Assembly: GCA_015179025.1 (NCBI GenBank)
Contig: WHUX01000223.1
Span: forward strand, 1-64,000
DNA from: Terfezia claveryi
Taxonomy: Eukaryota; Ascomycota; Pezizomycetes; Pezizales; Pezizaceae
Length of the DNA: 64,000 nucleotides
Direction: 5' to 3'
Positions 1 through 64,000 of the stretch are shown here, in pieces. Both the position numbers and the translations under genes were made by a program. How positions within the stretch are numbered: the stretch's first letter is position 1; each line of letters begins with the position of its first letter. The notes below the pieces were generated by a model that worked only from the letters and a program-made list of their open reading frames with translations, was not told the DNA's origin and did not search any database.

Positions 1-608
1 TTTTTGGAACAAGTGGTAATGGCAGCAGTATGAATTAGAATTGTATTACTACTGCTGGTAGTTGCAGCTAGTTGTTGAGGTGTATTCTATAGTTGTTGTA
101 GGGCAACAGGAGTATCCTTGATCTCCTGTTCTATTTGTCAGGTACTCATTTATTTGGTAGAGTTACTGGACTGAATGCTAGGTTAAAGAGAGAAGTATGT
201 CAGCCTGTCAGTATTCTATCTCTTTGCCTATTCCTTGATTTCATGGATAGCTTCTTTGTAGCTGAGAGCTTGTAGAGGTGAATATGCTTGTGCTTATTGT
301 ACTGGTGCTAGTTTCTTTCAAGACTCATTTGCGGATATGAGATGTTTAATATGAGACGTAAGGAATTTCTCCTCCTTCTTAAGAACTAAGGCTGACAGAT
401 AACAGTTTAAACTACCATATCTGAGATAGTTGTAAATTATGTATGTTTCGATAGTGAACATACAGTTGTTCATAGCGTGGGAACTGCCATGAGTGGGACA
501 GTAGAAATCTTAACAAAAGGACCAATGTATCCTTTTGTGTTTTTGCCAATTACTATAAGCTAGGTTAATAGCAATTTCCTTCACTTCTTTAGGAGTGAGG
601 GTATTTTG

Positions 609-2270
609 TTAAATGTTTTCAGAAGAGGAAGGCCTATATCTTAGTCTATGAACTGTTAAAGGTTTGTTCTTGTTTATATTATATACACAATCATACCCTC
701 TAAAAACCTTTTCTAGAATGGTGGACAGAGTCTTATTGTCTGAGGACTCTTCTTCTTTCATCATGTTATATTCACTTTCTTTATCTTGAATGTCCTCAAA
801 GTATGGACAGAAAATATGGTGTCCAAGTTCTTTAGCTCTTCCATGACATTTATTAAAATTGCAGTTGATATACTTAAAATTGATAGTTCTGTGAGAAACT
901 ATATTGTTCGGATCGGAGGTTTCCGGAAAATTGAAAGTTCTTAAAGCATTGGTAGAGATATTATAGTTGTAGGTATAGTTGGGAGAATCGATGCTGTTGT
1001 AAATATAATTATCCTTGGTGATGGGAGTATCTAAGTATTTATGCTTTTTTGATAGAGTGTCTGCTATCAAATTTTTCTTTTCTGCAATATACTATATGTC
1101 TGTATTAAATTCCATTAGATAATCCTGCCATCACCTCAATTTCTGACTTGTAGGCATTTTAGTATAGAAGGTTACTAATAGCTTATAGTCAGTAAGGATA
1201 GTGAACTTGTGACTTCTTAATTATGCTTTAAAAAATTTCAATGAGTCAATAATTGCTAATAATTCCTTTTGAAAGGTAGGATAATTGAGTTATATGAGAT
1301 TAAATTTTCTAGAGTAGAAGTAAGATGGTCTGATGTACATCAATAGTCCTTGACCTATCTACGATCCTAGTCCTACATTACTAGTATCACAGACTAAATA
1401 TTTGGGTTTGATAGATTCATTATTATAGGGTTTTAAAATATATGGGGAATTTATGTGTTCCTTAAGTTTTTCAAATGCTGCATTATGAGTATCTGTTGAT
1501 TCCCATTTCTTTGTTTCTCCTTACAGTTCTGATAGGGTACTTATATACAATGCTAAGTCAGGAAAAAATCTACTGAGAAAATTAACAATTTCAAGAAATC
1601 CTCTAAGATCCTTTATTCTTATAGGAGTTGGAAATATTAATATAGTAGTCCTCTTCTCTGAGTCTACATATAATCTATCTAATATTAATATATGTCTTAA
1701 GATTTCCAATCTTAGAGTAAAGAACTAGCATTTACTTTCTTTGAGATAGAATTTCTCATCTTATAGACGTTGAAGTACCTTCTTCTGTAATTTTACATAT
1801 TCTTTATATATTTTTGAGAATATAATAATATCATCAATATAGATAATTAAATTTTTATAGACCATGTCCTTAAAAATTTCATGCCTAATGTAAACTATGG
1901 TAGCTGGTATGTTACGATCCCCTTGTTGTATAACTATACTTCTAAAATATCCCATATGACATAAAAACGAATAGTGTTGCTTATATTCTTTATTATTTCT
2001 GATATCAAAAAATCCATTGGCTAAGTCTATCTTAGTACAAATGGGATTCTCTGCTACTAGTTCAATTGCTTTATTAATATCTAGCAATGGGGTATGGTCT
2101 GGTTTGACAGATAAATTGCAGTCTCGACAGTTATTGACATGTTGGCTTCTTCCGTTTATCTTATTTAGGGATAGTAAACATGACAACAATATTTGTGTCA
2201 TTTTCTACTCTATATATGCGACCTGATACTTCTTCTTTGACTAATTTATTATAGATTTGTTGTCTAAATC
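609..2270 (-). pseudogene. Gypsy copy 1 reverse transcriptase and RNase H relic
   Basis: Read on the minus strand, 2201-1761 holds the RT fingers and palm: a CTKIDLANGFFDI segment (first catalytic Asp), a QGDRN-PAT segment, and the catalytic box IYIDDIIIFS (normal form YxDD). At 1709-1521 the RT connection follows, with RGFLEIVNFLSRFFPDL. From about 1500 to 1070 an RNase H is readable through several stops (KPKYLVCDTSN, FQKELLAIIDSLKFF, FTILTDYKLL), ending at 1070 with the usual post-RNase H signature IADTLSKKHKY. The 609-1070 ORF is the linker toward the integrase. Frame breaks at about 1740, 1500 and within RNase H make it non-functional. The family assignment is confident; exact borders are approximate. 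Confidence 0.8.
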
Positions 2271-2599
2271 AATGTCCTAAAGGTCACCATTTTGGTATCT
2301 AAGTAGCTCTAGCTTTTGGTTTGATAGAGTGATTAATCCTTCCTAGTGGTGGTAATTCCCATGGAATTGTTTTGGGAAATAATAATGGTAATTTCGTTAC
2401 AGAGTTGAATTGTTTCTGTACTATAGAAACAGCTGTCACAAGTTCTCTTTCTGAATCGGTATTTTTTATATCACTAATATTTTCTCAATTATCTAGTTTA
2501 CTATAATCTGTAACTGATTCATAGCTGACTTGTGTATATGCTGATTTTATACCATTTGCTATGGTTCTAGATCCCTTTCATATACTTAGCTGGAATTGA

Positions 2600-5120
2600 G
2601 GAATATTTTCCAGTTGGATAGTGACTAGTTCCTAATAGGCAGGAATTATTGCTCACACTTTGCTGAGAGTGGGTTCTCCTAATATCATATTCTATCTAGT
2701 CAAATGAGCTACATAGAATATTCATTCTTCTACATAACCTATTCAATCAAGTTTGATAGTACAAGCTTTATCTATTGTTTTTTTAGAGCCTTTAATTACT
2801 GTATTTAATGATTTCTTCTTGATACTTCTAGTCAGTATTTTGTATAGGTATACAAATTAAGAATTAATTAAGTCTCCTACTTTTGTTTGGAGATCAATTA
2901 GAGCTAGTGTAGGGTGTTCATTAGCTCTAATGAATATCTTACTAAAATCCAGTACCTGTTTTGATAAGGGTTGTTCCTTAATTTTATTCTTGTTGTTTTT
3001 GCTTTTGGTAGCTATCAGTATAGCTAAATCTTATGTAGCTGTATGCATGGGTACCTTATTTTGTCGTTTCCTACAGTCCATATAAGAGTGTCTAGGGTTC
3101 TAATACCATAGACATTTCTTGTCTCTAATTAATTGTATCTTCATCTCCTGATCCAATTTTTTTGTAATAGTGTCCCAATCTAAGTCCTTCCATTTTTTTG
3201 TATTGGGTTTGGTGTTGAGATTGCTACTAGGATTAGGTCCTGTTATGTATCATTGATTCTGGTCTCTGCATAGACTGTGATTCTGATTTTCATTCCGAGG
3301 GTGTTGTTGTCATGATATATTTGGTATGAGTGGTGGGATAATATCTTTCTTTAAAGCTTTATATAACTGCACTTAATATACAAGCTGATCATATAACCAT
3401 TCTTCTTTAATTAAAGGAATTATTGTAGCTGACATATATAGTGGCAGGTAATTAAGAAACTTTCTTCTTTTTACTTCCTACAATATTGATTGTTTACTAT
3501 CTTTGTCAATTAATTTGATTTGTATTTCAGTAAGCCAGTTGGCAAACTGTTTAATTCTCATTTGACATCCATCCTTATATGGTATGGCTGTCTCCCATTG
3601 TTTCCACAAAATGTCCTTACTAGTAGAGAGTATTAGAACATTTCTTAGCACTAGTATAAATCTAAAGAATATTACATTCTTTTCTTTCTCTCTTAGGAAT
3701 TGATTATACATAATAAGCATTCTTTCTTCCATTCTGAATTCAATAATTTCCAAAGCTATAGCATCTTCTAAATCTATTCCTTTGATAACTAACCAATATT
3801 ATATTTCTGTAGGCCAAAAGTAAAAATATTATGAGTCTTGCTATTTTTTGTATTCTCCTATTATTTTTTCTAGTAGATCAATCTTTATTCCTTTTAAAGT
3901 ATTCGTTGCTTTATGGTTACCCATTGTAACCATTCTTGTTGTAGATTCCTATTGGTGGTATTTAATAGATTTTTCTCATTTCAGTTTTCTTTTTAGACCT
4001 TGACTTGCAACTGATAATATCTTATTATAGTCCAAGCTATCATCTCCACTATCATCGGCATCTTGTCCTCCTCCTTACGATTTCTGCTTTTGCTGGTTTA
4101 GTTTTATGTCTAAATCATTATTGTCTTCTGGTAATTCTATATCTTCTAGTAGTTGGTCTTTATCATCTGGTTCTTTGGCTAACCTAGTCCTCCTTTCTGG
4201 TGTCTCAGGTCCTCAACCTTTGCCTTTCAATTGATCTTTTGGTGTTCTCAGGAATGCTCTAAGAAGTTCTTTGCTAAGACTCAAAAAATCCTCTACAGTA
4301 TATGCTGATTCTTTTAGATAAGTGCCACTCTTCATGAATGCTATTATTTCTTCTCAATTATTTATTACTCAATTCAGTTTTCTTAGAAAAGGAACAACAG
4401 GTTTCTTTAATTCCTTACTTAAAAATGTATTCATTTCTAAGTCCTTTTCTTTAAATGGATATGGTATTAGCTATAAATAGTATTTTACTATGGCTTCTAT
4501 TAAAAGTTGAGTATCTTCAGGATGATACTATTGGGCATGTCCTATTGAGCATGTATATTTTATAATCTTCTTAATTGTTAGAAGATGTCTGTCCCAAAAT
4601 TCTTCTAGTACAAGAGGCAATATCATACTAAATTATAGTTTGGTTTCTATTCCACCTAGTTCTCTTATTTCTATATCCATAGGCAGATTTATTTCCCCTT
4701 CCATGTTAGGAACTATAAATCTGTTCTTTCTGAGAGTTTCTTATACTAATTTCTTAATATCTTGAGGTAATATAGTTAACCACCTCGATCTCTTAGTCTT
4801 TTTACTAAGTTTAGATGCTATTAATATCTGATTTTGTTATCTACTTGCAACCAAATGCAGCTAGTTATGCGATATGATCATCGAGTTACTTTTCTTCTTT
4901 GGCACCTTACTGTGCTGATGGTGTAGTGGTAAATGATCCTTATGATCTCCCTTTGACTAATAGTTCTGTTGGTTCAGTAGCTCACTCAGTTAGTAAGGCT
5001 GGATGTCAGGATCCTGATGTTTCTTATAGTCCTAGTTTTTCTTCATCAACTGGTCTAGAATCTAGTTCTAGTTATTCTAGCAAAGTGTCACTTTTTCTAA
5101 TTGTTGTATTGAGGTAGATA
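2600..5120 (-). pseudogene. Gypsy copy 1 gag and protease region relic
   Basis: No long frame survives. A CX2CX4HX4C zinc knuckle can be recognised at 3114-3073 on the minus strand (KCLW...NPRHSYMDC) although the second cysteine is now Tyr and the next codon is a stop; both fit G-to-A and C-to-T changes. The 3753-3478 fragment (91 residues, FANWLTEI near its end) is capsid-like gag. The aspartic protease should lie at about 2.6-2.95 kb, between zinc knuckle and RT, but I cannot point to an intact active site. The stretch 3.9-5.1 kb is the N-terminal part of gag, too decayed to translate usefully. Confidence 0.55.
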
Positions 5121-5373
5121 TTAAGGGCGCAGAGGTATTGGTAAAGATATCTGGGCCTAAAGACTGTTCTGATAGAGGCAATTCTTTTCTAGAGGAAATG
5201 GCTGCAGTAGAGGCAGCAAGATTTGAGTCTTGGGATTGTAACACTTGTTGTATAGACTACTTATTACAAGGACCTGGAGGGCCAGTTTTTCTATAGTGTA
5301 CTAGGTTTATAAATACAGATGTAATGGTGGTTGCTAGGAGTATAAGATGATTTATCGATCTTATTGGGAAAAG

Positions 5374-6247
5374 TGTTGTGAACGAGGGTGGTATTGTTTA
5401 ATATGGGATACTACAGCCCATTAGAGCTCTGCTTAGCTTGCTTCTAAGTCTTTTGTATTATACTGTAGTTGATAGTCCAAGGTCTTATTGTTGGATTTCA
5501 TTGGCTAGCTAGTTGAATAACTATATCGATTATATATATATACTTGTCTTTGTCGAATTTTATACACTTACGTGAGTGTAATAAAGGTATCCGAAAATTA
5601 ATTAGGCCTTGTATTTAAGTGTAAAGATTAGGTAAGTAAGTTAAAAAAAATGTAATGAATAGTACTAGACAGTATTCATTCAATACCATTTATACAAACT
5701 ATATGTGTAGGCATGGACATTTGTGTATTTCAGTTCTACTGAAGTAAGATCTCTGAAGTATAGGGAGATTACTATATGGGACATTCCTAGAGGGAACAGT
5801 AATTAACTAGTATAATCTATCTTATATGATTTGTACTATCTAAGCTATATCATCTTAATCTGATCAGTATATAGGCTTGCTCGCTACTGTATGCTTTCTT
5901 GTTGCTTATAGATTCTAGAGGGAATGTAGCAGCCTATTTATACTCCTCTGAGATCTGATGACTAAGGAAATAAATACAATAAAGGGTAGTACACTAGAAG
6001 GTAGTATGCTATACAAAAGAAGTCATGTGGCTATAGTAATGAGTCACATGTCCTAAGCAATGGTCATGTGGCCAAAGTAATGAGTCACACACCTTAAACA
6101 AAGGTTATGCAGCTATAATAAGGGTGTGCTTATATAACAAGTTCTATAGAATTTCTCATGCCAAATTCCGCATGCTATGGATACTTATAAAGCCCTAAGA
6201 GGTGGTAGAAGTCTAGTCCTTCAACTAAGAGGCTTAGTTACATAACA
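5374..6247 (-). repeat. Probable 5' LTR of gypsy copy 1
   Basis: The block lies just upstream (minus orientation) of gag. In minus orientation it begins TGTTATGTAAC and ends TTCACAACA, giving TG...CA ends and the short inverted terminus TGTT/AACA. It contains short direct repeats around GTGACTCAT, seen in plus orientation as two ATGAGTCACA motifs at about 6038-6091. The partner LTR is outside the window, so the borders rest on termini and position only. No tRNA-complementary primer site with TGG is visible next to its inner end. Confidence 0.5.
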
Positions 6248-6319
6248 TAATAGTAATATAGGAAATACAAAAGTATATAATCAATTATATAAGTAATAAA
6301 ATAATATTCTCCATTATAG

Positions 6320-6838
6320 TTTGCTATGTTCTGAATATCTGCTGCACTTTGCTAGATAAATTCTGTATGTACTAATTGTGTCTATTGTAGCTGCTGTACT
6401 TGTGCAAGTGCAGCTTGCTTTTCTGCTTCTAGTCACTGAACTTGTACCTTTATAGCAGCCTATCTAAGATCAATGGGAGTTTGGTGGTAAGCTACTGGTT
6501 GCTTACCTTTGGTGAAGGGTCCTAGATTGGTAGAAGGAGCTACTGATGGGACGATTGATTGAATAATAGGTTTAGGAGAGGAGGAGGATATCGATCTAAG
6601 TCCTATTTGTTGACGGAGGGTGCCCCAATATTCTTGGAACTGCAGAATATAAGATAAAGGGGCATAATACTGCTCAATAAACTGTTCAGCTCATTACTGT
6701 ACTTAGACAATACTATCATTGTCTGTATTAGCTATAGGCTCATCGGAGGCTTCACTAAGTAATCCTTTCAACATCAATATAGTTATAAGGGATTATAGGA
6801 TGTTGGTGTCTATAGAGGTGTATAGACAAGCAGTATAA
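6320..6838 (-). pseudogene. Gypsy copy 2: 5' gag fragment
   Basis: This stretch is alignable by eye to the start of gag in the chromovirus at 23.0-23.5 kb: both have, in plus orientation, GGTTGCTT followed by a GATTGAATAATAGG/GATCGAATAATGGG block and end next to an LTR of the same family. It is interrupted on the left by the LTR of gypsy copy 1, suggesting copy 1 inserted into copy 2. Only the first part of gag remains in the window. Confidence 0.6.
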
Positions 6839-7450
6839 TATTACAGGTGAGCTGCATCTACAGAAATACTTTTAGAGAAATAGATAGATAGTTGTGGAGT
6901 GAAGTATAAATAAAGCTATAACTTGGGTATATTACAGACTCAATAAGTATAAAGCTATATAAGACTTAGAACACTACTTGGGTTTTATTATATTAACTAT
7001 ATTAAAGCAATAGCTTATATAGAAGCATTAATCTGATAACTCATTATTAGATCTGACGACACTTCCTATAATGGCTTAGTAGCAATAATATCAGGTGGTT
7101 GCCTAGAACAGGAAGACGCTTCCTGTTTAGGAACTCTACAGTCTAACATATATTGATTAGATAGCCCAAACTACAACACATTGCAGTCAGGCTGATATAC
7201 ATAAGCTGAACTTAAATATAACAAATAATAACTCATAAATAATGAACATAAGAACTTAATGGATATCTATAAAAGAGAGTACATATATGAGAACGTATTT
7301 AAAGGTCATACACTTCCTTGAGCCAATACTCATCTATCTCAGATACATTACCTATATCTGTATGGTTGATCAGGCTATATCAGTTAGTAGCCGTAACTAG
7401 GTATTAGGATATTCCCTAAAGAGGGTAAGTCTCTTACCTAAGCTATAACA
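6839..7450 (-). repeat. 5' LTR of gypsy copy 2 (chromovirus family)
   Basis: It aligns along its whole length (612 bp) with the two 624-bp LTRs at 17542-18165 and 23522-24145. Shared landmarks are the ACTTAGAACACTACTTGG-type block, the TAATCTGATAACTCATTATTAGATCTGACGA region (more than one block) and the terminal GCTATAACA. It is more diverged and AT-richer than the other two, and its left terminal TG has become TA. It is therefore an older copy of the same family. Confidence 0.75.
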
Positions 7451-7871
7451 TTTATACTCAAAATATATATATTAGCTTATATTTGAGATATCTAGTATTA
7501 TACTTAAGACTTGTATATTATTTATAAGTAAAATTAACAATTGTCAACAAATGATTAATACTATATTTACTACAAGTATAGCTACTATTCACTTCATACT
7601 CTCATAAAATATTATATCCTATGAATCACTGAGACAATTTAAATGTTATATTATAGCAGCAACAAAGCTAAAAGCAGTAACAACACTAACATAACAACAC
7701 CAACACTTGGTAGCAAGGGTCTTGATGGCTATTATTATAGTACAACATTCTGATCAAGAATGTATAAATATATATCATAATATTATGTATGAAGACATGT
7801 ATATATATAAGTAGGTATATTATGATCATGTTGTCAGTTTTTGTAAATACATACCTCATCTATAAACAACC

Positions 7872-9852
7872 ATGCTTCCAAAACGCATGTATCCTCCAGA
7901 GGCTTTTCTATTACTAAAGGCTCCTCCAAAAAAATACAAATGTTCCCTAAAGCTAAAAGCAGCTCCAAAGCCAAAAGCAACTCTAAAGCCAAAGGCAGCT
8001 CCAAAGCCAAAGATAGCTCCGTAATTAAAGGCAGCTCCAAAGCTAAAAGCAGCTCCAAACCCAAAGTCAGCTCCAAAGCCAAAGGCAGCTTCAAAGCCAA
8101 AGGCAAAAAAACGTAAGGCTTTAGCAGATTTGGACCTGAATGTACTGATACCAGAAGTATATATACTAATACTACTGGAGGAGTACACACCATTAGAGCT
8201 TGATGAGTATAATGCAAAATCACTACTTCTACTACAGTCAACCTCTTTAATTAAGTACTTTAGCTACTTTTTTAACTTGAAGATCTAGGAGGTTCTTTGT
8301 AATAGCACTAATACATATCAAGCCTCCAAACAGATCACTCAGGCTATGGAGTCTAGTAAGTAAATATGGAAGCCAGTGACTATTAGGAACCTCAAGATAT
8401 AGATAGGGCTTGTTATCTATATGGGCATTGTTAATTGTCCAAGTGTAGAGGACTACTGGGTAGAATGCATATAGTAGAAGCTGATGGATACAATGGGATT
8501 GACTTGATTTCAGCAAATTCATCGATATATTTATATATCGATACTAGTAAGTGTACCAGTGCCAGCATTGCCAGCAGTGTCAGCATTGCCAGCAGCGCCA
8601 GCATCGCCAGTAGCGCCAGCATCACCAGTAGCACCAGCTTCACTAGCAGTACCAGTATCACTAGTAGTGCCAGCATCGCCAGTAGTAGTACCAGCACCAG
8701 TAGCATCAACACCAGTATCGCCAGCCACACTAGCGTCACTAGCAGTACTAGCATAGTATAAGAAGCTTGAACCGGTAGCATCTATACTAGCGAATTCCTT
8801 CAGATCAGCATATATACCATCAAGCAGTTATGCAATTGATGAGATAATGGTATAGTTTACAGGGCACTCAAAGTACTCATTAAAAATGTCAAACAAGCCA
8901 ATTAATAAGGGATATAAGATATTTACCATATATGATCATAGCTATATATATAGCTTTGAATTCTACTCTAGAGTTAATAAACCTTCTGGCACTATTGGAA
9001 CTAAGTCCGCCACCAATGCCTTTACTAATACCTCTACTAATGCCTCTACTAATGCCTCCCCCAATTTGGGATCTTACTCCAACATCTATAATATACTTGT
9101 GACTAGCAAAGCTATTGCCATATCATAAGTGCCAATATAGTATATATTTTAACAGTTTCTTTAGCAATACTACATTATTTGCAACTCTTCAAGAGTAAGG
9201 TATTGGTGCTTGTAGTACTGCATATAAAGCTTAGCTTCTAGTTAAACTATAAGCATATAAGGATAAGAGTAAAGATTTTAAGTGGGGTGACTTAGCCTTT
9301 GTTCCTAGAAATAATATCTTATATGTACAATGGCAAGATAATGCTGGGGTTTTCCTTATGACTATATTTTATAACCTTAATGATAGTGTAGTTACAAATC
9401 GGAAAAGACCTAAAAAAGGTATTCCTACTATTAGTGAGGTATTTAGTACTAATATGTAGAAGCTTCTTATAATCCCTCTTATGATTAATAATTTCAATAA
9501 TCATATGGAGGGGGTAGATATTGCTGATCAATTGTGATCATACTACTATATACAGCTAGTAAGTCGTCATTCATGGCTACTACTTTTTTATTGGCTATTA
9601 GATACAATACTTGTGAACAGCTATATATTGTATCGTATATATAATCCTTCTGTATCGCATAAGGAGTTTAGGCTTAATATAGGTTAAGCATTATAGAGTA
9701 CTATACTAGTACCAGTGGCTTTAAGTTTAGACCACTTACATATACTTGTCAAGAAAAAAGCTTATCAATTCTGCAAAGCAGCTAGTTGTACTTCTTGGAC
9801 ATATTATATATGCACTTATTATAAATTTCCATATTGTTTATTCTGTATATAG
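7872..9852 (+). pseudogene. piggyBac-like transposase (DDE_Tnp_1_7), left arm
   Basis: The frame starts at ATG 7872 with a Lys/Ala/Pro repeat region (7950-8110), then an N-terminal domain ending in GLVIYMGIVNCPSVEDYW (8407-8460), typical of DDE_Tnp_1_7. A serine/alanine-type low-complexity insert (8540-8760) separates it from the catalytic core: SSSYAIDEMMVYF (first Asp, about 8835), the MSNKPINKGYKIF segment (8888), DHSYIYSFEFYS, then HMEGVDIADQL (about 9510), a FYWLLDTILVNSYI segment and a cysteine-rich tail ending CLFCI at stop 9852. In-frame stops after 9456 and around 9535 and several shifts make it a pseudogene. The cut-and-paste role is family knowledge; no activity is expected here. 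Confidence 0.8.
8540..8760 (+). repeat. Imperfect CCAGCA/CACCAGTA tract inside the transposase
   Basis: About 220 bp of short degenerate units (CCAGCATTG, CCAGTAGCG, CCAGCATCA) keep open frames on both strands, which is why several spurious ORFs appear here. The inverse tract in the right arm is at 17180-17455 and is longer. It lies between the N-terminal and catalytic parts of the transposase. Confidence 0.75.
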
Positions 9853-10084
9853 ATAATAGATACAAATACTACTATTCTGCTAACTAGACTACATTCTACT
9901 AATGCTCTACCCTAATAATCTAAAGTTCACTACTGCTACTACCTATATAGTATATAGGTTGGTTAGTATCAATAGCAACTAAAGTATAAGGAGTGAGATA
10001 CTTACTTTTATCACACAAAGAGTCTAGCCCGTTATGATATATAAGAGGAAAGATAGGGAACAGTAATACAAAACAAATATAAGG

Positions 10085-10720
10085 ATACAAAGAAAAAACC
10101 CTTCCATAACCCTTCTTCCCACAGCCCTCCACTCCAACTCTACTTCCCCCCCTCCAACTCTCCCCTTCAACCCCCCCTCCCCCTCAACCCTCCCCTCCAA
10201 CTCCACCCCTCCCCTCTAACCCCGCCCCCTCTCCCAACCCTCCCCTCCAACCCCACCTCTCCCCTAGGCCTCCCTCCACTAGCTCTCCCATCTAACCTCG
10301 CCCTTCCCACCAGCCCTACCCACCAGCCCTCTCTACTAGGCCAGCCCTTCCTGCCTGCTAGCCCTGCCAACTTCGCCAGCCCTCCCTTCCTCCTACCAGC
10401 TCCTTTGCTAGCTCTGCCAACCCTGCTAGCTTCTCTACCAGCTCTACTAGCCCTGCCAGCTCTGCCCTCCCCCTGCTAGCTTCTCTGCCACCTCCTCTGC
10501 TAGCTCCTCCACTAGCTCCTCTGGCAGCTCCTCTACTAGCTCCTCTGCTAGCCCCGCCAGCTCTACTAGCCCTGCCCTCCTCCTGCTAGCTCCTCCATCA
10601 GCTCTGCCAACCCCACTAGCCCTGCCAACCCTGCCAGCTCTACTTTCCTGCTACCAGCTCCTTTGCTAGCCCTACCAGCTCTGACTAGCCATGTGAACTC
10701 AAAGGTAATATCTGTTTCTG
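10085..10720. repeat. C-rich polypyrimidine and CTAGCTCC-type minisatellite, left arm
   Basis: A tract of CCCTCC/CCAACC units passes into roughly 15-bp units built from CAGCTCCTCTGCTAGCTCC. It lies about 230 bp downstream of the transposase stop and mirrors the G-rich tract at 14950-15470. ORFs called on it are compositional artefacts. Confidence 0.8.
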
Positions 10721-10782
10721 AGATTTGAAACTTATTTGCTTACAGACCTGAATTACTAGGTTTCAGCCCTGCCAGCTCTCCC

Positions 10783-10850
10783 CTTTTTTTTTTCTATTTT
10801 TTTTTTCTCTTTTTTTTTTCTTTTTATTTTTTATTTTTTTGTTTTATAAA
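10783..10850. repeat. Oligo-T tract, left arm
   Basis: Runs of T broken by single C or A, mirrored by the A-run at 14788-14870 in the right arm. Confidence 0.85.
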
Positions 10851-11179
10851 AATTCTCTACTACCTTGGATTCCAAGCCCCCTATGAACATGTTGAATTAG
10901 GTATTGTTAGTCCCAAATTAGTAGACTCTATAATTGACTCCAAATTGGAGTCAATCTAATGATCATTCCACCTAACTCTCTCTCTTATTAAGAATAGAGG
11001 AGGAAGTTCACTGCCAGTGCAAAGCTAATAGACAGCTGGTTGATACTTGGACTGCTTACTGCAGTATTGCAATACCTATTCTACCTTAGTCTCTGCCAGA
11101 ACTTAAAAATCTATTGATTACTATAGAATAGTATTAATATCGATAGTTTAGGTTACACTAGTATCTTGATAGATAATAA

Positions 11180-11290
11180 TGCTAGTTGTAGTAGTAGTTT
11201 TAGTTATGATAGTGGTTTTGGTTGTAGTAGTGGAAGTAGTAATAGTAGTGGAAGTGGTAATAGTCATAGTAGTAGGAGTGGTCTTAACTA
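11180..11290. repeat. GTAGTAGTG-type trinucleotide tract, left arm
   Basis: Imperfect GTA/GTG/GAA triplets. The inverse copy, ACTACTACC, is at 14352-14450 in the right arm. Both arms keep open frames here by composition only. Confidence 0.7.
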
Positions 11291-11499
11291 CCTAGAACGA
11301 CAATATAATAAGAAGAATAGTAATAAAAGTGAGGTAGTATAGGTATATCTTATATATGGTTGGTTGGTATAATACAGTATTGTACTATAGAGGTGATTGT
11401 ATAATAAATGATATTGTATAGAGATGTATCAGGAAAAAAAAATGTTTATTAGGATATACTACCAAGCATCCAAATGTGAGTTTGTATTCTATTCATCCT

Positions 11500-11700
11500 G
11501 TATGTCTAAACGCACCAGAATATTGTCCACTCACTTGTGACGCAACACTAATGCTAGGCAGTTGCTCTCGCATCTGGATACACTAGAATGTTGCCCTCTT
11601 GCCTGGGACGCAACACCAATAGTTTGCAGTTGATCTCGCATCTGGGATATACTAGAATATTACCCCTATATTTAAGATGCAAGCATATATACAACCTTTG
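11500..11700. repeat. About 60-80-bp tandem units with GACGCAACAC, left arm
   Basis: Three units share a GACGCAACAC...GCAGTTG(C/A)TCTCGCATCTGG...ACTAGAAT pattern. The right arm carries an expanded inverse series at about 13720-13960. Confidence 0.65.
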
Positions 11701-11884
11701 TCTCGACATACTTGGTGGGTAAACACAACTTGCTTACAGCTTGCATCTGCTATGTTCTTATACCAGCTAGCTATATAGTCGAGTTTGCAACCTTTGAATA
11801 TACATGCAGCAGAAATATTCATTGTATTTACCAATTATTATATACACAAAGAGGAATTTAGCAATAGATATGTACACAGAAAAT

Positions 11885-12045
11885 GTGTACAGCAACACTC
11901 GCTCTAACCCTTAGCCTAAGCTTTGCTCTAACTCTCATTGTATCCATCACTCTAACTCTCGCTCTACCAACCAGACTACTCTTGCTCTAATACTCACTCT
12001 AATTCTCGCTCTAATGCTCTCTCTAATCCTCACTGTAATATGCTA
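11885..12045. repeat. Degenerate CTCTAA repeat, left arm
   Basis: Units close to CTCTAACTCTCG and CTCTAATACTCA, beginning with GCTCTAACCCTTAGCCTAAG. The inverse copy lies at 13405-13510. It resembles telomere-like or subtelomeric CTAACCC sequence only loosely; I do not claim a telomere remnant. Confidence 0.6.
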
Positions 12046-12364
12046 GAAATAATGAGCAAAGGCAAAAAGTATGGGAAAGAGAAGTATATATATAGGAAAA
12101 CTATAGTTGCTAAGGCTGACTGCTAAAGCCGACAATTTAGACTTTCTGAAGACAATGAGATAAGGGATAATAAGAGAAGTAGTACGATAGTGATTAATGG
12201 TACTCAGCCCCCCTTTCACACATGAGTGTGGTATTACTTAATGCCTGACTTAGTAATAGTCATATTGGGAAATTGTAGTCGTAGTACTGCGAATAAGACA
12301 AGTACTGGGATATATACAGAGTTCATGCTTTGTGATATATCCCATAAGAATTCATATATTCACA

Positions 12365-13095
12365 GGCATATATATATAAGTATCCGAAAGTACGAGTTTC
12401 TTGCATATATATATATAAGTCTCTAAAAGTATGAGTTTCTCACTTATATATATATAAGCCTGCAAATGTATAGATTTCTCACATATATATATATATATGT
12501 CCCAAAAGTATAAGTTTCTCGTATATATATATAAACCTGTGAATGTATGGATTTCTCATATATATATATATAAGTCTGCGAATATATAGATTTGTCACAT
12601 ATATATATAAATGTCTCCAATAGCATGAGTTTCTCCCACATATATATATATGTTTCCAAAAGCGCGAGTTTCTCATACATATATATATAAGTCTCCAAAA
12701 ACCTAAGTGTCTCGCACATATATATATAAGTCTCCAAAAGCATGAGTGTCTCATATATATATATATATAATCTTGCAAATATACGAGTTTCTTACAAATA
12801 TATATAGGCCTATGAATTTATGGATTTCTCGTATATATATATATAAGTCTGCGAATGCATGAATTTCTCGCATATATATATATATATCTCTAAAAGTACG
12901 AGTTTCTCCCACATGTATATATAAGTCTCCAAAAGCATAAGTTTCTCACATATATATATATATAAGCCCGCGAATGCATAGATTTCTCATATATATATAT
13001 ATATATAAGCCTACAAATGCATGGATTTATCGCATATATATAAATAAGCAGCGAGCACATAGGTTTCTTGCATATATATACTTATATAAGCCCGC
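12365..13095. repeat. Central AT-rich 40-bp minisatellite
   Basis: About 18 units, each a (TA)5-8 stretch followed by a 20-bp core. Two core types mix irregularly: one near TCTCCAAAAGCATGAGTTTC and one near CTGCGAATGCATGGATTTC. Unit length is about 38-42 bp. It fills the interval between the palindrome arms and gives false ORFs on the minus strand (12444-12778). Confidence 0.9.
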
Positions 13096-14787
13096 GCATG
13101 CATGAATTCCTATAGGATATATTACAAAGCATGAACTCTGCACATATCATAGTACTTGTCTCGTTTGTAGTACCATAACTACAATTTCCTAATATGACTA
13201 TTACTAGGCCAAGCATTGAGTAGTACAGTACCCACATGCGAAAGGGGGGCTAAGTACCATTGATTACTGTTGTGCTACTTCTCTTATTATCCACTATCTC
13301 ATTGTCTTCAGAACTTAGCAGTCGGCCTTGGCAACTATAGTTTTCCTGTATATATACTTCCCTTCCTCGTGCTTTTTCCTTTTGCTCAATATTTCCAGCA
13401 TATTTCAGTGAGTATTAGAGAGAGCATTAGGTATTAGAGTGAGACTTAGAGCGATGGATACAATGAGACTTAGAACAAAGCTTAGGCTAAGGGTTAGAGT
13501 GAGTGTTACTACATATATGTTCCGTATACATATCTATTGCTAAATACCTCTATGTATATAATAATTAGTGAATACAATAAATATTTCTACTATATGCATA
13601 TTTAAAGATTGCAAACTCGGCTACATAGCTGACTGGTGTAAGAACGTAGTAGATGCAAGCTGTAAGCAGGTTGTATTTATCTACCAAGTATGTCGGGACA
13701 AAGGTTGTATATATGCTTGCATCCCAGGTATGAGGGCAATATCTCAGTGTATCCTAGATGCAAGAGCAACTACCTAGCATTAGTATTGTATTCCAGATGA
13801 GGGGGCAATATTCCAGTGCATCCCAGATATGAGAGCAACTGCCTAGTATTAGTGTTGCATCCCAAGCATGTGAGGAATATCACAATGCATCCTAGATATG
13901 AGTGCAACTACCAAGAATTGGTATTGTGTCCCAAGCATATGAGCAACGTTCCAGTACATTAGGATGCTGGTATTCTTGTCCTGATTTTAAGTTATCGTCT
14001 TGTGCGTTATATGTATTTGATGTATAGGATATAAATATTATTTTTGCTGATATGTTGTATAGGAGCTGGAATGATATCCTATAATCTAGTAAGATAAAAA
14101 TTGACCTGCATTGCAGTAGTAACTAAGCTAGAGGTGGTAAGTACTAGCCTCTCCTATAGTATAGATATCTTTATACGTCAAGATACCCCTATTCCAGCTC
14201 CTATACAATATCCCCACACAATATCATTTATCATACAATTGCCTCTATAGTACAATATTGCATCATACCAACTAACCATATACAAGATGTACCTGTACTA
14301 CCTCACTATTATTACCATTTTTCTTATTATATTGTCGTTCCAAGTGGTTAAGACCACTACTACTACTATAACTATTACCACTCCCACTACTATTACTACT
14401 ACCACTACCACAACGAAAACAACAATCATAAATAAAACTACTACTACAACCAGCATTATTACATACCGAGATGCTAGTGCAACCCAGACTATCAATTTTA
14501 ATGCTGTTCTATAGTAATCAATAGATTCTCAAGTTCTGGTAGAGACTAAGGCAGAATGGATATTGCAATACTGCAGTAAGCAGTCCAAGTATTAACTGGC
14601 TTTCCATTAGCTTTGCACTGGCAGTGAACTTCCCTCTCTATTCTTAACAAAGGGGAGAGTTAGGTAGAATAAGCATTAGAGTGACTCCGATTTGGAGTTA
14701 ATTACAGAGTCTACTGATTTGGGACTAATAATACCCAATTCAGCATGTTCGTGAGGAGCTTGGAATTTGATGTGGTAGAGAATTTTT

Positions 14788-14789
14788 AT

Positions 14790-14826
<37 letters not shown>

Positions 14827-14870
14827 GAAATAAAAAAGGAAAAAAAAAAAGGAAAAAAAAAAAGGAGAGA
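14788..14870. repeat. Oligo-A tract, right arm
   Basis: Mirror of the left-arm T tract; A-runs are broken by single G residues. Confidence 0.85.
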
Positions 14871-14949
14871 GCTGGTGGGCCTGAAACATATTGATTCAGG
14901 TCCGCAAGCAAATAAGTTTTAGATCTCAGAAACAGATATTACCTTTAAG

Positions 14950-15470
14950 TTCACATGGCTAGTAAGGGCTGGCAGGGCTAGCAGAGGAGCTAGTGGGAGA
15001 AGCACAAGGCTTACGGGGTTGGTAGGACTAGTAGGGTTGGCAGAGCTAGTAGAGGAACTGGCGGGGGGAGGGCAGGGCTGGCAGAGCTTGTGGGGATGGT
15101 GGAGGAGCTGGCGGAGGAGCTAGCAGAGGAGCTGGCAGAGAAGCTAGTAGAAGAACTGGTAGAGAAGCTGGTAGAGGAGCTGGTAGAGGAACTGGCGGGA
15201 GGAGGGCAGAGCTGGTAGGGCTGGTAGACCTGGCAGAAGAGCTGGTAGTGTTGGCAGAGCTGGCAGAGGAGCTGGCAGGGGGAAGAGAGGCTGGCAGGGT
15301 TGGCAGAGCTAGCAGGTAGGGAGGGCTGGCCTAGCAGAGAGGGCTAGTAGGTAGGGCTGGTGGGAAGGGCGAGGTTGGGTGGGAGGGCTGGTAGAGAGAG
15401 AGCTAAGGGAGGGGTAGGGTTAGAGGGGAGGGTTGAGGGGGGGGAGGGGTTGAAAGAAAGGGCTGTAGTG
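14950..15470. repeat. G-rich minisatellite, right arm
   Basis: Units such as GGAGCTGGCAGAGGAGCTAG mirror the left-arm CTAGCTCC tract. The strand is purine-rich and guanine-rich, a composition that can form triplex or quadruplex structures in principle; that property is inference. Confidence 0.8.
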
Positions 15471-16529
15471 GGAAGAGTTATGAGAGGGTTTTTTCTTTAT
15501 ATACTTATGTTTGTTTTGTGTTACTTTTCCCTATCTTTCCTCTTATATATCATGACTGGCCAGACTCTTTGGGTGATAAAAGTAAGTACCTCACTCCTTA
15601 TACCTTTATTGCTATTAATGCTAACTAACCTACATATCACATAGGCAGTGGCAGTAGAGAACTTTAGATTATTAGGGTAGAGTATTAGCAGAATGTAGTC
15701 TGATTAGCAGAATAGTAGTATTTGTATCTATTATCTATATACAAAATAAACAATATAGAAATTTATAATAAGTGCATATATAATATGTTTGAGAAGTACA
15801 ACTAGCTGCTTTGTAGAATTGATAAGCTTTTTTCTTGACAAGCACATGTAAGTGGTTTAAATTTAAAGTCACTAGTTCTAGTATAGTACTCCATAATGCT
15901 TGGGCTATATCAAGCCTAAACTCCTTATGTGATATAGAAGAATTATACATATAATACAATATATAGCTGTTCATAAGTATTGTATCTAATAGCTAATAAA
16001 AAAGTGGTAGCCATGAACAATGACTTATTAGCTATATATGGTAGTATGATTGCAACTGATCAGCAATATCCTACCCCCCTATATGATTGTTAAAATCATT
16101 AATCATAAGAGGGATTGTAAGAAGCTTCCGCACATTAGTACCAAATACCTCACTAATAGCAGGAATACCTTTTTTAAGTCTTTTCTGATTTATAACTACA
16201 CTATCATTAAGGTTATAAAATATAGTCATAAGGAAAACCCCAGCATTATCCTGCTATCATATATATAAACATTATCTCTAGGAATAGAGCCTAAGTCACC
16301 CTACTCAAAATCCTTACTCCTATCCTTATATACTTGTAGTTCAACTAGAAGCTAAACTTTACATGCAGTACTACAAGCACTAATACCTAACTCTCGAAAA
16401 GTTGCAAATAATGTAGTATTACTGAAGTAACTGTCAAAATATATACTATATTGGTACTTGTGGTATAGCAATAGCTTTGCTAGTTGCAAGCATATTATAA
16501 ATATTGGAGTAAGATCCCAGATTGGGGGA

Positions 16530-16960
16530 GGTATTAGTGGAGGCATTAGTGAAGGCATTGGTTAAGGCATTGCTAAACCTAGCTGAAGCATTGGCAGGGG
16601 CAGCTAAAGTATTGGCAGGGGTAGTAGAGGCATTAGCTGCAAAGGCAGTAGAGGTATTAGTAAAGGTAGGGAGGAAGCATTGGTGTCGGAGGTAACGGAA
16701 GTAGAGGAAGAGTCAGTAGGGGTAGTGAGGGTAGTGATGGCATTGGCAGCAGAGGCAGCAGAGGTAGCGGAGGCAGTAGAGGTAGTAGAGGTAATAGAGG
16801 CAGCAGAGGCAGCAGAGGTAGCAGAGGTAGTAGAGGCATTGGCAGTAGAGGCAGCAGAGATATTGGCAGTGGAGGCAGTAAAAGTATTGGCGATGGAGGC
16901 AGCAGAGGTAGTAGAGGTATTAGTAGTAGACTCAGTTCCAATAGTACCAGAAGGTCCATT
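16530..16960. repeat. Expanded GGCAGCAGAGGTAG tract, right arm only
   Basis: About 430 bp of imperfect 6- and 18-bp units (GTAGAGGCAGCAGAGG). The matching left-arm position (9010-9065) has only about 55 bp of the inverse units (CTACTAATGCCT). This is the largest length difference between arms. Confidence 0.75.
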
Positions 16961-17179
16961 AACTCTGGAGTAGAATTCAAAGCCATATATGTAGCCATAA
17001 TTACATATAGCAAATATTTTATACCCCTTATTAATTGGCTTATTTGGTATTTTTAATGAGTACTTTAAGTACCCTGTAAACTATACCATCATCTTATCAA
17101 TTGCATAACTACTTGACGGTATATATGCTAATCTAAAGGAATTCACTAGTATAGATGCTACCAGTTTAAGCTTCTCAAA

Positions 17180-17455
17180 CCATACTGGTGCTGCTAGTGA
17201 TACTGGTATGGCTAGTGATGCTGGCGCTGGTGCTACTAGCACTGGTACTGCTACTGGTGATGCTGGCACTACTGGCGATGGTGGCACTACTGGCAATGCT
17301 GGCGCTGCTAGTGATGCTGGTGCTGCTGGTGATGCTGGCCCTGCTGGTGATATTGGTACTACTGGTGAGGCTGGTGCTGCTGGCGATGCTAGCGCTACTG
17401 GCAATGTTGGCACTACTTATAATGCTGGTGCTGGTGCATTTACTGGCATTGATAT
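17180..17455. repeat. GCTGGTGATGCTGGC tract, right arm
   Basis: Inverse counterpart of 8540-8760: imperfect GCTGGCGATGCTGG-type units, about 270 bp long. Open frames on both strands arise from its composition. Confidence 0.75.
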
Positions 17456-17541
17456 ATAAATATATCAATGAATTTGCTGAAATTAGGTCAATCCTATTGC
17501 ATCTATAGGCTTTTACCATGTGCGTTCTACTTGGCAGTAGT

Positions 17542-18165
17542 TGTTACAGGAGGGCTGTAACTACGAATATACAAGTCAGTGGTGAAGGTATAAAGAGGTT
17601 ATCAGTAATAAATCACAAGTATCAACGCAGTAACAACTCGGGTGTAAAGCGAACTCGATAAAAGTAAAGCTATATGTAGACTTAGAACACCTCTTAGGTC
17701 TTATTGTATTAACTATGTAAAAGCGGTAGTTTATATAGAAGCGTTAATCTAATAACTCATTATTAGATCTGACGACACTTCTCTTAATAGCTTAGTAGAA
17801 CTGACATCAGATGGTTGCCTAGAATAGGAAGATGCTTTCTATTTAGGAACCCTGCAGTCTGACATACATTGATTAGGCAGCCTGAACTTTAACGCATTGC
17901 AGTCAGGCTATCATACAGAAGATAAACTTGCATACAACGAATAACAATATAGAATAACAAATATAAGAACTTAATAGATATCTATAGAAGAGAGTACATA
18001 TATGAGAACGCATTCAGAGGTCACACGCTTCCTTGCTCCAATACCCATCCATTCTGGACACAATACCTGCATCTGTATAGTTGATCAGGCCATAGCAGTT
18101 AGCAGCCATAATTAGGTATTGGGATATTCCCTGTTGAGAGTAGGTCTCTTACTTGAGCCATAACA
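17542..18165 (-). repeat. 3' LTR of the chromovirus
   Basis: In element orientation it begins TGTTATGGCTCAAGTAAG and ends CCCTCCTGTAACA. It matches 23522-24145 with scattered substitutions and no visible indel; both LTRs are 624 bp. Confidence 0.92.
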
Positions 18166-18457
18166 TTACTCCCTGTTTCGAGGCAGCTGTCCTCAGCTGA
18201 ATACAAGTCTTTCCGACCCTGAAGAAGACAAGTATTTAGTAATAACTCAGGTAACCATGGTGACATAGGTACTGACCATTTCGACCAATACCCCTATCCC
18301 ATTCAAGGGTGCCACAAGACCGGTGTGCCTACACATACATGCCATGGCCGTTAAAAACCAAACCTCTCACCAAAAAACCCACAGGAAAAAGGTGATGAGT
18401 AGGAGGGTAAAAGGTACCATGTCTTCATCCATGAAACACTGGACATAAGTCCAAACT

Positions 18458-18670
18458 TCAGACGTCTCTTTCATTACATGGCTTATTAGGGAACTTCTCT
18501 CGATACTCTCTGAGCTTTTCTAGACAGTTATCCAACTTGTCAAAGGTCTTCCAAGTGTCTTCAAACTCTGTATATCCTTCCCAACGCACCCTATACTTGA
18601 CTATTCCTCTATTCTTGCGGGAGTCCACAATGGATTCGACTTCGAAGATATCTGGTTCATCTTCATCCAT
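18458..18670 (-). pseudogene. Chromodomain at the C-terminus of the chromovirus pol
   Basis: A 70-residue frame reads FEVESIVDSRK, KYRVRWEGY, EDTWKTFDKL, and ends in FPNKP. The pattern of an aromatic residue before VRWEGY and ED-W after it is the chromodomain signature. In chromoviruses this domain follows the integrase and can direct insertion to modified histones (family knowledge). The acidic start MDEDEPDIF joins it to the integrase C-terminal region upstream (minus), from which it is separated by a frame break at about 18670-18690. Confidence 0.85.
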
Positions 18671-18699
18671 ATCTTGTGGGTCGTCTCATCATCTGAATG

Positions 18700-19651
18700 G
18701 CTTCAGGAGGGTAACATAAACAACATTGTGCTATCGTGTGCCTTGTAGAACTTCGAGCCTGTATGTATATGAACCGATAGCTTCAATAACCTTGTAGGGC
18801 CCTATCCACTTGCTGGTAAGGGAATGGTTGTTCCTAGCTCGTATCTGTAGGTTCCGGTGGTCAACTAATACCCAGTCGTCAATAGCAAACCTGCATATCT
18901 TCTCGAAGTATATAACACTTCTTTTATAGTTGATTTACTTAAGAGTATCGTAAATTTGGTTATGTACAGTTGTCATTCAGTCTAGCCATTCTTCTGCGGC
19001 GGGAGAGGAGAATTCATAGTCGTCTGAAAGGTGAATGGTGTGAGGGTCGAAGCTGTACAAACTTCGGTAAGGGGAGTACTTATGGGTAGAGTGGGCGGCA
19101 GTATTATAGGCAAACTTGGCTAAGAGTAGCCATCATTTCCAATAAGCTTGCCTATCGTGACAGTAGATATGGAGGTACTGCTTAAGTGTTTGGACTGCTC
19201 GTTCAGCAAGTCCATCGGCCTGAGGGTGATAGGCAGTGGAGAGGTGGAGAGTTATATTGAGCTTCTGGTTAAGCTCCTTGAGGAATCTGGAAGCAAACTA
19301 TGGACCGCAGTCAGAGATGATATGTCGGGGAAGGCTATAGAGTCTCCATATCTCGTTAATATAGTTATTAGCACCATCGAATACTGTCCATGTAGTTTTT
19401 GCCGAAATATAGTGTTGTACTTTCATAAACCGGTCCGTGATAATGAGTATTGCATTGAAACCTTCTGACTCTGGTAGCTCACCAACGAAGTCCATAGCTA
19501 TTTCCTCAAATGGTCGTTCCCCAGTTGGCATTGGTACCAACTTCGTTTGCCTGCTATGCCTATCTGCCTTTGCTTTCTGACACTTAGTACATCCTGCCAC
19601 ATAGTTCGCTATATCTTCCTGCCACTTATCCCATGTAAAGTTCCTTGACAC
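18700..19651 (-). pseudogene. Chromovirus integrase
   Basis: The 117-residue frame at 19651-19298 shows the end of the HHCC zinc domain (CTKCQKAKADRH), the linker, then the catalytic core: AMDFVGELPES (first Asp), ILIITDRFMK, and the region just before the second Asp, IISDCGP, where a stop interrupts the frame. The rest of the core and the GPY/F-type C-terminal region must lie in 19297-18700 through several stops. Insertion of element cDNA is the family role; this copy is broken. Confidence 0.75.
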
Positions 19652-19699
19652 TAGCTTTTAAATACGATGTCTTCTCCAATGTCCTGCCACTTAACTATC

Positions 19700-20695
19700 A
19701 TAGTGCTGTCTTAGCACTTCCAACTTAAACTCGGGGGGTACCACCTATAGTCCATCTTTCTTCTGCTATCCGGCCACATCTATTCCTTCCACTTTAACAT
19801 CTTCGGCTTCCTTTTCATCCTCTTCCCCAAGTACCATTAGCTGTCTATCTTCGAAAAATCTAGCATCCATGCCTGATTTCTCTTCCCCTAAACATCTAGA
19901 CAGGCTATCAGGCTTACCCATCTTCGAACCGGGTCTGTAGTGAATGTAGTAGATGAATTCGGACATGCGGAGGTACCAGGTGGCTTGACGAGAGTTGAGC
20001 TTCTGCTTGATATTGAAATATTGTAACCCTTGGTGGTCTGTATAGATGTTCACTGGAACGCCAACCAACCAATCTTACCACTTCCGGAAGCAATCCACGA
20101 TTGCAAACAACTCTTTATCGTGGATAGGCCAGTTGCGTTGAGCTACGGAGAGGGTTTTGGCATGGTATTCAACAGGATGAATCTGTTTTCATCTATTGAA
20201 AACATGGTATTAAGAGAGGATACCAGCAATAGCTTGATTACTAGCATCAGTTTCTATGATTGTCTCAAGTTATCTGTCAAACTGTGTGAGGATAGGGGCG
20301 GTGACGAATTGTTCTCGGAGGTCATTAAAGGCTTGCTGTTGTTCGTGTCCCCAACTGAAAGGAACATCCTTTGTCAAGTCAATTAAGGGGCGTGCCTTTG
20401 CACTATAGTTGGCAATGAATCAACTATAGTAGTTAGCGAAGCCTAGAAATACTTGAACCTCTTTCTTCTTGGTAGGAATAGGCCACTTGGATATAGTTTC
20501 AAGCTTGGAGGGATCCATTTGGACATGTTGACCATTAATAATATGACTGAGGAATAAGGTCTCTTGGACATGGAACTCAGACTTCATAAGGTTAATGGCT
20601 AACCCATGTTGGATGTATTGCTGAAGAACTTTTTCAACTATTTGTTGATGTTCTTCCTCGGTCTCACCTCCGTAGATGAGTATGTCATCCAAGTA
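19700..20695 (-). pseudogene. Chromovirus RT palm, connection and RNase H
   Basis: The catalytic box YLDDILIYG begins at 20695. It is followed by HVQETLFLSHIING, FLGFANYYS and a stop at 20422. The RNase H follows in other frames; its end at 20068-19766 keeps NIYTDHQGLQYF, ATWYLRMSEFIYYIHYRPGSKMGKPDSLSR. The last part is the standard RNase H exit (IxYRPGxxNxxADxLSR). Stops at 20696 and 20420 look like C-to-T and G-to-A changes. Confidence 0.82.
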
Positions 20696-21418
20696 CTAGA
20701 TACATCTTTCCATATCCTTGAAGATCATATTCATCATCTCTTGAAAGATAGCGGGGGCATTGGTCAACCCAAATAGCATCACGGTATACTCAAACAGTCC
20801 CTTCTTTGTCCTAAACGCTGTCTTCCATTCGTCTTCTGATGCAATCCTGATGAGGTTATACACATTCTTAAGGTCCAATCGGGTGAACCATTTACCTCCA
20901 CGAGTTCTATCGAGCAACTCTGAGATAAGAGGAAGTGGGTATTTGTTTAGTACTGTGAGATGGTTAAGGGCTCGGTAATCGACACATAGCCTTAAGGATC
21001 CGTTTTTCTTTCGAACAAATAGGATAGGAGCACCGGCAGAGGAGCGTGATTGTCGGACTTTGGTAGTAGGAAGGTTCTCATCAAGGTACTTCTGGAGTAC
21101 TTCGTCTTCTTCCCATGTGGTCTTATAGATAGCCCCGAATGGTATCTTTACGGTTGGGTCTTGGAGAGGGATTTCGTAGTCCCATGGCTTGTATTCAGGG
21201 AGTCTAGCTACCTGTTTTGTAGTAAAGCAATGTGCATAATGAGAGTATCGTTCGCGTGCGTCAATAATAAGCACAATCTCGCCATCCTCTAGTGGCTCTT
21301 CAACTTCAAGAACAGAAATAGTAGGAATCCATCTAACAGAACACGGAATAATCAAACCTGTAGAGACCTGTCTCAGGCACCTGTCCTGAGTATCCACCAA
21401 AAATCCATTCTCTTCCAA
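20696..21418 (-). pseudogene. Chromovirus protease-RT N-terminal part
   Basis: A 240-residue frame holds the protease-RT linker, AGAPILFVRKKNGSLRLCVDY (fingers), LLDRTRGGKWFTRLDLKNVY (first catalytic Asp), and FGLTNAPAIFQEMMN, stopping one codon before YLDD. The aspartic protease should lie at 21420-21720: the 81-residue frame 21664-21419 begins VDCEASAPVV where an active-site DSGA is expected, so the key motif seems altered. Confidence 0.85.
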
Positions 21419-21799
21419 CTAAGACAAACCCAAAATAACATCCTTCTTCCCAATATCCAAAACTTCGGCATCCATCTTGAACTTACCCAAAAAACAAGAA
21501 GAGGAATCCAACATATCAAACCTAGTATTAACCACATATTTTCCTCCAGAAATTCGAGATCCATCTCCTTGCCTAACTCTAACTTCCTTAGCTCTTTTCC
21601 AAATTCCCAACTTAACTGCCAATCTTTTTCCAACGACTGGAGCACTAGCTTCACAGTCTACCACTGCTTTAACTTCTTCCCCAGCGATGAGAATTCGGAC
21701 CGTCAGGAGAGGAGAATGTTTAGGAGTACATCTGATTGTAGGTGAAGTACTCCTTACTCGTTTCCCAATTCTTCTTCCTCAGAGCCAAGCTCTGTGATC

Positions 21800-23500
21800 C
21801 GAAGCTATCCTTTATCGGTTCGAGCCTTTTTATTGGTAGGTACTAATGCCTAGCTAGTACTGGTGGTATTTTTTGGCTTAGTAGTAGGTTCAGTAGCGAC
21901 TTTTCCATGCCTACACTCAGCCGCTCGATAGCCAGTATATCTACAAGACAAGCATCTTCCTTCTCACATTCTTGCATCTCGTATTGCTTCAGAGATTTGT
22001 ACATCCCTTGTACTTGCTCTATTACTGGAGAGTACTCTACTCCGAGGTTGTATTCGTTCCTCAAATGTACGCTTCTTTGATACTGGTTGGGTTGGAAGAG
22101 GATTGCGGTTGCGGCTTTGAAATTCAGTACCAATGACATCCATCTTGATGAGTTTTTGTCTCTAGAGAATAGGTTGTTATCGGAGCTGCTCGTAGTGAGC
22201 TATGGATATACGGAGGTTATGAGGAAGGTTAGAGATAATTATGTTAATTATCTGGGCATCAGGGATCTTAGCATAGGTATTAAGTCGGTTGATTTCCGTA
22301 AGATAATCAATGATAGATCCTGTCTTTTTTAGCTGCGTTATCTCTTGATATGATTGGTCTCCCTAATAATGATCCCCATAGTATATCTTCATAGCCTTCT
22401 TCACCTCGTCCCATGTAGTGTAACTTATTCCATTAGCCTTCCACCAATCCAATACCTTCCCTTCCAAACATAAACCAATATATGCGAGCTTCTGACTTTC
22501 ATTTCGAGTAAGGGTAATAAGGAAGTAATCATCTATCTGAAGGATCCAGCCTTCTAACTATACTCGTTCACCCTTAAACTTCGTAGGAGGAGGTGCTTTT
22601 CCTGCAACTTGTACTGATAGTACTGGTGGTTGTGGTGGAGTAGGATCTCGTAGTGGTCCTACTGGTGGAACTTTTGGTGGTCATGGTAGGGGGTTCCCTG
22701 CTGCTTGTTCCAACCATTCTGTAAAGCCATTGTGTGGTGGGATGGGTCGTGGTGCTAGTACCCGTCCTTCTAGCTGAGTGAGCTGATTCTCTATCTCATC
22801 GAACCGGTTCTCTATTGTTCCAAATCATCGATTATAGTGAAGATAGTGTTGCTTGGCTTGATTTCTTAGCCATCCGATATTGTGGTGGACAATTTTGAAT
22901 TCATCAGCTTGAGTATTTTGTCTTTTAAGGATTAAATCCTGTATTTGAGTGAGTGCAGCACTAGTATCACTTGATAACTTAGCTTGTCCCGTAGTAGCAG
23001 CATTGGCTGTATTCTGGACATTGGCTGCTATTCACTGAATAAAGGTGGAATTGGATTGTTATGCTACCTGAAGCTTGCGGACTTCTCGTAAGGCTGCTTC
23101 TTTATCTTCCTCTAGCTGTTTGAGGAGCTTCATAGTTGCAGAGGAATCTGGTGCTGGTGTTCGGCAATGAAACGCTGGTTGCTTGCCTTTTTATGATAGT
23201 CCTGGCTGTGTAGAACTCGAAAATAGTGGTGGTGGCACTGATAGTACAACTGATCGAATAATGGGCTCTTCTGACGAAGTAGATATAGATACTGGTGGTT
23301 CAATCTGATGAGGTCCCCATGCATTTTGTGCTTAAAATGGACTTTGAATAGATGTGTATTCTCACTGAATAAATTCTTCAGCCTATTGTTGGGCTCGAGC
23401 GACACTATTATTATCATTATTAGCCATGTGGTCGTCAGACCCAGTACCAAGTAGTCCTCTAAGTATAGACATATTAGTGTCGGAGGTAGTGTCTATACGG
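21800..23500 (-). pseudogene. Chromovirus gag
   Basis: Gag starts near the 5' LTR at about 23480 (MSILRGLLGTGSDDHMANND in the minus frames) and runs to about 21840. Frames include 23450-23130 and 22139-21843, the latter holding a zinc-knuckle-like CRYTGYRAAEC stretch in one frame. Several stops interrupt it. The structural role is known from the family. Confidence 0.65.
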
Positions 23501-23521
23501 TATTATAAACAAGCGGTGTAA

Positions 23522-24145
23522 TGTTATAGGCGGGCTGTAACTACGAATATACAAGTTGGTGGTGAAGGTATAAAGAGGTTATCGGTAATAAATTACAAGT
23601 ATAAACACAGTAACAACTCGGGTGTAAAGCGGACTCGATAAGAGTAAAGCTATGTGTAGACTTAGAACACCACTTAGGTCTTATTGTATTAACTATATAA
23701 AAGCGGTAGCTTATATAGAAGCGTTGATCTGATAACTCATTATCAGATCTGACGACACTTCCCTTAACAGCTTAGTAGAACTGACATCAGATGGTTGCCT
23801 AGAATAGGAAGATGCTTCCTATTTAGGAACCCTGCAGTCTGACATACATTGATTAGGCAGCCTGAACTTTAACACATTGCAGTCAGACTATCATACAGAA
23901 GATAAACTTGCATACAACGAATAACAATATAGAATAACGAACATAAGAACTTAATAGATATCTATAGAAGAGAGTACATATATAAGAACACATTCAGAGG
24001 TCACACACTTCCTTACTCCAATACCCGTCAATTCTGGACACATTACCTACATCTGTATGGTTGATCAAGCCATAGCAGTTAGCAGCCATAATTAGGTATT
24101 GGGATATTCCCTGTTGAGGGTAGGTCTCTTACCTGAGCCATAATA
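23522..24145 (-). repeat. 5' LTR of the chromovirus
   Basis: In element orientation it begins TATTATGGCTCAGGTAAG (the expected TG is now TA) and ends CCGCCTATAACA. It is followed by TTACACCGC rather than a TGG-type tRNA primer site, so priming may be unusual (for example self-priming, as in Tf1/sushi elements); that is inference. Confidence 0.92.
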
Positions 24146-24950
24146 GTAGTCCTCTACACTTGGACAATCAACAATACTCATATAAATAACAAGCTCTATC
24201 CATATCTTGAGGTCCCTTATAGTTACTGACTTCCATGTTCACTTACTAGACCCCATAGCCTGAGTGCTCTGTTTAGAGGCTTGATATGTATTGGTGCTAT
24301 CACAAAGAACCTCCCAGATCTTTAAGTCAAAAAAGTAGCTAAAGCACTCAATTGGAGAGGTTAGCTGCTATGGAAGTAGTGATTTTGCACCATACTCGTA
24401 ACGCTCTAATAGTATGTACTCTTCCAGTAGTAATAGTGTGTATACTTCTGGTATTAATACATTCGAGTCTAAATCTGCTAAAGCCTTACATTTTTTTGCC
24501 TTTGGCTTTGAAGCTGCCTTTAGCTTCGGAGCTGCCTTTGGTTTCAGAGCTGCCTTTAGCTTTGGAGCTGCCTTTGACTTCAGAGCTGCCTTTGGCTTTG
24601 GGGAACATTTGCATTTTTTTGGAGGAGCCTTTGGCAATAGAGAAGCCTCTAGAGGACACTTGCATTTTGGAGGCATAGTTGTTTATAGATAAAGTATGTA
24701 TTTACAAAAACTAGCAATATGATCATAACATATCTACTTATATGTATATATGTCTTCATACATAATATCACGATATGTATTAATACATTCTTGATCAAAA
24801 TGTTGTACTATAATAATAGCCATCGAGACCTGTGCTGCCAACTGTTGGTGTTGTTATATTAGTGTTGTTACTGCTTCTGGCTTAGTTGCTACTATAATAC
24901 AATGTTTAAATTATCTTAGCGATCCATGGGATATCATATATAATATAGAG
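24146..24950 (-). repeat. Right arm of the palindrome, outer part
   Basis: Inverse of 7608-8446. It carries the transposase start (ATG at 24676, minus) with the same Lys/Ala/Pro repeat (24368-24676: 102 residues beginning MPPKCKCPLEASLL) and the flank to about 24950. Beyond that no similarity to the left flank is visible. Confidence 0.8.
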
Positions 24951-25384
24951 CTTTTAGCATATATAGTAAATAGATTTATTTACACATACAGATACATATA
25001 TACATCTATCTACATATACATTTGTTACACATCTATACATATTCTTTTTATATATTAAATGAATTGATCCTTGACTAGTTATATATCTGTTCATCTACTA
25101 CTTGTAATTTATACAATACTAGAACACAGAAAATTACGTAGCAACACAGGAGAATTTGGTGTGCCATGCCAAGGCACTATTACGAAGTTGTCCCCCATAC
25201 AAAAAATTAATAAATTGCGCCAGACCCTCTGCGAGGGGTAGTGCAACCAGACTAAAGTTCACCATCTGACGTAAATAGTCTGCTAGTATAGGGCCTCGCT
25301 TTGACACCTGCATTCTATGCATTTCCAAAAATGTAATTGACTCTGATAATATCTCTAGAACTAGCTAGCTAAACACGCGGCAAA
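24951..25384. other. Gene-free interval
   Basis: AT-rich with TACATATA runs near 24990-25050. An AACCAGACTA motif related to the nano-insert end lies at 25245-25254, without a visible target duplication. I see no gene. Confidence 0.5.
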
Positions 25385-25800
25385 CCCAAATTACTACCCA
25401 AATCAGTGCCATATCACCGTGCAAATCAGCTTGGAATCCACCGTGCAAATCGACCTAGAAATCAGCGTGCAGTTCGGCCTGGAATCCACCGTGCAAATCG
25501 ACCTAGCAATCAGTGTGCAAATCAGCCTGGAATCCACCGGCAAATCGATCTAGAAATCAGCGTGCAAATGAGCCTGGAATCCACCGGCAAATCGACCTAG
25601 AAATCAGCGTGCAAATCAGCCTGGAATCCACCGGCAAATCGATCTAGAAATCAGCGTGCAAATGAGCCTGGAATCCACCGGCAAATCGACCTAGAAATCA
25701 GCGTGCAAACCAGCCTCGAATCCACTGTGCAAATCGACCTAGAAATCCGCATGCAAATGAGCCTGGAACCTACCGTGCAAATCGACCTAGAAATCAGGAA
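25385..25800. repeat. Dimeric 24 + 24 bp minisatellite, about 8 units
   Basis: Units alternate two related 24-mers, AAATCGACCTAGAAATCAGC-GTGC and AAATCAGCCTGGAATCCACC-GTGC. Several middle units have lost two bases (CCGGC instead of CCGTGC). ORFs across it are artefacts of the unit. Confidence 0.9.
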
Positions 25801-25990
25801 ATGTATGGGACTCTTGAAGTGCGATTGTGTAGCTCTCAGGAGTGCGATTATGTATAGCCCTCAGAGTGTGATTGTGTGTAGTTAGTTATTAGAGTGCAAT
25901 TGTGTGTAGCTATTAGAGTGCGATCGTGTGTAGTTCTCAGAGTGCGATTGTGTGCAGCTATCAGACTGCGATTGTGTGTAGAGAGAACTC
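25801..25990. repeat. 24-28-bp minisatellite AGTGCGATTGTGTGTAG
   Basis: Seven units of roughly AGAGTGCGATTGTGTGTAGC-TCTC directly follow the previous minisatellite. The two repeat families share no unit sequence. Confidence 0.85.
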
Positions 25991-27002
25991 GTTAGGAACA
26001 GATTGAGAGGAAATATGGTGTGGGGAACGACGACTAGCCAGCTTATAAGGAAATAGGAAGAATGCACGCGCGATGTAGTTGGTAATGCACACAGGCAGAT
26101 CTGCACAGCTCAGCGTTGACAATGCTGGCAACGTCCATGACAAATTGACGTTGCAGAGCTGCTCTTTTGTGTAGATAAACATTTCAATATCCTATTGACG
26201 TTGACTATGATTCAATCTAGTTAACATATACAAACTAAAAAATCCAAAGACGCCTTGCTCTGATCTCAGCTCTGATCTCACTGATCTCAGCTCTGATACT
26301 AGCTCCGAACTCAGTAAATCTGGCCTCATATCTGGCCTCAGCAGCAATAAATTTTTCATCAAGCTTCGTTTGAAACAGTTCCTGCATTTTCCACATTGCT
26401 GCCAACTATAAAGTATCAATTAGTAACTTCAGAGTGTATATACAAACCTGAGGTAATACTAACGCCAGCAAAACCATATGCCACCATGTACCCTTGCTGC
26501 ATCCGGACGTATGAGTGAATTTCCCCTTTATCGGATAGCCAATGATTATACGACTGGGCGTTCTATGCCTACATATATGTTAGGATGTCACCTGTAAATC
26601 ACTCTTCATTGTATTGCACTTACCTGCGTATTCACTCGCCTTCGCGACAATTTCCCGCGGAGTCCAACATACCGATAGCCTTTGATAAAGTGGTTGAGCA
26701 TTGCAGACGAAGCGAGCAGAAACGAGACTGGAGAGAGAGTACGCAGACAGGATCGCTGGGATGGGAGAGAATGTATGTAGACAGGATCACTGGGAGAGAA
26801 TGAAAAGCAGTAAAAAAGGAAGGATGGAGGATTTATAAAGTTGTTTGCTATAAGGCGTTTGCTATAAAGGCGTTTGCATCGGCTGCCAAGCACTAAGTAA
26901 ACCAAGCCCGACAGGTTACATAAGCATGTGAGTCCTACGTGGGAAAAAATTCACACGCTTTCGTCCTTGGTCTGATCGAGACTCCTCTGATTGGTGCCAA
27001 CT

Positions 27003-27013
27003 TAGTCTGGTTA
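27003..27013 (+). mobile_element. Nano-insert TAGTCTGGTTA
   Basis: The 11-bp insert lies between GTGCCAACT (26994-27002) and GTGTCAACT (27014-27022), a 9-bp duplication with one transition. Confidence 0.5.
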
Positions 27014-27056
27014 GTGTCAACTGTGATGTGAAGGTTGTTCATTCTCTCAAACTACC

Positions 27057-27084
27057 TAGTCTGGCTTGCACTAGCCCCTCCCGC
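27057..27084 (+). mobile_element. Longer nano-insert candidate beginning TAGTCTGGCTTGCAC
   Basis: The segment starts TAGTCTGGCTTGCACTAG and runs through CCCCTCCC to the second copy of CAAACTA (the first is at 27048-27054). Its CTTGCACT...CCCCTCC body resembles the insert in the LINE RNase H at 51612. Duplication borders are imperfect, so this one is tentative. Confidence 0.35.
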
Positions 27085-27784
27085 AAACTAAACCAGACTA
27101 CTCGTATACATATAACAAACATACAAACGGATATGCCAAGGCTAGGGGCATGGTTGCATACCGCATATGGTTGCATACCGTGTGCCAACCAGACTAAGCT
27201 CTTACCGGTACCCATCGACTGACGGACCGGGAAACGGAGGATAGGCTAGATATCTTGGCATGCCGGATAAATGAGGACTTTGTGACATAGACTTGATAGA
27301 GAGACATCGACGTACGAACTTCACAGGAAAGAACTTCTTCTGAGCTGGTGCTCACAGACTTAACGTTACGTAGGTAACACTTGACAAAGCTTACTATTGT
27401 AAAGCTTACTATTGTTTCTGACGATGAGACACTTGGAGTAAACGCTCAAACAATACGAGATCTGACGCACCTTAGCAATACTCTGTTGTCTTTCTACCGT
27501 TAGTTGAGAGTGTGAGGTGTCTTTCTTTCGTTAGGTACATTTCTCCAGCATCTAATATCTCTGGTCTCTAGCTCATCTCTAGTCTACAATTTCCCATTCC
27601 GGCACACAACCCCCTCATTCCTCCTTCGGTCCATTCCGATCCCCACACCGCTCTGCTCTGGCAACCTAGGTTTTAGGATTATCGGTAAATTCACGTTTGG
27701 GTTGTGTAATTTAATACTGATTAGTTAGCAGGTTTACAATGGGTGAAGAAACGAAAGTTTCCTTGGAAGACATCCTACTCGTCA

Positions 27785-28489
27785 ATGAAATCTAGAAAAG
27801 ATATAGAAAAGAGGATAGGGATCACGACCCTAGATCTCTATGAGACGGCAATAGCGATCAAGGAAATGTTAGCATTGGCAGGATATAGCCTCGACGAGAA
27901 GGGTTTAGAAGCGATTAGTACGATCAAGCATGAAGTATACAAGGAACTTGCGAGATATCAAAGGGTCGGGGGTCATGGAACTCTTGTGGAAGCGAATGCT
28001 AGTGATCTCGCTTTGCTCACCATCGTTCCGATTATCGACGAGTTCAAGCAAAAAACTGGCCGCCGTTCTGTGCGATTATTCCGAGAAAAGCAGATCATAT
28101 CTGTGGATGGTGAGACCGGTGGGTATGAGGAATTTGTTGTTATTGATGGGATCCAGGTTATGGAGGAAAAATATATCTTGATTATTGAGGCAAAGAGGGA
28201 ATCACTAGGTGCCGCCATGGGTCAGTGTCTATTGGCGATGAAGGACATGGGTGACAGCAATAACGGAGGTGTTGTGTATGGGTTTGTGACCACCGGTGAT
28301 AGTTGGAGGATGTTACGTTATGATGTTAGTGAGGGAAAATTCCTGGTGACAAACAAGATTGAGGCAGTATTTGATACGATGGGAAGGGACGAAGAGGGAT
28401 GGATGAGCTCGTACTCAGTTATAGTGGATTGTGTCTATGCGGCATTGAGTGATGGAGGGATTGTAAAGAAGGATCTGGTCACCGAGTGA
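27785..28489 (+). CDS. PD-(D/E)XK nuclease-fold protein, function unknown
   Basis: From the in-frame ATG at 27785 the protein is 234 residues. The helical N-terminal half (LDLYETAIAIKEMLALAGYS) is followed by a nuclease-like core: IDGIQVMEEKYILIIEAKRE, in which an Asp precedes the E-x-K pair, then GAAMGQCLLAMKDM (the Gln helix often seen in this fold) and VVYGFVTTGDSWRMLRYD. The order fits the PD-(D/E)XK superfamily, as in some Crinkler-type or fungal accessory proteins. An overlapping short frame opens at ATG 27739 (MGEETKVSLEDILLVNEI) and stops just past the chosen start; either it is an upstream ORF or a one-base shift has separated the true N-terminus. No signal peptide or membrane segment. 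A LINE fragment follows 150 bp downstream. Confidence 0.6.
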   Translation: MKSRKDIEKRIGITTLDLYETAIAIKEMLALAGYSLDEKGLEAISTIKHEVYKELARYQRVGGHGTLVEANASDLALLTIVPIIDEFKQKTGRRSVRLFREKQIISVDGETGGYEEFVVIDGIQVMEEKYILIIEAKRESLGAAMGQCLLAMKDMGDSNNGGVVYGFVTTGDSWRMLRYDVSEGKFLVTNKIEAVFDTMGRDEEGWMSSYSVIVDCVYAALSDGGIVKKDLVTE

Positions 28490-28637
28490 TGAGGTATAGG
28501 TATTTCACGATTGTTTCGTTTAATTTTTTTTGAGGGGGAGTGGAAATACTAGGGATTGTTTTATGTTGTTTTGCCCTCCCGGAGATTCATTTATGTCTCA
28601 TGGGGGTGTCAGGGGGCGCAGAGTATGGGAGTATTTG

Positions 28638-28747
28638 TAGTGGATGTAATAGAATAAATGATAGGGAATCAAATGGCATCAGGAATTCCCAGTGGGGAAT
28701 TAGCCCCACAAGCTGGAGAAATCTACACACAGGGATGATTAGGGCCT
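28638..28747 (+). pseudogene. LINE ORF2 fragment
   Basis: About 110 bp match the intact LINE at 40096-40170: the frame reads GIRNSQWGISPTSWRNLHTGMIRA against GIGNSQWGISPMSWRNLYTGMIRA over its core. It is an internal piece with neither element end, so it may come from a rearrangement rather than a fresh insertion. Confidence 0.8.
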
Positions 28748-28749
28748 TT

Positions 28750-29780
28750 CCAACAAGTACCCCCTGAGATCCCTACACACCTCTGGAACTGTATGTTCGC
28801 ATAACGCTGTGGATCATGTGCTAACGCCAATTTAGGAAATTGTAGACATGCAAAATGGGCAGAAATGATTGAGCACGAACTCCTCGCCATGGAAGAAAGC
28901 ATGAAACATTCGTATATGATGATGAGCGGCTCATGCAAGAGGACACAAAGCCAGTGCCTTCGACTGCATAATATGTACTATTGAGTGTGTGGTCTATTAC
29001 CTCCGGTTGGGGGAACGGCAGCAAAAGGATTGCGTCATGGGCCAGACTTGGGATACGGCGTTTCACTTTGGATCCTGTTTTCGGTACTTTGCCAACCTCC
29101 GATCCCTCGCGCTTCATACCTGTGGGGCACTGATTTGGAATCAAATGCCTTGCAATGTATACTTCTACTTCGTTTATCTTTTTTTCTTAATGCAAGTTTA
29201 TGAAGCCATGAGGGTGGTGTGGTTATGGTGAATAAAACAACAGCGGATGAGAGAATTGCTTATTGTATTCTCGCCTACAGATACTAACATATATTGTATA
29301 TATATGTACGTAATGTATTAACAACGTATCATACCTATATATATATTAAATATACATTAAGCTATATTGTTTGTACGTATGCAATTACTCCAGACCAGAA
29401 CTCCAGGCCAGAGCCAAGACTGCCTGCAACAACCACAAAGAATTCATCCAACAATTGTATGTAGGTACATCCCTCCATGGCAAACTGTCGGACCCCATAC
29501 ATTGATCCCCAGCACCTCAGATATGGGCATGAGGCTCATGCTATCACAGGGACCCAGAGTACACACACTCCGCAGCTCCTGATCAATATACCTTCTCCCC
29601 TCCAGAAAAGTGGTTTACTGGCTCTGTGTGGAGGATATACCCTTGCCTTGTTGCTGTAAGATTACGAGGTTATGCAGCGAAGGAATCGTGAAGAGAATTT
29701 GTTCGTGTATATTCAAAGAGGAGAAATATCTAGATATCGCTATAGGCTTATTGCTATGGTCCTAGTGCTCTACCTCCCTA
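28750..29780. other. Gene-free interval
   Basis: It includes a TA-rich stretch with ATATATGTACG at 29285-29355. No coding frame with recognisable content. Confidence 0.5.
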
Positions 29781-29879
29781 ATACATGAACGCAGTCTTTT
29801 GCTGCTTATATAGACGGTCCAATCCATCACTTTCCTTCCTGGGAATCCTTGCTAATGTTGCTTTGCCATCTCTTTCCTG

Positions 29880-31135
29880 TTCAGGCTTAGGGCGAACGGC
29901 GAGAGTATTTCCCACAGTTGCTGCTCAAGTCCCTGTACACAGTGTTCCGCCTCTACCCCTCCCACGAAGATGTCCTGCAGCACCTTCGACGTCTTAAATG
30001 ACCCACAAGCATCATCCAACGGAGCCATCACCTCCCCAATTCCATACCCTCGCCCCCCTCCACAACCCCCTTCTATCCCAGATATACCCCCACTCAATGT
30101 CCTTCTCCCGAACCCTTCCCACCATGCAGATCTAGCACTGTTGGTTTCCGCAATATGTGAGGTCATGAGGGGAAATCTCAAGAAGACGTGGGACTGTATG
30201 CCTAATGGTGTTGTCACCCCTCCGCCGGTGCCGGCGCAGGCAGAAGGAAGCGAGCTTGAGCTTGAGTGAGAAGAGAGGGTCTACATCTCCCGTAAATCAA
30301 CACCAGTATCAAGTAAGACTGGGGAAGTTGTTGCATCTTCATCCCCCACAGAAGAAGACGATCTGGTCGTCTGGGACAAGGGCGATTCAATAGCCGAGAG
30401 ACCCAAAGACTTCCCTCCGCCTCCAGCGCCAGGGGATGTCAAGCGGAGAGATACAAGACAATCAAGTGTATCCCAAGCTAGCGGAAGTGTGGCCTCCACA
30501 GAGCAGAAACTACAGTTGAGCAAAATCGCCTACCGCGAACGTGCGCAGAAGCGGCTACGGGTCCCTGCATTTGATGGAGAGGCTACAGAGGAGGGTTTTT
30601 GAGGTTGTGAATTCCCGGGATTCCCCCACTTCCTTCAGAGGGGCAAACAGGAGCCCACTGCCTACAACAGTACCAGCAGTTCCAGTAGATGGGGAGGTAA
30701 AACTCAGTGAATCCGAGGCAGCAGATCTTAAACTCCTGCAGTCGCTATACCCCCCTATTGACCCACCTACTCTACTCCTCAACCTCCCATTCGAAACAAG
30801 AGAGAAGATACTACATTCTCTCCTGCTCCTCCTCATATCCCTAGAACATTACGATGCTCGTTCCAGAGTCCTCCTCCACTTCCTTTCCAGCTCTCTCTCG
30901 CTCTCCCCGTCGTCCCTCCTCGCACTAGAATCCACGACCGCAGTCACCCTCATCAGCGCCGCGCGCATCTCCGCTGCAGCCGAATCCCAAAAAGCAATCG
31001 AAGCAAATAAAATTGCTAAACGTTGGAAAGTCGGATTAGCATCTGTCGCTGGAGCAGCAGTGATAGGCCTCACAGAGGCCTAGCCGTGCCGTTTGTTGCG
31101 CTGGCATAGGTGGGTTACTGTCAGGAATTGGACTT
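29880..31135 (+). pseudogene. DUF726 (TMCO4/Mil1-like) gene, disrupted
   Basis: Readable pieces follow one another in changing frames: LLKSLYTVFRLYPSHEDVLQHLRRL (29920-29995), LALLVSAICEVMRGNLKKTWD (about 30130-30200), then after a TGA at 30267-30269 the same frame goes on with SSSPTEEDDLVVWDKGDS. A shift near 30590 leads to RLQRRVFEVVN, then to a long helical part (30700-31080) ending KRWKVGLASVAGAAVIGLT. That last block is the start of the glycine-rich membrane core of DUF726 proteins. A further shift leads to GLAVPFVALA and GGLLSGIGLG (31080-31133), after which similarity is lost. At least three shifts and one stop, and the hydrolase-like C-terminal part is missing, so I call it a pseudogene. 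Confidence 0.6.
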
Positions 31136-31870
31136 GGATCTTATTATTGACCCCTATGCGCCCAACGGCGTGCACGACACCTACATCCTGCCACCTCAGC
31201 TCCTTAACCAGCCTCTCCCCTAACCTCACCGTCCAAGCATTCATATCCATACTAGCATTAACCTTCTCCCCAGCCCTCGGGGTAAAAACATCTATTCTCC
31301 TCGCTCCAAATTTCAGCATCGCACCATCACCACTCCCTGCCAACAACTCCTTCAAATATGGCATGAGAAAAAGGCTGGGGGTATTATCTACGTGTCTAAA
31401 ATTGTCGTATGACAATATCCGGGTAACAGTCAGCATAAAAGTAGGCAAGAACTGTACACGCGATCAAAAGACCAGCACGCATCTACAAAATATATACTTT
31501 AGAAATGGTGTGAATTAACGATGCCATGTTGATGCCACCATCAACCACTAATATATGAAAGGACATGTGACAACACTACCAACCTACCCGATGTGGTCAT
31601 TAGATAGTTGACAGGATCCGTAAGGTTAAAACCTTCGGATCCACCATGATCTCTTCTCTCTTCTATACACATCATGAATATATTGACAGGATCATCACAC
31701 TTCAGACCTTCTAATATACCTATATGTTTGTCAATATGTCACTTAGTCTAACTCCCTAAGGTTACCCTGAAATGACACTCTCGCTAAAGTTTGTCAGGGC
31801 ACCCAGATAACGGGGGCTGGAGCTAATCTAATCAATCCTTCCTCTCTCTAATTAATGCGTCCTCTCAATT
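31136..31870. other. Gene-free interval
   Basis: Both strands of 31093-31520 are open for over 100 codons (GGARRIDVF-like on minus, LTSLSPNLT on plus) but I recognise neither. The rest is AT-rich and contains one strong hairpin, listed separately. Confidence 0.4.
31614..31642. other. Perfect-stem hairpin GGATCCG-AAGGTT
   Basis: GGATCCG, a one-base bulge and AAGGTT pair with AACCTT and CGGATCC across a two-base loop. A GACAGGATC motif recurs at about 31685. No function assigned. Confidence 0.7.
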
Positions 31871-31873
31871 ATA

Positions 31874-32021
31874 GGCAAGGAAGTCAAGTATGCTATAAGT
31901 GTGGAAACTGCCCAACTTGCAAGGCACAAGACCAGTTGGAACTATTTATAGCTCAGAACTTAGCTGATGATAGTGATCAAGAAAGTATAGCAAATGAGAG
32001 GGAGGAAGATGATATAGAATA
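31874..32021 (+). pseudogene. Cysteine-rich, acidic tail fragment
   Basis: A frame of about 50 residues reads QVCYKCGNCPTCKAQDQ, then an acidic end (DDSDQESIANEREEDDIE) and stop. The CX2CX2CX2C cluster resembles a small zinc-binding motif at the C-terminus of some transposon helicases or transposases, but I cannot name the family. No start or upstream domain is visible. Confidence 0.3.
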
Positions 32022-32505
32022 AGAAAATCCAGTGGAAGACTTAGAGGAAATACATATAGAATTATACAAGAAATCTTAAAGAAATATAAGCAACAAAGTA
32101 TAACGAAAATTCACAAACAGATCCGGTGGCATAGTCTGGTTGGCACCTAACGGGGGTCTGGAACAAAACCAATTTTTTTTGGCTCGTTGCAATGCAATGC
32201 ACAACCTAAATCAACATCACCAATACATCACTACATTCATCTACACATTCAACTGCTTTGTGACCTGTAACAATCACATTTCGCACTGGTGGAAAACAAT
32301 GTCTTCTTCAATTAACCCAGCAGATGATCCGAATTTCAACCCAGTCACTGAGAAAGTGAAAGGTGGGGACAAAAGCACAAGAACTCATGAATGCTGATGA
32401 TGAGCGTTGATATGTCTAGTAAAGAGTAGTGTAAGTTCTTAAGTTTATTCATAGGTGTTCCTTTAGTACTAGCATTTCTTCTATACTTCCTTTATCCACT
32501 TTGGG
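32022..32505. other. Gene-free interval
   Basis: It holds a TAGTCTGGTTGGCACC motif at 32132-32147 without a clear flanking duplication. Nothing else recognisable. Confidence 0.4.
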
Positions 32506-33396
32506 TTACTGTTGTAGATACTTTACCAGAATAGGGCAAAGGGTACCTAACAAGCCGAATAAGTGGCAAAGAAGAGGTTTATAGAGCTCAATGACAATGA
32601 GTAAAACAAGAGGTTTAACCGGTTCATTGAGCAAAGAAGAGGTTTTCCTGCAAAGAAGAGGTTTACCAGCAAAGAAGAGGTTTTCCTGCAAAGAAGAGGA
32701 CCCGGCAATGATAACAAGGTGTGCCCGCAACTCAAGACTTTGTTCCTTCATCAGTTGCTGCACATAAGTGCTCTTGATATAATCCCTTAGCTGCGGGCCC
32801 TCGTTTTCCATAACCCATGATCGAATTGTTCCTTCATGGTACTTGTCCCAATGGCCGAATCTAAGCTCAAGAATTTGGGGAAGAGTGTAGTCGCGCAGGA
32901 TGTCTGCTTTAGCGAGAACTGCATTTCCGCTGCTGCCAACTGGTACATTCAGGTACTGAATTTGATAGAACTTCCGTTCAGTAACTATCAGCCGTCCGGG
33001 AACCTGGAAGACAAGATCGATACGGCCCTTTGTTTGGTCTGGCTGCACGAGACGTTGGATATTGTCTAGCTAGTGAGTAATGGATTACCTTTATCACTTT
33101 GAATTCTGCGTGTGGAACAAGAGAATGGTTTCGCAGGAGGCAGAAATAGAAGCTATCCCGATGGTTTGCCCGGTGGTGATGTCCGGTTGCATCATCAATT
33201 CTCGATAACAACCTAACGTTCGATCAAGTTCTCCATAGTTAACGAGACGCTGAAGTGCTTCTATGAGAGAGTTACGCAGATTATACTTGTGGAGAACTGC
33301 GAGAGCGATTCGATTTGCGGCAACACGATTTGGTATCTTGTCGACTTTTCCGGGTGAAACGTAAGACCGCCATAGTAGACGATTAGTGAATGCCAC
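32506..33396 (-). pseudogene. Second PD-(D/E)XK nuclease-like gene or relic
   Basis: Two minus frames, 33396-33094 (start MAFTNRLLWRSYVSPGKVD) and 33048-32506, appear to be parts of one gene. The second contains GRIDLVFQVPGRLIVTERKF, where an Asp followed by E-R-K fits the PD-(D/E)XK active site, then a long helical part (ILELRFGHWDKYHEGTIRSW, LRDYIKSTYVQQL) and LVIIAGS. It resembles fungal AAA-ATPase-like/PD-(D/E)XK accessory proteins that expand near transposons. After LVIIAGS a 20-bp minisatellite (32563-32700) replaces the expected C-terminus. The gap between frames (33049-33093) is either a small intron or a break; the TAGCTAG there ends one frame. Confidence 0.5.
32563..32700. repeat. 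GCAAAGAAGAGGTTT minisatellite
   Basis: Five copies of GCAAAGAAGAGGTTT with 5-base spacers (TCCT(G), ACCA), plus a diverged copy at 32617. It lies inside the 3' part of the nuclease-like frame. Confidence 0.8.
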
Positions 33397-33654
33397 GAAG
33401 TATGATTTTCCTCGTTACTCTAGAAGAGATTTAAGTTAGCACAAATGGGAACTGGGGCTAAGACATTAACATACTAAGTCCCTTTATAAGTAACTACTGT
33501 GCCACTTCCAGCATGGCTTGTTGAAATAGAACTCATAAATAAAAGATATAAGATATGATCCATAACAATTGGAGCTTTCTTGAATTCAGGCAGACTCGCA
33601 AGTTAAATAGATGGAGATATTTGCTCGTCTAACGAAGGATATACTTGTTGCTAA

Positions 33655-33737
33655 TCGAGGTGGTTCTGTGAGTGGAGGTGGTTCTGTGAGCGGAGGTGAT
33701 TCTGTGAGCGGAGGTGGTTCTGTAACCAGAGATTAGG
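33655..33737. repeat. 18-bp repeat GGAGGTGGTTCTGTGAGC, four units
   Basis: Four near-identical 18-mers starting with GAGGTGGTTCTGTGAGTG. It would encode a Gly/Ser repeat, but no longer frame contains it. Confidence 0.8.
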
Positions 33738-33739
33738 CT

Positions 33740-34290
33740 AGCAAGTTTGTGAGATTGCAGAGCTTAGTTCGACATGTTATTCCTACTTGTTTTGCCTCTA
33801 TATTTGTCTCTTCTCTATTACATGATCTTCATCCTCCTACGCAGATAGGTCTTTATATATACTTGACCCATCTGCTATTACAATATCCTCACTATCTCCT
33901 GCCCCTTTCTTCTCATACCTATCTCTGTCTGAACCCCTATAGTGGCTTCAGGACACTATTAAAATCTTTTCTGATGCTTCTGCCAGGGCGAGCTTGATTT
34001 AATGCATCCAAATCAGACTTCAAACATGGGGCTACTCCGAAATTTTTGTCTGCAGCACTGCATGTCAAGGGCTCACCTCAGCTGCCATACTATTTTTGGT
34101 CTGGTTACAATTTTAGATCGAGACTCTACTACATCAACAGTGAGACTACCAAGATAGGACTAGCTTAATAACAAAAAGGGTAAGACTGGGAGATACCAGA
34201 AAAGGTATGGGCCAAAAAAGGACTACCTGTGTGATTTCTCAAAAAGGCAACCATCCAATGCTACCGAAACAAGAAGTCAAAAATTCTAAA
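33740..34290. other. Gene-free interval
   Basis: I see nothing beyond an open 82-codon frame at 33749-33997 without recognisable content. Confidence 0.4.
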
Positions 34291-34295
34291 AACCC

Positions 34296-34422
34296 ATTGC
34301 GTGCTGCGGTGGGAGACTTTCCCACGTGGTCACCCACTGCAGTACTAGCCTGGCGATCTGAAGCTTAGATATGGCAGAGCGGACGGGATGCCTCGTTTTC
34401 TTCAGTCTATGGTCGTAGATGT
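34296..34422 (-). rRNA. 5S rRNA gene or pseudogene
   Basis: Read on the minus strand from 34422, the sequence has the fungal 5S order: CTACGACCATA at the 5' end, GGCATCCCGTCCGCTCTGCC, AAGCTTCAGATCGCC, GTACTGCAGTGGGTGACCAC and GTGGGAA, then a T-run (TTTTT at 34292-34288) as a pol III terminator. The internal control region seems intact. The 5' end has extra bases (ACATCTACGACC rather than ACATACGACC), and the 3' end does not pair well with it, so it may be a pseudogene. Dispersed single 5S genes are usual in filamentous ascomycetes. Confidence 0.75.
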
Positions 34423-34535
34423 CAAATGATGATGCACTCTCGATTTCATGTCACCTGTTCACTATCAAATTAGCTTACTTGGTTTTGTATCAAACCGAGT
34501 GATCCAATGATGTATACATACTGACTGTGAAAACA

Positions 34536-34588
34536 ATGGCCTCTTCTTCCAAATTTTCGGTCGTCCAACAGCATCAGGCATGGTCGGA
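34536..34588 (+). pseudogene. 5' part of a reading frame split by the LINE
   Basis: An ATG at 34536 opens MASSSKFSVVQQHQAWS and is interrupted by the LINE after TCGGA. The frame continues at 41606. I do not recognise the protein. Confidence 0.6.
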
Positions 34589-35013
34589 CACCGACATCAA
34601 TTTCGAAGGACTGAACGAAAAGTCGTTCACAACAGCGAAAAGGCTTCCGATTTCGGCGAAAAGCGCATTCTATTCGGCTCGAGACTCTGAGCTCGAATAT
34701 TTAATTCTTATAAGTTATCAATACAAACTACGAAATCCCCACGAGGGTAAAAACTTTGTTTACCTGGGCAATTGATTTCAGCGGATCCCTACGGCGCAAC
34801 CGTGTCCAGTTTCGATTGGCCGGAAGCGAGGTAGCTTCTTCTAGGTTTGATTCGTTCGTTAAGGCTAGCGCTTCTGAGGCTCTGCAAGCCTTTTAGGCTT
34901 AGTAGAGTTCTGCTTTCCTCGAGATAGGAAGCCAGTTGGTTGCGCGCTTTCCGTATTAGGGCGTTCTATTTAGTATACCCTCAAAATACCAAAAATACCC
35001 CGGGTTTTTATTT

Positions 35014-37832
35014 ATGGCTGGAGGAAAGGGAAAAGAGAGTTTACCGGTATATGGACCAGTAACTGATTGGGGAAGGAAGTCCAAGTTGATTATTGAATCA
35101 AAGGAAGACGGAAAGGTAATCAGGAAAAGACAATTCATCTTAGATGAAGCCAAAGGATGGGAGGCCTCAAAAAAATTCCAGAAGATGAATGGGAAGGAGA
35201 TTCTTTCAAAAGCTATAGAAAGGACACTACTCAAAGCTAGGGAGGAAGGGGCGGAAAATGATGAAGGTCTTGCTCTTTGGACCACATTCCTTGACCGCGA
35301 CTCCCAAGGGTTCGAGTTGGATGAGGTAGAGACTATTAAAGTGGATTCAGAAGAGGCTATGGAGAGAGTCTTGAATATCGCTTCAGGGGCTTATGCGATT
35401 CAGGAGGTTTTGGAGAAGGAGGGGGAATTCGAGTTCGAGATTGAGGAGGTAGAGGTAGAGGACCTAGTCATTGAAAGAGTCACCAGCAAGGTAAAACAGA
35501 CTGATACGGGAAAAATGGCATTGGGAAGCTGGGTTATGAAGACTCCGAAGAAGTCAATGGAGGCCAGGAAGGCCAGGGAAAAGCTATGGAAGCTGGAGTT
35601 ATCCACGATTCCGGACTCCCAAGATGAAGACGAAGTTCTGAGTGATGCTGAGTCAGTACAAGCAGCAGTCACCCCGACCCCAGTAAAGAAGAAGGCAGAT
35701 ATTGGCAAACTAGAGATCTCTTTCACTCCAGCCCCAGGAAGTCCAGCTAGAGTATTATCAATAAACGGAAATCCGGTAGACCAGGAAACGCTCAAGAAAA
35801 TGGAGGATAGCAGGTGGGCTCCCCCACCTGAGCCTAAGAGAAGACAGAGAAGTTGGTCAAAGAAGCAATGAAGAGGGCTAAAGAAACATGTGAGGACGAA
35901 GATGATTTGGAGTCAGAAAAGGAAGAGGAAGATGAAGATGAAGGATCGGAGGATGAGGAGGGGGACACAGGGATGAATGATCTCGGAGTAGGAAGTTTTG
36001 CGGAACCATATTCGGGAAGGGACCGAGCAGAGGAACTCCTAGTTATTATCAAGAACGAGGAAACCTTGATTGATGCAGGAAAGGTGAAGGGAAAGAAGTC
36101 CCCAGATCTATTCAGGGCAGTCAGAGCAGCGGAAGCGAACATAGTTAGCGCAGGGTATATGATTGCACAAGAGGGGGGACTAGGTAAAGGCTGGGACTTG
36201 ATTATGGATGAAGTCAAGTTCGGTCTTGAGGATGCTAAAGAGAAGGATGCGGTTTACAGAAAAGCTTGGGATGCAAAACAGATCTATGAAAGAGTTTTGC
36301 ATAATAAGGAAAGGGAAGTTAACCGCAAGTTAACTAGGAAGGTGGACGAGATGCAGGAAGGGCTAGCCAAAATCCTTACCCACCTTGGTATCGCGGATTA
36401 TAAGGTAGAAAAAAGGATGAAGGCTAAGATCGAACAGGATAGAAGGGATAGTAAGGAGAAAAAGAGAGTAGCAGAGGAGAGAAAGTCGCTAAGGGAAATG
36501 ATCCAGAAGGAAGAAGAGACGGCAACGGCTAGAAAGAAAGCTCTTCAGGAGATGAACCTAAAAAAGAAGGCGGCAGATGAAGCAGATCAGTTAGCAAGGA
36601 AGATAAAAGAAGAGGCAGAGGCCAGTATCGCGGAGCTAGAATCTGGCTTAGGAGAAACGACAAGTAAAGAGGTAGAAAAGGCAATTAAGGAACAAATTGC
36701 AAAGATCAAAGAGGTGGTAGGAGCCTCCCAGAAGAATGCAGAGGAAGCAGGAGAAGTAGTAGGACAGGAAGGCTTTTGTCTCAAAGAGGGCAAAACACAC
36801 CGGAAAATCGAGATCACCATCTGCCATAAAGCCGAGATTACTATGGCAATGGAGAAGTCTCTCCCGGCGGCAGTTATGAGAGTTACGGCAGCCCTCAATG
36901 CGAAACTCAGGACCTTGGGAAGGAAACAATGGGAGGTGGAAGCCAAAGTGGATCGGTCAGTCTCAGGTAAAGAGACGTTATGGAAACTCGGGAAGGTCCC
37001 AAGTGACATCAGGGTTTATGATGCCTTAGAATGGCTCTTAGAACAGGCAATCCCGGTGATGAAATCAGCAGAAAGAGGTTGGATTTCGAGAGCCTCAACG
37101 GTTAGGGTTGTAGCTAGGTTCCTGATCGGAAGTGTCAGTATGTCCATGGAAGAAGTTGAGGGAGCCTTGAGGAAAGAAAATTCAAACATTAAGTGGGGGG
37201 ATAGAGATAATATCCGCTTAGTATACAATGATTGGAAGATTGAGATCGGGTCAGCGGCAGAGGCAGATAGATTGGTACGAGACGGACTGAAGTGGAAAGG
37301 AAAGAAGATTGCAGTCTTCACAGAGGCAGGGTATAAAAAGGCCGTTCCTGCAAGTGTCAGCAAATCAGGAGGGGAAGGCTTAAGCAATACATCATCTCCA
37401 CTCCCAACAGGGCCTAAGAAGTGGAGAGAAGGAACCCACCAGACAGGAAGACCGTTACAAGCAAGGAAGGTTGTGGATAAGAACACGGTCTGTTATAATT
37501 GTCAAGGCAGAGGCCACATGGCAGTAGTCTGCAAGAATCCTTGGAGGTCTCGAAACGCACCAGTCCCCTCAACGCACAAGAGGACATATATAGGGCAGCC
37601 GGGTCCATCTAATCAGAAGAAACAAAGGGAAGAAAAGGAGAAGAGTACCTCAGCGGAGAAGGTAGCCCAAGTTCCTAAGGTTGTAGAACTTGATAATTCG
37701 GAAGAGTCTGATGAGGAAGATGAGTCATGGGATGGGACGGTGGAGAGAGCATATAAGCAAGGAGACAGCGATTGGTTCCCAGATGATGAGAACAAGACTA
37801 AAGGAAAGGGGAAGCCTGTTAATGTCTGGTAA
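35014..37832 (+). pseudogene. LINE ORF1 (gag-like, zinc knuckle), one frame change
   Basis: The first frame starts at ATG 35014 (285 residues, MAGGKGKESLPVYGPVTDWG) and overlaps a second frame (35853-37832, 659 residues) by 19 bp. The second is acidic at first, then strongly coiled-coil (Lys/Glu rich, about 36240-36760), and ends with a zinc knuckle VCYNCQGRGHMAVVCKNP (CX2CX4HX4C, 37485-37540). LINE ORF1 proteins bind element RNA. The shift at 35853-35871 is probably a mutation; programmed frameshifting cannot be excluded from one copy. Confidence 0.8.
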
Positions 37833-38667
37833 GCTCAGAATAGCGTACCAGAACGTGTGTGGGTCCCATCAAAATACACACGTTCTGCTAGAATGGGCTA
37901 AGGGAATGAAGGTAGATATCGTTTTTGTTGGGGAAGCTTGGGTTAACCCAGACGGAAGTGGAACACAAATGCACTCAGCATACAAACTGGGCTCCTCGGT
38001 CCGAAAAGGGAAAAGGGTTATGGTTTACTGGAGAAGGGAAGTAGATATGGAGATTATCAAAGATGAAGATCAGCTGGTAGTCGTGGAAGTAGGAGGGGGT
38101 AGAATAGGGGGAGTATATAGAAAAGGAGGTACAAATAGGGAAAAAACGGAAAGGTTCTTCAACAGGGCGTTAAGAACAATTGGGTTAGGAAAAGGATGCC
38201 TTATTGGGGACTGGAACGCTCACCACGAGACTTGGAGTTTAGGGGGAAATAGAGACATGCCAGGGACAGTTCTAGCGGAACTTATGGAGGAGAATGGTTT
38301 GGAATTGGCAGGAGGAAACGGGGCAACATGGGAAAGAGTAAGGAACGGGGACTTAGAACAGAGCAGGATTGACTTAGCTTTCGTCAGGGATTCGGTAATC
38401 CCTACAACGAGTCAGGCGAAACTAACGTCAGATCACTGGGTGGTATGGCAAGACTTTGAGTGGACGGTTAAAACGGAGGAGCAGAGGAGAAAGGCAGTGG
38501 ACTGGGATAAGCTGGATAGCCTGATACAAATGGTTCTGGATTCCTCTGAGAGTACGAAGGAGGAGTGGTATGAAGGCTTAAAGGGACAGACGGCTTACAA
38601 AAAGCTTTTATCACTCAGAAAATTAGTGGGTAAAGAGCTTAGGATTTCGGGAAAGAGTAAGCTATAG
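37822..38667 (+). pseudogene. LINE ORF2: APE-type endonuclease domain
   Basis: Frame from the ATG at 37822, which overlaps the ORF1 stop by about 11 bases, a common fungal LINE arrangement. Motifs in order: LRIAYQNVCG (Asn), IVFVGEAWV (Glu), LIGDWNAHHETW (Asp/Asn/His), SRIDLAFV and LTSDHWVV (Asp-His). These are the catalytic residues of the exonuclease-endonuclease-phosphatase fold that nicks target DNA. The frame ends in TAG at 38665-38667, continuing in frame after it, so the stop is a mutation. Confidence 0.88.
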
Positions 38668-41399
38668 TGGGATGAAGAACTCTCAATTCAGCTCAAGAGA
38701 ACCAGAAAGAGTAGGAAAGACAGGGAGGACGGACTATCACAAGAGGTTAGAGTCAAGAGATGGAAAGCAGAACAGGTCAAGATGAGAAGGATGGTAAAAG
38801 AGAAGAAGCAGGCCTGCTGGCAGAAGTTTTGTGAGGAAAACGGGGAGAAAGATCCTTGGGAAGTGACCAAATGGGCGAAGGATCCATGGAGACTTAAAGG
38901 GTCGATGGGCAAGCTTAAAGATAGGGGGGGATTAGAGTTAGACTCGGACGAGGATAAGGTCAAGGGACTAGTAAGAGACCATTTCGGATGGGAGGAATCT
39001 GGTCGCCAAGTAGGAATAGAAAGGGAAAGGAACGGAGTAGAGTTTGAAGGTCGACTGGGAAAGGAAGATTCAGATGAGGTCGAAGGGTAGGTCAAAGAAG
39101 CTCTCGCCAAAACAAGCAATGCTTCAGCACCGGGTCCAGACGGCATCAGCTACAGGTTTATTAAGGCAGTCATGAAAACCCCCCTTGGTAAAGCATTAAT
39201 CAAAGAAGTGGTAGAGAATATCAAGGCAGGGAGAGCCCCGAAGGAATGGCAGGATAGCAAAGTGGTTTGATCCCGAAGCCGGGAAAGGATCATAATACAA
39301 CAAAAGGTTGGAGACCAATCAATTTGATAAATTGCATTGGCAAGCTGGGAGAGAAGGTCATTGCGGATAGATTACAAGGGGCGGGCTTATTCCATAGACA
39401 CCAGTTTGGATCAGTCAAGGGAAGAAGCGCAATCGAGGCAGCCCTTCGAGTCATCACTAGAGCTCAAAGATGCATGGCTAGTAGAGGAGCAGTTGGGTGG
39501 GGATTTTGGGACGTGCAAGGAGGCTTTCAGAATGCAAGAGAAGAGGACGTAATAAGGCAACTAGGAAAATCGGAGGAAGGCAAAAAGTGGATCCCTTATG
39601 TTCGGGAATTTTTTAGGACTAGGGAATTTGAGATTGAATGGGATGGTAAGGTAAGAGGAATAGGTAGGACCAACTTAGGAGTCCCACAAGGTTCACCACT
39701 ATCACCAGTAATTTTCCTCATTTGGATGGCACCAATCTTAGAGGAAATGGAAAAAGAGATTAGGGAGTTTACAGAAGCGGAGGTGGAGTTACCCTCATAT
39801 GTGGATGATATTCAGGCAGGACTATGCATCTGGGATGAAGCAAGGGCAAAAGTTGTTGATATGGATCAACTCCTCCACTACGTTGACCTCGTTATTAACA
39901 GGGTGGCAGCATCACACAATCTCCCCCTTGAACGGTCAAAGCATGAAGAGCTAGTCTTGAGAAGGAAAAGAAGGAAGAAGAATAAGGACGTGAAGATGGT
40001 AAAGTGGCTTGGAATAATCATGGATGAGAGCTTGACCTTCCGGGAACACTGGAAAGCAAGAATTCAGAAGGCTAGGTCAATGCTAGGGAGATGCAATGGG
40101 ATCGGGAACTCCCAATGGGGAATCAGCCCAATGAGCTGGAGGAACTTATATACCGGTATGATAAGAGCAATTGCTCTCTGGGGCTCGGAATTAGGATGGA
40201 GAGGTCAGCGAGACTGGGAAAGAGAGTTTGAAAGTCTTCAGTACCAAGCCCTTAGAAAATGTACAGGAGCTACGAGAGGCTCCGAGAAAAGGTTGGTTAG
40301 CCAGATTGCTGGAGTTGAAAGTCCGGATTTGGCTATGAAGGCAGGACAGGCCAGGCTGTTAGGGAAGATTCTCAAAGATCCAACAGCGGTGGGAGATTTG
40401 ATCAAGGATGAAGAGGGAGGAATAACAACAGCTGTCACAACCCTGTTACGGAGAGTGGAGGAGGTGGCAGGCAAAAAATTCAGGCTTAGTTTCGGAGGAC
40501 CTTGTGAGAAGGTGAATATTCCAGAGGTTAACTTCGGACTAGGGGAGAGAGATGACAAGGGGGTATGGCAAAAGAAGATTTACGAAGCTGGAGTAGACCA
40601 TTCAACAGTCTTCACGGATGGAAGCATGAATGAGTATGGCAATGTCGGAGGAGGATGGTGGAACCCGGACTTGGTACAGGGAGGGGATCTAGGGATGGGG
40701 AAGACAGCGACAGTATGGGACGGAGAGATTGGAGGCATGATAGGAGCCCTTAGGTTTGGACCCAGAGATAAAAAGGTTATTATTCTCTCGGATTCACAGG
40801 CAGCGATTGCAGCAGTAAAAGTTGCGGGAAAAAGAGGAAAAGCCAGGACGAGACACCTTAGACAGGTGGTGGAAGATATCCACAAGAGACAAGAGATCTT
40901 GGGCCCAAATGCTGTAACCCTAGGTTGGGTGAAGGCGCATGTTGGAATCCACGGAAATGAGAAAGCAGACAGAATGGCCAAAAGGGGGGCAAATAAGGAG
41001 TCACGGGATACCCTGGTCACAGAGGGGGGGCTAAGGCAGGCATGGACAAAAAGAAGGAAAGCGGAAAGGGAGGAAAAGGGGGCTGGGTTAGGGAGGACTC
41101 TCAAATGGAACAGGAAAGCCCTCCTGAACTACACCCAATGTCGGACAGGTAAAGGTAGGCTGGGGTGGTGGAGGTACACTTTAGACAACTATGAAGATCC
41201 AACTTGTGCACACTGTCTTCAACTCGAAACAGGCTCACATGTCGCTCTAACATGCTCAGCAGGGGAATGGCTAGGCAGAAGGTGGAGCTCGTGGGAGCAA
41301 GCAGATGACAAGGAGGTGTGGCAACGCATAGAGAAGAGGGAGGATGGAGATTACTTAGTCGACAGGGTGGAGGAATTTTTCACTTTGTTAAATCTCTGA
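38668..41399 (+). pseudogene. LINE ORF2: reverse transcriptase, RNase H, CCHC
   Basis: After the stop at 38667 the frame runs on to a second TAG at 39088-39090, then SNASAPGPDGISYRF (RT start). A one-base loss near 39268 shifts to the 710-residue frame ending at 41399. That frame holds PKPGKDHNTTKGWRPINL, GVPQGSPLSPVIFLIW, the catalytic SYVDDIQAG (39796), and a complete RNase H: FTDGSMNE (40613), WDGEIGGM, ILSDSQAA and WVKAHVGIHGNEKAD. The end has CAHCLQLETGSHVALTC, a CCHC-type zinc motif typical of Tad-like elements. Confidence 0.9.
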
Positions 41400-41605
41400 T
41401 TTCTCGGCCTCTAAGGTTAATTGTAGGATTTCGTGCAGATTTGTTAGGGGAGGGCCGGTGATGGGCGTGGAGGTGGAGGTTTTTCTCTACCCGTTGTTCC
41501 GTGGGCTTTCTGAGTCTTTTAAGATAAAGAAACGGGACCGCCGCATGACAATTTGTCGAATCGGCGTATAGACTTTAAAAAAAAAAAAAAAAAGGCATGG
41601 TCGGA

Positions 41606-41849
41606 GCTTGACTGGTTACACCTCAGGGTAGCTCCCGCGCATATTGAAGGATTACTCCCCTTTTCTCTTCAAGCTGAACCTACAGCCAATATCAGGGACC
41701 TACAAGATGTTCTACAGTGTGAGGAGAAATCTAGAATTCAATGCAGGTGTCTGCATGTTCAGCACAGGATCACTGACTTTCTGGTGCCTCCTCTCCTTGA
41801 CATTCCTGCCTCCACACCTACTACTCTCGTTTGGATATTTCTTGTTTAG
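41606..41849 (+). pseudogene. 3' part of the reading frame split by the LINE
   Basis: If one target duplicate and the LINE are removed, the 34536 frame passes directly into ELDWLHLRVAPAHIEGLLPF and on to a stop at 41849, about 98 residues in all. Part of it is cysteine-containing (QCRCLHVQH). Further introns are possible. The protein is not recognised; the only evidence for it being a gene is the preserved frame. Confidence 0.5.
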
Positions 41850-42320
41850 ATATGCTTGTATCGAGAGTCCTCTGTATGTACAACAGTATACCGGTATACT
41901 CTGCTCTAGGTCAGTTGGGGAAGACTGAGAAAGTCAGGTGATCAAAACTCTCAATGGATTGACTAAGCAAGTCTAGGCCAAAACAGGTGACTATCTGGGA
42001 TTAAACAAAAAAAAATTATGAAAGATGCTGCAAGTTGTGGTTTGATATACTTGCTGGTACATAGTCACAACAAATAGAACACATATCACATATTATCACA
42101 CATTCGAATCGATATCACTAGTTCAATCTCATTTTCTGTTCAGCTCAGACAAGGCCACCGGTGACTCAGTATCACGAGACTTGCAGCCGAGCCGCTCTTC
42201 CCCCCCTGTTCCTTCATAGAAGTAAAAATGGGATTCCAGATTGCAGTCGTTTGCATGGAGAACAGGGTTTGCAGGTCTCACTCCCCCACAATTCATGCGT
42301 TGGAAGCTTGTTTTCAAACT
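41850..42320. other. Gene-free interval
   Basis: No coding or RNA feature seen. Confidence 0.4.
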
Positions 42321-42323
42321 CAA

Positions 42324-42565
42324 CTACCGTATTATCTCGAGTTATTCGCTAGCGTAATTTCAATGTGAGCTCCATAGCAAGAGTGTTTCTGGTGAGCTTA
42401 ACTACGGTAAGGGACTTCACCAGAAGGATGCGATCTGCCTCTCCAACAGGTTTAGATTTGTCGAGCAATACAGCAGCCACCAGCATTTGCCATACAAATA
42501 TATCTTGGCGCACTACCGGGTATGCAGCTCACATCGAAATTACGCTAGCCGATAACTCGCGGTAG
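42324..42565. mobile_element. MITE, 242 bp, about 40-bp terminal inverted repeats
   Basis: The left end (CTACCG, then GAGTTATTCGCTAGCGTAAT and TTCAATGTGAGCT) is repeated inverted at the right end (AGCTCACATCGAAATTACGC, TAGCCGATAACTCGCGGTAG) with a few mismatches and one 3-base indel. No coding capacity. Ends can be read as TA-CCG...CGG-TA, which would fit a Tc1/mariner TA target, but the sequence does not force that choice. Confidence 0.75.
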
Positions 42566-42734
42566 TGTGAAGTGGAAACGTCAGAGTGCAGTCGAACAAA
42601 TTCCGGGGCAAAATGTCTTCGTATTTAAAATTATTATCATTTTATATTATGCTCAGGAGAAGAGTGCATGGAGCTACAGCTCGGTGGCAAAAAAAAACAT
42701 ACCCTGCATAAAATAAAAGGCATGGAATATCTAC

Positions 42735-42752
42735 GTACGGAGTACTCCGTAC
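42735..42752. other. Perfect 18-bp palindrome GTACGGAGTACTCCGTAC
   Basis: An exact inverted sequence in a non-coding interval. Half-site relatives are seen at 47384 (ACTCCGTACTAG) and 61577 (GGAGTACCGTACC). It may be a recombination scar, a protein site or a transposon end. Confidence 0.8.
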
Positions 42753-43809
42753 AAAAATCTCCTATGCAACGTTTGGACCTCTAAATGCAGGGGAGGGTAT
42801 GATTTATTTTGCCACCTAACTGTAGATACTGATACGGAGGTTTTCAGGGGCAATACGGTATACTCATCAGTGGACTTAGGTACACCATGGGCTAAGGCCT
42901 ACCTACTCCGTTCAACGCCATCAATCGGTTCGATCAAGCCGGAATGAAGCATCCTTCATTTGCTGTGCAGAAATCTAGGAACCGGCACCGCAATGAGCAT
43001 AGCAAATGCATGGATTGGTATTTTAAGGACAACACCTTCTGCAAACCTATTCTCGTCCAACAGCCAACGACTTGTACATAGTCAATTCGAGCGCCCTGCA
43101 CCAGTTAGATTTCAAACAGGGGATTCTGAGTGGAAATCCTCTACCTATCTTCAGCTGTTATAACTGGTTTCAGTTGCAAACTGTTGGGAAAGCCCAATTA
43201 AGCGGGAGAGGCGCCCGCGGGCCGAACCACAGCCCAACCTGTTAATTAGACGCACCAAAGAAGTCTCTATGCGAGGGCACGCCAGACGTAAAATGAGGTG
43301 GTGTTAGAAAATCGTCTCCCCAAATGGTTCCTACTCGCTTTGGCCATTTCTATTTATTCCTGCGAGCGCGTTTAATCAAGGGGCCCGCTTCTGAAACGCC
43401 GACTAGGGGGAAATCCCAGCTCCTACGTGCGATGTGCAGTTCGCCCCATGCTGATTTTAGTTCCCGCCGTGTAACAATGCTGCGCATACATAAGTCTAGT
43501 ACCGGTCTATTATCACCTTGCTCGTCACCAGTACCAGTGGTGTTTACTTCTTCATTGATTGTTGACTTGCAGTTCAGTTGGCTTAAGCGATTTCTCAGAA
43601 AATATATTGCTATACCAGTGCCGGCAAGATAATATTGGAAAGAAAGCAATAATAATAAGGTAATTGCAGGACTTCAGGGGGAAGTGTGCAGGAGACGGGG
43701 TCGTATCACAGAACGGAACAGAACGTATTCATCTACCTCAAAATAACTGGACAGCCGCCTATATACTATATACTGCAAGATATACATATCAATACGGCAG
43801 AAGAATCCA
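42753..43809. other. Gene-free interval and CorA-like gene upstream region
   Basis: No coding frame recognised; the last few hundred bases must contain the promoter of the gene at 43810. TATATACTATATACTGC lies at about 43758-43775, a possible TATA-like element. Confidence 0.4.
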
Positions 43810-46800
43810 ATGTCACCATCTCCCGTCTCTACCGCCGCGGCAACAGCGCTTCCCTCGCCCCGCCTTGCCCCTCCCGTTGATAATTACGCAAGCTCATTAG
43901 CATCGAACCCACGTGCCTCAGTATCTCAAAGCGACCTACATAGTGACCTCCGCGAACTTCGCGCGAAGGCAAAACGCTGGACACGATGGTCCCGGAACCC
44001 TCTGTCAGAAGAGCTGCAATATGGGGATGGTGGGGAAGGACCTACAGGCTCAGCAGCCGAGACAGCAGTTGATGTTGATCTTCATGATGTAGTTGAGAGA
44101 GGTATGTACGGTTCAATTCTTGATAGCCTTCACTAGCTGCTCACCACCCAATCCTGCAAATAGCGCTTCATAACTTCAAAATTCCTTTTGAAGCCTTCTC
44201 CCCCGAATGGGCGTCAACCTCCCACAAGGAGCAGCCACTATCACAATCACTAGAAGATATCCGTCCGCGGATTGAGTCAAATCTGGATCGCATAGGCAGC
44301 TACCAACGCGGCCACGATGGCGCAGCAGGAAAATCCTCCACAACGTCTACTAGTGCCCCTTCACACTGGGAGTTTACAAAAGCAAATATTCTTGCCCTTC
44401 AAAAAATCGATGCTTGGCTACAGAAATCTGAACACCCTTTATGCGATGATGTGCGAAGCTGGTTGTGGCGCGGCGTGCACCTCATAATTGAATTCTTGAC
44501 ATCGCCAGACAATAATGTTGCTGGGGGATTATGGACCTTGGAACAATTCTGCCAAGCACTGCAAGAGCTGTCTGTGGTACTCCCGAGTAGTTTGTACCGC
44601 GTCCCGAGCAGAGAGATACTCCATGAAAAGCAAGTTCAAGCTGTGACTGGATTTATTTATGCCGATGTCCTGGAGCTTATTGTATCGGTGGTTCGTGACG
44701 TGATTCTTCCGGTGCAGCCAGAGCAGAGCAGCCCTGGTGGTATTATTCGACAGGCAATAATGGGCAAGACAAGAGAGCATCACCACCATTTCACACGATG
44801 GAATCAGGGAGCAAGAATGTCGATTAATACCAATGTCCCTGCCACCGGAGGTTCAGCTCCCACCTCTCCTACCAGTAGCGTAGCAACGAAGAAGCAACCT
44901 TCGCTCCCAGAATGGAAGAACTGTTTGCGAACCGTTCTGGAGCAGGTTGGATATCACTCCAAGCTCTTGCAGAGGGAGCTTAGTCACCTACAGGTGAAGG
45001 AGAAAAGTGCTCGGTTCAGGGAGATTACCCAGCTCTTCGATAAAATCGAGGAGGCTGAAGACACTGAGAAGGAGTGTAGAAGGTGTCTGAGGGAAGTGGA
45101 ACAATTGATGGGAAACACTCCAAGTGACTACAAGCACCCTAATCGGAGGCGTTCAGATTCCTCGCAGAGTTCGGAAGAGCTGCCATTGAGCGAAGTAACC
45201 ATAAGGGCTGGCGGATCGGGACTGGGCGAGCATTTGGCAGGATTGGAGGAGAAACGGGTGGAGCTAGTTCGAAAATATAAAACAGCAAGACAGGAGAAAG
45301 AAGCAGCATGCGCGAAGTTGTATGAGGAGGCTGGCCACATTAAATGTGATGTGTGTACCTATACTGCCTTTGAAGATTCTGGACCAAAAGGGACACAGGA
45401 TCATGAGGTTGTATTTTCGTCGAATTTGAGAGAGTTTTCGAGTTTTATTGGTGGTGAGGGGATTGAAAACAGCGAAAGTGATAATAGTGAGGATTCGGGA
45501 GTTACAACCCAGCGAAAGGCTTTATTCAAGCTTTAGTAAGTAGCCATATCAAAGAGCTCAACCAATGCATTAGCAACTAATACGGCTTCTCAAGCGTCAC
45601 GAATGATTCTACAGTTGATTCACTGAAGGATGCTAACCCTCGGTTTCTATTGAATCGCCGAGGAAGAAAGGCCCTTGACGAAGAGCCTAATCTATGGTCA
45701 TTCGCAAGAATGCCTGGACATATAAATCCAAATTGTAAGTCTCATTCTACCTTATGGAAAGGAAAGCCACGGGAAAATTAACCCTCGATTTTCATGATAT
45801 AGGGAGATTTATAAAGACAAGTCTACCGAATCTAGAAAAAGGTTTTGGCTCAGAAGCCAGACGCTATGCGATGGAAGCTCGTGACGAGACATGTAAAACT
45901 TTCCCCCTTCTCCATATTTGCTCTCGACTGACTATTCCTAGCTTATTTCTATAATACTACTTGGAAGGTATATTGGTGCCAACCGCGTTCTCACGAAACT
46001 ACAGCATGTCCAGTAGCTATTCTCGTCCTCGCCGGGGATGATCTCCCTCTCAGTCGACCCGTTGACCCGTCTCCTAAAGCCCAGCATAACTTCGAAAGAG
46101 CTCGGCACGAACTCGTTGCGTATTATCGGCAAAACTTTCATGTTCCCCTGATTGAGCGTGGGAGCATTGTCTCTGCGGACAACCTCGCCGTCCAGATTTT
46201 GGGTGAGACAAAAAGGAGGTGGAGGGAGGTGCTAGATAGAATGCGGCATTTCGTGGATGTCCTTACTGATAGGTTGTACGTTCAAGCATCGAACTCCAGC
46301 TTAACTATGGGGGCTGCAGAGCAGCGCAAAGCTACAGAGGCATTGGCATCATACAATCATGCTGCTGGTCAGGTATTGAAGATTTTACTCAGGGTCAACA
46401 GCTATGAGAGTATGTTGATAGAGACGATGTCATATCTGAGCCAGTTGGGTGATGAGGACATGTTTCTTGGTGCCGGGAAACCAGATTTGCTCCAACTCCA
46501 TGATGAGAACGACGAAGGAAGCCCACATCACCACCAACCCACAAGTTGTACCAATACACGCAGTCAATCCCGCAATGGTTTATATGTTACGGCAAGGGCA
46601 CCGAAAGTCAAGTGGCAGGATATTAAACGAAGTCATCAAGATCTCCTTGAGTCTCTCAGATCAGCCAAGCGACAAGCCGACTCACTCAAAAGCCTCATTG
46701 ACCATGAACACTCCATGTACGAATCGCGAGTTTCGAACCAACACTCTTTGATCGCCAATATCCATGCAGCAGAAGCCACCAGACAAGCCGACGAAGCCGC

Positions 46801-47158
46801 TGCACAGAACGCAAGTATGCGCAGACTGACTGTTGTCACATTTATCTTCCTCCCGTTGACATTTATATCTTCGGTATTTGGGACGAATGTAAGGGAGTTG
46901 GGGCAGGGGACTGTGCCCATCTGGATATTTTTTGCTGTGGGACTTCCGTTCGCGTTGTCGGTATTGGCCGCGTGGGGGTATATGGAGTTCTGGAGGCAGG
47001 GAACAAGAAGTGAGGGGAAAGGTGGGGAGAGAAGTGGCAAGAGGAGGGTAGAGGTGGAGGTGGAGAGGTTGAGTGAGTTGGCGCAGGGGCGGGGAGGGGA
47101 AGGGGAGGAGCAGGGTACTAGCAGGGGGGTATGGGAGGGGGCCGAGAGGATGGTGTAG
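43810..47158 (+). CDS. CorA-like membrane protein, five exons
   Basis: Exons 43810-44101, 44164-45535, 45595-45734, 45803-45892 and 45942-47158 join in frame (introns 62, 59, 68 and 49 bp; donors GTATGT, GTAAGT, GTAAGT, GTAAAA) to give 1036 residues. The long N-terminal part is cytosolic-looking with a coiled-coil stretch (about residues 370-460). Exon borders rebuild RYAMEARDETSYFYNTTWKV, typical of a fungal CorA-related family. The C-terminus has a coiled coil (residues 850-920), TM1 LTVVTFIFLPLTFISSVFG (about 927-945) and TM2 VPIWIFFAVGLPFALSVLAA (about 956-976), then a basic tail. The usual GMN pore motif is GTN (46880-46888), so magnesium transport is uncertain. Divalent-cation transport is family knowledge; specificity is unknown. 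Confidence 0.8.
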
Positions 47159-48520
47159 GCTGCAGCCAGTGGCACGAGGCGGTCTTGCCTTCCCTGATCT
47201 ACACCGCAAGGTGTAATACGCAGGAAGATACAACTACTAATGATTTTGGCTTTTGATATCTGGTTCAAATTTGCAATAGGTATGCATGGTTTGGCGGAGC
47301 ATAGGTTATATCAGAAAATGGGCTTGGATTTGTTGCTACATCTGTCAAATTTTTTTTTATTTCTTGATTCTAGACATACTGTACTCCGTACTAGCTGGTC
47401 TTTCAATAGGAGATGAAACTCTGATCGGGTATGCAGAGTGGATGGGATTGAATTGGAGCACCCATTTTAGTTTTTGGTTCACGGTTGGGTAAGATATGGG
47501 GGAGGGACAACACGGGGCACTGAATGACGAAATTGTATGTATACATCTTAGTCTATATAACGAACTTATTACACATGTGCTTTGGTTGATCATCGTGTTA
47601 ATTTCTGGAATGTTACTAATGACTTCCTTTCTATTTTTTCTTTTTTTTTTTTGTTTACATATTAAAAATATGTACAGTACAGAGGCAGCACCGATATCTG
47701 CTCTCTAGGCCGTTGCTTACATATGTATCTACTCGAGATGTCCTTGACTACTTCTTTTTTTTTTTTTTTCTTTCTTATTTTGCTTTCGGTTCCCGGGCTT
47801 CGGAGTGGTGTTGATAACCCTCAGGGACAACTGATCTCTTGCATATTGCTGCAGCATTGCTGCAGCATGTAGATACACTACTGTATATACATGCACCCCT
47901 GATGTAAATCCTGTACTTTTGCTTCTCTTGCATACAGTAGGTACTTACCGTATGTCAAACATTCACCATCTCAAAAAGCTATTAACTTGCGCAACTAGAT
48001 CCATCACATCACGTTGTAGGTACCCCACCCATTGTTTATTTGTTTATGTGAGAGTTTTTGAAAAGAAAAAAAAAATCCATTATTTTCGTGATTCATTTGT
48101 GATTTTGGGTGGTATCTGTGCCATAGGTGGTAGTCTGGTTGGCACCAGACATATGTGGCTACACGGATGGCTGGGTTGCATCTCGCTCTAGCCTGATTGG
48201 GTAGGTATTGAATTGAGTTCGGTGGTGTCACTTAGAGTTCATATTCATATTAAAACAACTCAGTGCCCCATAAGGGGGGCCATGGCGAGGCTCCCGAAAT
48301 CCAGGATAGATTCAAGCGACGAAGAAATTAATCTTGCGAGAGTGGTACATAGTGAATGAAAGTGAGAATGACAAAACGGCTTGCAGAGCTATTCTATTCA
48401 TGTTGTAATATCGTGCATTGGTCCTATATGGATCTACATAAGTAGAGGTCAGGTCATGATAATCATGATCAGTGTTGGTGTACGTCAAGCAACGGCGTGT
48501 ACAATCAAGATTCGTAGGGT
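47159..48520. other. Gene-free interval
   Basis: It includes T-runs at 47637-47651 and 47754-47770, a near-palindromic CTGCAGCATTGCTGCAGC at 47850, and a nano-insert at 48131. No convincing gene. Confidence 0.5.
48131..48149 (+). mobile_element. Nano-insert TAGTCTGGTTGGCACCAGA
   Basis: The 19-bp insert lies between CATAGGTGG (48122-48130) and CATATGTGG (48150-48158), a 9-bp repeat with one mismatch. The insert ends CCAGA(C), which could be the inverse of its own start. Confidence 0.55.
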
Positions 48521-48573
48521 ATATATATGACTCCAGAAGAGAAAAATGATCCTAGAAATAAAAAGAGTTCCCC

Positions 48574-48720
48574 CCAAGCCCCTTCGGAATGGGGCTTGGA
48601 GGTAATCTCGCCTGCTACTCTAATATTTTTGATGGTTGAGGGAGTCGAACCCTCGCAGGATGAGGCCCACTCCTTGTGAGCTAGCGGGTATTATACCGCT
48701 AGGCCACAGGGGAGTGGGGT
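48574..48720 (-). ncRNA. tRNA-derived pol III unit, copy T1
   Basis: On the minus strand box A TGGCCTAGCGG (48706-48696) and box B GGTTCGACTCC (48651-48641) match tRNA internal promoters, and GAGGG-TTCGACT-CCCTC forms a T-arm. The sequences where a 7-bp acceptor stem should form do not pair, so it is not an intact tRNA. About 40 bp past box B a hairpin (CCAAGCCCC / GGGGCTTGG, 48574-48599) is followed by TTTTT in the minus sense, a plausible pol III stop. Confidence 0.5.
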
Positions 48721-48863
48721 TGATAATTTGCTGAGCGCCAGGGCTATCGATAGGAGAACACCACCCAGGTATACAGTATTCAGGATATCCACGAACAACC
48801 TACCTCTTTCGGTGATACTCAGTCACCAATCTGTGCTACGCACGCAGAGGGTAACGGAATACC

Positions 48864-48947
48864 TAGCCTCGTAGCAACCAGTTTGTTGTCTATGGGGGGA
48901 GTTACGAGGTCACGAACTACAAAAATATTAACCTGGGTACGAGGCTA
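48864..48947. mobile_element. 84-bp MITE with 9-bp target duplication (copy in U1)
   Basis: The insert begins TAGCCTCGTAG and ends GGTACGAGGCTA, 10-bp perfect inverted ends. It is flanked by CGGAATACC on both sides (48855-48863 and 48948-48956). The matching place in the T2-U2 copy (about 49978-49998) lacks it. The short length and 9-bp duplication suggest a Mutator-like or related non-autonomous element. Confidence 0.8.
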
Positions 48948-48979
48948 CGGAATACCATGTTAATTCGCAAGTAAGACAG

Positions 48980-48993
48980 GTGCCAACCAGACT
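48980..48993 (-). mobile_element. Nano-insert AGTCTGGTTGGCAC (minus), copy in U1
   Basis: GTGCCAACCAGACT lies between GTAAGACAG (48971-48979) and GTAAGACAA (48994-49002). The homologous site in the T2-U2 copy has a single GTAAGACAG (50009-50017), i.e. an empty site. Confidence 0.8.
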
Positions 48994-49706
48994 GTAAGAC
49001 AATATCACTCGGCAGGACAGTTTTAGTGTATAAGACAGGGCGCTAACAGCCTAAGCTTGGCCGAGATATCCTAATCGTGTATTAGACAGTATATTTTTCA
49101 TATAGGACAGTAGTTTGGGTAACCTTGACGTTGACTGACGCAGCCGGTTTCTTACACTCATAACAACCTCACTTGTTCCAATGTCAATTCCGCTGGTACC
49201 TCGTGCTGGACCCCGAGCAATGCAACTGCAGAACTCTGAAGCGGACACAGATTCTACCACTATCAAAGATGGATTGGTGTGGCACAAGATGTTTCAATGC
49301 CTTACGTGAGGCTAGTACGGCCTCTAGAAAGGACGCAACCGCTATGAATACTCCAATAAGACATCAATATACCTGGGAGTTCAAACTGGCAACTACCTCC
49401 TGAGTCTGAAGACCAACTCGACCTGCCAGCAGACACAGAAGATGAAGGTTCCGACCTTAAGATGAGGAGGAGGCGGATGGAAGTGATGATGAGCAAGGAG
49501 ACTATATTACTGAAGAAGGGCTATTCAATATACGCTTGGGGAGGAGATCGTGTAACTAAATATCAATATGCCACTGTCGGCGTCTTTCCGGAAATTCTTT
49601 TATAAGACAGATCTCGTGATTAAGCTAATACTATCATATAAGAAAGACAGTTATGGTATATGACTCCAGAAGAGAAAAAGTGTTCCTAGAAATAAAAGAG
49701 TTCCCC

Positions 49707-49852
49707 CCAAGCCCCTTCGGGGTGGGGCTTGGAGGTAATCTCGCCTGCTACTCTAATATTTTGATGGTTGAGGGAGTCGAACCCTCGCAGGATGAGGCCC
49801 ACTCCCTGTGATCTAGCGGGTACTATACCGCTAGGCCACGGGGGAGTGGGGT
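49707..49852 (-). ncRNA. tRNA-derived pol III unit, copy T2
   Basis: Box A at 49838-49828, box B at 49783-49773, hairpin at 49707-49732, same order as T1. The minus-sense T-run after the hairpin is shorter (TTTT). Confidence 0.5.
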
Positions 49853-50677
49853 TGATGTTTTGCTGGGCGCCGAGGGTAAGGATGGGAGATCACGGCCCAG
49901 GTATATCAGGATATCCGCGAACAACCTACCCCTCTCAGTGACACTCAGTCACCAATCTGTGCTACGCACACAGAGGGTAATGGTATTCAATACCATATTA
50001 ATTCGCAAGTAAGACAGTATCACTCGGCAGGAGAGTATATAGTGTATAAGACAGGGCGCTGATATTATAATGGCCTAAGCTTGGCCGAGATATCCTAATC
50101 GTGTATTAGACAGTAAATTCTTCAAAGAGGGCAGTAGTGTGGGGTAATCTTGACGTTGACTGACGCAGCCGGTTTCTTACACTCATCACCAACCTCACTT
50201 GTTCCAAAGTCAATTCCGTTTGTACCTCGTGCTGGACCCAATGCGCAAACAACAAGCCAAAAACCCCGAGCAACCTCTGTTTTGCAACCGCTTTGAATAG
50301 TCCAATCTAGTCTCATGCCAGTCCAATGGTCCAATCTAAAGACATCAATACACCCGGGAATTCAAACTCCTGAGTCTGAAGACCAACCCGACCCGCCAGC
50401 AGACACAGAAGATAAAGGTTCGAACCTTAAGATTTTAGATGATGAGGAGGAGGCGGATGGAAGTGATGATGAGTAGGAGACTATATTACTGAAGAAGGGC
50501 TGTTCAATATGCTAAGATTACGCTTGGGAAGGCGATCGTGTCGGCGTCTTTCCGGATTTTCTTTTATAAGACGATCTCAGTACAGTATCATATAAGGCAG
50601 TAAGTATTACGGTATTAAAAGCGAAGCGATGCGAATGACTAGAGCCTTTAGTGTTCCTAGGAATAAAAGAGTTCCCC

Positions 50678-50824
50678 CCAAGCCCCTTCGGAATGGGGCT
50701 TGGAGGTAATCTCGCCTGCTACTCTAATATTATTGATGGTTGAGGGAGTCGAACCCTCGCAGGATGAGGCCCACTCCCTGTGATCTAGCGGGTACTATAC
50801 CGCTAGGCCACGGGGGAGTGGGGT
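50678..50824 (-). ncRNA. tRNA-derived pol III unit, copy T3
   Basis: Box A at 50810-50800, box B at 50755-50745, hairpin at 50678-50703. The segment is cut about 60 bp past box A's 5' side by a short AT-rich insert (from about 50880) that carries the truncated LINE. Confidence 0.5.
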
Positions 50825-51192
50825 TGATGTTTTGCTGGGTATCGGGACTATCGATAGGAGATCACGGCCCAGGTATATCAGCAATATTGAGATTGTAATG
50901 ATTTTATATTTTTACATTCATAAGGCTCAATTGACTTGCTATTTTGCCAATGTGGAGCCTCTCGAATGCAAGCTGCAGGATATCGCAGCCAGTTGGGCAG
51001 GGCGTGCGGTCCGGTCCGGACAGGCGACAAACAGATCCGTGAGCTATTCTCCCTCTCACCCTTACACCCGCAACCGACTACTTACACCCACCGAACCCAA
51101 TAACGTCGGCTTTCGACATCGCCACCCCCTCAGGACTAGAGAACATCAGCTTCGGCGACTGCAATACAAGGAGGGAAAGCAGCATCAACCCT

Positions 51193-52160
51193 TTGACACT
51201 CTATGAGCCCTCCGATCCCTACTCCAACTGCGTAGGAGGATGGGCAGCTAAGATTGGAAGCCAACTGGCAGAAGGATGGAGGAGAGCCTACGCAGATAGC
51301 ACAGGCAGGGCAGGGCACTCGGCAGCAGCTTTTGTATCCAAGGACTGGAAAGGCAACCCAGCATTAACGGGACACGAGTACGTAGGGGAAGAATCAACGG
51401 TAGCCGACGCGGAACGCCTGGCGATCCTGTTAGCTCTCAGACATCATCGAGAGACAAGCATGCTACAGATCCTCTTGGATTCCAGCTCCGCCATATCTAG
51501 CGCCGTAAACCTAGCGAGAGGAGAAGCGGGGAGGAGTGGTATCGAGTGTGAAATAGCAGAACTCCTGATAGAACGACACCAGAATTTTTACGACACAGCC
51601 ATCTCCTGGGTAGTCTGGTTGCACTTCTTACCCCTCCACAGAGGTCTCCTGGGTACGCTCGCACATCGGCATAGAGGGCAACGAGGAAGCAGACAAGCTG
51701 GCCTCGTTCAGCTCTGCGCTAGGACAAACCATGCTTCTGGACTCAGGTAACGGAAGGAGGAATCCGGACGGGATTGAAGGCGATAAGGAGCGCAGAAAGG
51801 ACAAGAAGGGGCTTCGGCATCCGGAGACCGGAGTGGAACAGGCACGCACTATCAGCATATACCTGGACAAGAACGGACAAGGGCCCCCAAAAGTATTGTC
51901 TACATCGGGTCAGCAAATCGGGGTCGAGCGCCTGCTCCTGCGGACACCACACACAAAACGGAGCACACCTCGTTTTTGACTGCCCGGATCTTGAGAGGGA
52001 AAGGGCGGCCCTAGGCAGCATCAAGGACTGGGAAGACATCGATCGCCCCATATGGATCAGAGAGGAGGACGGGGACGACTGGGATGCGGTAGAGGCCTTC
52101 TTCAGCCTCTTATATAGACACATGGTGGGCAGAGGAGGAAGCGTGTATGGGTATTGCAGC
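51193..52160 (+). pseudogene. LINE RNase H and C-terminal zinc motif
   Basis: The first frame has SNCVGGWAAKIG, VADAERLAILLALRHH (Glu), LLDSSSAISSAV (Asp) and NFYDTAISWV; at this point a 33-bp insert plus duplicate shifts the frame. Beyond it, in another frame, comes RSHIGIEGNEEADKLA, the RNase H end with the last His and Asp. The tail frame (51774-52160) contains CSCGHHTQNGAHLVFDC, the CCHC typical of these LINEs. The first RNase H Asp region is diverged (YADSTGRAG). Confidence 0.85.
51612..51644 (+). mobile_element. Nano-insert (33 bp) in the LINE RNase H
   Basis: TCTCCTGGGT occurs at 51602-51611 and 51645-51654. The insert starts AGTCTGGTTGCAC and ends CCACAGAGG. Removing the insert and one duplicate (43 bp) restores AISW-VRSHIGIEGNEEADK exactly, which proves an insertion event. 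Confidence 0.85.
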
Positions 52161-52515
52161 AGGATGCTTATTCGATCACATCACACTTTCCTTATGTCGT
52201 CTCTAGTTCTATTCTTTCACTGCTATATAGGCGCCGGACTCGGCAGATTAACTTGCCCAGTCACGAATCCACCTGGTGGCTCCACATGGTCCCCTTATTG
52301 GGACTAAACAGGAGTAAGAAGATAAAAAAAAAAAAAAAATTAAAAAAAATCACTTGCTATTTGTCATATCTGCTCCAAGTACCGCAAAAGATAATTTATT
52401 TTAATTAATAAGAAGATCAAACAGGATATCCGCGCGAACAACCTACCCCTCTCGGTGAATACCGTTACATGACTCCAGAAGAGAAAAAGTGTTACTAGAA
52501 ACAAAAGAGTTCCCC

Positions 52516-52662
52516 CCAAGCCCCTTCGGGATGGGGCTTGGAGGTAATCTCGCCTGCTACTCTAATATTTTTGATGGTTGAGGGAGTCGAACCCTCGCAG
52601 GATGAGGCCCACTCCTTGTGAGCTAGCGGGTATTATACCGCTAGGCCACAGGGGAGTGGGGT
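52516..52662 (-). ncRNA. tRNA-derived pol III unit, copy T4
   Basis: Box A at 52648-52638, box B at 52593-52583, hairpin at 52516-52541. Confidence 0.5.
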
Positions 52663-52802
52663 TGATAATTTGCTGAGCGCCAGGGCTATCGATAGGAGAA
52701 CACCGCCCAGGTATACTCAGGATATCCGCGAACAACCTACCCCTTTCGGTGACACTCAGTCACCAATCTGTGCTACGCACGCAGAGGGTAACGGATTACC
52801 TA

Positions 52803-52886
52803 GCCTCGTAGCAACCAGTCTGTTGTCTATGGGGGGAGTTACGAGGTCATGGACTACAAAAGTATTAACCTGGGTACGAGGCTACA
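52803..52886. mobile_element. 84-bp MITE, copy in U4
   Basis: Same insert and place as in U1 (TAGCCTCGTAG ... GTACGAGGCTA), with flanks CGGATTACC and CAGAATACC that have each gained one substitution. Shared by descent with the U1 copy. Confidence 0.75.
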
Positions 52887-52916
52887 GAATACCATGTTAA
52901 TTCGCAAGTAAGACAG

Positions 52917-52930
52917 GTGCCAACCAGACT
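52917..52930 (-). mobile_element. Nano-insert AGTCTGGTTGGCAC (minus), copy in U4
   Basis: GTGCCAACCAGACT lies between two perfect copies of GTAAGACAG (52908-52916 and 52931-52939). Same event as in U1. Confidence 0.8.
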
Positions 52931-53640
52931 GTAAGACAGTATCACTCGGCAGGACAGTTTTAGTGTATAAGACAGGCTAAGCTTGGCCGAGATATCCTAA
53001 TCGTGTTTAGACAGTAGATTTTTCATATAGGACAGTAGTTTGGGTAACCTTGACGTTGACTGACGCAGCCGGTTTCTTACACTCATCACCAACCTCACTT
53101 GTTCCAATGTCATTTCCGCTGGTACCTCGTGCTGGACCCCGAGCAACCTCTGTTTTGCAACTGCAGAACTCTGAAGCGGACACAGATTCTACCACTATCA
53201 AAGACGGATTGGTATGGCACAAGATGTTTCAATGCTTTACGTGAGGCTAGAAAGGATACAACCACTATGAATACTCCAATAAGAGATCAATACACCTGGG
53301 AGTTCAAACTGGCAACTACCTCCTGAGTCTGAAGACCAACCCGACCTGCCAGCAGACACAGAAGATGAAGGTTACGACCTTAAGATGAGGAGGAGGCGGA
53401 TGGAAGTGATGATGAGCAAGGAGACTATTCTACTGAAGAAGGGCTGTTCAATATGCTAAGATTACGCTTGGGGAGGAGATCGTGTAACTAAATATCACTA
53501 TGCCACTGTCGGCGTCTTTCCGGAAATTCTTTTATAAGACAGATCCCGTGTTTAAGCTAGTATCATATAAGACAGTAGTAAGTAATACGGTATATGACTC
53601 CAGAAGAGAAAAAGTGTTACTAGAAACAAAAGAGTTCCCC

Positions 53641-53788
53641 CCAAGCCCCTTCGTGATAGGGCTTGGAGGTAATCTCGCCTGCTACTCTAATATTTTTGAT
53701 GGTTGAGGGAGTCGAACCCTCGCAGGATGAGGCCCACTCCCTGTGACCTAGCGGGTATTTATACCGCTAGGCCACGGGGGAGTGGGGT
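53641..53788 (-). ncRNA. tRNA-derived pol III unit, copy T5
   Basis: Box A at 53774-53764, box B at 53718-53708, hairpin at 53641-53666 with one stem mismatch (AGGG for GGGG). The array ends about 140 bp further at GGATAACGGAATA. Confidence 0.5.
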
Positions 53789-53915
53789 TGATAGTTCACT
53801 GGGCGCTGGGACTATCGATAGGAAATCACTGCCCAGGTAATCAAAGCTAATATCAGAATATCCGCGAACAATCTACGCACTCAGTCACTGCACACAGAGG
53901 ATAACGGAATATCAC

Positions 53916-54560
53916 CTCAATGGATTGCATTGCTAACAAAGGCAACTCCTGTGCTCTCTAGATCACTCCCCAGCATGCGATAGTTAAGTACTGAACAGTC
54001 CCTAAAGTTGTAATATTTACATATGCAACGTACATAGCATTGCCATAGCATTGCAGAGTAATCGATTTGCAAGGCTTCTTGGGGATTGCACAGAATAGCG
54101 GGGCTAGGTGATTCGAGATGTATAGAGAATTCCATTAATTCGATTATAGAAATATACATGCTGAGTTGAAAATTGCCAATCCAATAGCTGATTAGGTTTT
54201 CTAATGGCCTTTTTTTTTTTTGTCGATTCCTTCAAGTTTATCAATCGACTCAAAAATGATTGTAATATTATGAATCATTCTGTTACTATAAATAGACATA
54301 AAAAAATTTTAAAAATTTTTTAAAAAAAAAAAAACCTCACTCATAACTTCCCAAAGAAAAAAAAAAAAACCCCTCTCCTAATCAACTTGAAACGGTACCA
54401 GTATTATTTCATTCCCTTCCCCCACTCTTGTGAATTCTTCTGACAAAAATCTACTACCTCTGGCAAGCACAAATCACGCCAAAATCACTATTTATACACA
54501 TACAACCAGATTTCTCTCCGCACTTCTTCCCTAGTTAATTCATTGTGCATTTTGAATTAC
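53916..54560. other. Gene-free interval
   Basis: AT-rich with A-runs (54300-54370). No gene seen. Confidence 0.5.
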
Positions 54561-54567
54561 ACTGCTC

Positions 54568-54789
54568 CTATCGCGCGAGCATGGAACTTCCATGATGAGC
54601 TATGTAAATAAAACGCCGTCCTTCACAACTCCAGCTTAGGGTATATTGGGTTTTCTCTGATTTACAACCTGGAGTATTCCCAGCAATAGCAGCCGCGGGG
54701 GCAGGTGCAGGGGCTGGGATTGCAACTGCGTTGGTGACGGAGAGTATGCCAAAGAATATGTAGATGGCTGTAAAGGCCGTGAACTTCAT
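54568..54789 (-). CDS. Possible small secreted protein, 73 residues
   Basis: The frame from ATG 54789 opens with a good signal peptide: MKFTAFTAIYIFFGILSVTN then AVAIPAPAPAPAAA, a short Ala/Pro linker, and a basic C-terminal part with two cysteines (PGCKSEKTQYTLSWSCEGRRF). Length, signal peptide and paired cysteines resemble fungal small secreted proteins. Expression, possible introns and function are unknown. Upstream on the minus strand lie a T-rich tract and a G-run, not a clear promoter. Confidence 0.45.
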   Translation of the reverse strand: MKFTAFTAIYIFFGILSVTNAVAIPAPAPAPAAAIAGNTPGCKSEKTQYTLSWSCEGRRFIYIAHHGSSMLAR

Positions 54790-55380
54790 TGACTCAATTT
54801 TTTTTTTGGGGGGGAAGGAGGTTGATTGTTTCTGTGGTAAGCTATAGAGAGTAGACAGCTTGTGATTGTGGTTAATGTATGAGGGGTGGAGTCACGATTG
54901 TTTTGGGGGGAGGGGTTGGGGGGGGGGGGAAGTGCCAACTTATATACAACACAAATAACCAGCTGCATCTACACCATACCATATGTACCTATATAAATCT
55001 ATCTACCATACCGGTATGTTGCTTCTCGCCCATAATACATACCAACACGTCAGACAACATCTCGGAGCATGTACATATCCACTAACAGAATTCATTTTTT
55101 TGCCGATGCAGTGAAAACTCCGGACGAATACCGGTATTGCATTTTCTCCCAACCTGCTCACTTGCTAGCATTATTGTCTTACCTCACGGCAACTTTCGCG
55201 TTCGGGGTTTCCAGGAACTCTTGTGTCTGGTCAAGCCACTGGATATGTGGCCCCCACCCTTGGCCTGGTGAGACATCTACCCATCCAAGCTAGAGTGAAT
55301 GGGTGAACCTAGTTTGTAGATCTCTGCGGAGACTTCATGCAAGCTGGAGTTTCGAGATCTTCCTTGCAGCAGAACGTTGT
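54790..55380. other. Gene-free interval
   Basis: G-rich run at 54902-54930. No gene seen. Confidence 0.4.
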
Positions 55381-55395
55381 GTGCCATTGTTTGCC

Positions 55396-55409
55396 AAGCC
55401 AACCAGACT
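55396..55409 (-). mobile_element. Nano-insert AGTCTGGTTGGCTT (minus)
   Basis: AAGCCAACCAGACT lies between two perfect 10-bp copies of ATTGTTTGCC (55386-55395 and 55410-55419). Confidence 0.75.
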
Positions 55410-55481
55410 ATTGTTTGCCGGTAGACTCGTATTCTAAAACAGTTAGTAAGTAGGTGTTGCTTGGCGCTGGGAGTAGGTACC

Positions 55482-55488
55482 ACCAGAC
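55482..55488 (-). mobile_element. Nano-insert ACCAGAC, 7 bp
   Basis: It lies between two perfect copies of TAGGTACC (55474-55481 and 55489-55496). This is the shortest case. Confidence 0.5.
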
Positions 55489-55531
55489 TAGGTACCGGTA
55501 TCACTTGCCAGAGTAGAACACCCCCGCCAAA

Positions 55532-55562
55532 TAGTCTGGTTTGCCAAAGACAAGCCAGACTA
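55532..55562. mobile_element. 31-bp element TAGTCTGG...CCAGACTA
   Basis: The two ends are inverted repeats (TAGTCTGGTTTG and CAAGCCAGACTA, one mismatch in 12), flanked by CGCCAAA at 55525-55531 and 55563-55569. An internal copy of GCCAAAGA (55543-55550) equals the right flank, so two nested insertions, each with its own duplicate, is the alternative reading. Confidence 0.65.
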
Positions 55563-55569
55563 CGCCAAA

Positions 55570-56435
55570 GAGTAGGCAAGTCTAGCCACCCAATCACTTT
55601 TAGTCTAGCGCTTCTTCTCCTGCATAGCACAAAGCTATTGTTACGGTCATATTTAGACTCTCATGTCACTTTCTTTTTTTCTACTCCAAAAGACAGTCAG
55701 CCTAAGGGTCCCGGAAGGAGTCAATCTTGTGATAATAACATGCCGCATTGCTCTCCTTTGCGAATTCTCCAACTTGAATATATATTATCACGATGTATTA
55801 CAACCTTTGCTAACTTGATTCCCCACTGCTCAAGGAGGTTTCCAGTGATATCGTCTAGCTGCTAACCTTACCAATTGCACGTGTAGTTTTTGCCATTGAT
55901 ATTGCAGTAGAGGTTGACTGCTTGAGCCTGCCCACTGCGTCAGCCAGAATCCGACCTAGAGTCAGAGCCAGCGACTGTTACCGCAGGAGATGGAGGGATT
56001 AACTGGTGTAACGTATCTTTTCATGGTATGCTCTGATGGAGTGGGATCTCGAGGGTGGAGTAGGACAGAAGGTGGGGTTATTATGCAGCACGAAGCAAAA
56101 ACTTCATAAAGGTGAACAGTCCCTCCAGGCGACGAAGCATATCGCAGCCAGCTGTTAGAAGTACTAGGATATGATGCAGCCGCAATGTATGAAGGTAATG
56201 AGCAAGATGTGATGTCGTGTGTAATCATGCTCTCATTATGATCCCCTTCAAGACCCTCTGACGAAGAGTCGAACTCAATTGTACAGGTCCCAATACCTGG
56301 TTCATGACGGCCAAAAGGAACTATGGTCCTTCACCTCCCCTCAATGCACAGCGATGCAAAATATGATAAAGAAATACAATATAATTGCCCCTCAAATTTA
56401 GCCCTAAACTTCCAACGCTGGTTTTCTTGTGCCTA
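55570..56435. other. Gene-free interval
   Basis: Nothing recognised; possibly the flank or LTR of the copia relic that follows. Confidence 0.4.
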
Positions 56436-57250
56436 TATAGTTAATTAGTAAAATATCTCTAGGGGTTCGTAGACTATGCTCGGCAAATCAACATGCACAG
56501 AGGCTATGAGCGGGCTGTGGAAAGTGGAGGCCGAATTCTACACATAAATGATGAATCGTTGAACGAGAGAGTGGTTTAGTGAATATGTTGGCAACTTGAT
56601 CAACAGTGGGGAGTTATTCCACTTTAATTAGTCTTTCAGTAACATCTCTCTGATGAAGGTTGATGTGTCGAGTTCTGTTGGTTTGTTGTGACCTCATTCG
56701 CCAAATTATTCGCATTTTCATTGTCACCCAGCAATATAACTGGCAATGCAACCTCCAGCTGCAGACCCCTGAATAGATTCACCCAGCACACTTCTCTTGT
56801 AACCTCAGTCACCGCTAGGCATTCAGCATGAGTGGTAGATAAAGAGATGGACTTGAGCTTTTTGCTTTTCCATAGTAGGGGACTGGAGTATAAAACCACA
56901 TAAACTCGAAAGACTTCTTTGTCAGTGGAGAATCAAAAGAGGCGGAAATTTTGTGAGAGGGGAATTCCGTTCTTGACGATCACACAGTCAGGGCCACCCT
57001 TGTCAGCCTCATGCCCTTGAATGCCCTTTAAACATCGCAATAAATATTTGGCATCTGCCATAAGTGCTTTGGAAGGAAAAGCCGCAACTTGAGCCAGTTT
57101 CGTGACGGCATATAACCCAAAGAACCTACCAGTGCCTGATATATCCGGTTTTCTGTAGTGGAAAGTAACTCATTATCCGATTCTTTGATCAATAATATTA
57201 TGTACTCAAAGCCAATGGGAATCTAAGAAGGATTGCATTCCGGCATTCCA
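56436..57250 (-). pseudogene. Ty1/copia RNase H relic
   Basis: Minus frames read RIYQALVGSLGY (about 57145), ADAKYLLRCLKG (about 57060), then LLWKSKKLKSISLSTTHAEC and LAVTEVTREVCWVNLF (56870-56790), LLGDNENANNLAN, and a closing stretch VEYLPTVDQVANIFTKPLSR-like (one stop in it) near 56600. This is the copia RT-connection and RNase H end. Stops and lost histidine region show decay; no LTRs recognised. Confidence 0.8.
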
Positions 57251-58336
57251 TAAGTCTCGAGGATTTCTTTGCAATATGAGCCTGGACACCGGTGAAAGGG
57301 GTATAGAATTACCGGAAGCGGCGGTTCACAACTAATATGAAGCGCCATGGCAGAAAAGAGGTACTTGGTGCTGGTCGCGTGACTGCCTGATCTCGTGACT
57401 GACTGATCTCGTGACTGCCCTTCAGCGATAAAGTGATAGAGGCAGCCTCCCCGTAGTCTGGTTGGCACGCCCCCCCGATATACGAAACTATGCCCTGTCT
57501 CCACTAGACTTTGTATGGGAAAGATAAGATACCCTCGGTGTAAGCTGGCTTCTCAGTGGAGAGCTCCTCTTTTATTTCCGGGGTTATGACTTGCGGCGGT
57601 CCCTTGCATCGTTGATGTAGCTGGCCAAAGAGGACTCTTTCATCACCCTTCGGTCTATGGCAATCATACCCCAAATCAAGCGACTATACACAAGATTGGC
57701 TTCGTGGCCTGGGTTTCTGGGGCTGGGGTGTTTTAAATCTACTCTTTGGCGAACCAGACCCCAAAGGCCCTTACCCTCAGCCTCAGCTCAGCTGTATTGT
57801 ACGGTACAGCCCTGCATACGTTCCTGACGTGCACTGCACTGGGATTGACGCCATATCCGTCCCCGACCCCTCTCGAGCTGTCACGCCGCAGGACAGGGCG
57901 ATCTGGGGATAGCGACTGGTGTACTCTACTCTACATCGGTTGGTGACTTGGGTGGCGCAACAATGTCGGACTGTAAGTAAGCCCCGCCCTTTCCCCTCGG
58001 CGAATCTTTTGGAGTTTGCATGCGTCACAAGGCAGCCTGGGGGTGTCAGCTGGACGGCAGCGTTATATATTTATTGGACGGCGTGTGGGTTGTATATTTA
58101 TTGGACGGTGTGTGGCTAGAATATTCCACTGGGTTTCAGGCGAGAGATAAGTGGGAATCAATCTGGGATTGTCCGTACCAAGTAGAGCCGGGAATAAACT
58201 TGGGAAACAAATACAAACACACACAGTGCAAGTGAGCGCCTCGAAGGTATAGGCGGCTTTCGCCAGACGCAGACGAAAATAAAAACTACACGGAAAAGTG
58301 CCGACGTTCGAGATACTGGAATCCCTTCGCAGCCTG
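57251..58336. other. Gene-free interval and upstream region of the vWA gene
   Basis: It contains a nano-insert at 57454 and a duplicated GGACGGCGT..TATATATTTATT block (58055-58110). No gene recognised. Confidence 0.45.
57454..57468 (+). mobile_element. Nano-insert TAGTCTGGTTGGCAC
   Basis: The 15-bp insert lies between GCCTCCCCG (57445-57453) and GCCCCCCCG (57469-57477), 8 of 9 identical. Confidence 0.6.
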
Positions 58337-60438
58337 ATGAATCACCGCCATGGGCTTCGCGAGCGCCTGTTCCACGGACACCGCAACAGCGATCCGTACG
58401 ACTACCACAACTGGGTGGTGCCGTCGTCACCCCTGGGCGGGAACCGACCGTTCCCAATACCGCCGACCCCGAGCGAGTCATCGGTCTCGACTTCAAGTGA
58501 TGAGAAGGCCCATGGGCTCAGGGAGAGGGCGGGAAGGCACAAGAAGAAGGCGGGGAGCCGGAGTCGGTCAAGACACCGTCATCGTCATCGCCGCCACAGG
58601 GGGGACAGCACACCGGCGGAGAGGATTGTGATTGAGGATGGACCCATGGATGAAGAAGAGAAAAGGGAGAGAATGGGCATGGCACGGGGGCGGGGTGGGG
58701 TTGAGATGGTGAGCTCGAGCTCGGAGGGAGGGGGGGTACCGGTCCCACCACCTGAGCCGGAGGTGGAGGTGGAGAGATCTAGGTCAAAGAGCGAGAGGAA
58801 GGAGCGCAAAGCGCGGAGGGAGAGCAAGAGCGGTATGTATTTCCTCACATATATAACATTCAGATGGCCAGTCACTCCTCGTGCGCATCGCTAATATTTC
58901 CTCAAGAGTCCCCACGGCTGGCTGTTCCTCCGCCGCCGGGAATGAGCGCGCCCATAATAACGACCACTCCTGCTACACCCGATGGCGACCCTCACCACAG
59001 CAATAGTGTCAAGAAGCGGAGAAGCACCACTATGCCTGTCCCCGGCGCCGGAGCGGCATCTTTCTTCCCACCCGCCCAGTATACAGAGGGGCATCCGCGG
59101 CCTTCGTCAATAGTGTTTACGCCTCCAGGGCCTGGGGATGAAGCCGAGCCAGCCCTCATGCTATACACATCCGCGACATTACCTAGGGCGCAGCGGGTCC
59201 CGATTCCAATGCCATCTTACCCCGCGACTCCTCCCCCGATCCCAGCAGGGCTGGATTATACAGCAACTTCACCGCCATCTGCATTCGCGCCAATAAATCG
59301 TACCCCGATGGTATGGAGGGTGGGGGCGGAGCTGGAATACGAGCACGGCTCCGCGGAGCCTTCACCCTGGGACTCCGCCATCGAGATAGGGGAAGGTCGT
59401 GAGCTCCGGCGGACCGATAGCTCCCGCACTATAGAGTCCCGCTCACGATCATATCCTCTCCCGAGTGGGAGTAACCTCGTCCATACCACCAACGCTGACG
59501 GGGGGCCTTCCCCTCCTGCACACAAGCATTCATCCTACCCTCCTGCACACAAGCATTCATCCTACCGCGATAGCATCCTGTCTACATTCTCTCATCGTTC
59601 AGATGCTCTCGGCCTAACCCGCAGCCTCTCCACAAAGTCTACCGTCACAACTGCAATTACCTCGCTCTCCCCCGCCGCCCGCCGCCCCGACCAAACCTCC
59701 TCTCACCATACCGAGGATTACCTCTCCATCCTCAAAAACTTCGACACAATCTTCCTCATCGACGACTCCCCCTCCATGCTGTACGAGAATCGATGGGACG
59801 ACACCACCGCCGCACTAGCCTCCATCAGCGAAATCGCTACGAAATACGATTCCGACGGGATCGATATCTACTTTCTAAATTCACCCGAGAAGGACGCAAC
59901 CGGTGTGCAGAGCCCAGAAAAAGTTCTTGAAATTTTCCGCTCCGGCCTCCCTCGCGAAGGAGGATCCACCCCTCTCGGCTCCCGCCTCGATGGTATCCTA
60001 CGTGGCTACCTCGACCGCTACACCCGCGCAAGAGAGGAAGCAACTGCAGCAACCACCACCCCTGCCGCCTTTTCGCAAAAAATCTCGGAGCTGATTAAAC
60101 CGCTCAATATTGTCGTCCTCACCGACGGCGACGCCACAGATGACCCCGAGTCTGTGATTGTCAGTGTAGCAAGGGAGTTGGATAGACTCAATGCCCCGCT
60201 TGCGCAAGTTGGGATCCAGATGTTCCAGGTTGGGGGGGATCCCGAGGCGGAGGAGTTTCTGAGGGGGCTGGATGATGATTTAGTTGCGGTGTATGGCGTG
60301 AGGGATATGGTCGATACGACGCCGTATCGAGGGGCGGGAGAGGGTAATTTCACGGGGGAGGAAATGCTCAAGGTGCTTGTGGGGGCGGTGAATAGGAGGG
60401 TGGATAGAAGGGGAAACTATAGAGTGACGAGGAGGTGA
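58337..60438 (+). CDS. von Willebrand factor A-domain protein, two exons
   Basis: Exon 1 (58337-58832, ATG followed by NHRHGLRERLFHG) joins exon 2 (58907-60438) over a 74-bp GTATGT...AAG intron, giving 675 residues. The first 435 are low-complexity: Arg/His/Ser-rich, Glu/Arg-rich, Pro-rich. The vWA domain starts near residue 440: NFDTIFLIDDSPSM carries the metal-site DxSxS (59761-59775), STPLGSRLDGIL the Thr region and IVVLTDGDATDDP the last Asp. The end (DTTPYRG, LVGAVNRRVDRRGNYRVTRR) matches a common fungal vWA family. No signal peptide or membrane segment. A role as a metal-dependent binding protein is family inference. Confidence 0.82.
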
Positions 60439-63400
60439 TGCGAAGAGTGGAATGGGGGGTGGGGGGGGGGGGCGTTCATAATTGATATCACGATATAACG
60501 ACGGTGCAAGCGAGTTCCTGCGTTTCTTTAGGTCTTTTGGCTTATTTTTTACATATGGGTCTTGTTATTTCTTCCCCCAAACTTTTGGTACTTTTTTATT
60601 AGTATCTCATCTGCCTTTTTTGTTTCTACAGATGGCTATCGATAGGGGGGTGAATATTTTCCTTTTTTTTTTTTATATATATAACTTTTTTTTTTTACTA
60701 TTTAACATGGCTAGATAAGGGTTTCGTATTCACTGTTATGATTTCATGGTTACGGTTTCTAGGTAATTATAAGAGTTAACAGCTTGAATGTGTATATGAA
60801 TTCAGGGGAAAAACTTCTGCTTTTTTTAAGTATCATCTATGCATTATCATCATATGTGAGTGAGAGAGTGAGTGAGAGACATGGGTAACATTTATTCGAT
60901 GAAATGGACTGTATGTACTTCTGTAGCATATATTGAAAAAAACAAACCCACGAGGGCATAGTTCCCCATGGATTTCATTCGTTAAACTCCCATTGAGATG
61001 TTGACTTACGTGCCTGGGAGACTCTTCTTTTGGCTGCTATGTGGCTGCAGAAATAAATGGTTTATGCCTGCGTCGCCCACCTCACTTCGACCAGCTTTTT
61101 CTATCTCGAAAAAATTTTAGTCTGGAGTCTGAGGAATAGTGATTTGATATCTGAAAACCTATAGAGACGTCTGTATCTTACTTATCTCGAGAGTTGAGAG
61201 GTTTAGGTCGACTGATTTTGTTCATGGCAGGGAATTGTTTGTCTGCTTGGGTACTGTACATGTGTAATAATATCTATCCCCGGGTAACTCAACTCAGCTC
61301 GCAAAACTTTACGTCCGGGGTAGAACCCCCCAAGGGTCAGGGATAATGTCTGATGAGCTTCCTCCCCCCCCCCGGCAAATTTGCCGAACTGTAGAGCAAT
61401 GACAGGAGCCGAACGAGGATCTGTTTTGAGGGGCACTATGAAACTCACATTATAGGGCCAGCACGAGTTTAGGGAGATTGGTCAGTCTAATAACTTCTAA
61501 GAAAGTAAGCATCCCAGTATTCTCCAAGAACACGTCTAGTACTAACGGTAGTTGGTTGGCGTCCAGCCCCTGAATAAGGAGTACCGTACCTAGTCGAAGA
61601 TTGCTGTGGTCCAGTTAGTTGCCGGAAACTCCAAGTATCCAAAATAATGGTTGGATATTTGACTGTTGTGTATGCGTGCACCTTTAATTACCAGGATAGC
61701 GGTTTGGAACTTCGAGAACATTGCTGCATAGCTGGTATGTCGGCAGGTAGAACCCTCCCCCCCCAAACACACCTTTCACATTGTATTCATATACTGTGCT
61801 GCACTTCCAATCTCGGTATTTGTGTGTGTGAAAATCAGGTTCGAATATGGACATATATAGTAGTTTTTCAGAGATAATGGACGTCACACCAGAGGAGGGA
61901 TTATCGAGCAGCGTGAGAAGAATTATTGCAGGTATATTAGGTCTAGAGTGGACATATGGATTTCAGCATGGTTTCTTGGTTATCTTTGCCTCCAAATCCC
62001 ATACACATATATGTATCTACATAGCGGTCACAAATGAAATATATATAAAAGTATATATTTGCAGAACTGATTCTGTAAATTTTGCAATCTGAAGGGGGGG
62101 GGGGGAGAATATTAATTAACTAATTTCTCTGTAAAGACTCAAAAACGGGAGGGATCAAAACCTACTGTAAACTCCAACACACCGCCCCCTCCTAATAACA
62201 ATCTACAACATTTCTAGAGCCAGATGTAAAAGCAAAAAAAAAAAAAAAAAAAAGAGGGAATAAATCTTTCTTTTTTTCTATAGGTAGTTCATGATCCTGA
62301 AGATCACTGGTATCATGTCCCGGTGCGCGTTTATGTGTCTCCCCACCAACAATATGCCTGCAGATGAGACTCTGCCCCCCCTTGCCCCCTGTGATATTTG
62401 GTCCAAATTTCCAGCTGCGTGTTCGCACTCCTGCATCTGTATTAGTTTTAGGGAAGTTAGATGTCGGATTAATCACCTGACCATTGGCACAAGGAGGAAA
62501 GTACCGGGTATTTCTGGCGAGCAAGGCTTACAGTTATATACTTTCCAACACAATCCATGTGTTTACCACAAGTGACTGGGGTATACGCCGTCAATAAACT
62601 TATGTTAACAAGTAAAATGATGGAAATACGTACATATATCACTAGAGATATAAATCAACAACCCGGGCACAATCAACAGCGGGCAAACGTTGCTATGCCA
62701 AGCTTCCCCACACCTCTGATACCCCTAAAGCCCGGCCCGCGTCCAACAGAAATTTCGCTACCAATATTCCTCGAGCTTCTCGAACCCACCTGCAGCCAGA
62801 ATAGACCCCACTGACTCTCGCATGTTCGCACCTGTCGTGCGCCCAGGCCCTGACTGGAATCGATATCGCCATTGACATATCCCTCCCTGTACGAGCGCCG
62901 AGATGTTCTGTATGTTTAAGATATCGCGTGGTAGAGTTCTCGTAAGTTCAATTAACTGTCGACCTTGTGGGCTCGACCGGAATATCCAAAGAATAAAGAG
63001 CAAAGAGCACAATTGTTCTGCTGAGACCGTTACATTTTCATTTTCACCAGCGATGTTTCTCCGCTTCGCGCCAGAGTGTTCTCAAAGGTGGCTGTCGGCA
63101 TCTGGCTCAGTGGAAAACTGAGGTGGGAGCTATAGGACGATCCTCCTACTCAAGGTCGCATTACTACTGGCGAGATGCATATCTCCATACCTACATTATG
63201 GGTCGATATAGTTATAACCGAGGACTCGTTCTCAAACACAAAGATACTGCACTATTGCATATTAGGCCAGACTATGGGTGAAACGCAATTTAATCCTCTG
63301 TTTCGGAGCCGGGGGGTAGGAGGGGTGGACACATTCCTGGTTGCGGGGTCGGTGCGAGGGAGTATAATCGAATAGCGGCCGCAGATAATTTATTTCCCTA

Positions 63401-64000
63401 AATATATATTTTTTTTTTATGCGCCATACATATAAGAGAGATATGGCCGGTTTGCAATATATACCCAAATCTGCAGACTGTTAATACCCTTGCGATTTGA
63501 ATTGAATTCGCCTCGTTCTCGCTTCCCTATATACCTGAGTCATTGTGGCCTGATATTGAAATTACTTCTGTGGGGTGGATAAGGATTGGGAATCTGGGGA
63601 ACTGGATTGATGTATTGATATCAATTGCGATTTATTATCACTCATTTTACAGTGGCGATCGAATGCGAGCGGGTATTGCTAATTGATCAATACAGGCGCC
63701 AATTGATTCAGAGTGCTGGATTTGATATTGGGAGAGAACACAAAGCGTATCAGTATATCTACGCCCAAGAAGATCAATACACAAATATTGAGATCCAGGC
63801 GGCTCAGGAACAAGCATCCAAAGGCTCCCCTCGAGGTGCATTTCGTGGATACCCATCAACAGAACTTCACTGTCCCAGTTTTCAAAAAAATCTTCATCGA
63901 ATAAACCTCCTGGAAACTAGCCACAACTGCTCAGTTATCCCTCCAATCCCACCTCCATAACCTGATCTGAGCCTCTCAACCTCTCGACCGCAAGCTCACC
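60439..64000. other. Gene-poor interval
   Basis: Non-coding by eye. Landmarks: T-runs near 60660-60700, GAGTGAGTGAGAGA repeat near 60858-60878, C-run at 61365-61375, G-run at 62093-62104, A-run at 62234-62255. A minus frame ending at 62758 (TGANMRESVGSILAAGGFEK) and plus frames at 63640-63960 look protein-like but I could not name them. Confidence 0.4.

Follow-up and report, generated by a model that had tools for sequence, protein, structure and literature searches.

Short insertions with a common end and 9-bp target duplications in Terfezia claveryi: probable excision scars of a large DNA transposon

The ultra-short insertions described here are probably scars left behind by large cut-and-paste DNA transposons of one family, which measure about 8-9 kb, duplicate 9 bp of target and carry TAGTCTGGTTG at their ends. 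A clear insert is either a single transposon end or the two ends joined together, with a copy of the 9-bp target on either side; the great majority of end sequences do not continue into the adjoining part of the element. Excision is the favoured reading because the repeats have a fixed length of 9 bp, two-armed copies exist, a parent element has the same ends and an empty paralogous site was found.

Tiny insertions with TAGTCTGG ends and a target duplication are a genuine, genome-wide phenomenon. TAGTCTGGTTGGCAC occurs 2,885 times in 72.6 Mb of the T. claveryi genome (reversed control: 0), and the terminal 11-mer TAGTCTGGTTG marks 5,960 ends. In the window (the whole stretch of DNA analysed, 64 kb), TAGTCTGG was found 17 times against 2.2 expected; at least 17 occurrences were reached in 0 of 100 shuffles. 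Repeats were counted in 264 kb: the window and 20 stretches of 10 kb that were selected for an exact 15-mer, a selection that biases density and to some extent also arm length (towards 15 or more). Exact 9-bp direct repeats around an insert of 7-74 bp were found at 27 of the 98 TAGTCTGG ends of this sample, and repeats with at most one mismatch at 45; the corresponding chance levels, from 20,000 random positions of the same sequence, are 0.8% and 3.2%. The association of motif and duplication, on which the preliminary description of this DNA depended, is above chance in this sample. The reversed 8-mer used as control has a 9-bp repeat at 0 of 9 places. When repeat length is left unconstrained, it peaks at 9 bp (20/98 TAGTCTGG ends; 0.23 expected). 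A 9-bp repeat, even with one mismatch, is absent from 53 of the 98 ends. Full-length-type ends account for 3 of the 98; for the others without a repeat, decay, nesting or chance must be assumed as the cause.

All nine places at which the same end had been reported against a target duplication were read: 3/9 have an exact 9-bp repeat, 4/9 a repeat with one mismatch and 2/9 a shorter exact repeat, and insert lengths are 9-34 bp. The duplications had been given as 6-10 bp. This range is best explained by a constant duplication of 9 bp, with decay and fortuitous matches accounting for the spread. The putative scars of the window, including one that was missing from the earlier list (11965), and the related features are:

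11965..11978, minus strand: probable one-armed scar, 14 bp; repeats GAGCAAGAG / GAGCGAGAG, one mismatch.
25220..25254, minus strand: second full-length-type end, of another subfamily; continues into GGGTCTGG.
27003..27013, plus strand: probable one-armed scar, 11 bp; repeats GTGCCAACT / GTGTCAACT, one mismatch; the weakest case.
32132..32683, plus strand: truncated end of a full-length relative of the parent element; GGGTCTGGAACAAAACC is shared with both ends of the C135 element.
48131..48149, plus strand: one-armed scar, 19 bp; repeats CATAGGTGG / CATATGTGG, one mismatch.
48980..48993, minus strand: one-armed scar AGTCTGGTTGGCAC, 14 bp; repeats TTGTCTTAC (48994-49002) / CTGTCTTAC (48971-48979), one mismatch.
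49989..50151, minus strand: paralogous empty site; single CTGTCTTAC, no insert.
51611..51644, plus strand: one-armed scar, 34 bp; exact repeats TCTCCTGGG (51602-51610, 51645-51653); terminates after a possible hairpin, CCTC-CACA-GAGG.
52917..52930, minus strand: one-armed scar, duplicated copy of the 48980 sequence; exact repeats CTGTCTTAC (52931-52939, 52908-52916).
55396..55410, minus strand: one-armed scar TAGTCTGGTTGGCTT, 15 bp; exact repeats GGCAAACAA (55411-55419, 55387-55395).
55482..55490, minus strand: probable scar TAGTCTGGT, 9 bp; exact repeat of only 6 bp, GGTACC.
55532..55562, plus strand: two-armed scar TAGTCTGG...CCAGACTA, 31 bp; 7-bp exact repeat CGCCAAA.
57454..57468, plus strand: one-armed scar TAGTCTGGTTGGCAC, 15 bp; repeats GCCTCCCCG / GCCCCCCCG, one mismatch.

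The case at 27003 is the weakest in that the repeat GTGCCAACT looks like the arm in inverted form. The truncated end at 32132 is similar to C780:22166 as far as about 32683, and another repeat starts at about 32699.

The common descent proposed for 48980 and 52917 was borne out, and a third copy, at 49989-50151, is the empty site. This family (48994 and 52931 compared with the paralogous 49989-50151) is the only one with a clean empty site. The search covered 106 inserts, counting duplicates, that have a repeat of 7 bp or more, compared among the sequences analysed; 15 alignments from 13 inserts spanned the junction elsewhere. The other junction-crossing alignments correspond to the same place found twice (L012/L039) or to filled duplicates (L045/L052). 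Only short or partial empty-site hits were obtained for L017, L023 and L024.

A long parent with the same end, for which the preliminary description advised a search, was found at C135:449886-459000. This element is 9,115 bp long, has inverted ends that are identical over the 56 bp read, is flanked by the 9-bp duplication CGTTCTGGT and encodes a DEAD-type helicase and a DUF6589 domain, the latter being only a candidate transposase. The DEAD match, in L060, lies inside the element. Within the matched region, the helicase fragment is identical to the annotated protein P0008, which carries PF00270 and PF00271. At C235:51350-59448, another convergent pair of full-length-type ends flanks matches to a helicase and to DUF6589, arranged convergently as in the C135 element. 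Ends of the full-length type, in which the sequence runs on into the element, are found at 33 places, against 5,960 TAGTCTGGTTG ends. Few intact copies were found, yet thousands of jumps may still be legible in this genome.

Other parents were considered and rejected. MULE: a MULE domain lies on C773, 5 kb from an arm, but none of the 21 genome matches to the MULE transposase PF10551 is on C135 or C235. The 9-bp duplication alone would fit a MULE. KDZ (Kyakuja-Dileera-Zisupton): the 9 genome matches to the KDZ transposase PF18758 include none on C135 or C235. The pair of arms 4.7 kb apart on C793 consists of two separate one-armed scars. The repeat shared by L023 and window position 25254 has a full-length-type end and, in L023, a tandem-repetitive body; no opposite end was located. 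No pair of inverted ends spaced by more than 60 bp and flanked by a 9-bp repeat (one mismatch allowed) is present in about 300 kb of stretches, a weak test outside the window as an element of about 9 kb hardly fits stretches of 3-10 kb.

Distinct inserts with exact 9-bp repeats (n = 58) were scored as one-armed (51) or two-armed (7). The one-armed inserts comprise 28 pure arms flush with the repeat, 9 with 1-7 extra bases and 14 with at least 11 bases that have no exact match to the ten full ends used. Perfect 9-bp repeats are found at both outer ends of 6 of the 15 two-armed copies fetched (L001, L006, L007, L008, L013, L015) and are missing from the other 9. The 30-nt arm has 53 copies genome-wide, 21 of which were examined: by 33 nt, an exact 9-bp repeat is reached in 13 and one with a single mismatch in 4.

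According to the excision reading, the transposase, on leaving, would sever one strand at the edge of the element and the opposite strand about 33 nt within it, immediately ahead of an inner copy of GTCTGG; this position is deduced from the products. With such a staggered cut, both sides of the break would carry a 3' single-stranded arm. One arm would usually survive repair, joined flush to the second copy of the duplicated target; survival of both arms would be rarer.

The main rival, considered unlikely, is aborted integration: an end would be joined to a 9-bp staggered target and the element cut away before repair ends, without ever having resided there. The outcome would be almost the same, a one-armed insert flush with a 9-bp duplication, and the excess of remnants over full-length-type ends is easily explained if most integrations fail; the two-armed copies (7/58 inserts; 46 places) would require both ends to be joined and then cut. 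The preliminary description had proposed, as one model, nano-MITEs or excision footprints of a TIR transposon with TAGTCTGG ends and about 9-bp duplications. As nano-MITEs, the two-armed units of 23-54 bp would themselves be mobile, moved by the transposase of the parent. The footprint half is the one favoured; the nano-MITE half is very unlikely because 51 of the 58 clear inserts are one-armed and thus unable to pair two ends. Two inverted ends, characteristic of a MITE as a non-autonomous unit, are present in the 7 two-armed inserts only. Two-armed units with perfect 9-bp repeats do exist, and at the 46 two-armed places four interiors are each present in two copies (C190/C301, C3/C408, C615/C773, C623/C767), which could reflect copies of a unit or duplicated flanks; against mobility, the interior is unique at 38 of these 46 places, and GGGTCTGG, present in full ends, is found in none of the 58 inserts.

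The two remaining models of that description, retroposition and filler DNA, are both at odds with a fixed 9-bp duplication, with two-armed inverted copies flanked by direct 9-bp repeats and with a DNA element that has the same ends. Retroposition of a short, 5'-truncated RNA ending in CCAGACTA would account for one constant and one variable end and is nonetheless highly improbable. Filler DNA copied into staggered breaks independently of any transposon would explain the extra bases behind the arm in some inserts; the same end recurs thousands of times and is flush to the 9-bp repeat in clear cases, so that this origin has a negligible probability.

The proposed excision scars appear similar in logic to those left by the Drosophila P element (P/THAP9 superfamily), by analogy of cut-and-paste movement, long stagger and terminal-repeat stretches in scars. 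P element footprints keep stretches of the terminal repeat between target duplications. In Terfezia the duplication measures 9 bp, not the 8 bp of P/THAP9, the stagger would be about 33 nt, the scars are mostly one-armed and the parent is 8-9 kb long with a helicase and DUF6589. For the P element, PMC7776569 describes an unusually long staggered cut of 17 nt and 8-bp duplications.

AcademH is a candidate assignment for the parent, whose inverted ends on C135 enclose a helicase with DEAD and Helicase_C domains. These DNA transposons were reportedly defined by Kojima in 2020. Academ target duplications are 3-4 bp long, which would not fit the 9 bp of the Terfezia parent. The likeness lies in low copy number in fungi and in the DEAD/Helicase_C helicase, AcademH being a low-copy fungal element with such a helicase (PMC10799480). 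Among the literature matches listed (titles and starts of abstracts; subscription papers mostly missing), there is no account of such scars in Terfezia. DUF6589 is not mentioned in the literature searched, which is weak evidence with subscription papers mostly missing.

Scars of cut-and-paste excision are usually too small to be recognised without strain comparison. In contrast to Stowaway/mariner footprints, the piece kept in Terfezia (about 8-34 bases) is recognisable in one genome without comparison; enough of the transposon end is carried for the target preference and repair outcomes of very many jumps to be measured. By remaining at very few copies and leaving short scars, a transposon could survive in a fungus in which long repeats are mutated. 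The presence of DUF6589 and a helicase within a defined inverted-repeat element provides a testable function for an uncharacterised protein family. A bolder and doubtful proposal is that the DUF6589 protein, an unrecognised transposase, and the helicase excise with an inside stagger of about 33 nt, about twice that of the P element, that the single-stranded arms form hairpins, to be opened one base past a 3-base loop, and that the genome is a countable archive of several thousand excisions.

It is suggested only that the arms might fold into small hairpins and that a hairpin-opening or trimming nuclease might fix the final length. On slender indications, kept arms seem to stop at small hairpins, the link between length and loop having been noticed only post hoc. 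Hairpins in five arms are not clearly stabler than shuffles (z -0.3 to -1.6); of 13 distinct full ends, 5 have stems longer than those of shuffles (p<0.05). In a sample not picked by arm length (n = 27), insert lengths are 10-16 bp (12), 17-23 bp (0), 24-36 bp (11) and longer (4). The 17-23 gap is not absolute: the one-mismatch set has a 19-bp insert, and lengths of 17 and 23 bp occur in the larger set. The triple-repeat structures of L029 and L045/L052 require a second event.

The ultra-short inserts considered here, each of which carries the end (arm) of a transposon, are rather likely to be excision scars of a large DNA transposon. One-armed inserts carry one end; two-armed inserts carry both ends joined. 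C and L numbers refer to contigs of the genome and to stretches fetched from it, respectively.

The end motif TAGTCTGG is found 17 times in the window (64 kb) against 2.2 expected. Genome-wide (72.6 Mb, 794 contigs), TAGTCTGGTTGGCAC is found 1,432 and 1,453 times, i.e. 2,885 ends, and its reversed control 0 times. All nine window places where the preliminary description reported TAGTCTGG adjoining a short direct repeat were re-read, and each has its repeat: exact over 9 bp (three places), 9 bp with one mismatch (four) or 6 bp and 7 bp long (two). Flanking repeats were tabulated for 98 TAGTCTGG ends from the window and 20 stretches of 10 kb picked for the presence of the exact 15-mer. When repeat length was left free, a peak was found at exactly 9 bp (20 of 98 ends against 0.23 per 98 random positions). 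When it was fixed at 9 bp (insert of 7-74 bp; controls, 20,000 random positions and the reversed 8-mer), an exact repeat was found at 27 of 98 ends against 0.8% of random positions and 0 of 9 reversed 8-mers, and a repeat with at most one mismatch at 45 of 98 against 3.2% of random positions. For ends whose 8-mer carries a single mismatch (n = 202), these numbers are 9 and 28. In the window and the 20 stretches, 53 of the 98 ends have no 9-bp repeat even with one mismatch: three are full-length-type ends, which continue into the interior of the element (window 25254, window 32132 and L023:4167); some fall in nested clusters (L017:7192-7411); the remaining ones are decayed or without explanation.

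A long parent with the same end was sought and found. The 28-nt arm occurs 60 times in the genome and forms one convergent pair, on C135 (449886-459000; 9,115 bp). Reading across its two junctions gave CGTTCTGGT, TAGTCTGGTTGGCACAAGCCCCTCGTAGAGGGTCTGGAACAAAACCTTTTTTTTTA ... inverted copy, CGTTCTGGT, where CGTTCTGGT is the duplicated 9-bp target. The pattern TAGTCTGGTTG N8-30 GGGTCTGG, which marks an end continuing into the element, is found at 33 places (control, 0), a count of exact-pattern ends only, diverged full ends being missed; TAGTCTGGTTG alone is found 5,960 times (control, 57). Further convergent pairs of such ends are on C235 (8,099 bp) and C257 (1,527 bp). The subterminal 17-mer GGGTCTGGAACAAAACC has just three exact matches, one at each end of the C135 element and one at window 32154; the window from 32132 onwards is thus a truncated relative of the parent. 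Downstream of this truncated end lies a LINE-like element (37690-41399) with endonuclease (PF14529/PF03372), reverse transcriptase and RNase H domains.

The C135 element encodes, in a 600-bp piece, a DEAD-type helicase, which we read as RecQ-like (not a family call) from its motif and Helicase_C domain. The fragment matches an annotated protein of Terfezia claveryi (P0008) and retrieved 26 proteins, those with a named source being from T. claveryi, T. boudieri and Tirmania nivea. The helicase has seven matches in the genome (the weakest on C788, E 5e-4). DUF6589 (PF20231) has 43 matched stretches. Three lie within the C135 element, one of them scoring under the family cut-off, with the helicase on the other strand. 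The two are convergent and about 3-11 kb apart on five of the seven helicase contigs (C135, C235, C300, C95, C127); no DUF6589 match was found on C776 and C788. MULE and KDZ domains are both present in the genome; neither has a match on C135 or C235. The element resembles AcademH in being fungal, low in copy number and equipped with a DEAD/Helicase_C helicase (PMC10799480). It is not filed there, since membership turns on the transposase and the duplication length. No description of scars like these and no mention of DUF6589 were found in the literature searched, mostly outside subscription journals.

After removal of overlapping stretches and of parent pieces (L003-L005, L039, L056, L057, L060, L061), the set comprises 58 distinct inserts flanked by an exact repeat of 9 bp. 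They were scored as one-armed (51) or two-armed (7), shares that are not genome-wide frequencies, as part of the sample consists of 15 two-armed places picked for palindromes, and stretches picked for the 30-nt arm or for paired arms supplied 13 of the 58. Among the 51 one-armed inserts, 28 are a known transposon end alone, flush with the second repeat; 9 have 1-7 extra bases; 14 have at least 11 bases without exact match to any of the ten full ends used and are other subfamilies, nested or filler. In all 58, exact identity with a known full end extends over 33 nt at most, and GGGTCTGG is absent; in the commonest subfamily, the inner GTCTGG starts at 33 nt. The first base of the 9-bp target is C or G in 42 of 58 and the last in 43 (background, 45%). 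The 30-nt arm is found at 53 places; among 21 examined (L045 and L052 being duplicates of one insertion), a 9-bp repeat occurs by 33 nt in 13 without and in 4 more with a single mismatch. The L040 repeat, at 21 nt, sits within the arm and may be due to chance. Of the four arms without repeat, L037 is a full-length-type end; L041, L043 and L049 are without explanation.

If each broken end carried a 3' single-stranded arm, one arm would be sealed to its recessed partner and the other trimmed to the boundary; such arms would thus give a flush one-armed product. A long staggered cut has a precedent in the P element (17 nt; PMC7776569); the cut proposed here would work likewise, without making the element a P element.

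Two duplicated sequences of the window have T/CTGTCTTAC-AGTCTGGTTGGCAC-CTGTCTTAC; a third copy (49989-50151) is uninterrupted, with a single CTGTCTTAC and no insert. Comparison of the copies shows that, on balance, 14 bp were inserted and 9 bp duplicated, an outcome that fits insertion of a tiny unit and excision of a large element alike and does not tell them apart. The main rival is aborted integration, in which an end is joined to the target and the element is then cut off before repair is complete; its product would be nearly identical to an excision scar. As to the first model of the preliminary description, nano-MITEs or excision footprints, the footprint part agrees with a parent that has the same ends and a 9-bp duplication. 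Nano-MITEs, short units mobile by themselves, are disfavoured because the inserts are mostly one-armed, and a one-armed unit has no second end to pair with; the joins, moreover, mostly vary from copy to copy. At 46 places (92 of 2,885 ends), two exact 15-mers lie inverted to each other at most 60 bp apart: 38 interiors were found once and four twice each, on different contigs (C190/C301, C3/C408, C615/C773, C623/C767). These four pairs may reflect segmental duplication, recurrent joining or true mobility of a short unit. Together with the mismatch in one window repeat, they make the excision reading slightly weaker and its two main rivals slightly stronger. The other models, retroposition with 5' truncation and filler DNA at staggered breaks, are disfavoured as well: neither accounts for a duplication fixed at 9 bp, for two-armed copies with inverted ends or for a parent that is a DNA element.

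Insert lengths (exact repeats, sample not selected by arm length, n = 27) are 10-16 bp in 12, 24-36 bp in 11 and longer in four; none is 17-23 bp, a gap that is not absolute (19 bp in 1 of 18 one-mismatch inserts; 17 and 23 bp in the larger set). In the commonest subfamily, folding the 33-nt arm yields a pair of hairpins, GTTG-GCA-CAAC and CCTCC-ACA-GGAGG. The preferred kept lengths (15; 26-29, depending on subfamily; 31-34) lie, in turn, one base beyond the first loop, one base beyond the second and close to where the second hairpin ends, a match spotted post hoc. In the set picked by a 30-nt pattern, certain lengths are enriched or masked (a 29-bp insert enters only if its target starts with G). 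The stability of the folds does not clearly exceed that of shuffles (z -0.3 to -1.6); for stem length, five of the 13 full ends surpass shuffles (p<0.05). That hairpins set the kept length is a possibility put forward here and does not count as a finding. Nucleases of the Artemis/Pso2 or Mre11 type are able to open hairpins.

Perfect 9-bp repeats at both outer ends were found in 6 of the 15 fetched two-armed places. A two-armed unit, TAGTCTGGCTTGCACTAGCCCCTCC...CCAGACTA, lies at window 27057-27100 without clear direct repeat. L045/L052 (C46, C120) and L029:5070-5130 are arranged target-arm-target-arm-target, with three near-identical 9-bp targets and two different arms in opposite orientation; one target may have been used repeatedly, or repair may have switched templates. 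L017:7192-7411 has scars inside scars, newer insertions occupying the loop of the hairpin that an older arm forms, which suggests that the palindromic arm tip is a preferred target. L023:1862-4167 holds a sequence of about 650 bp twice, in inverted orientation, each copy headed by a different TAGTCTGG arm; tandem repeats adjoin one copy. Window 24937-25254 differs from L023:3835-4167 and 1848-2198 mostly by G>A and C>T (31 of 38 and 30 of 39 substitutions), a bias as would be expected from repeat-induced point mutation. A CorA-like magnesium transporter gene (PF01544; window 46199-47158), probably a host gene, has the scar at 48131 as a neighbour at a distance of about 1 kb.
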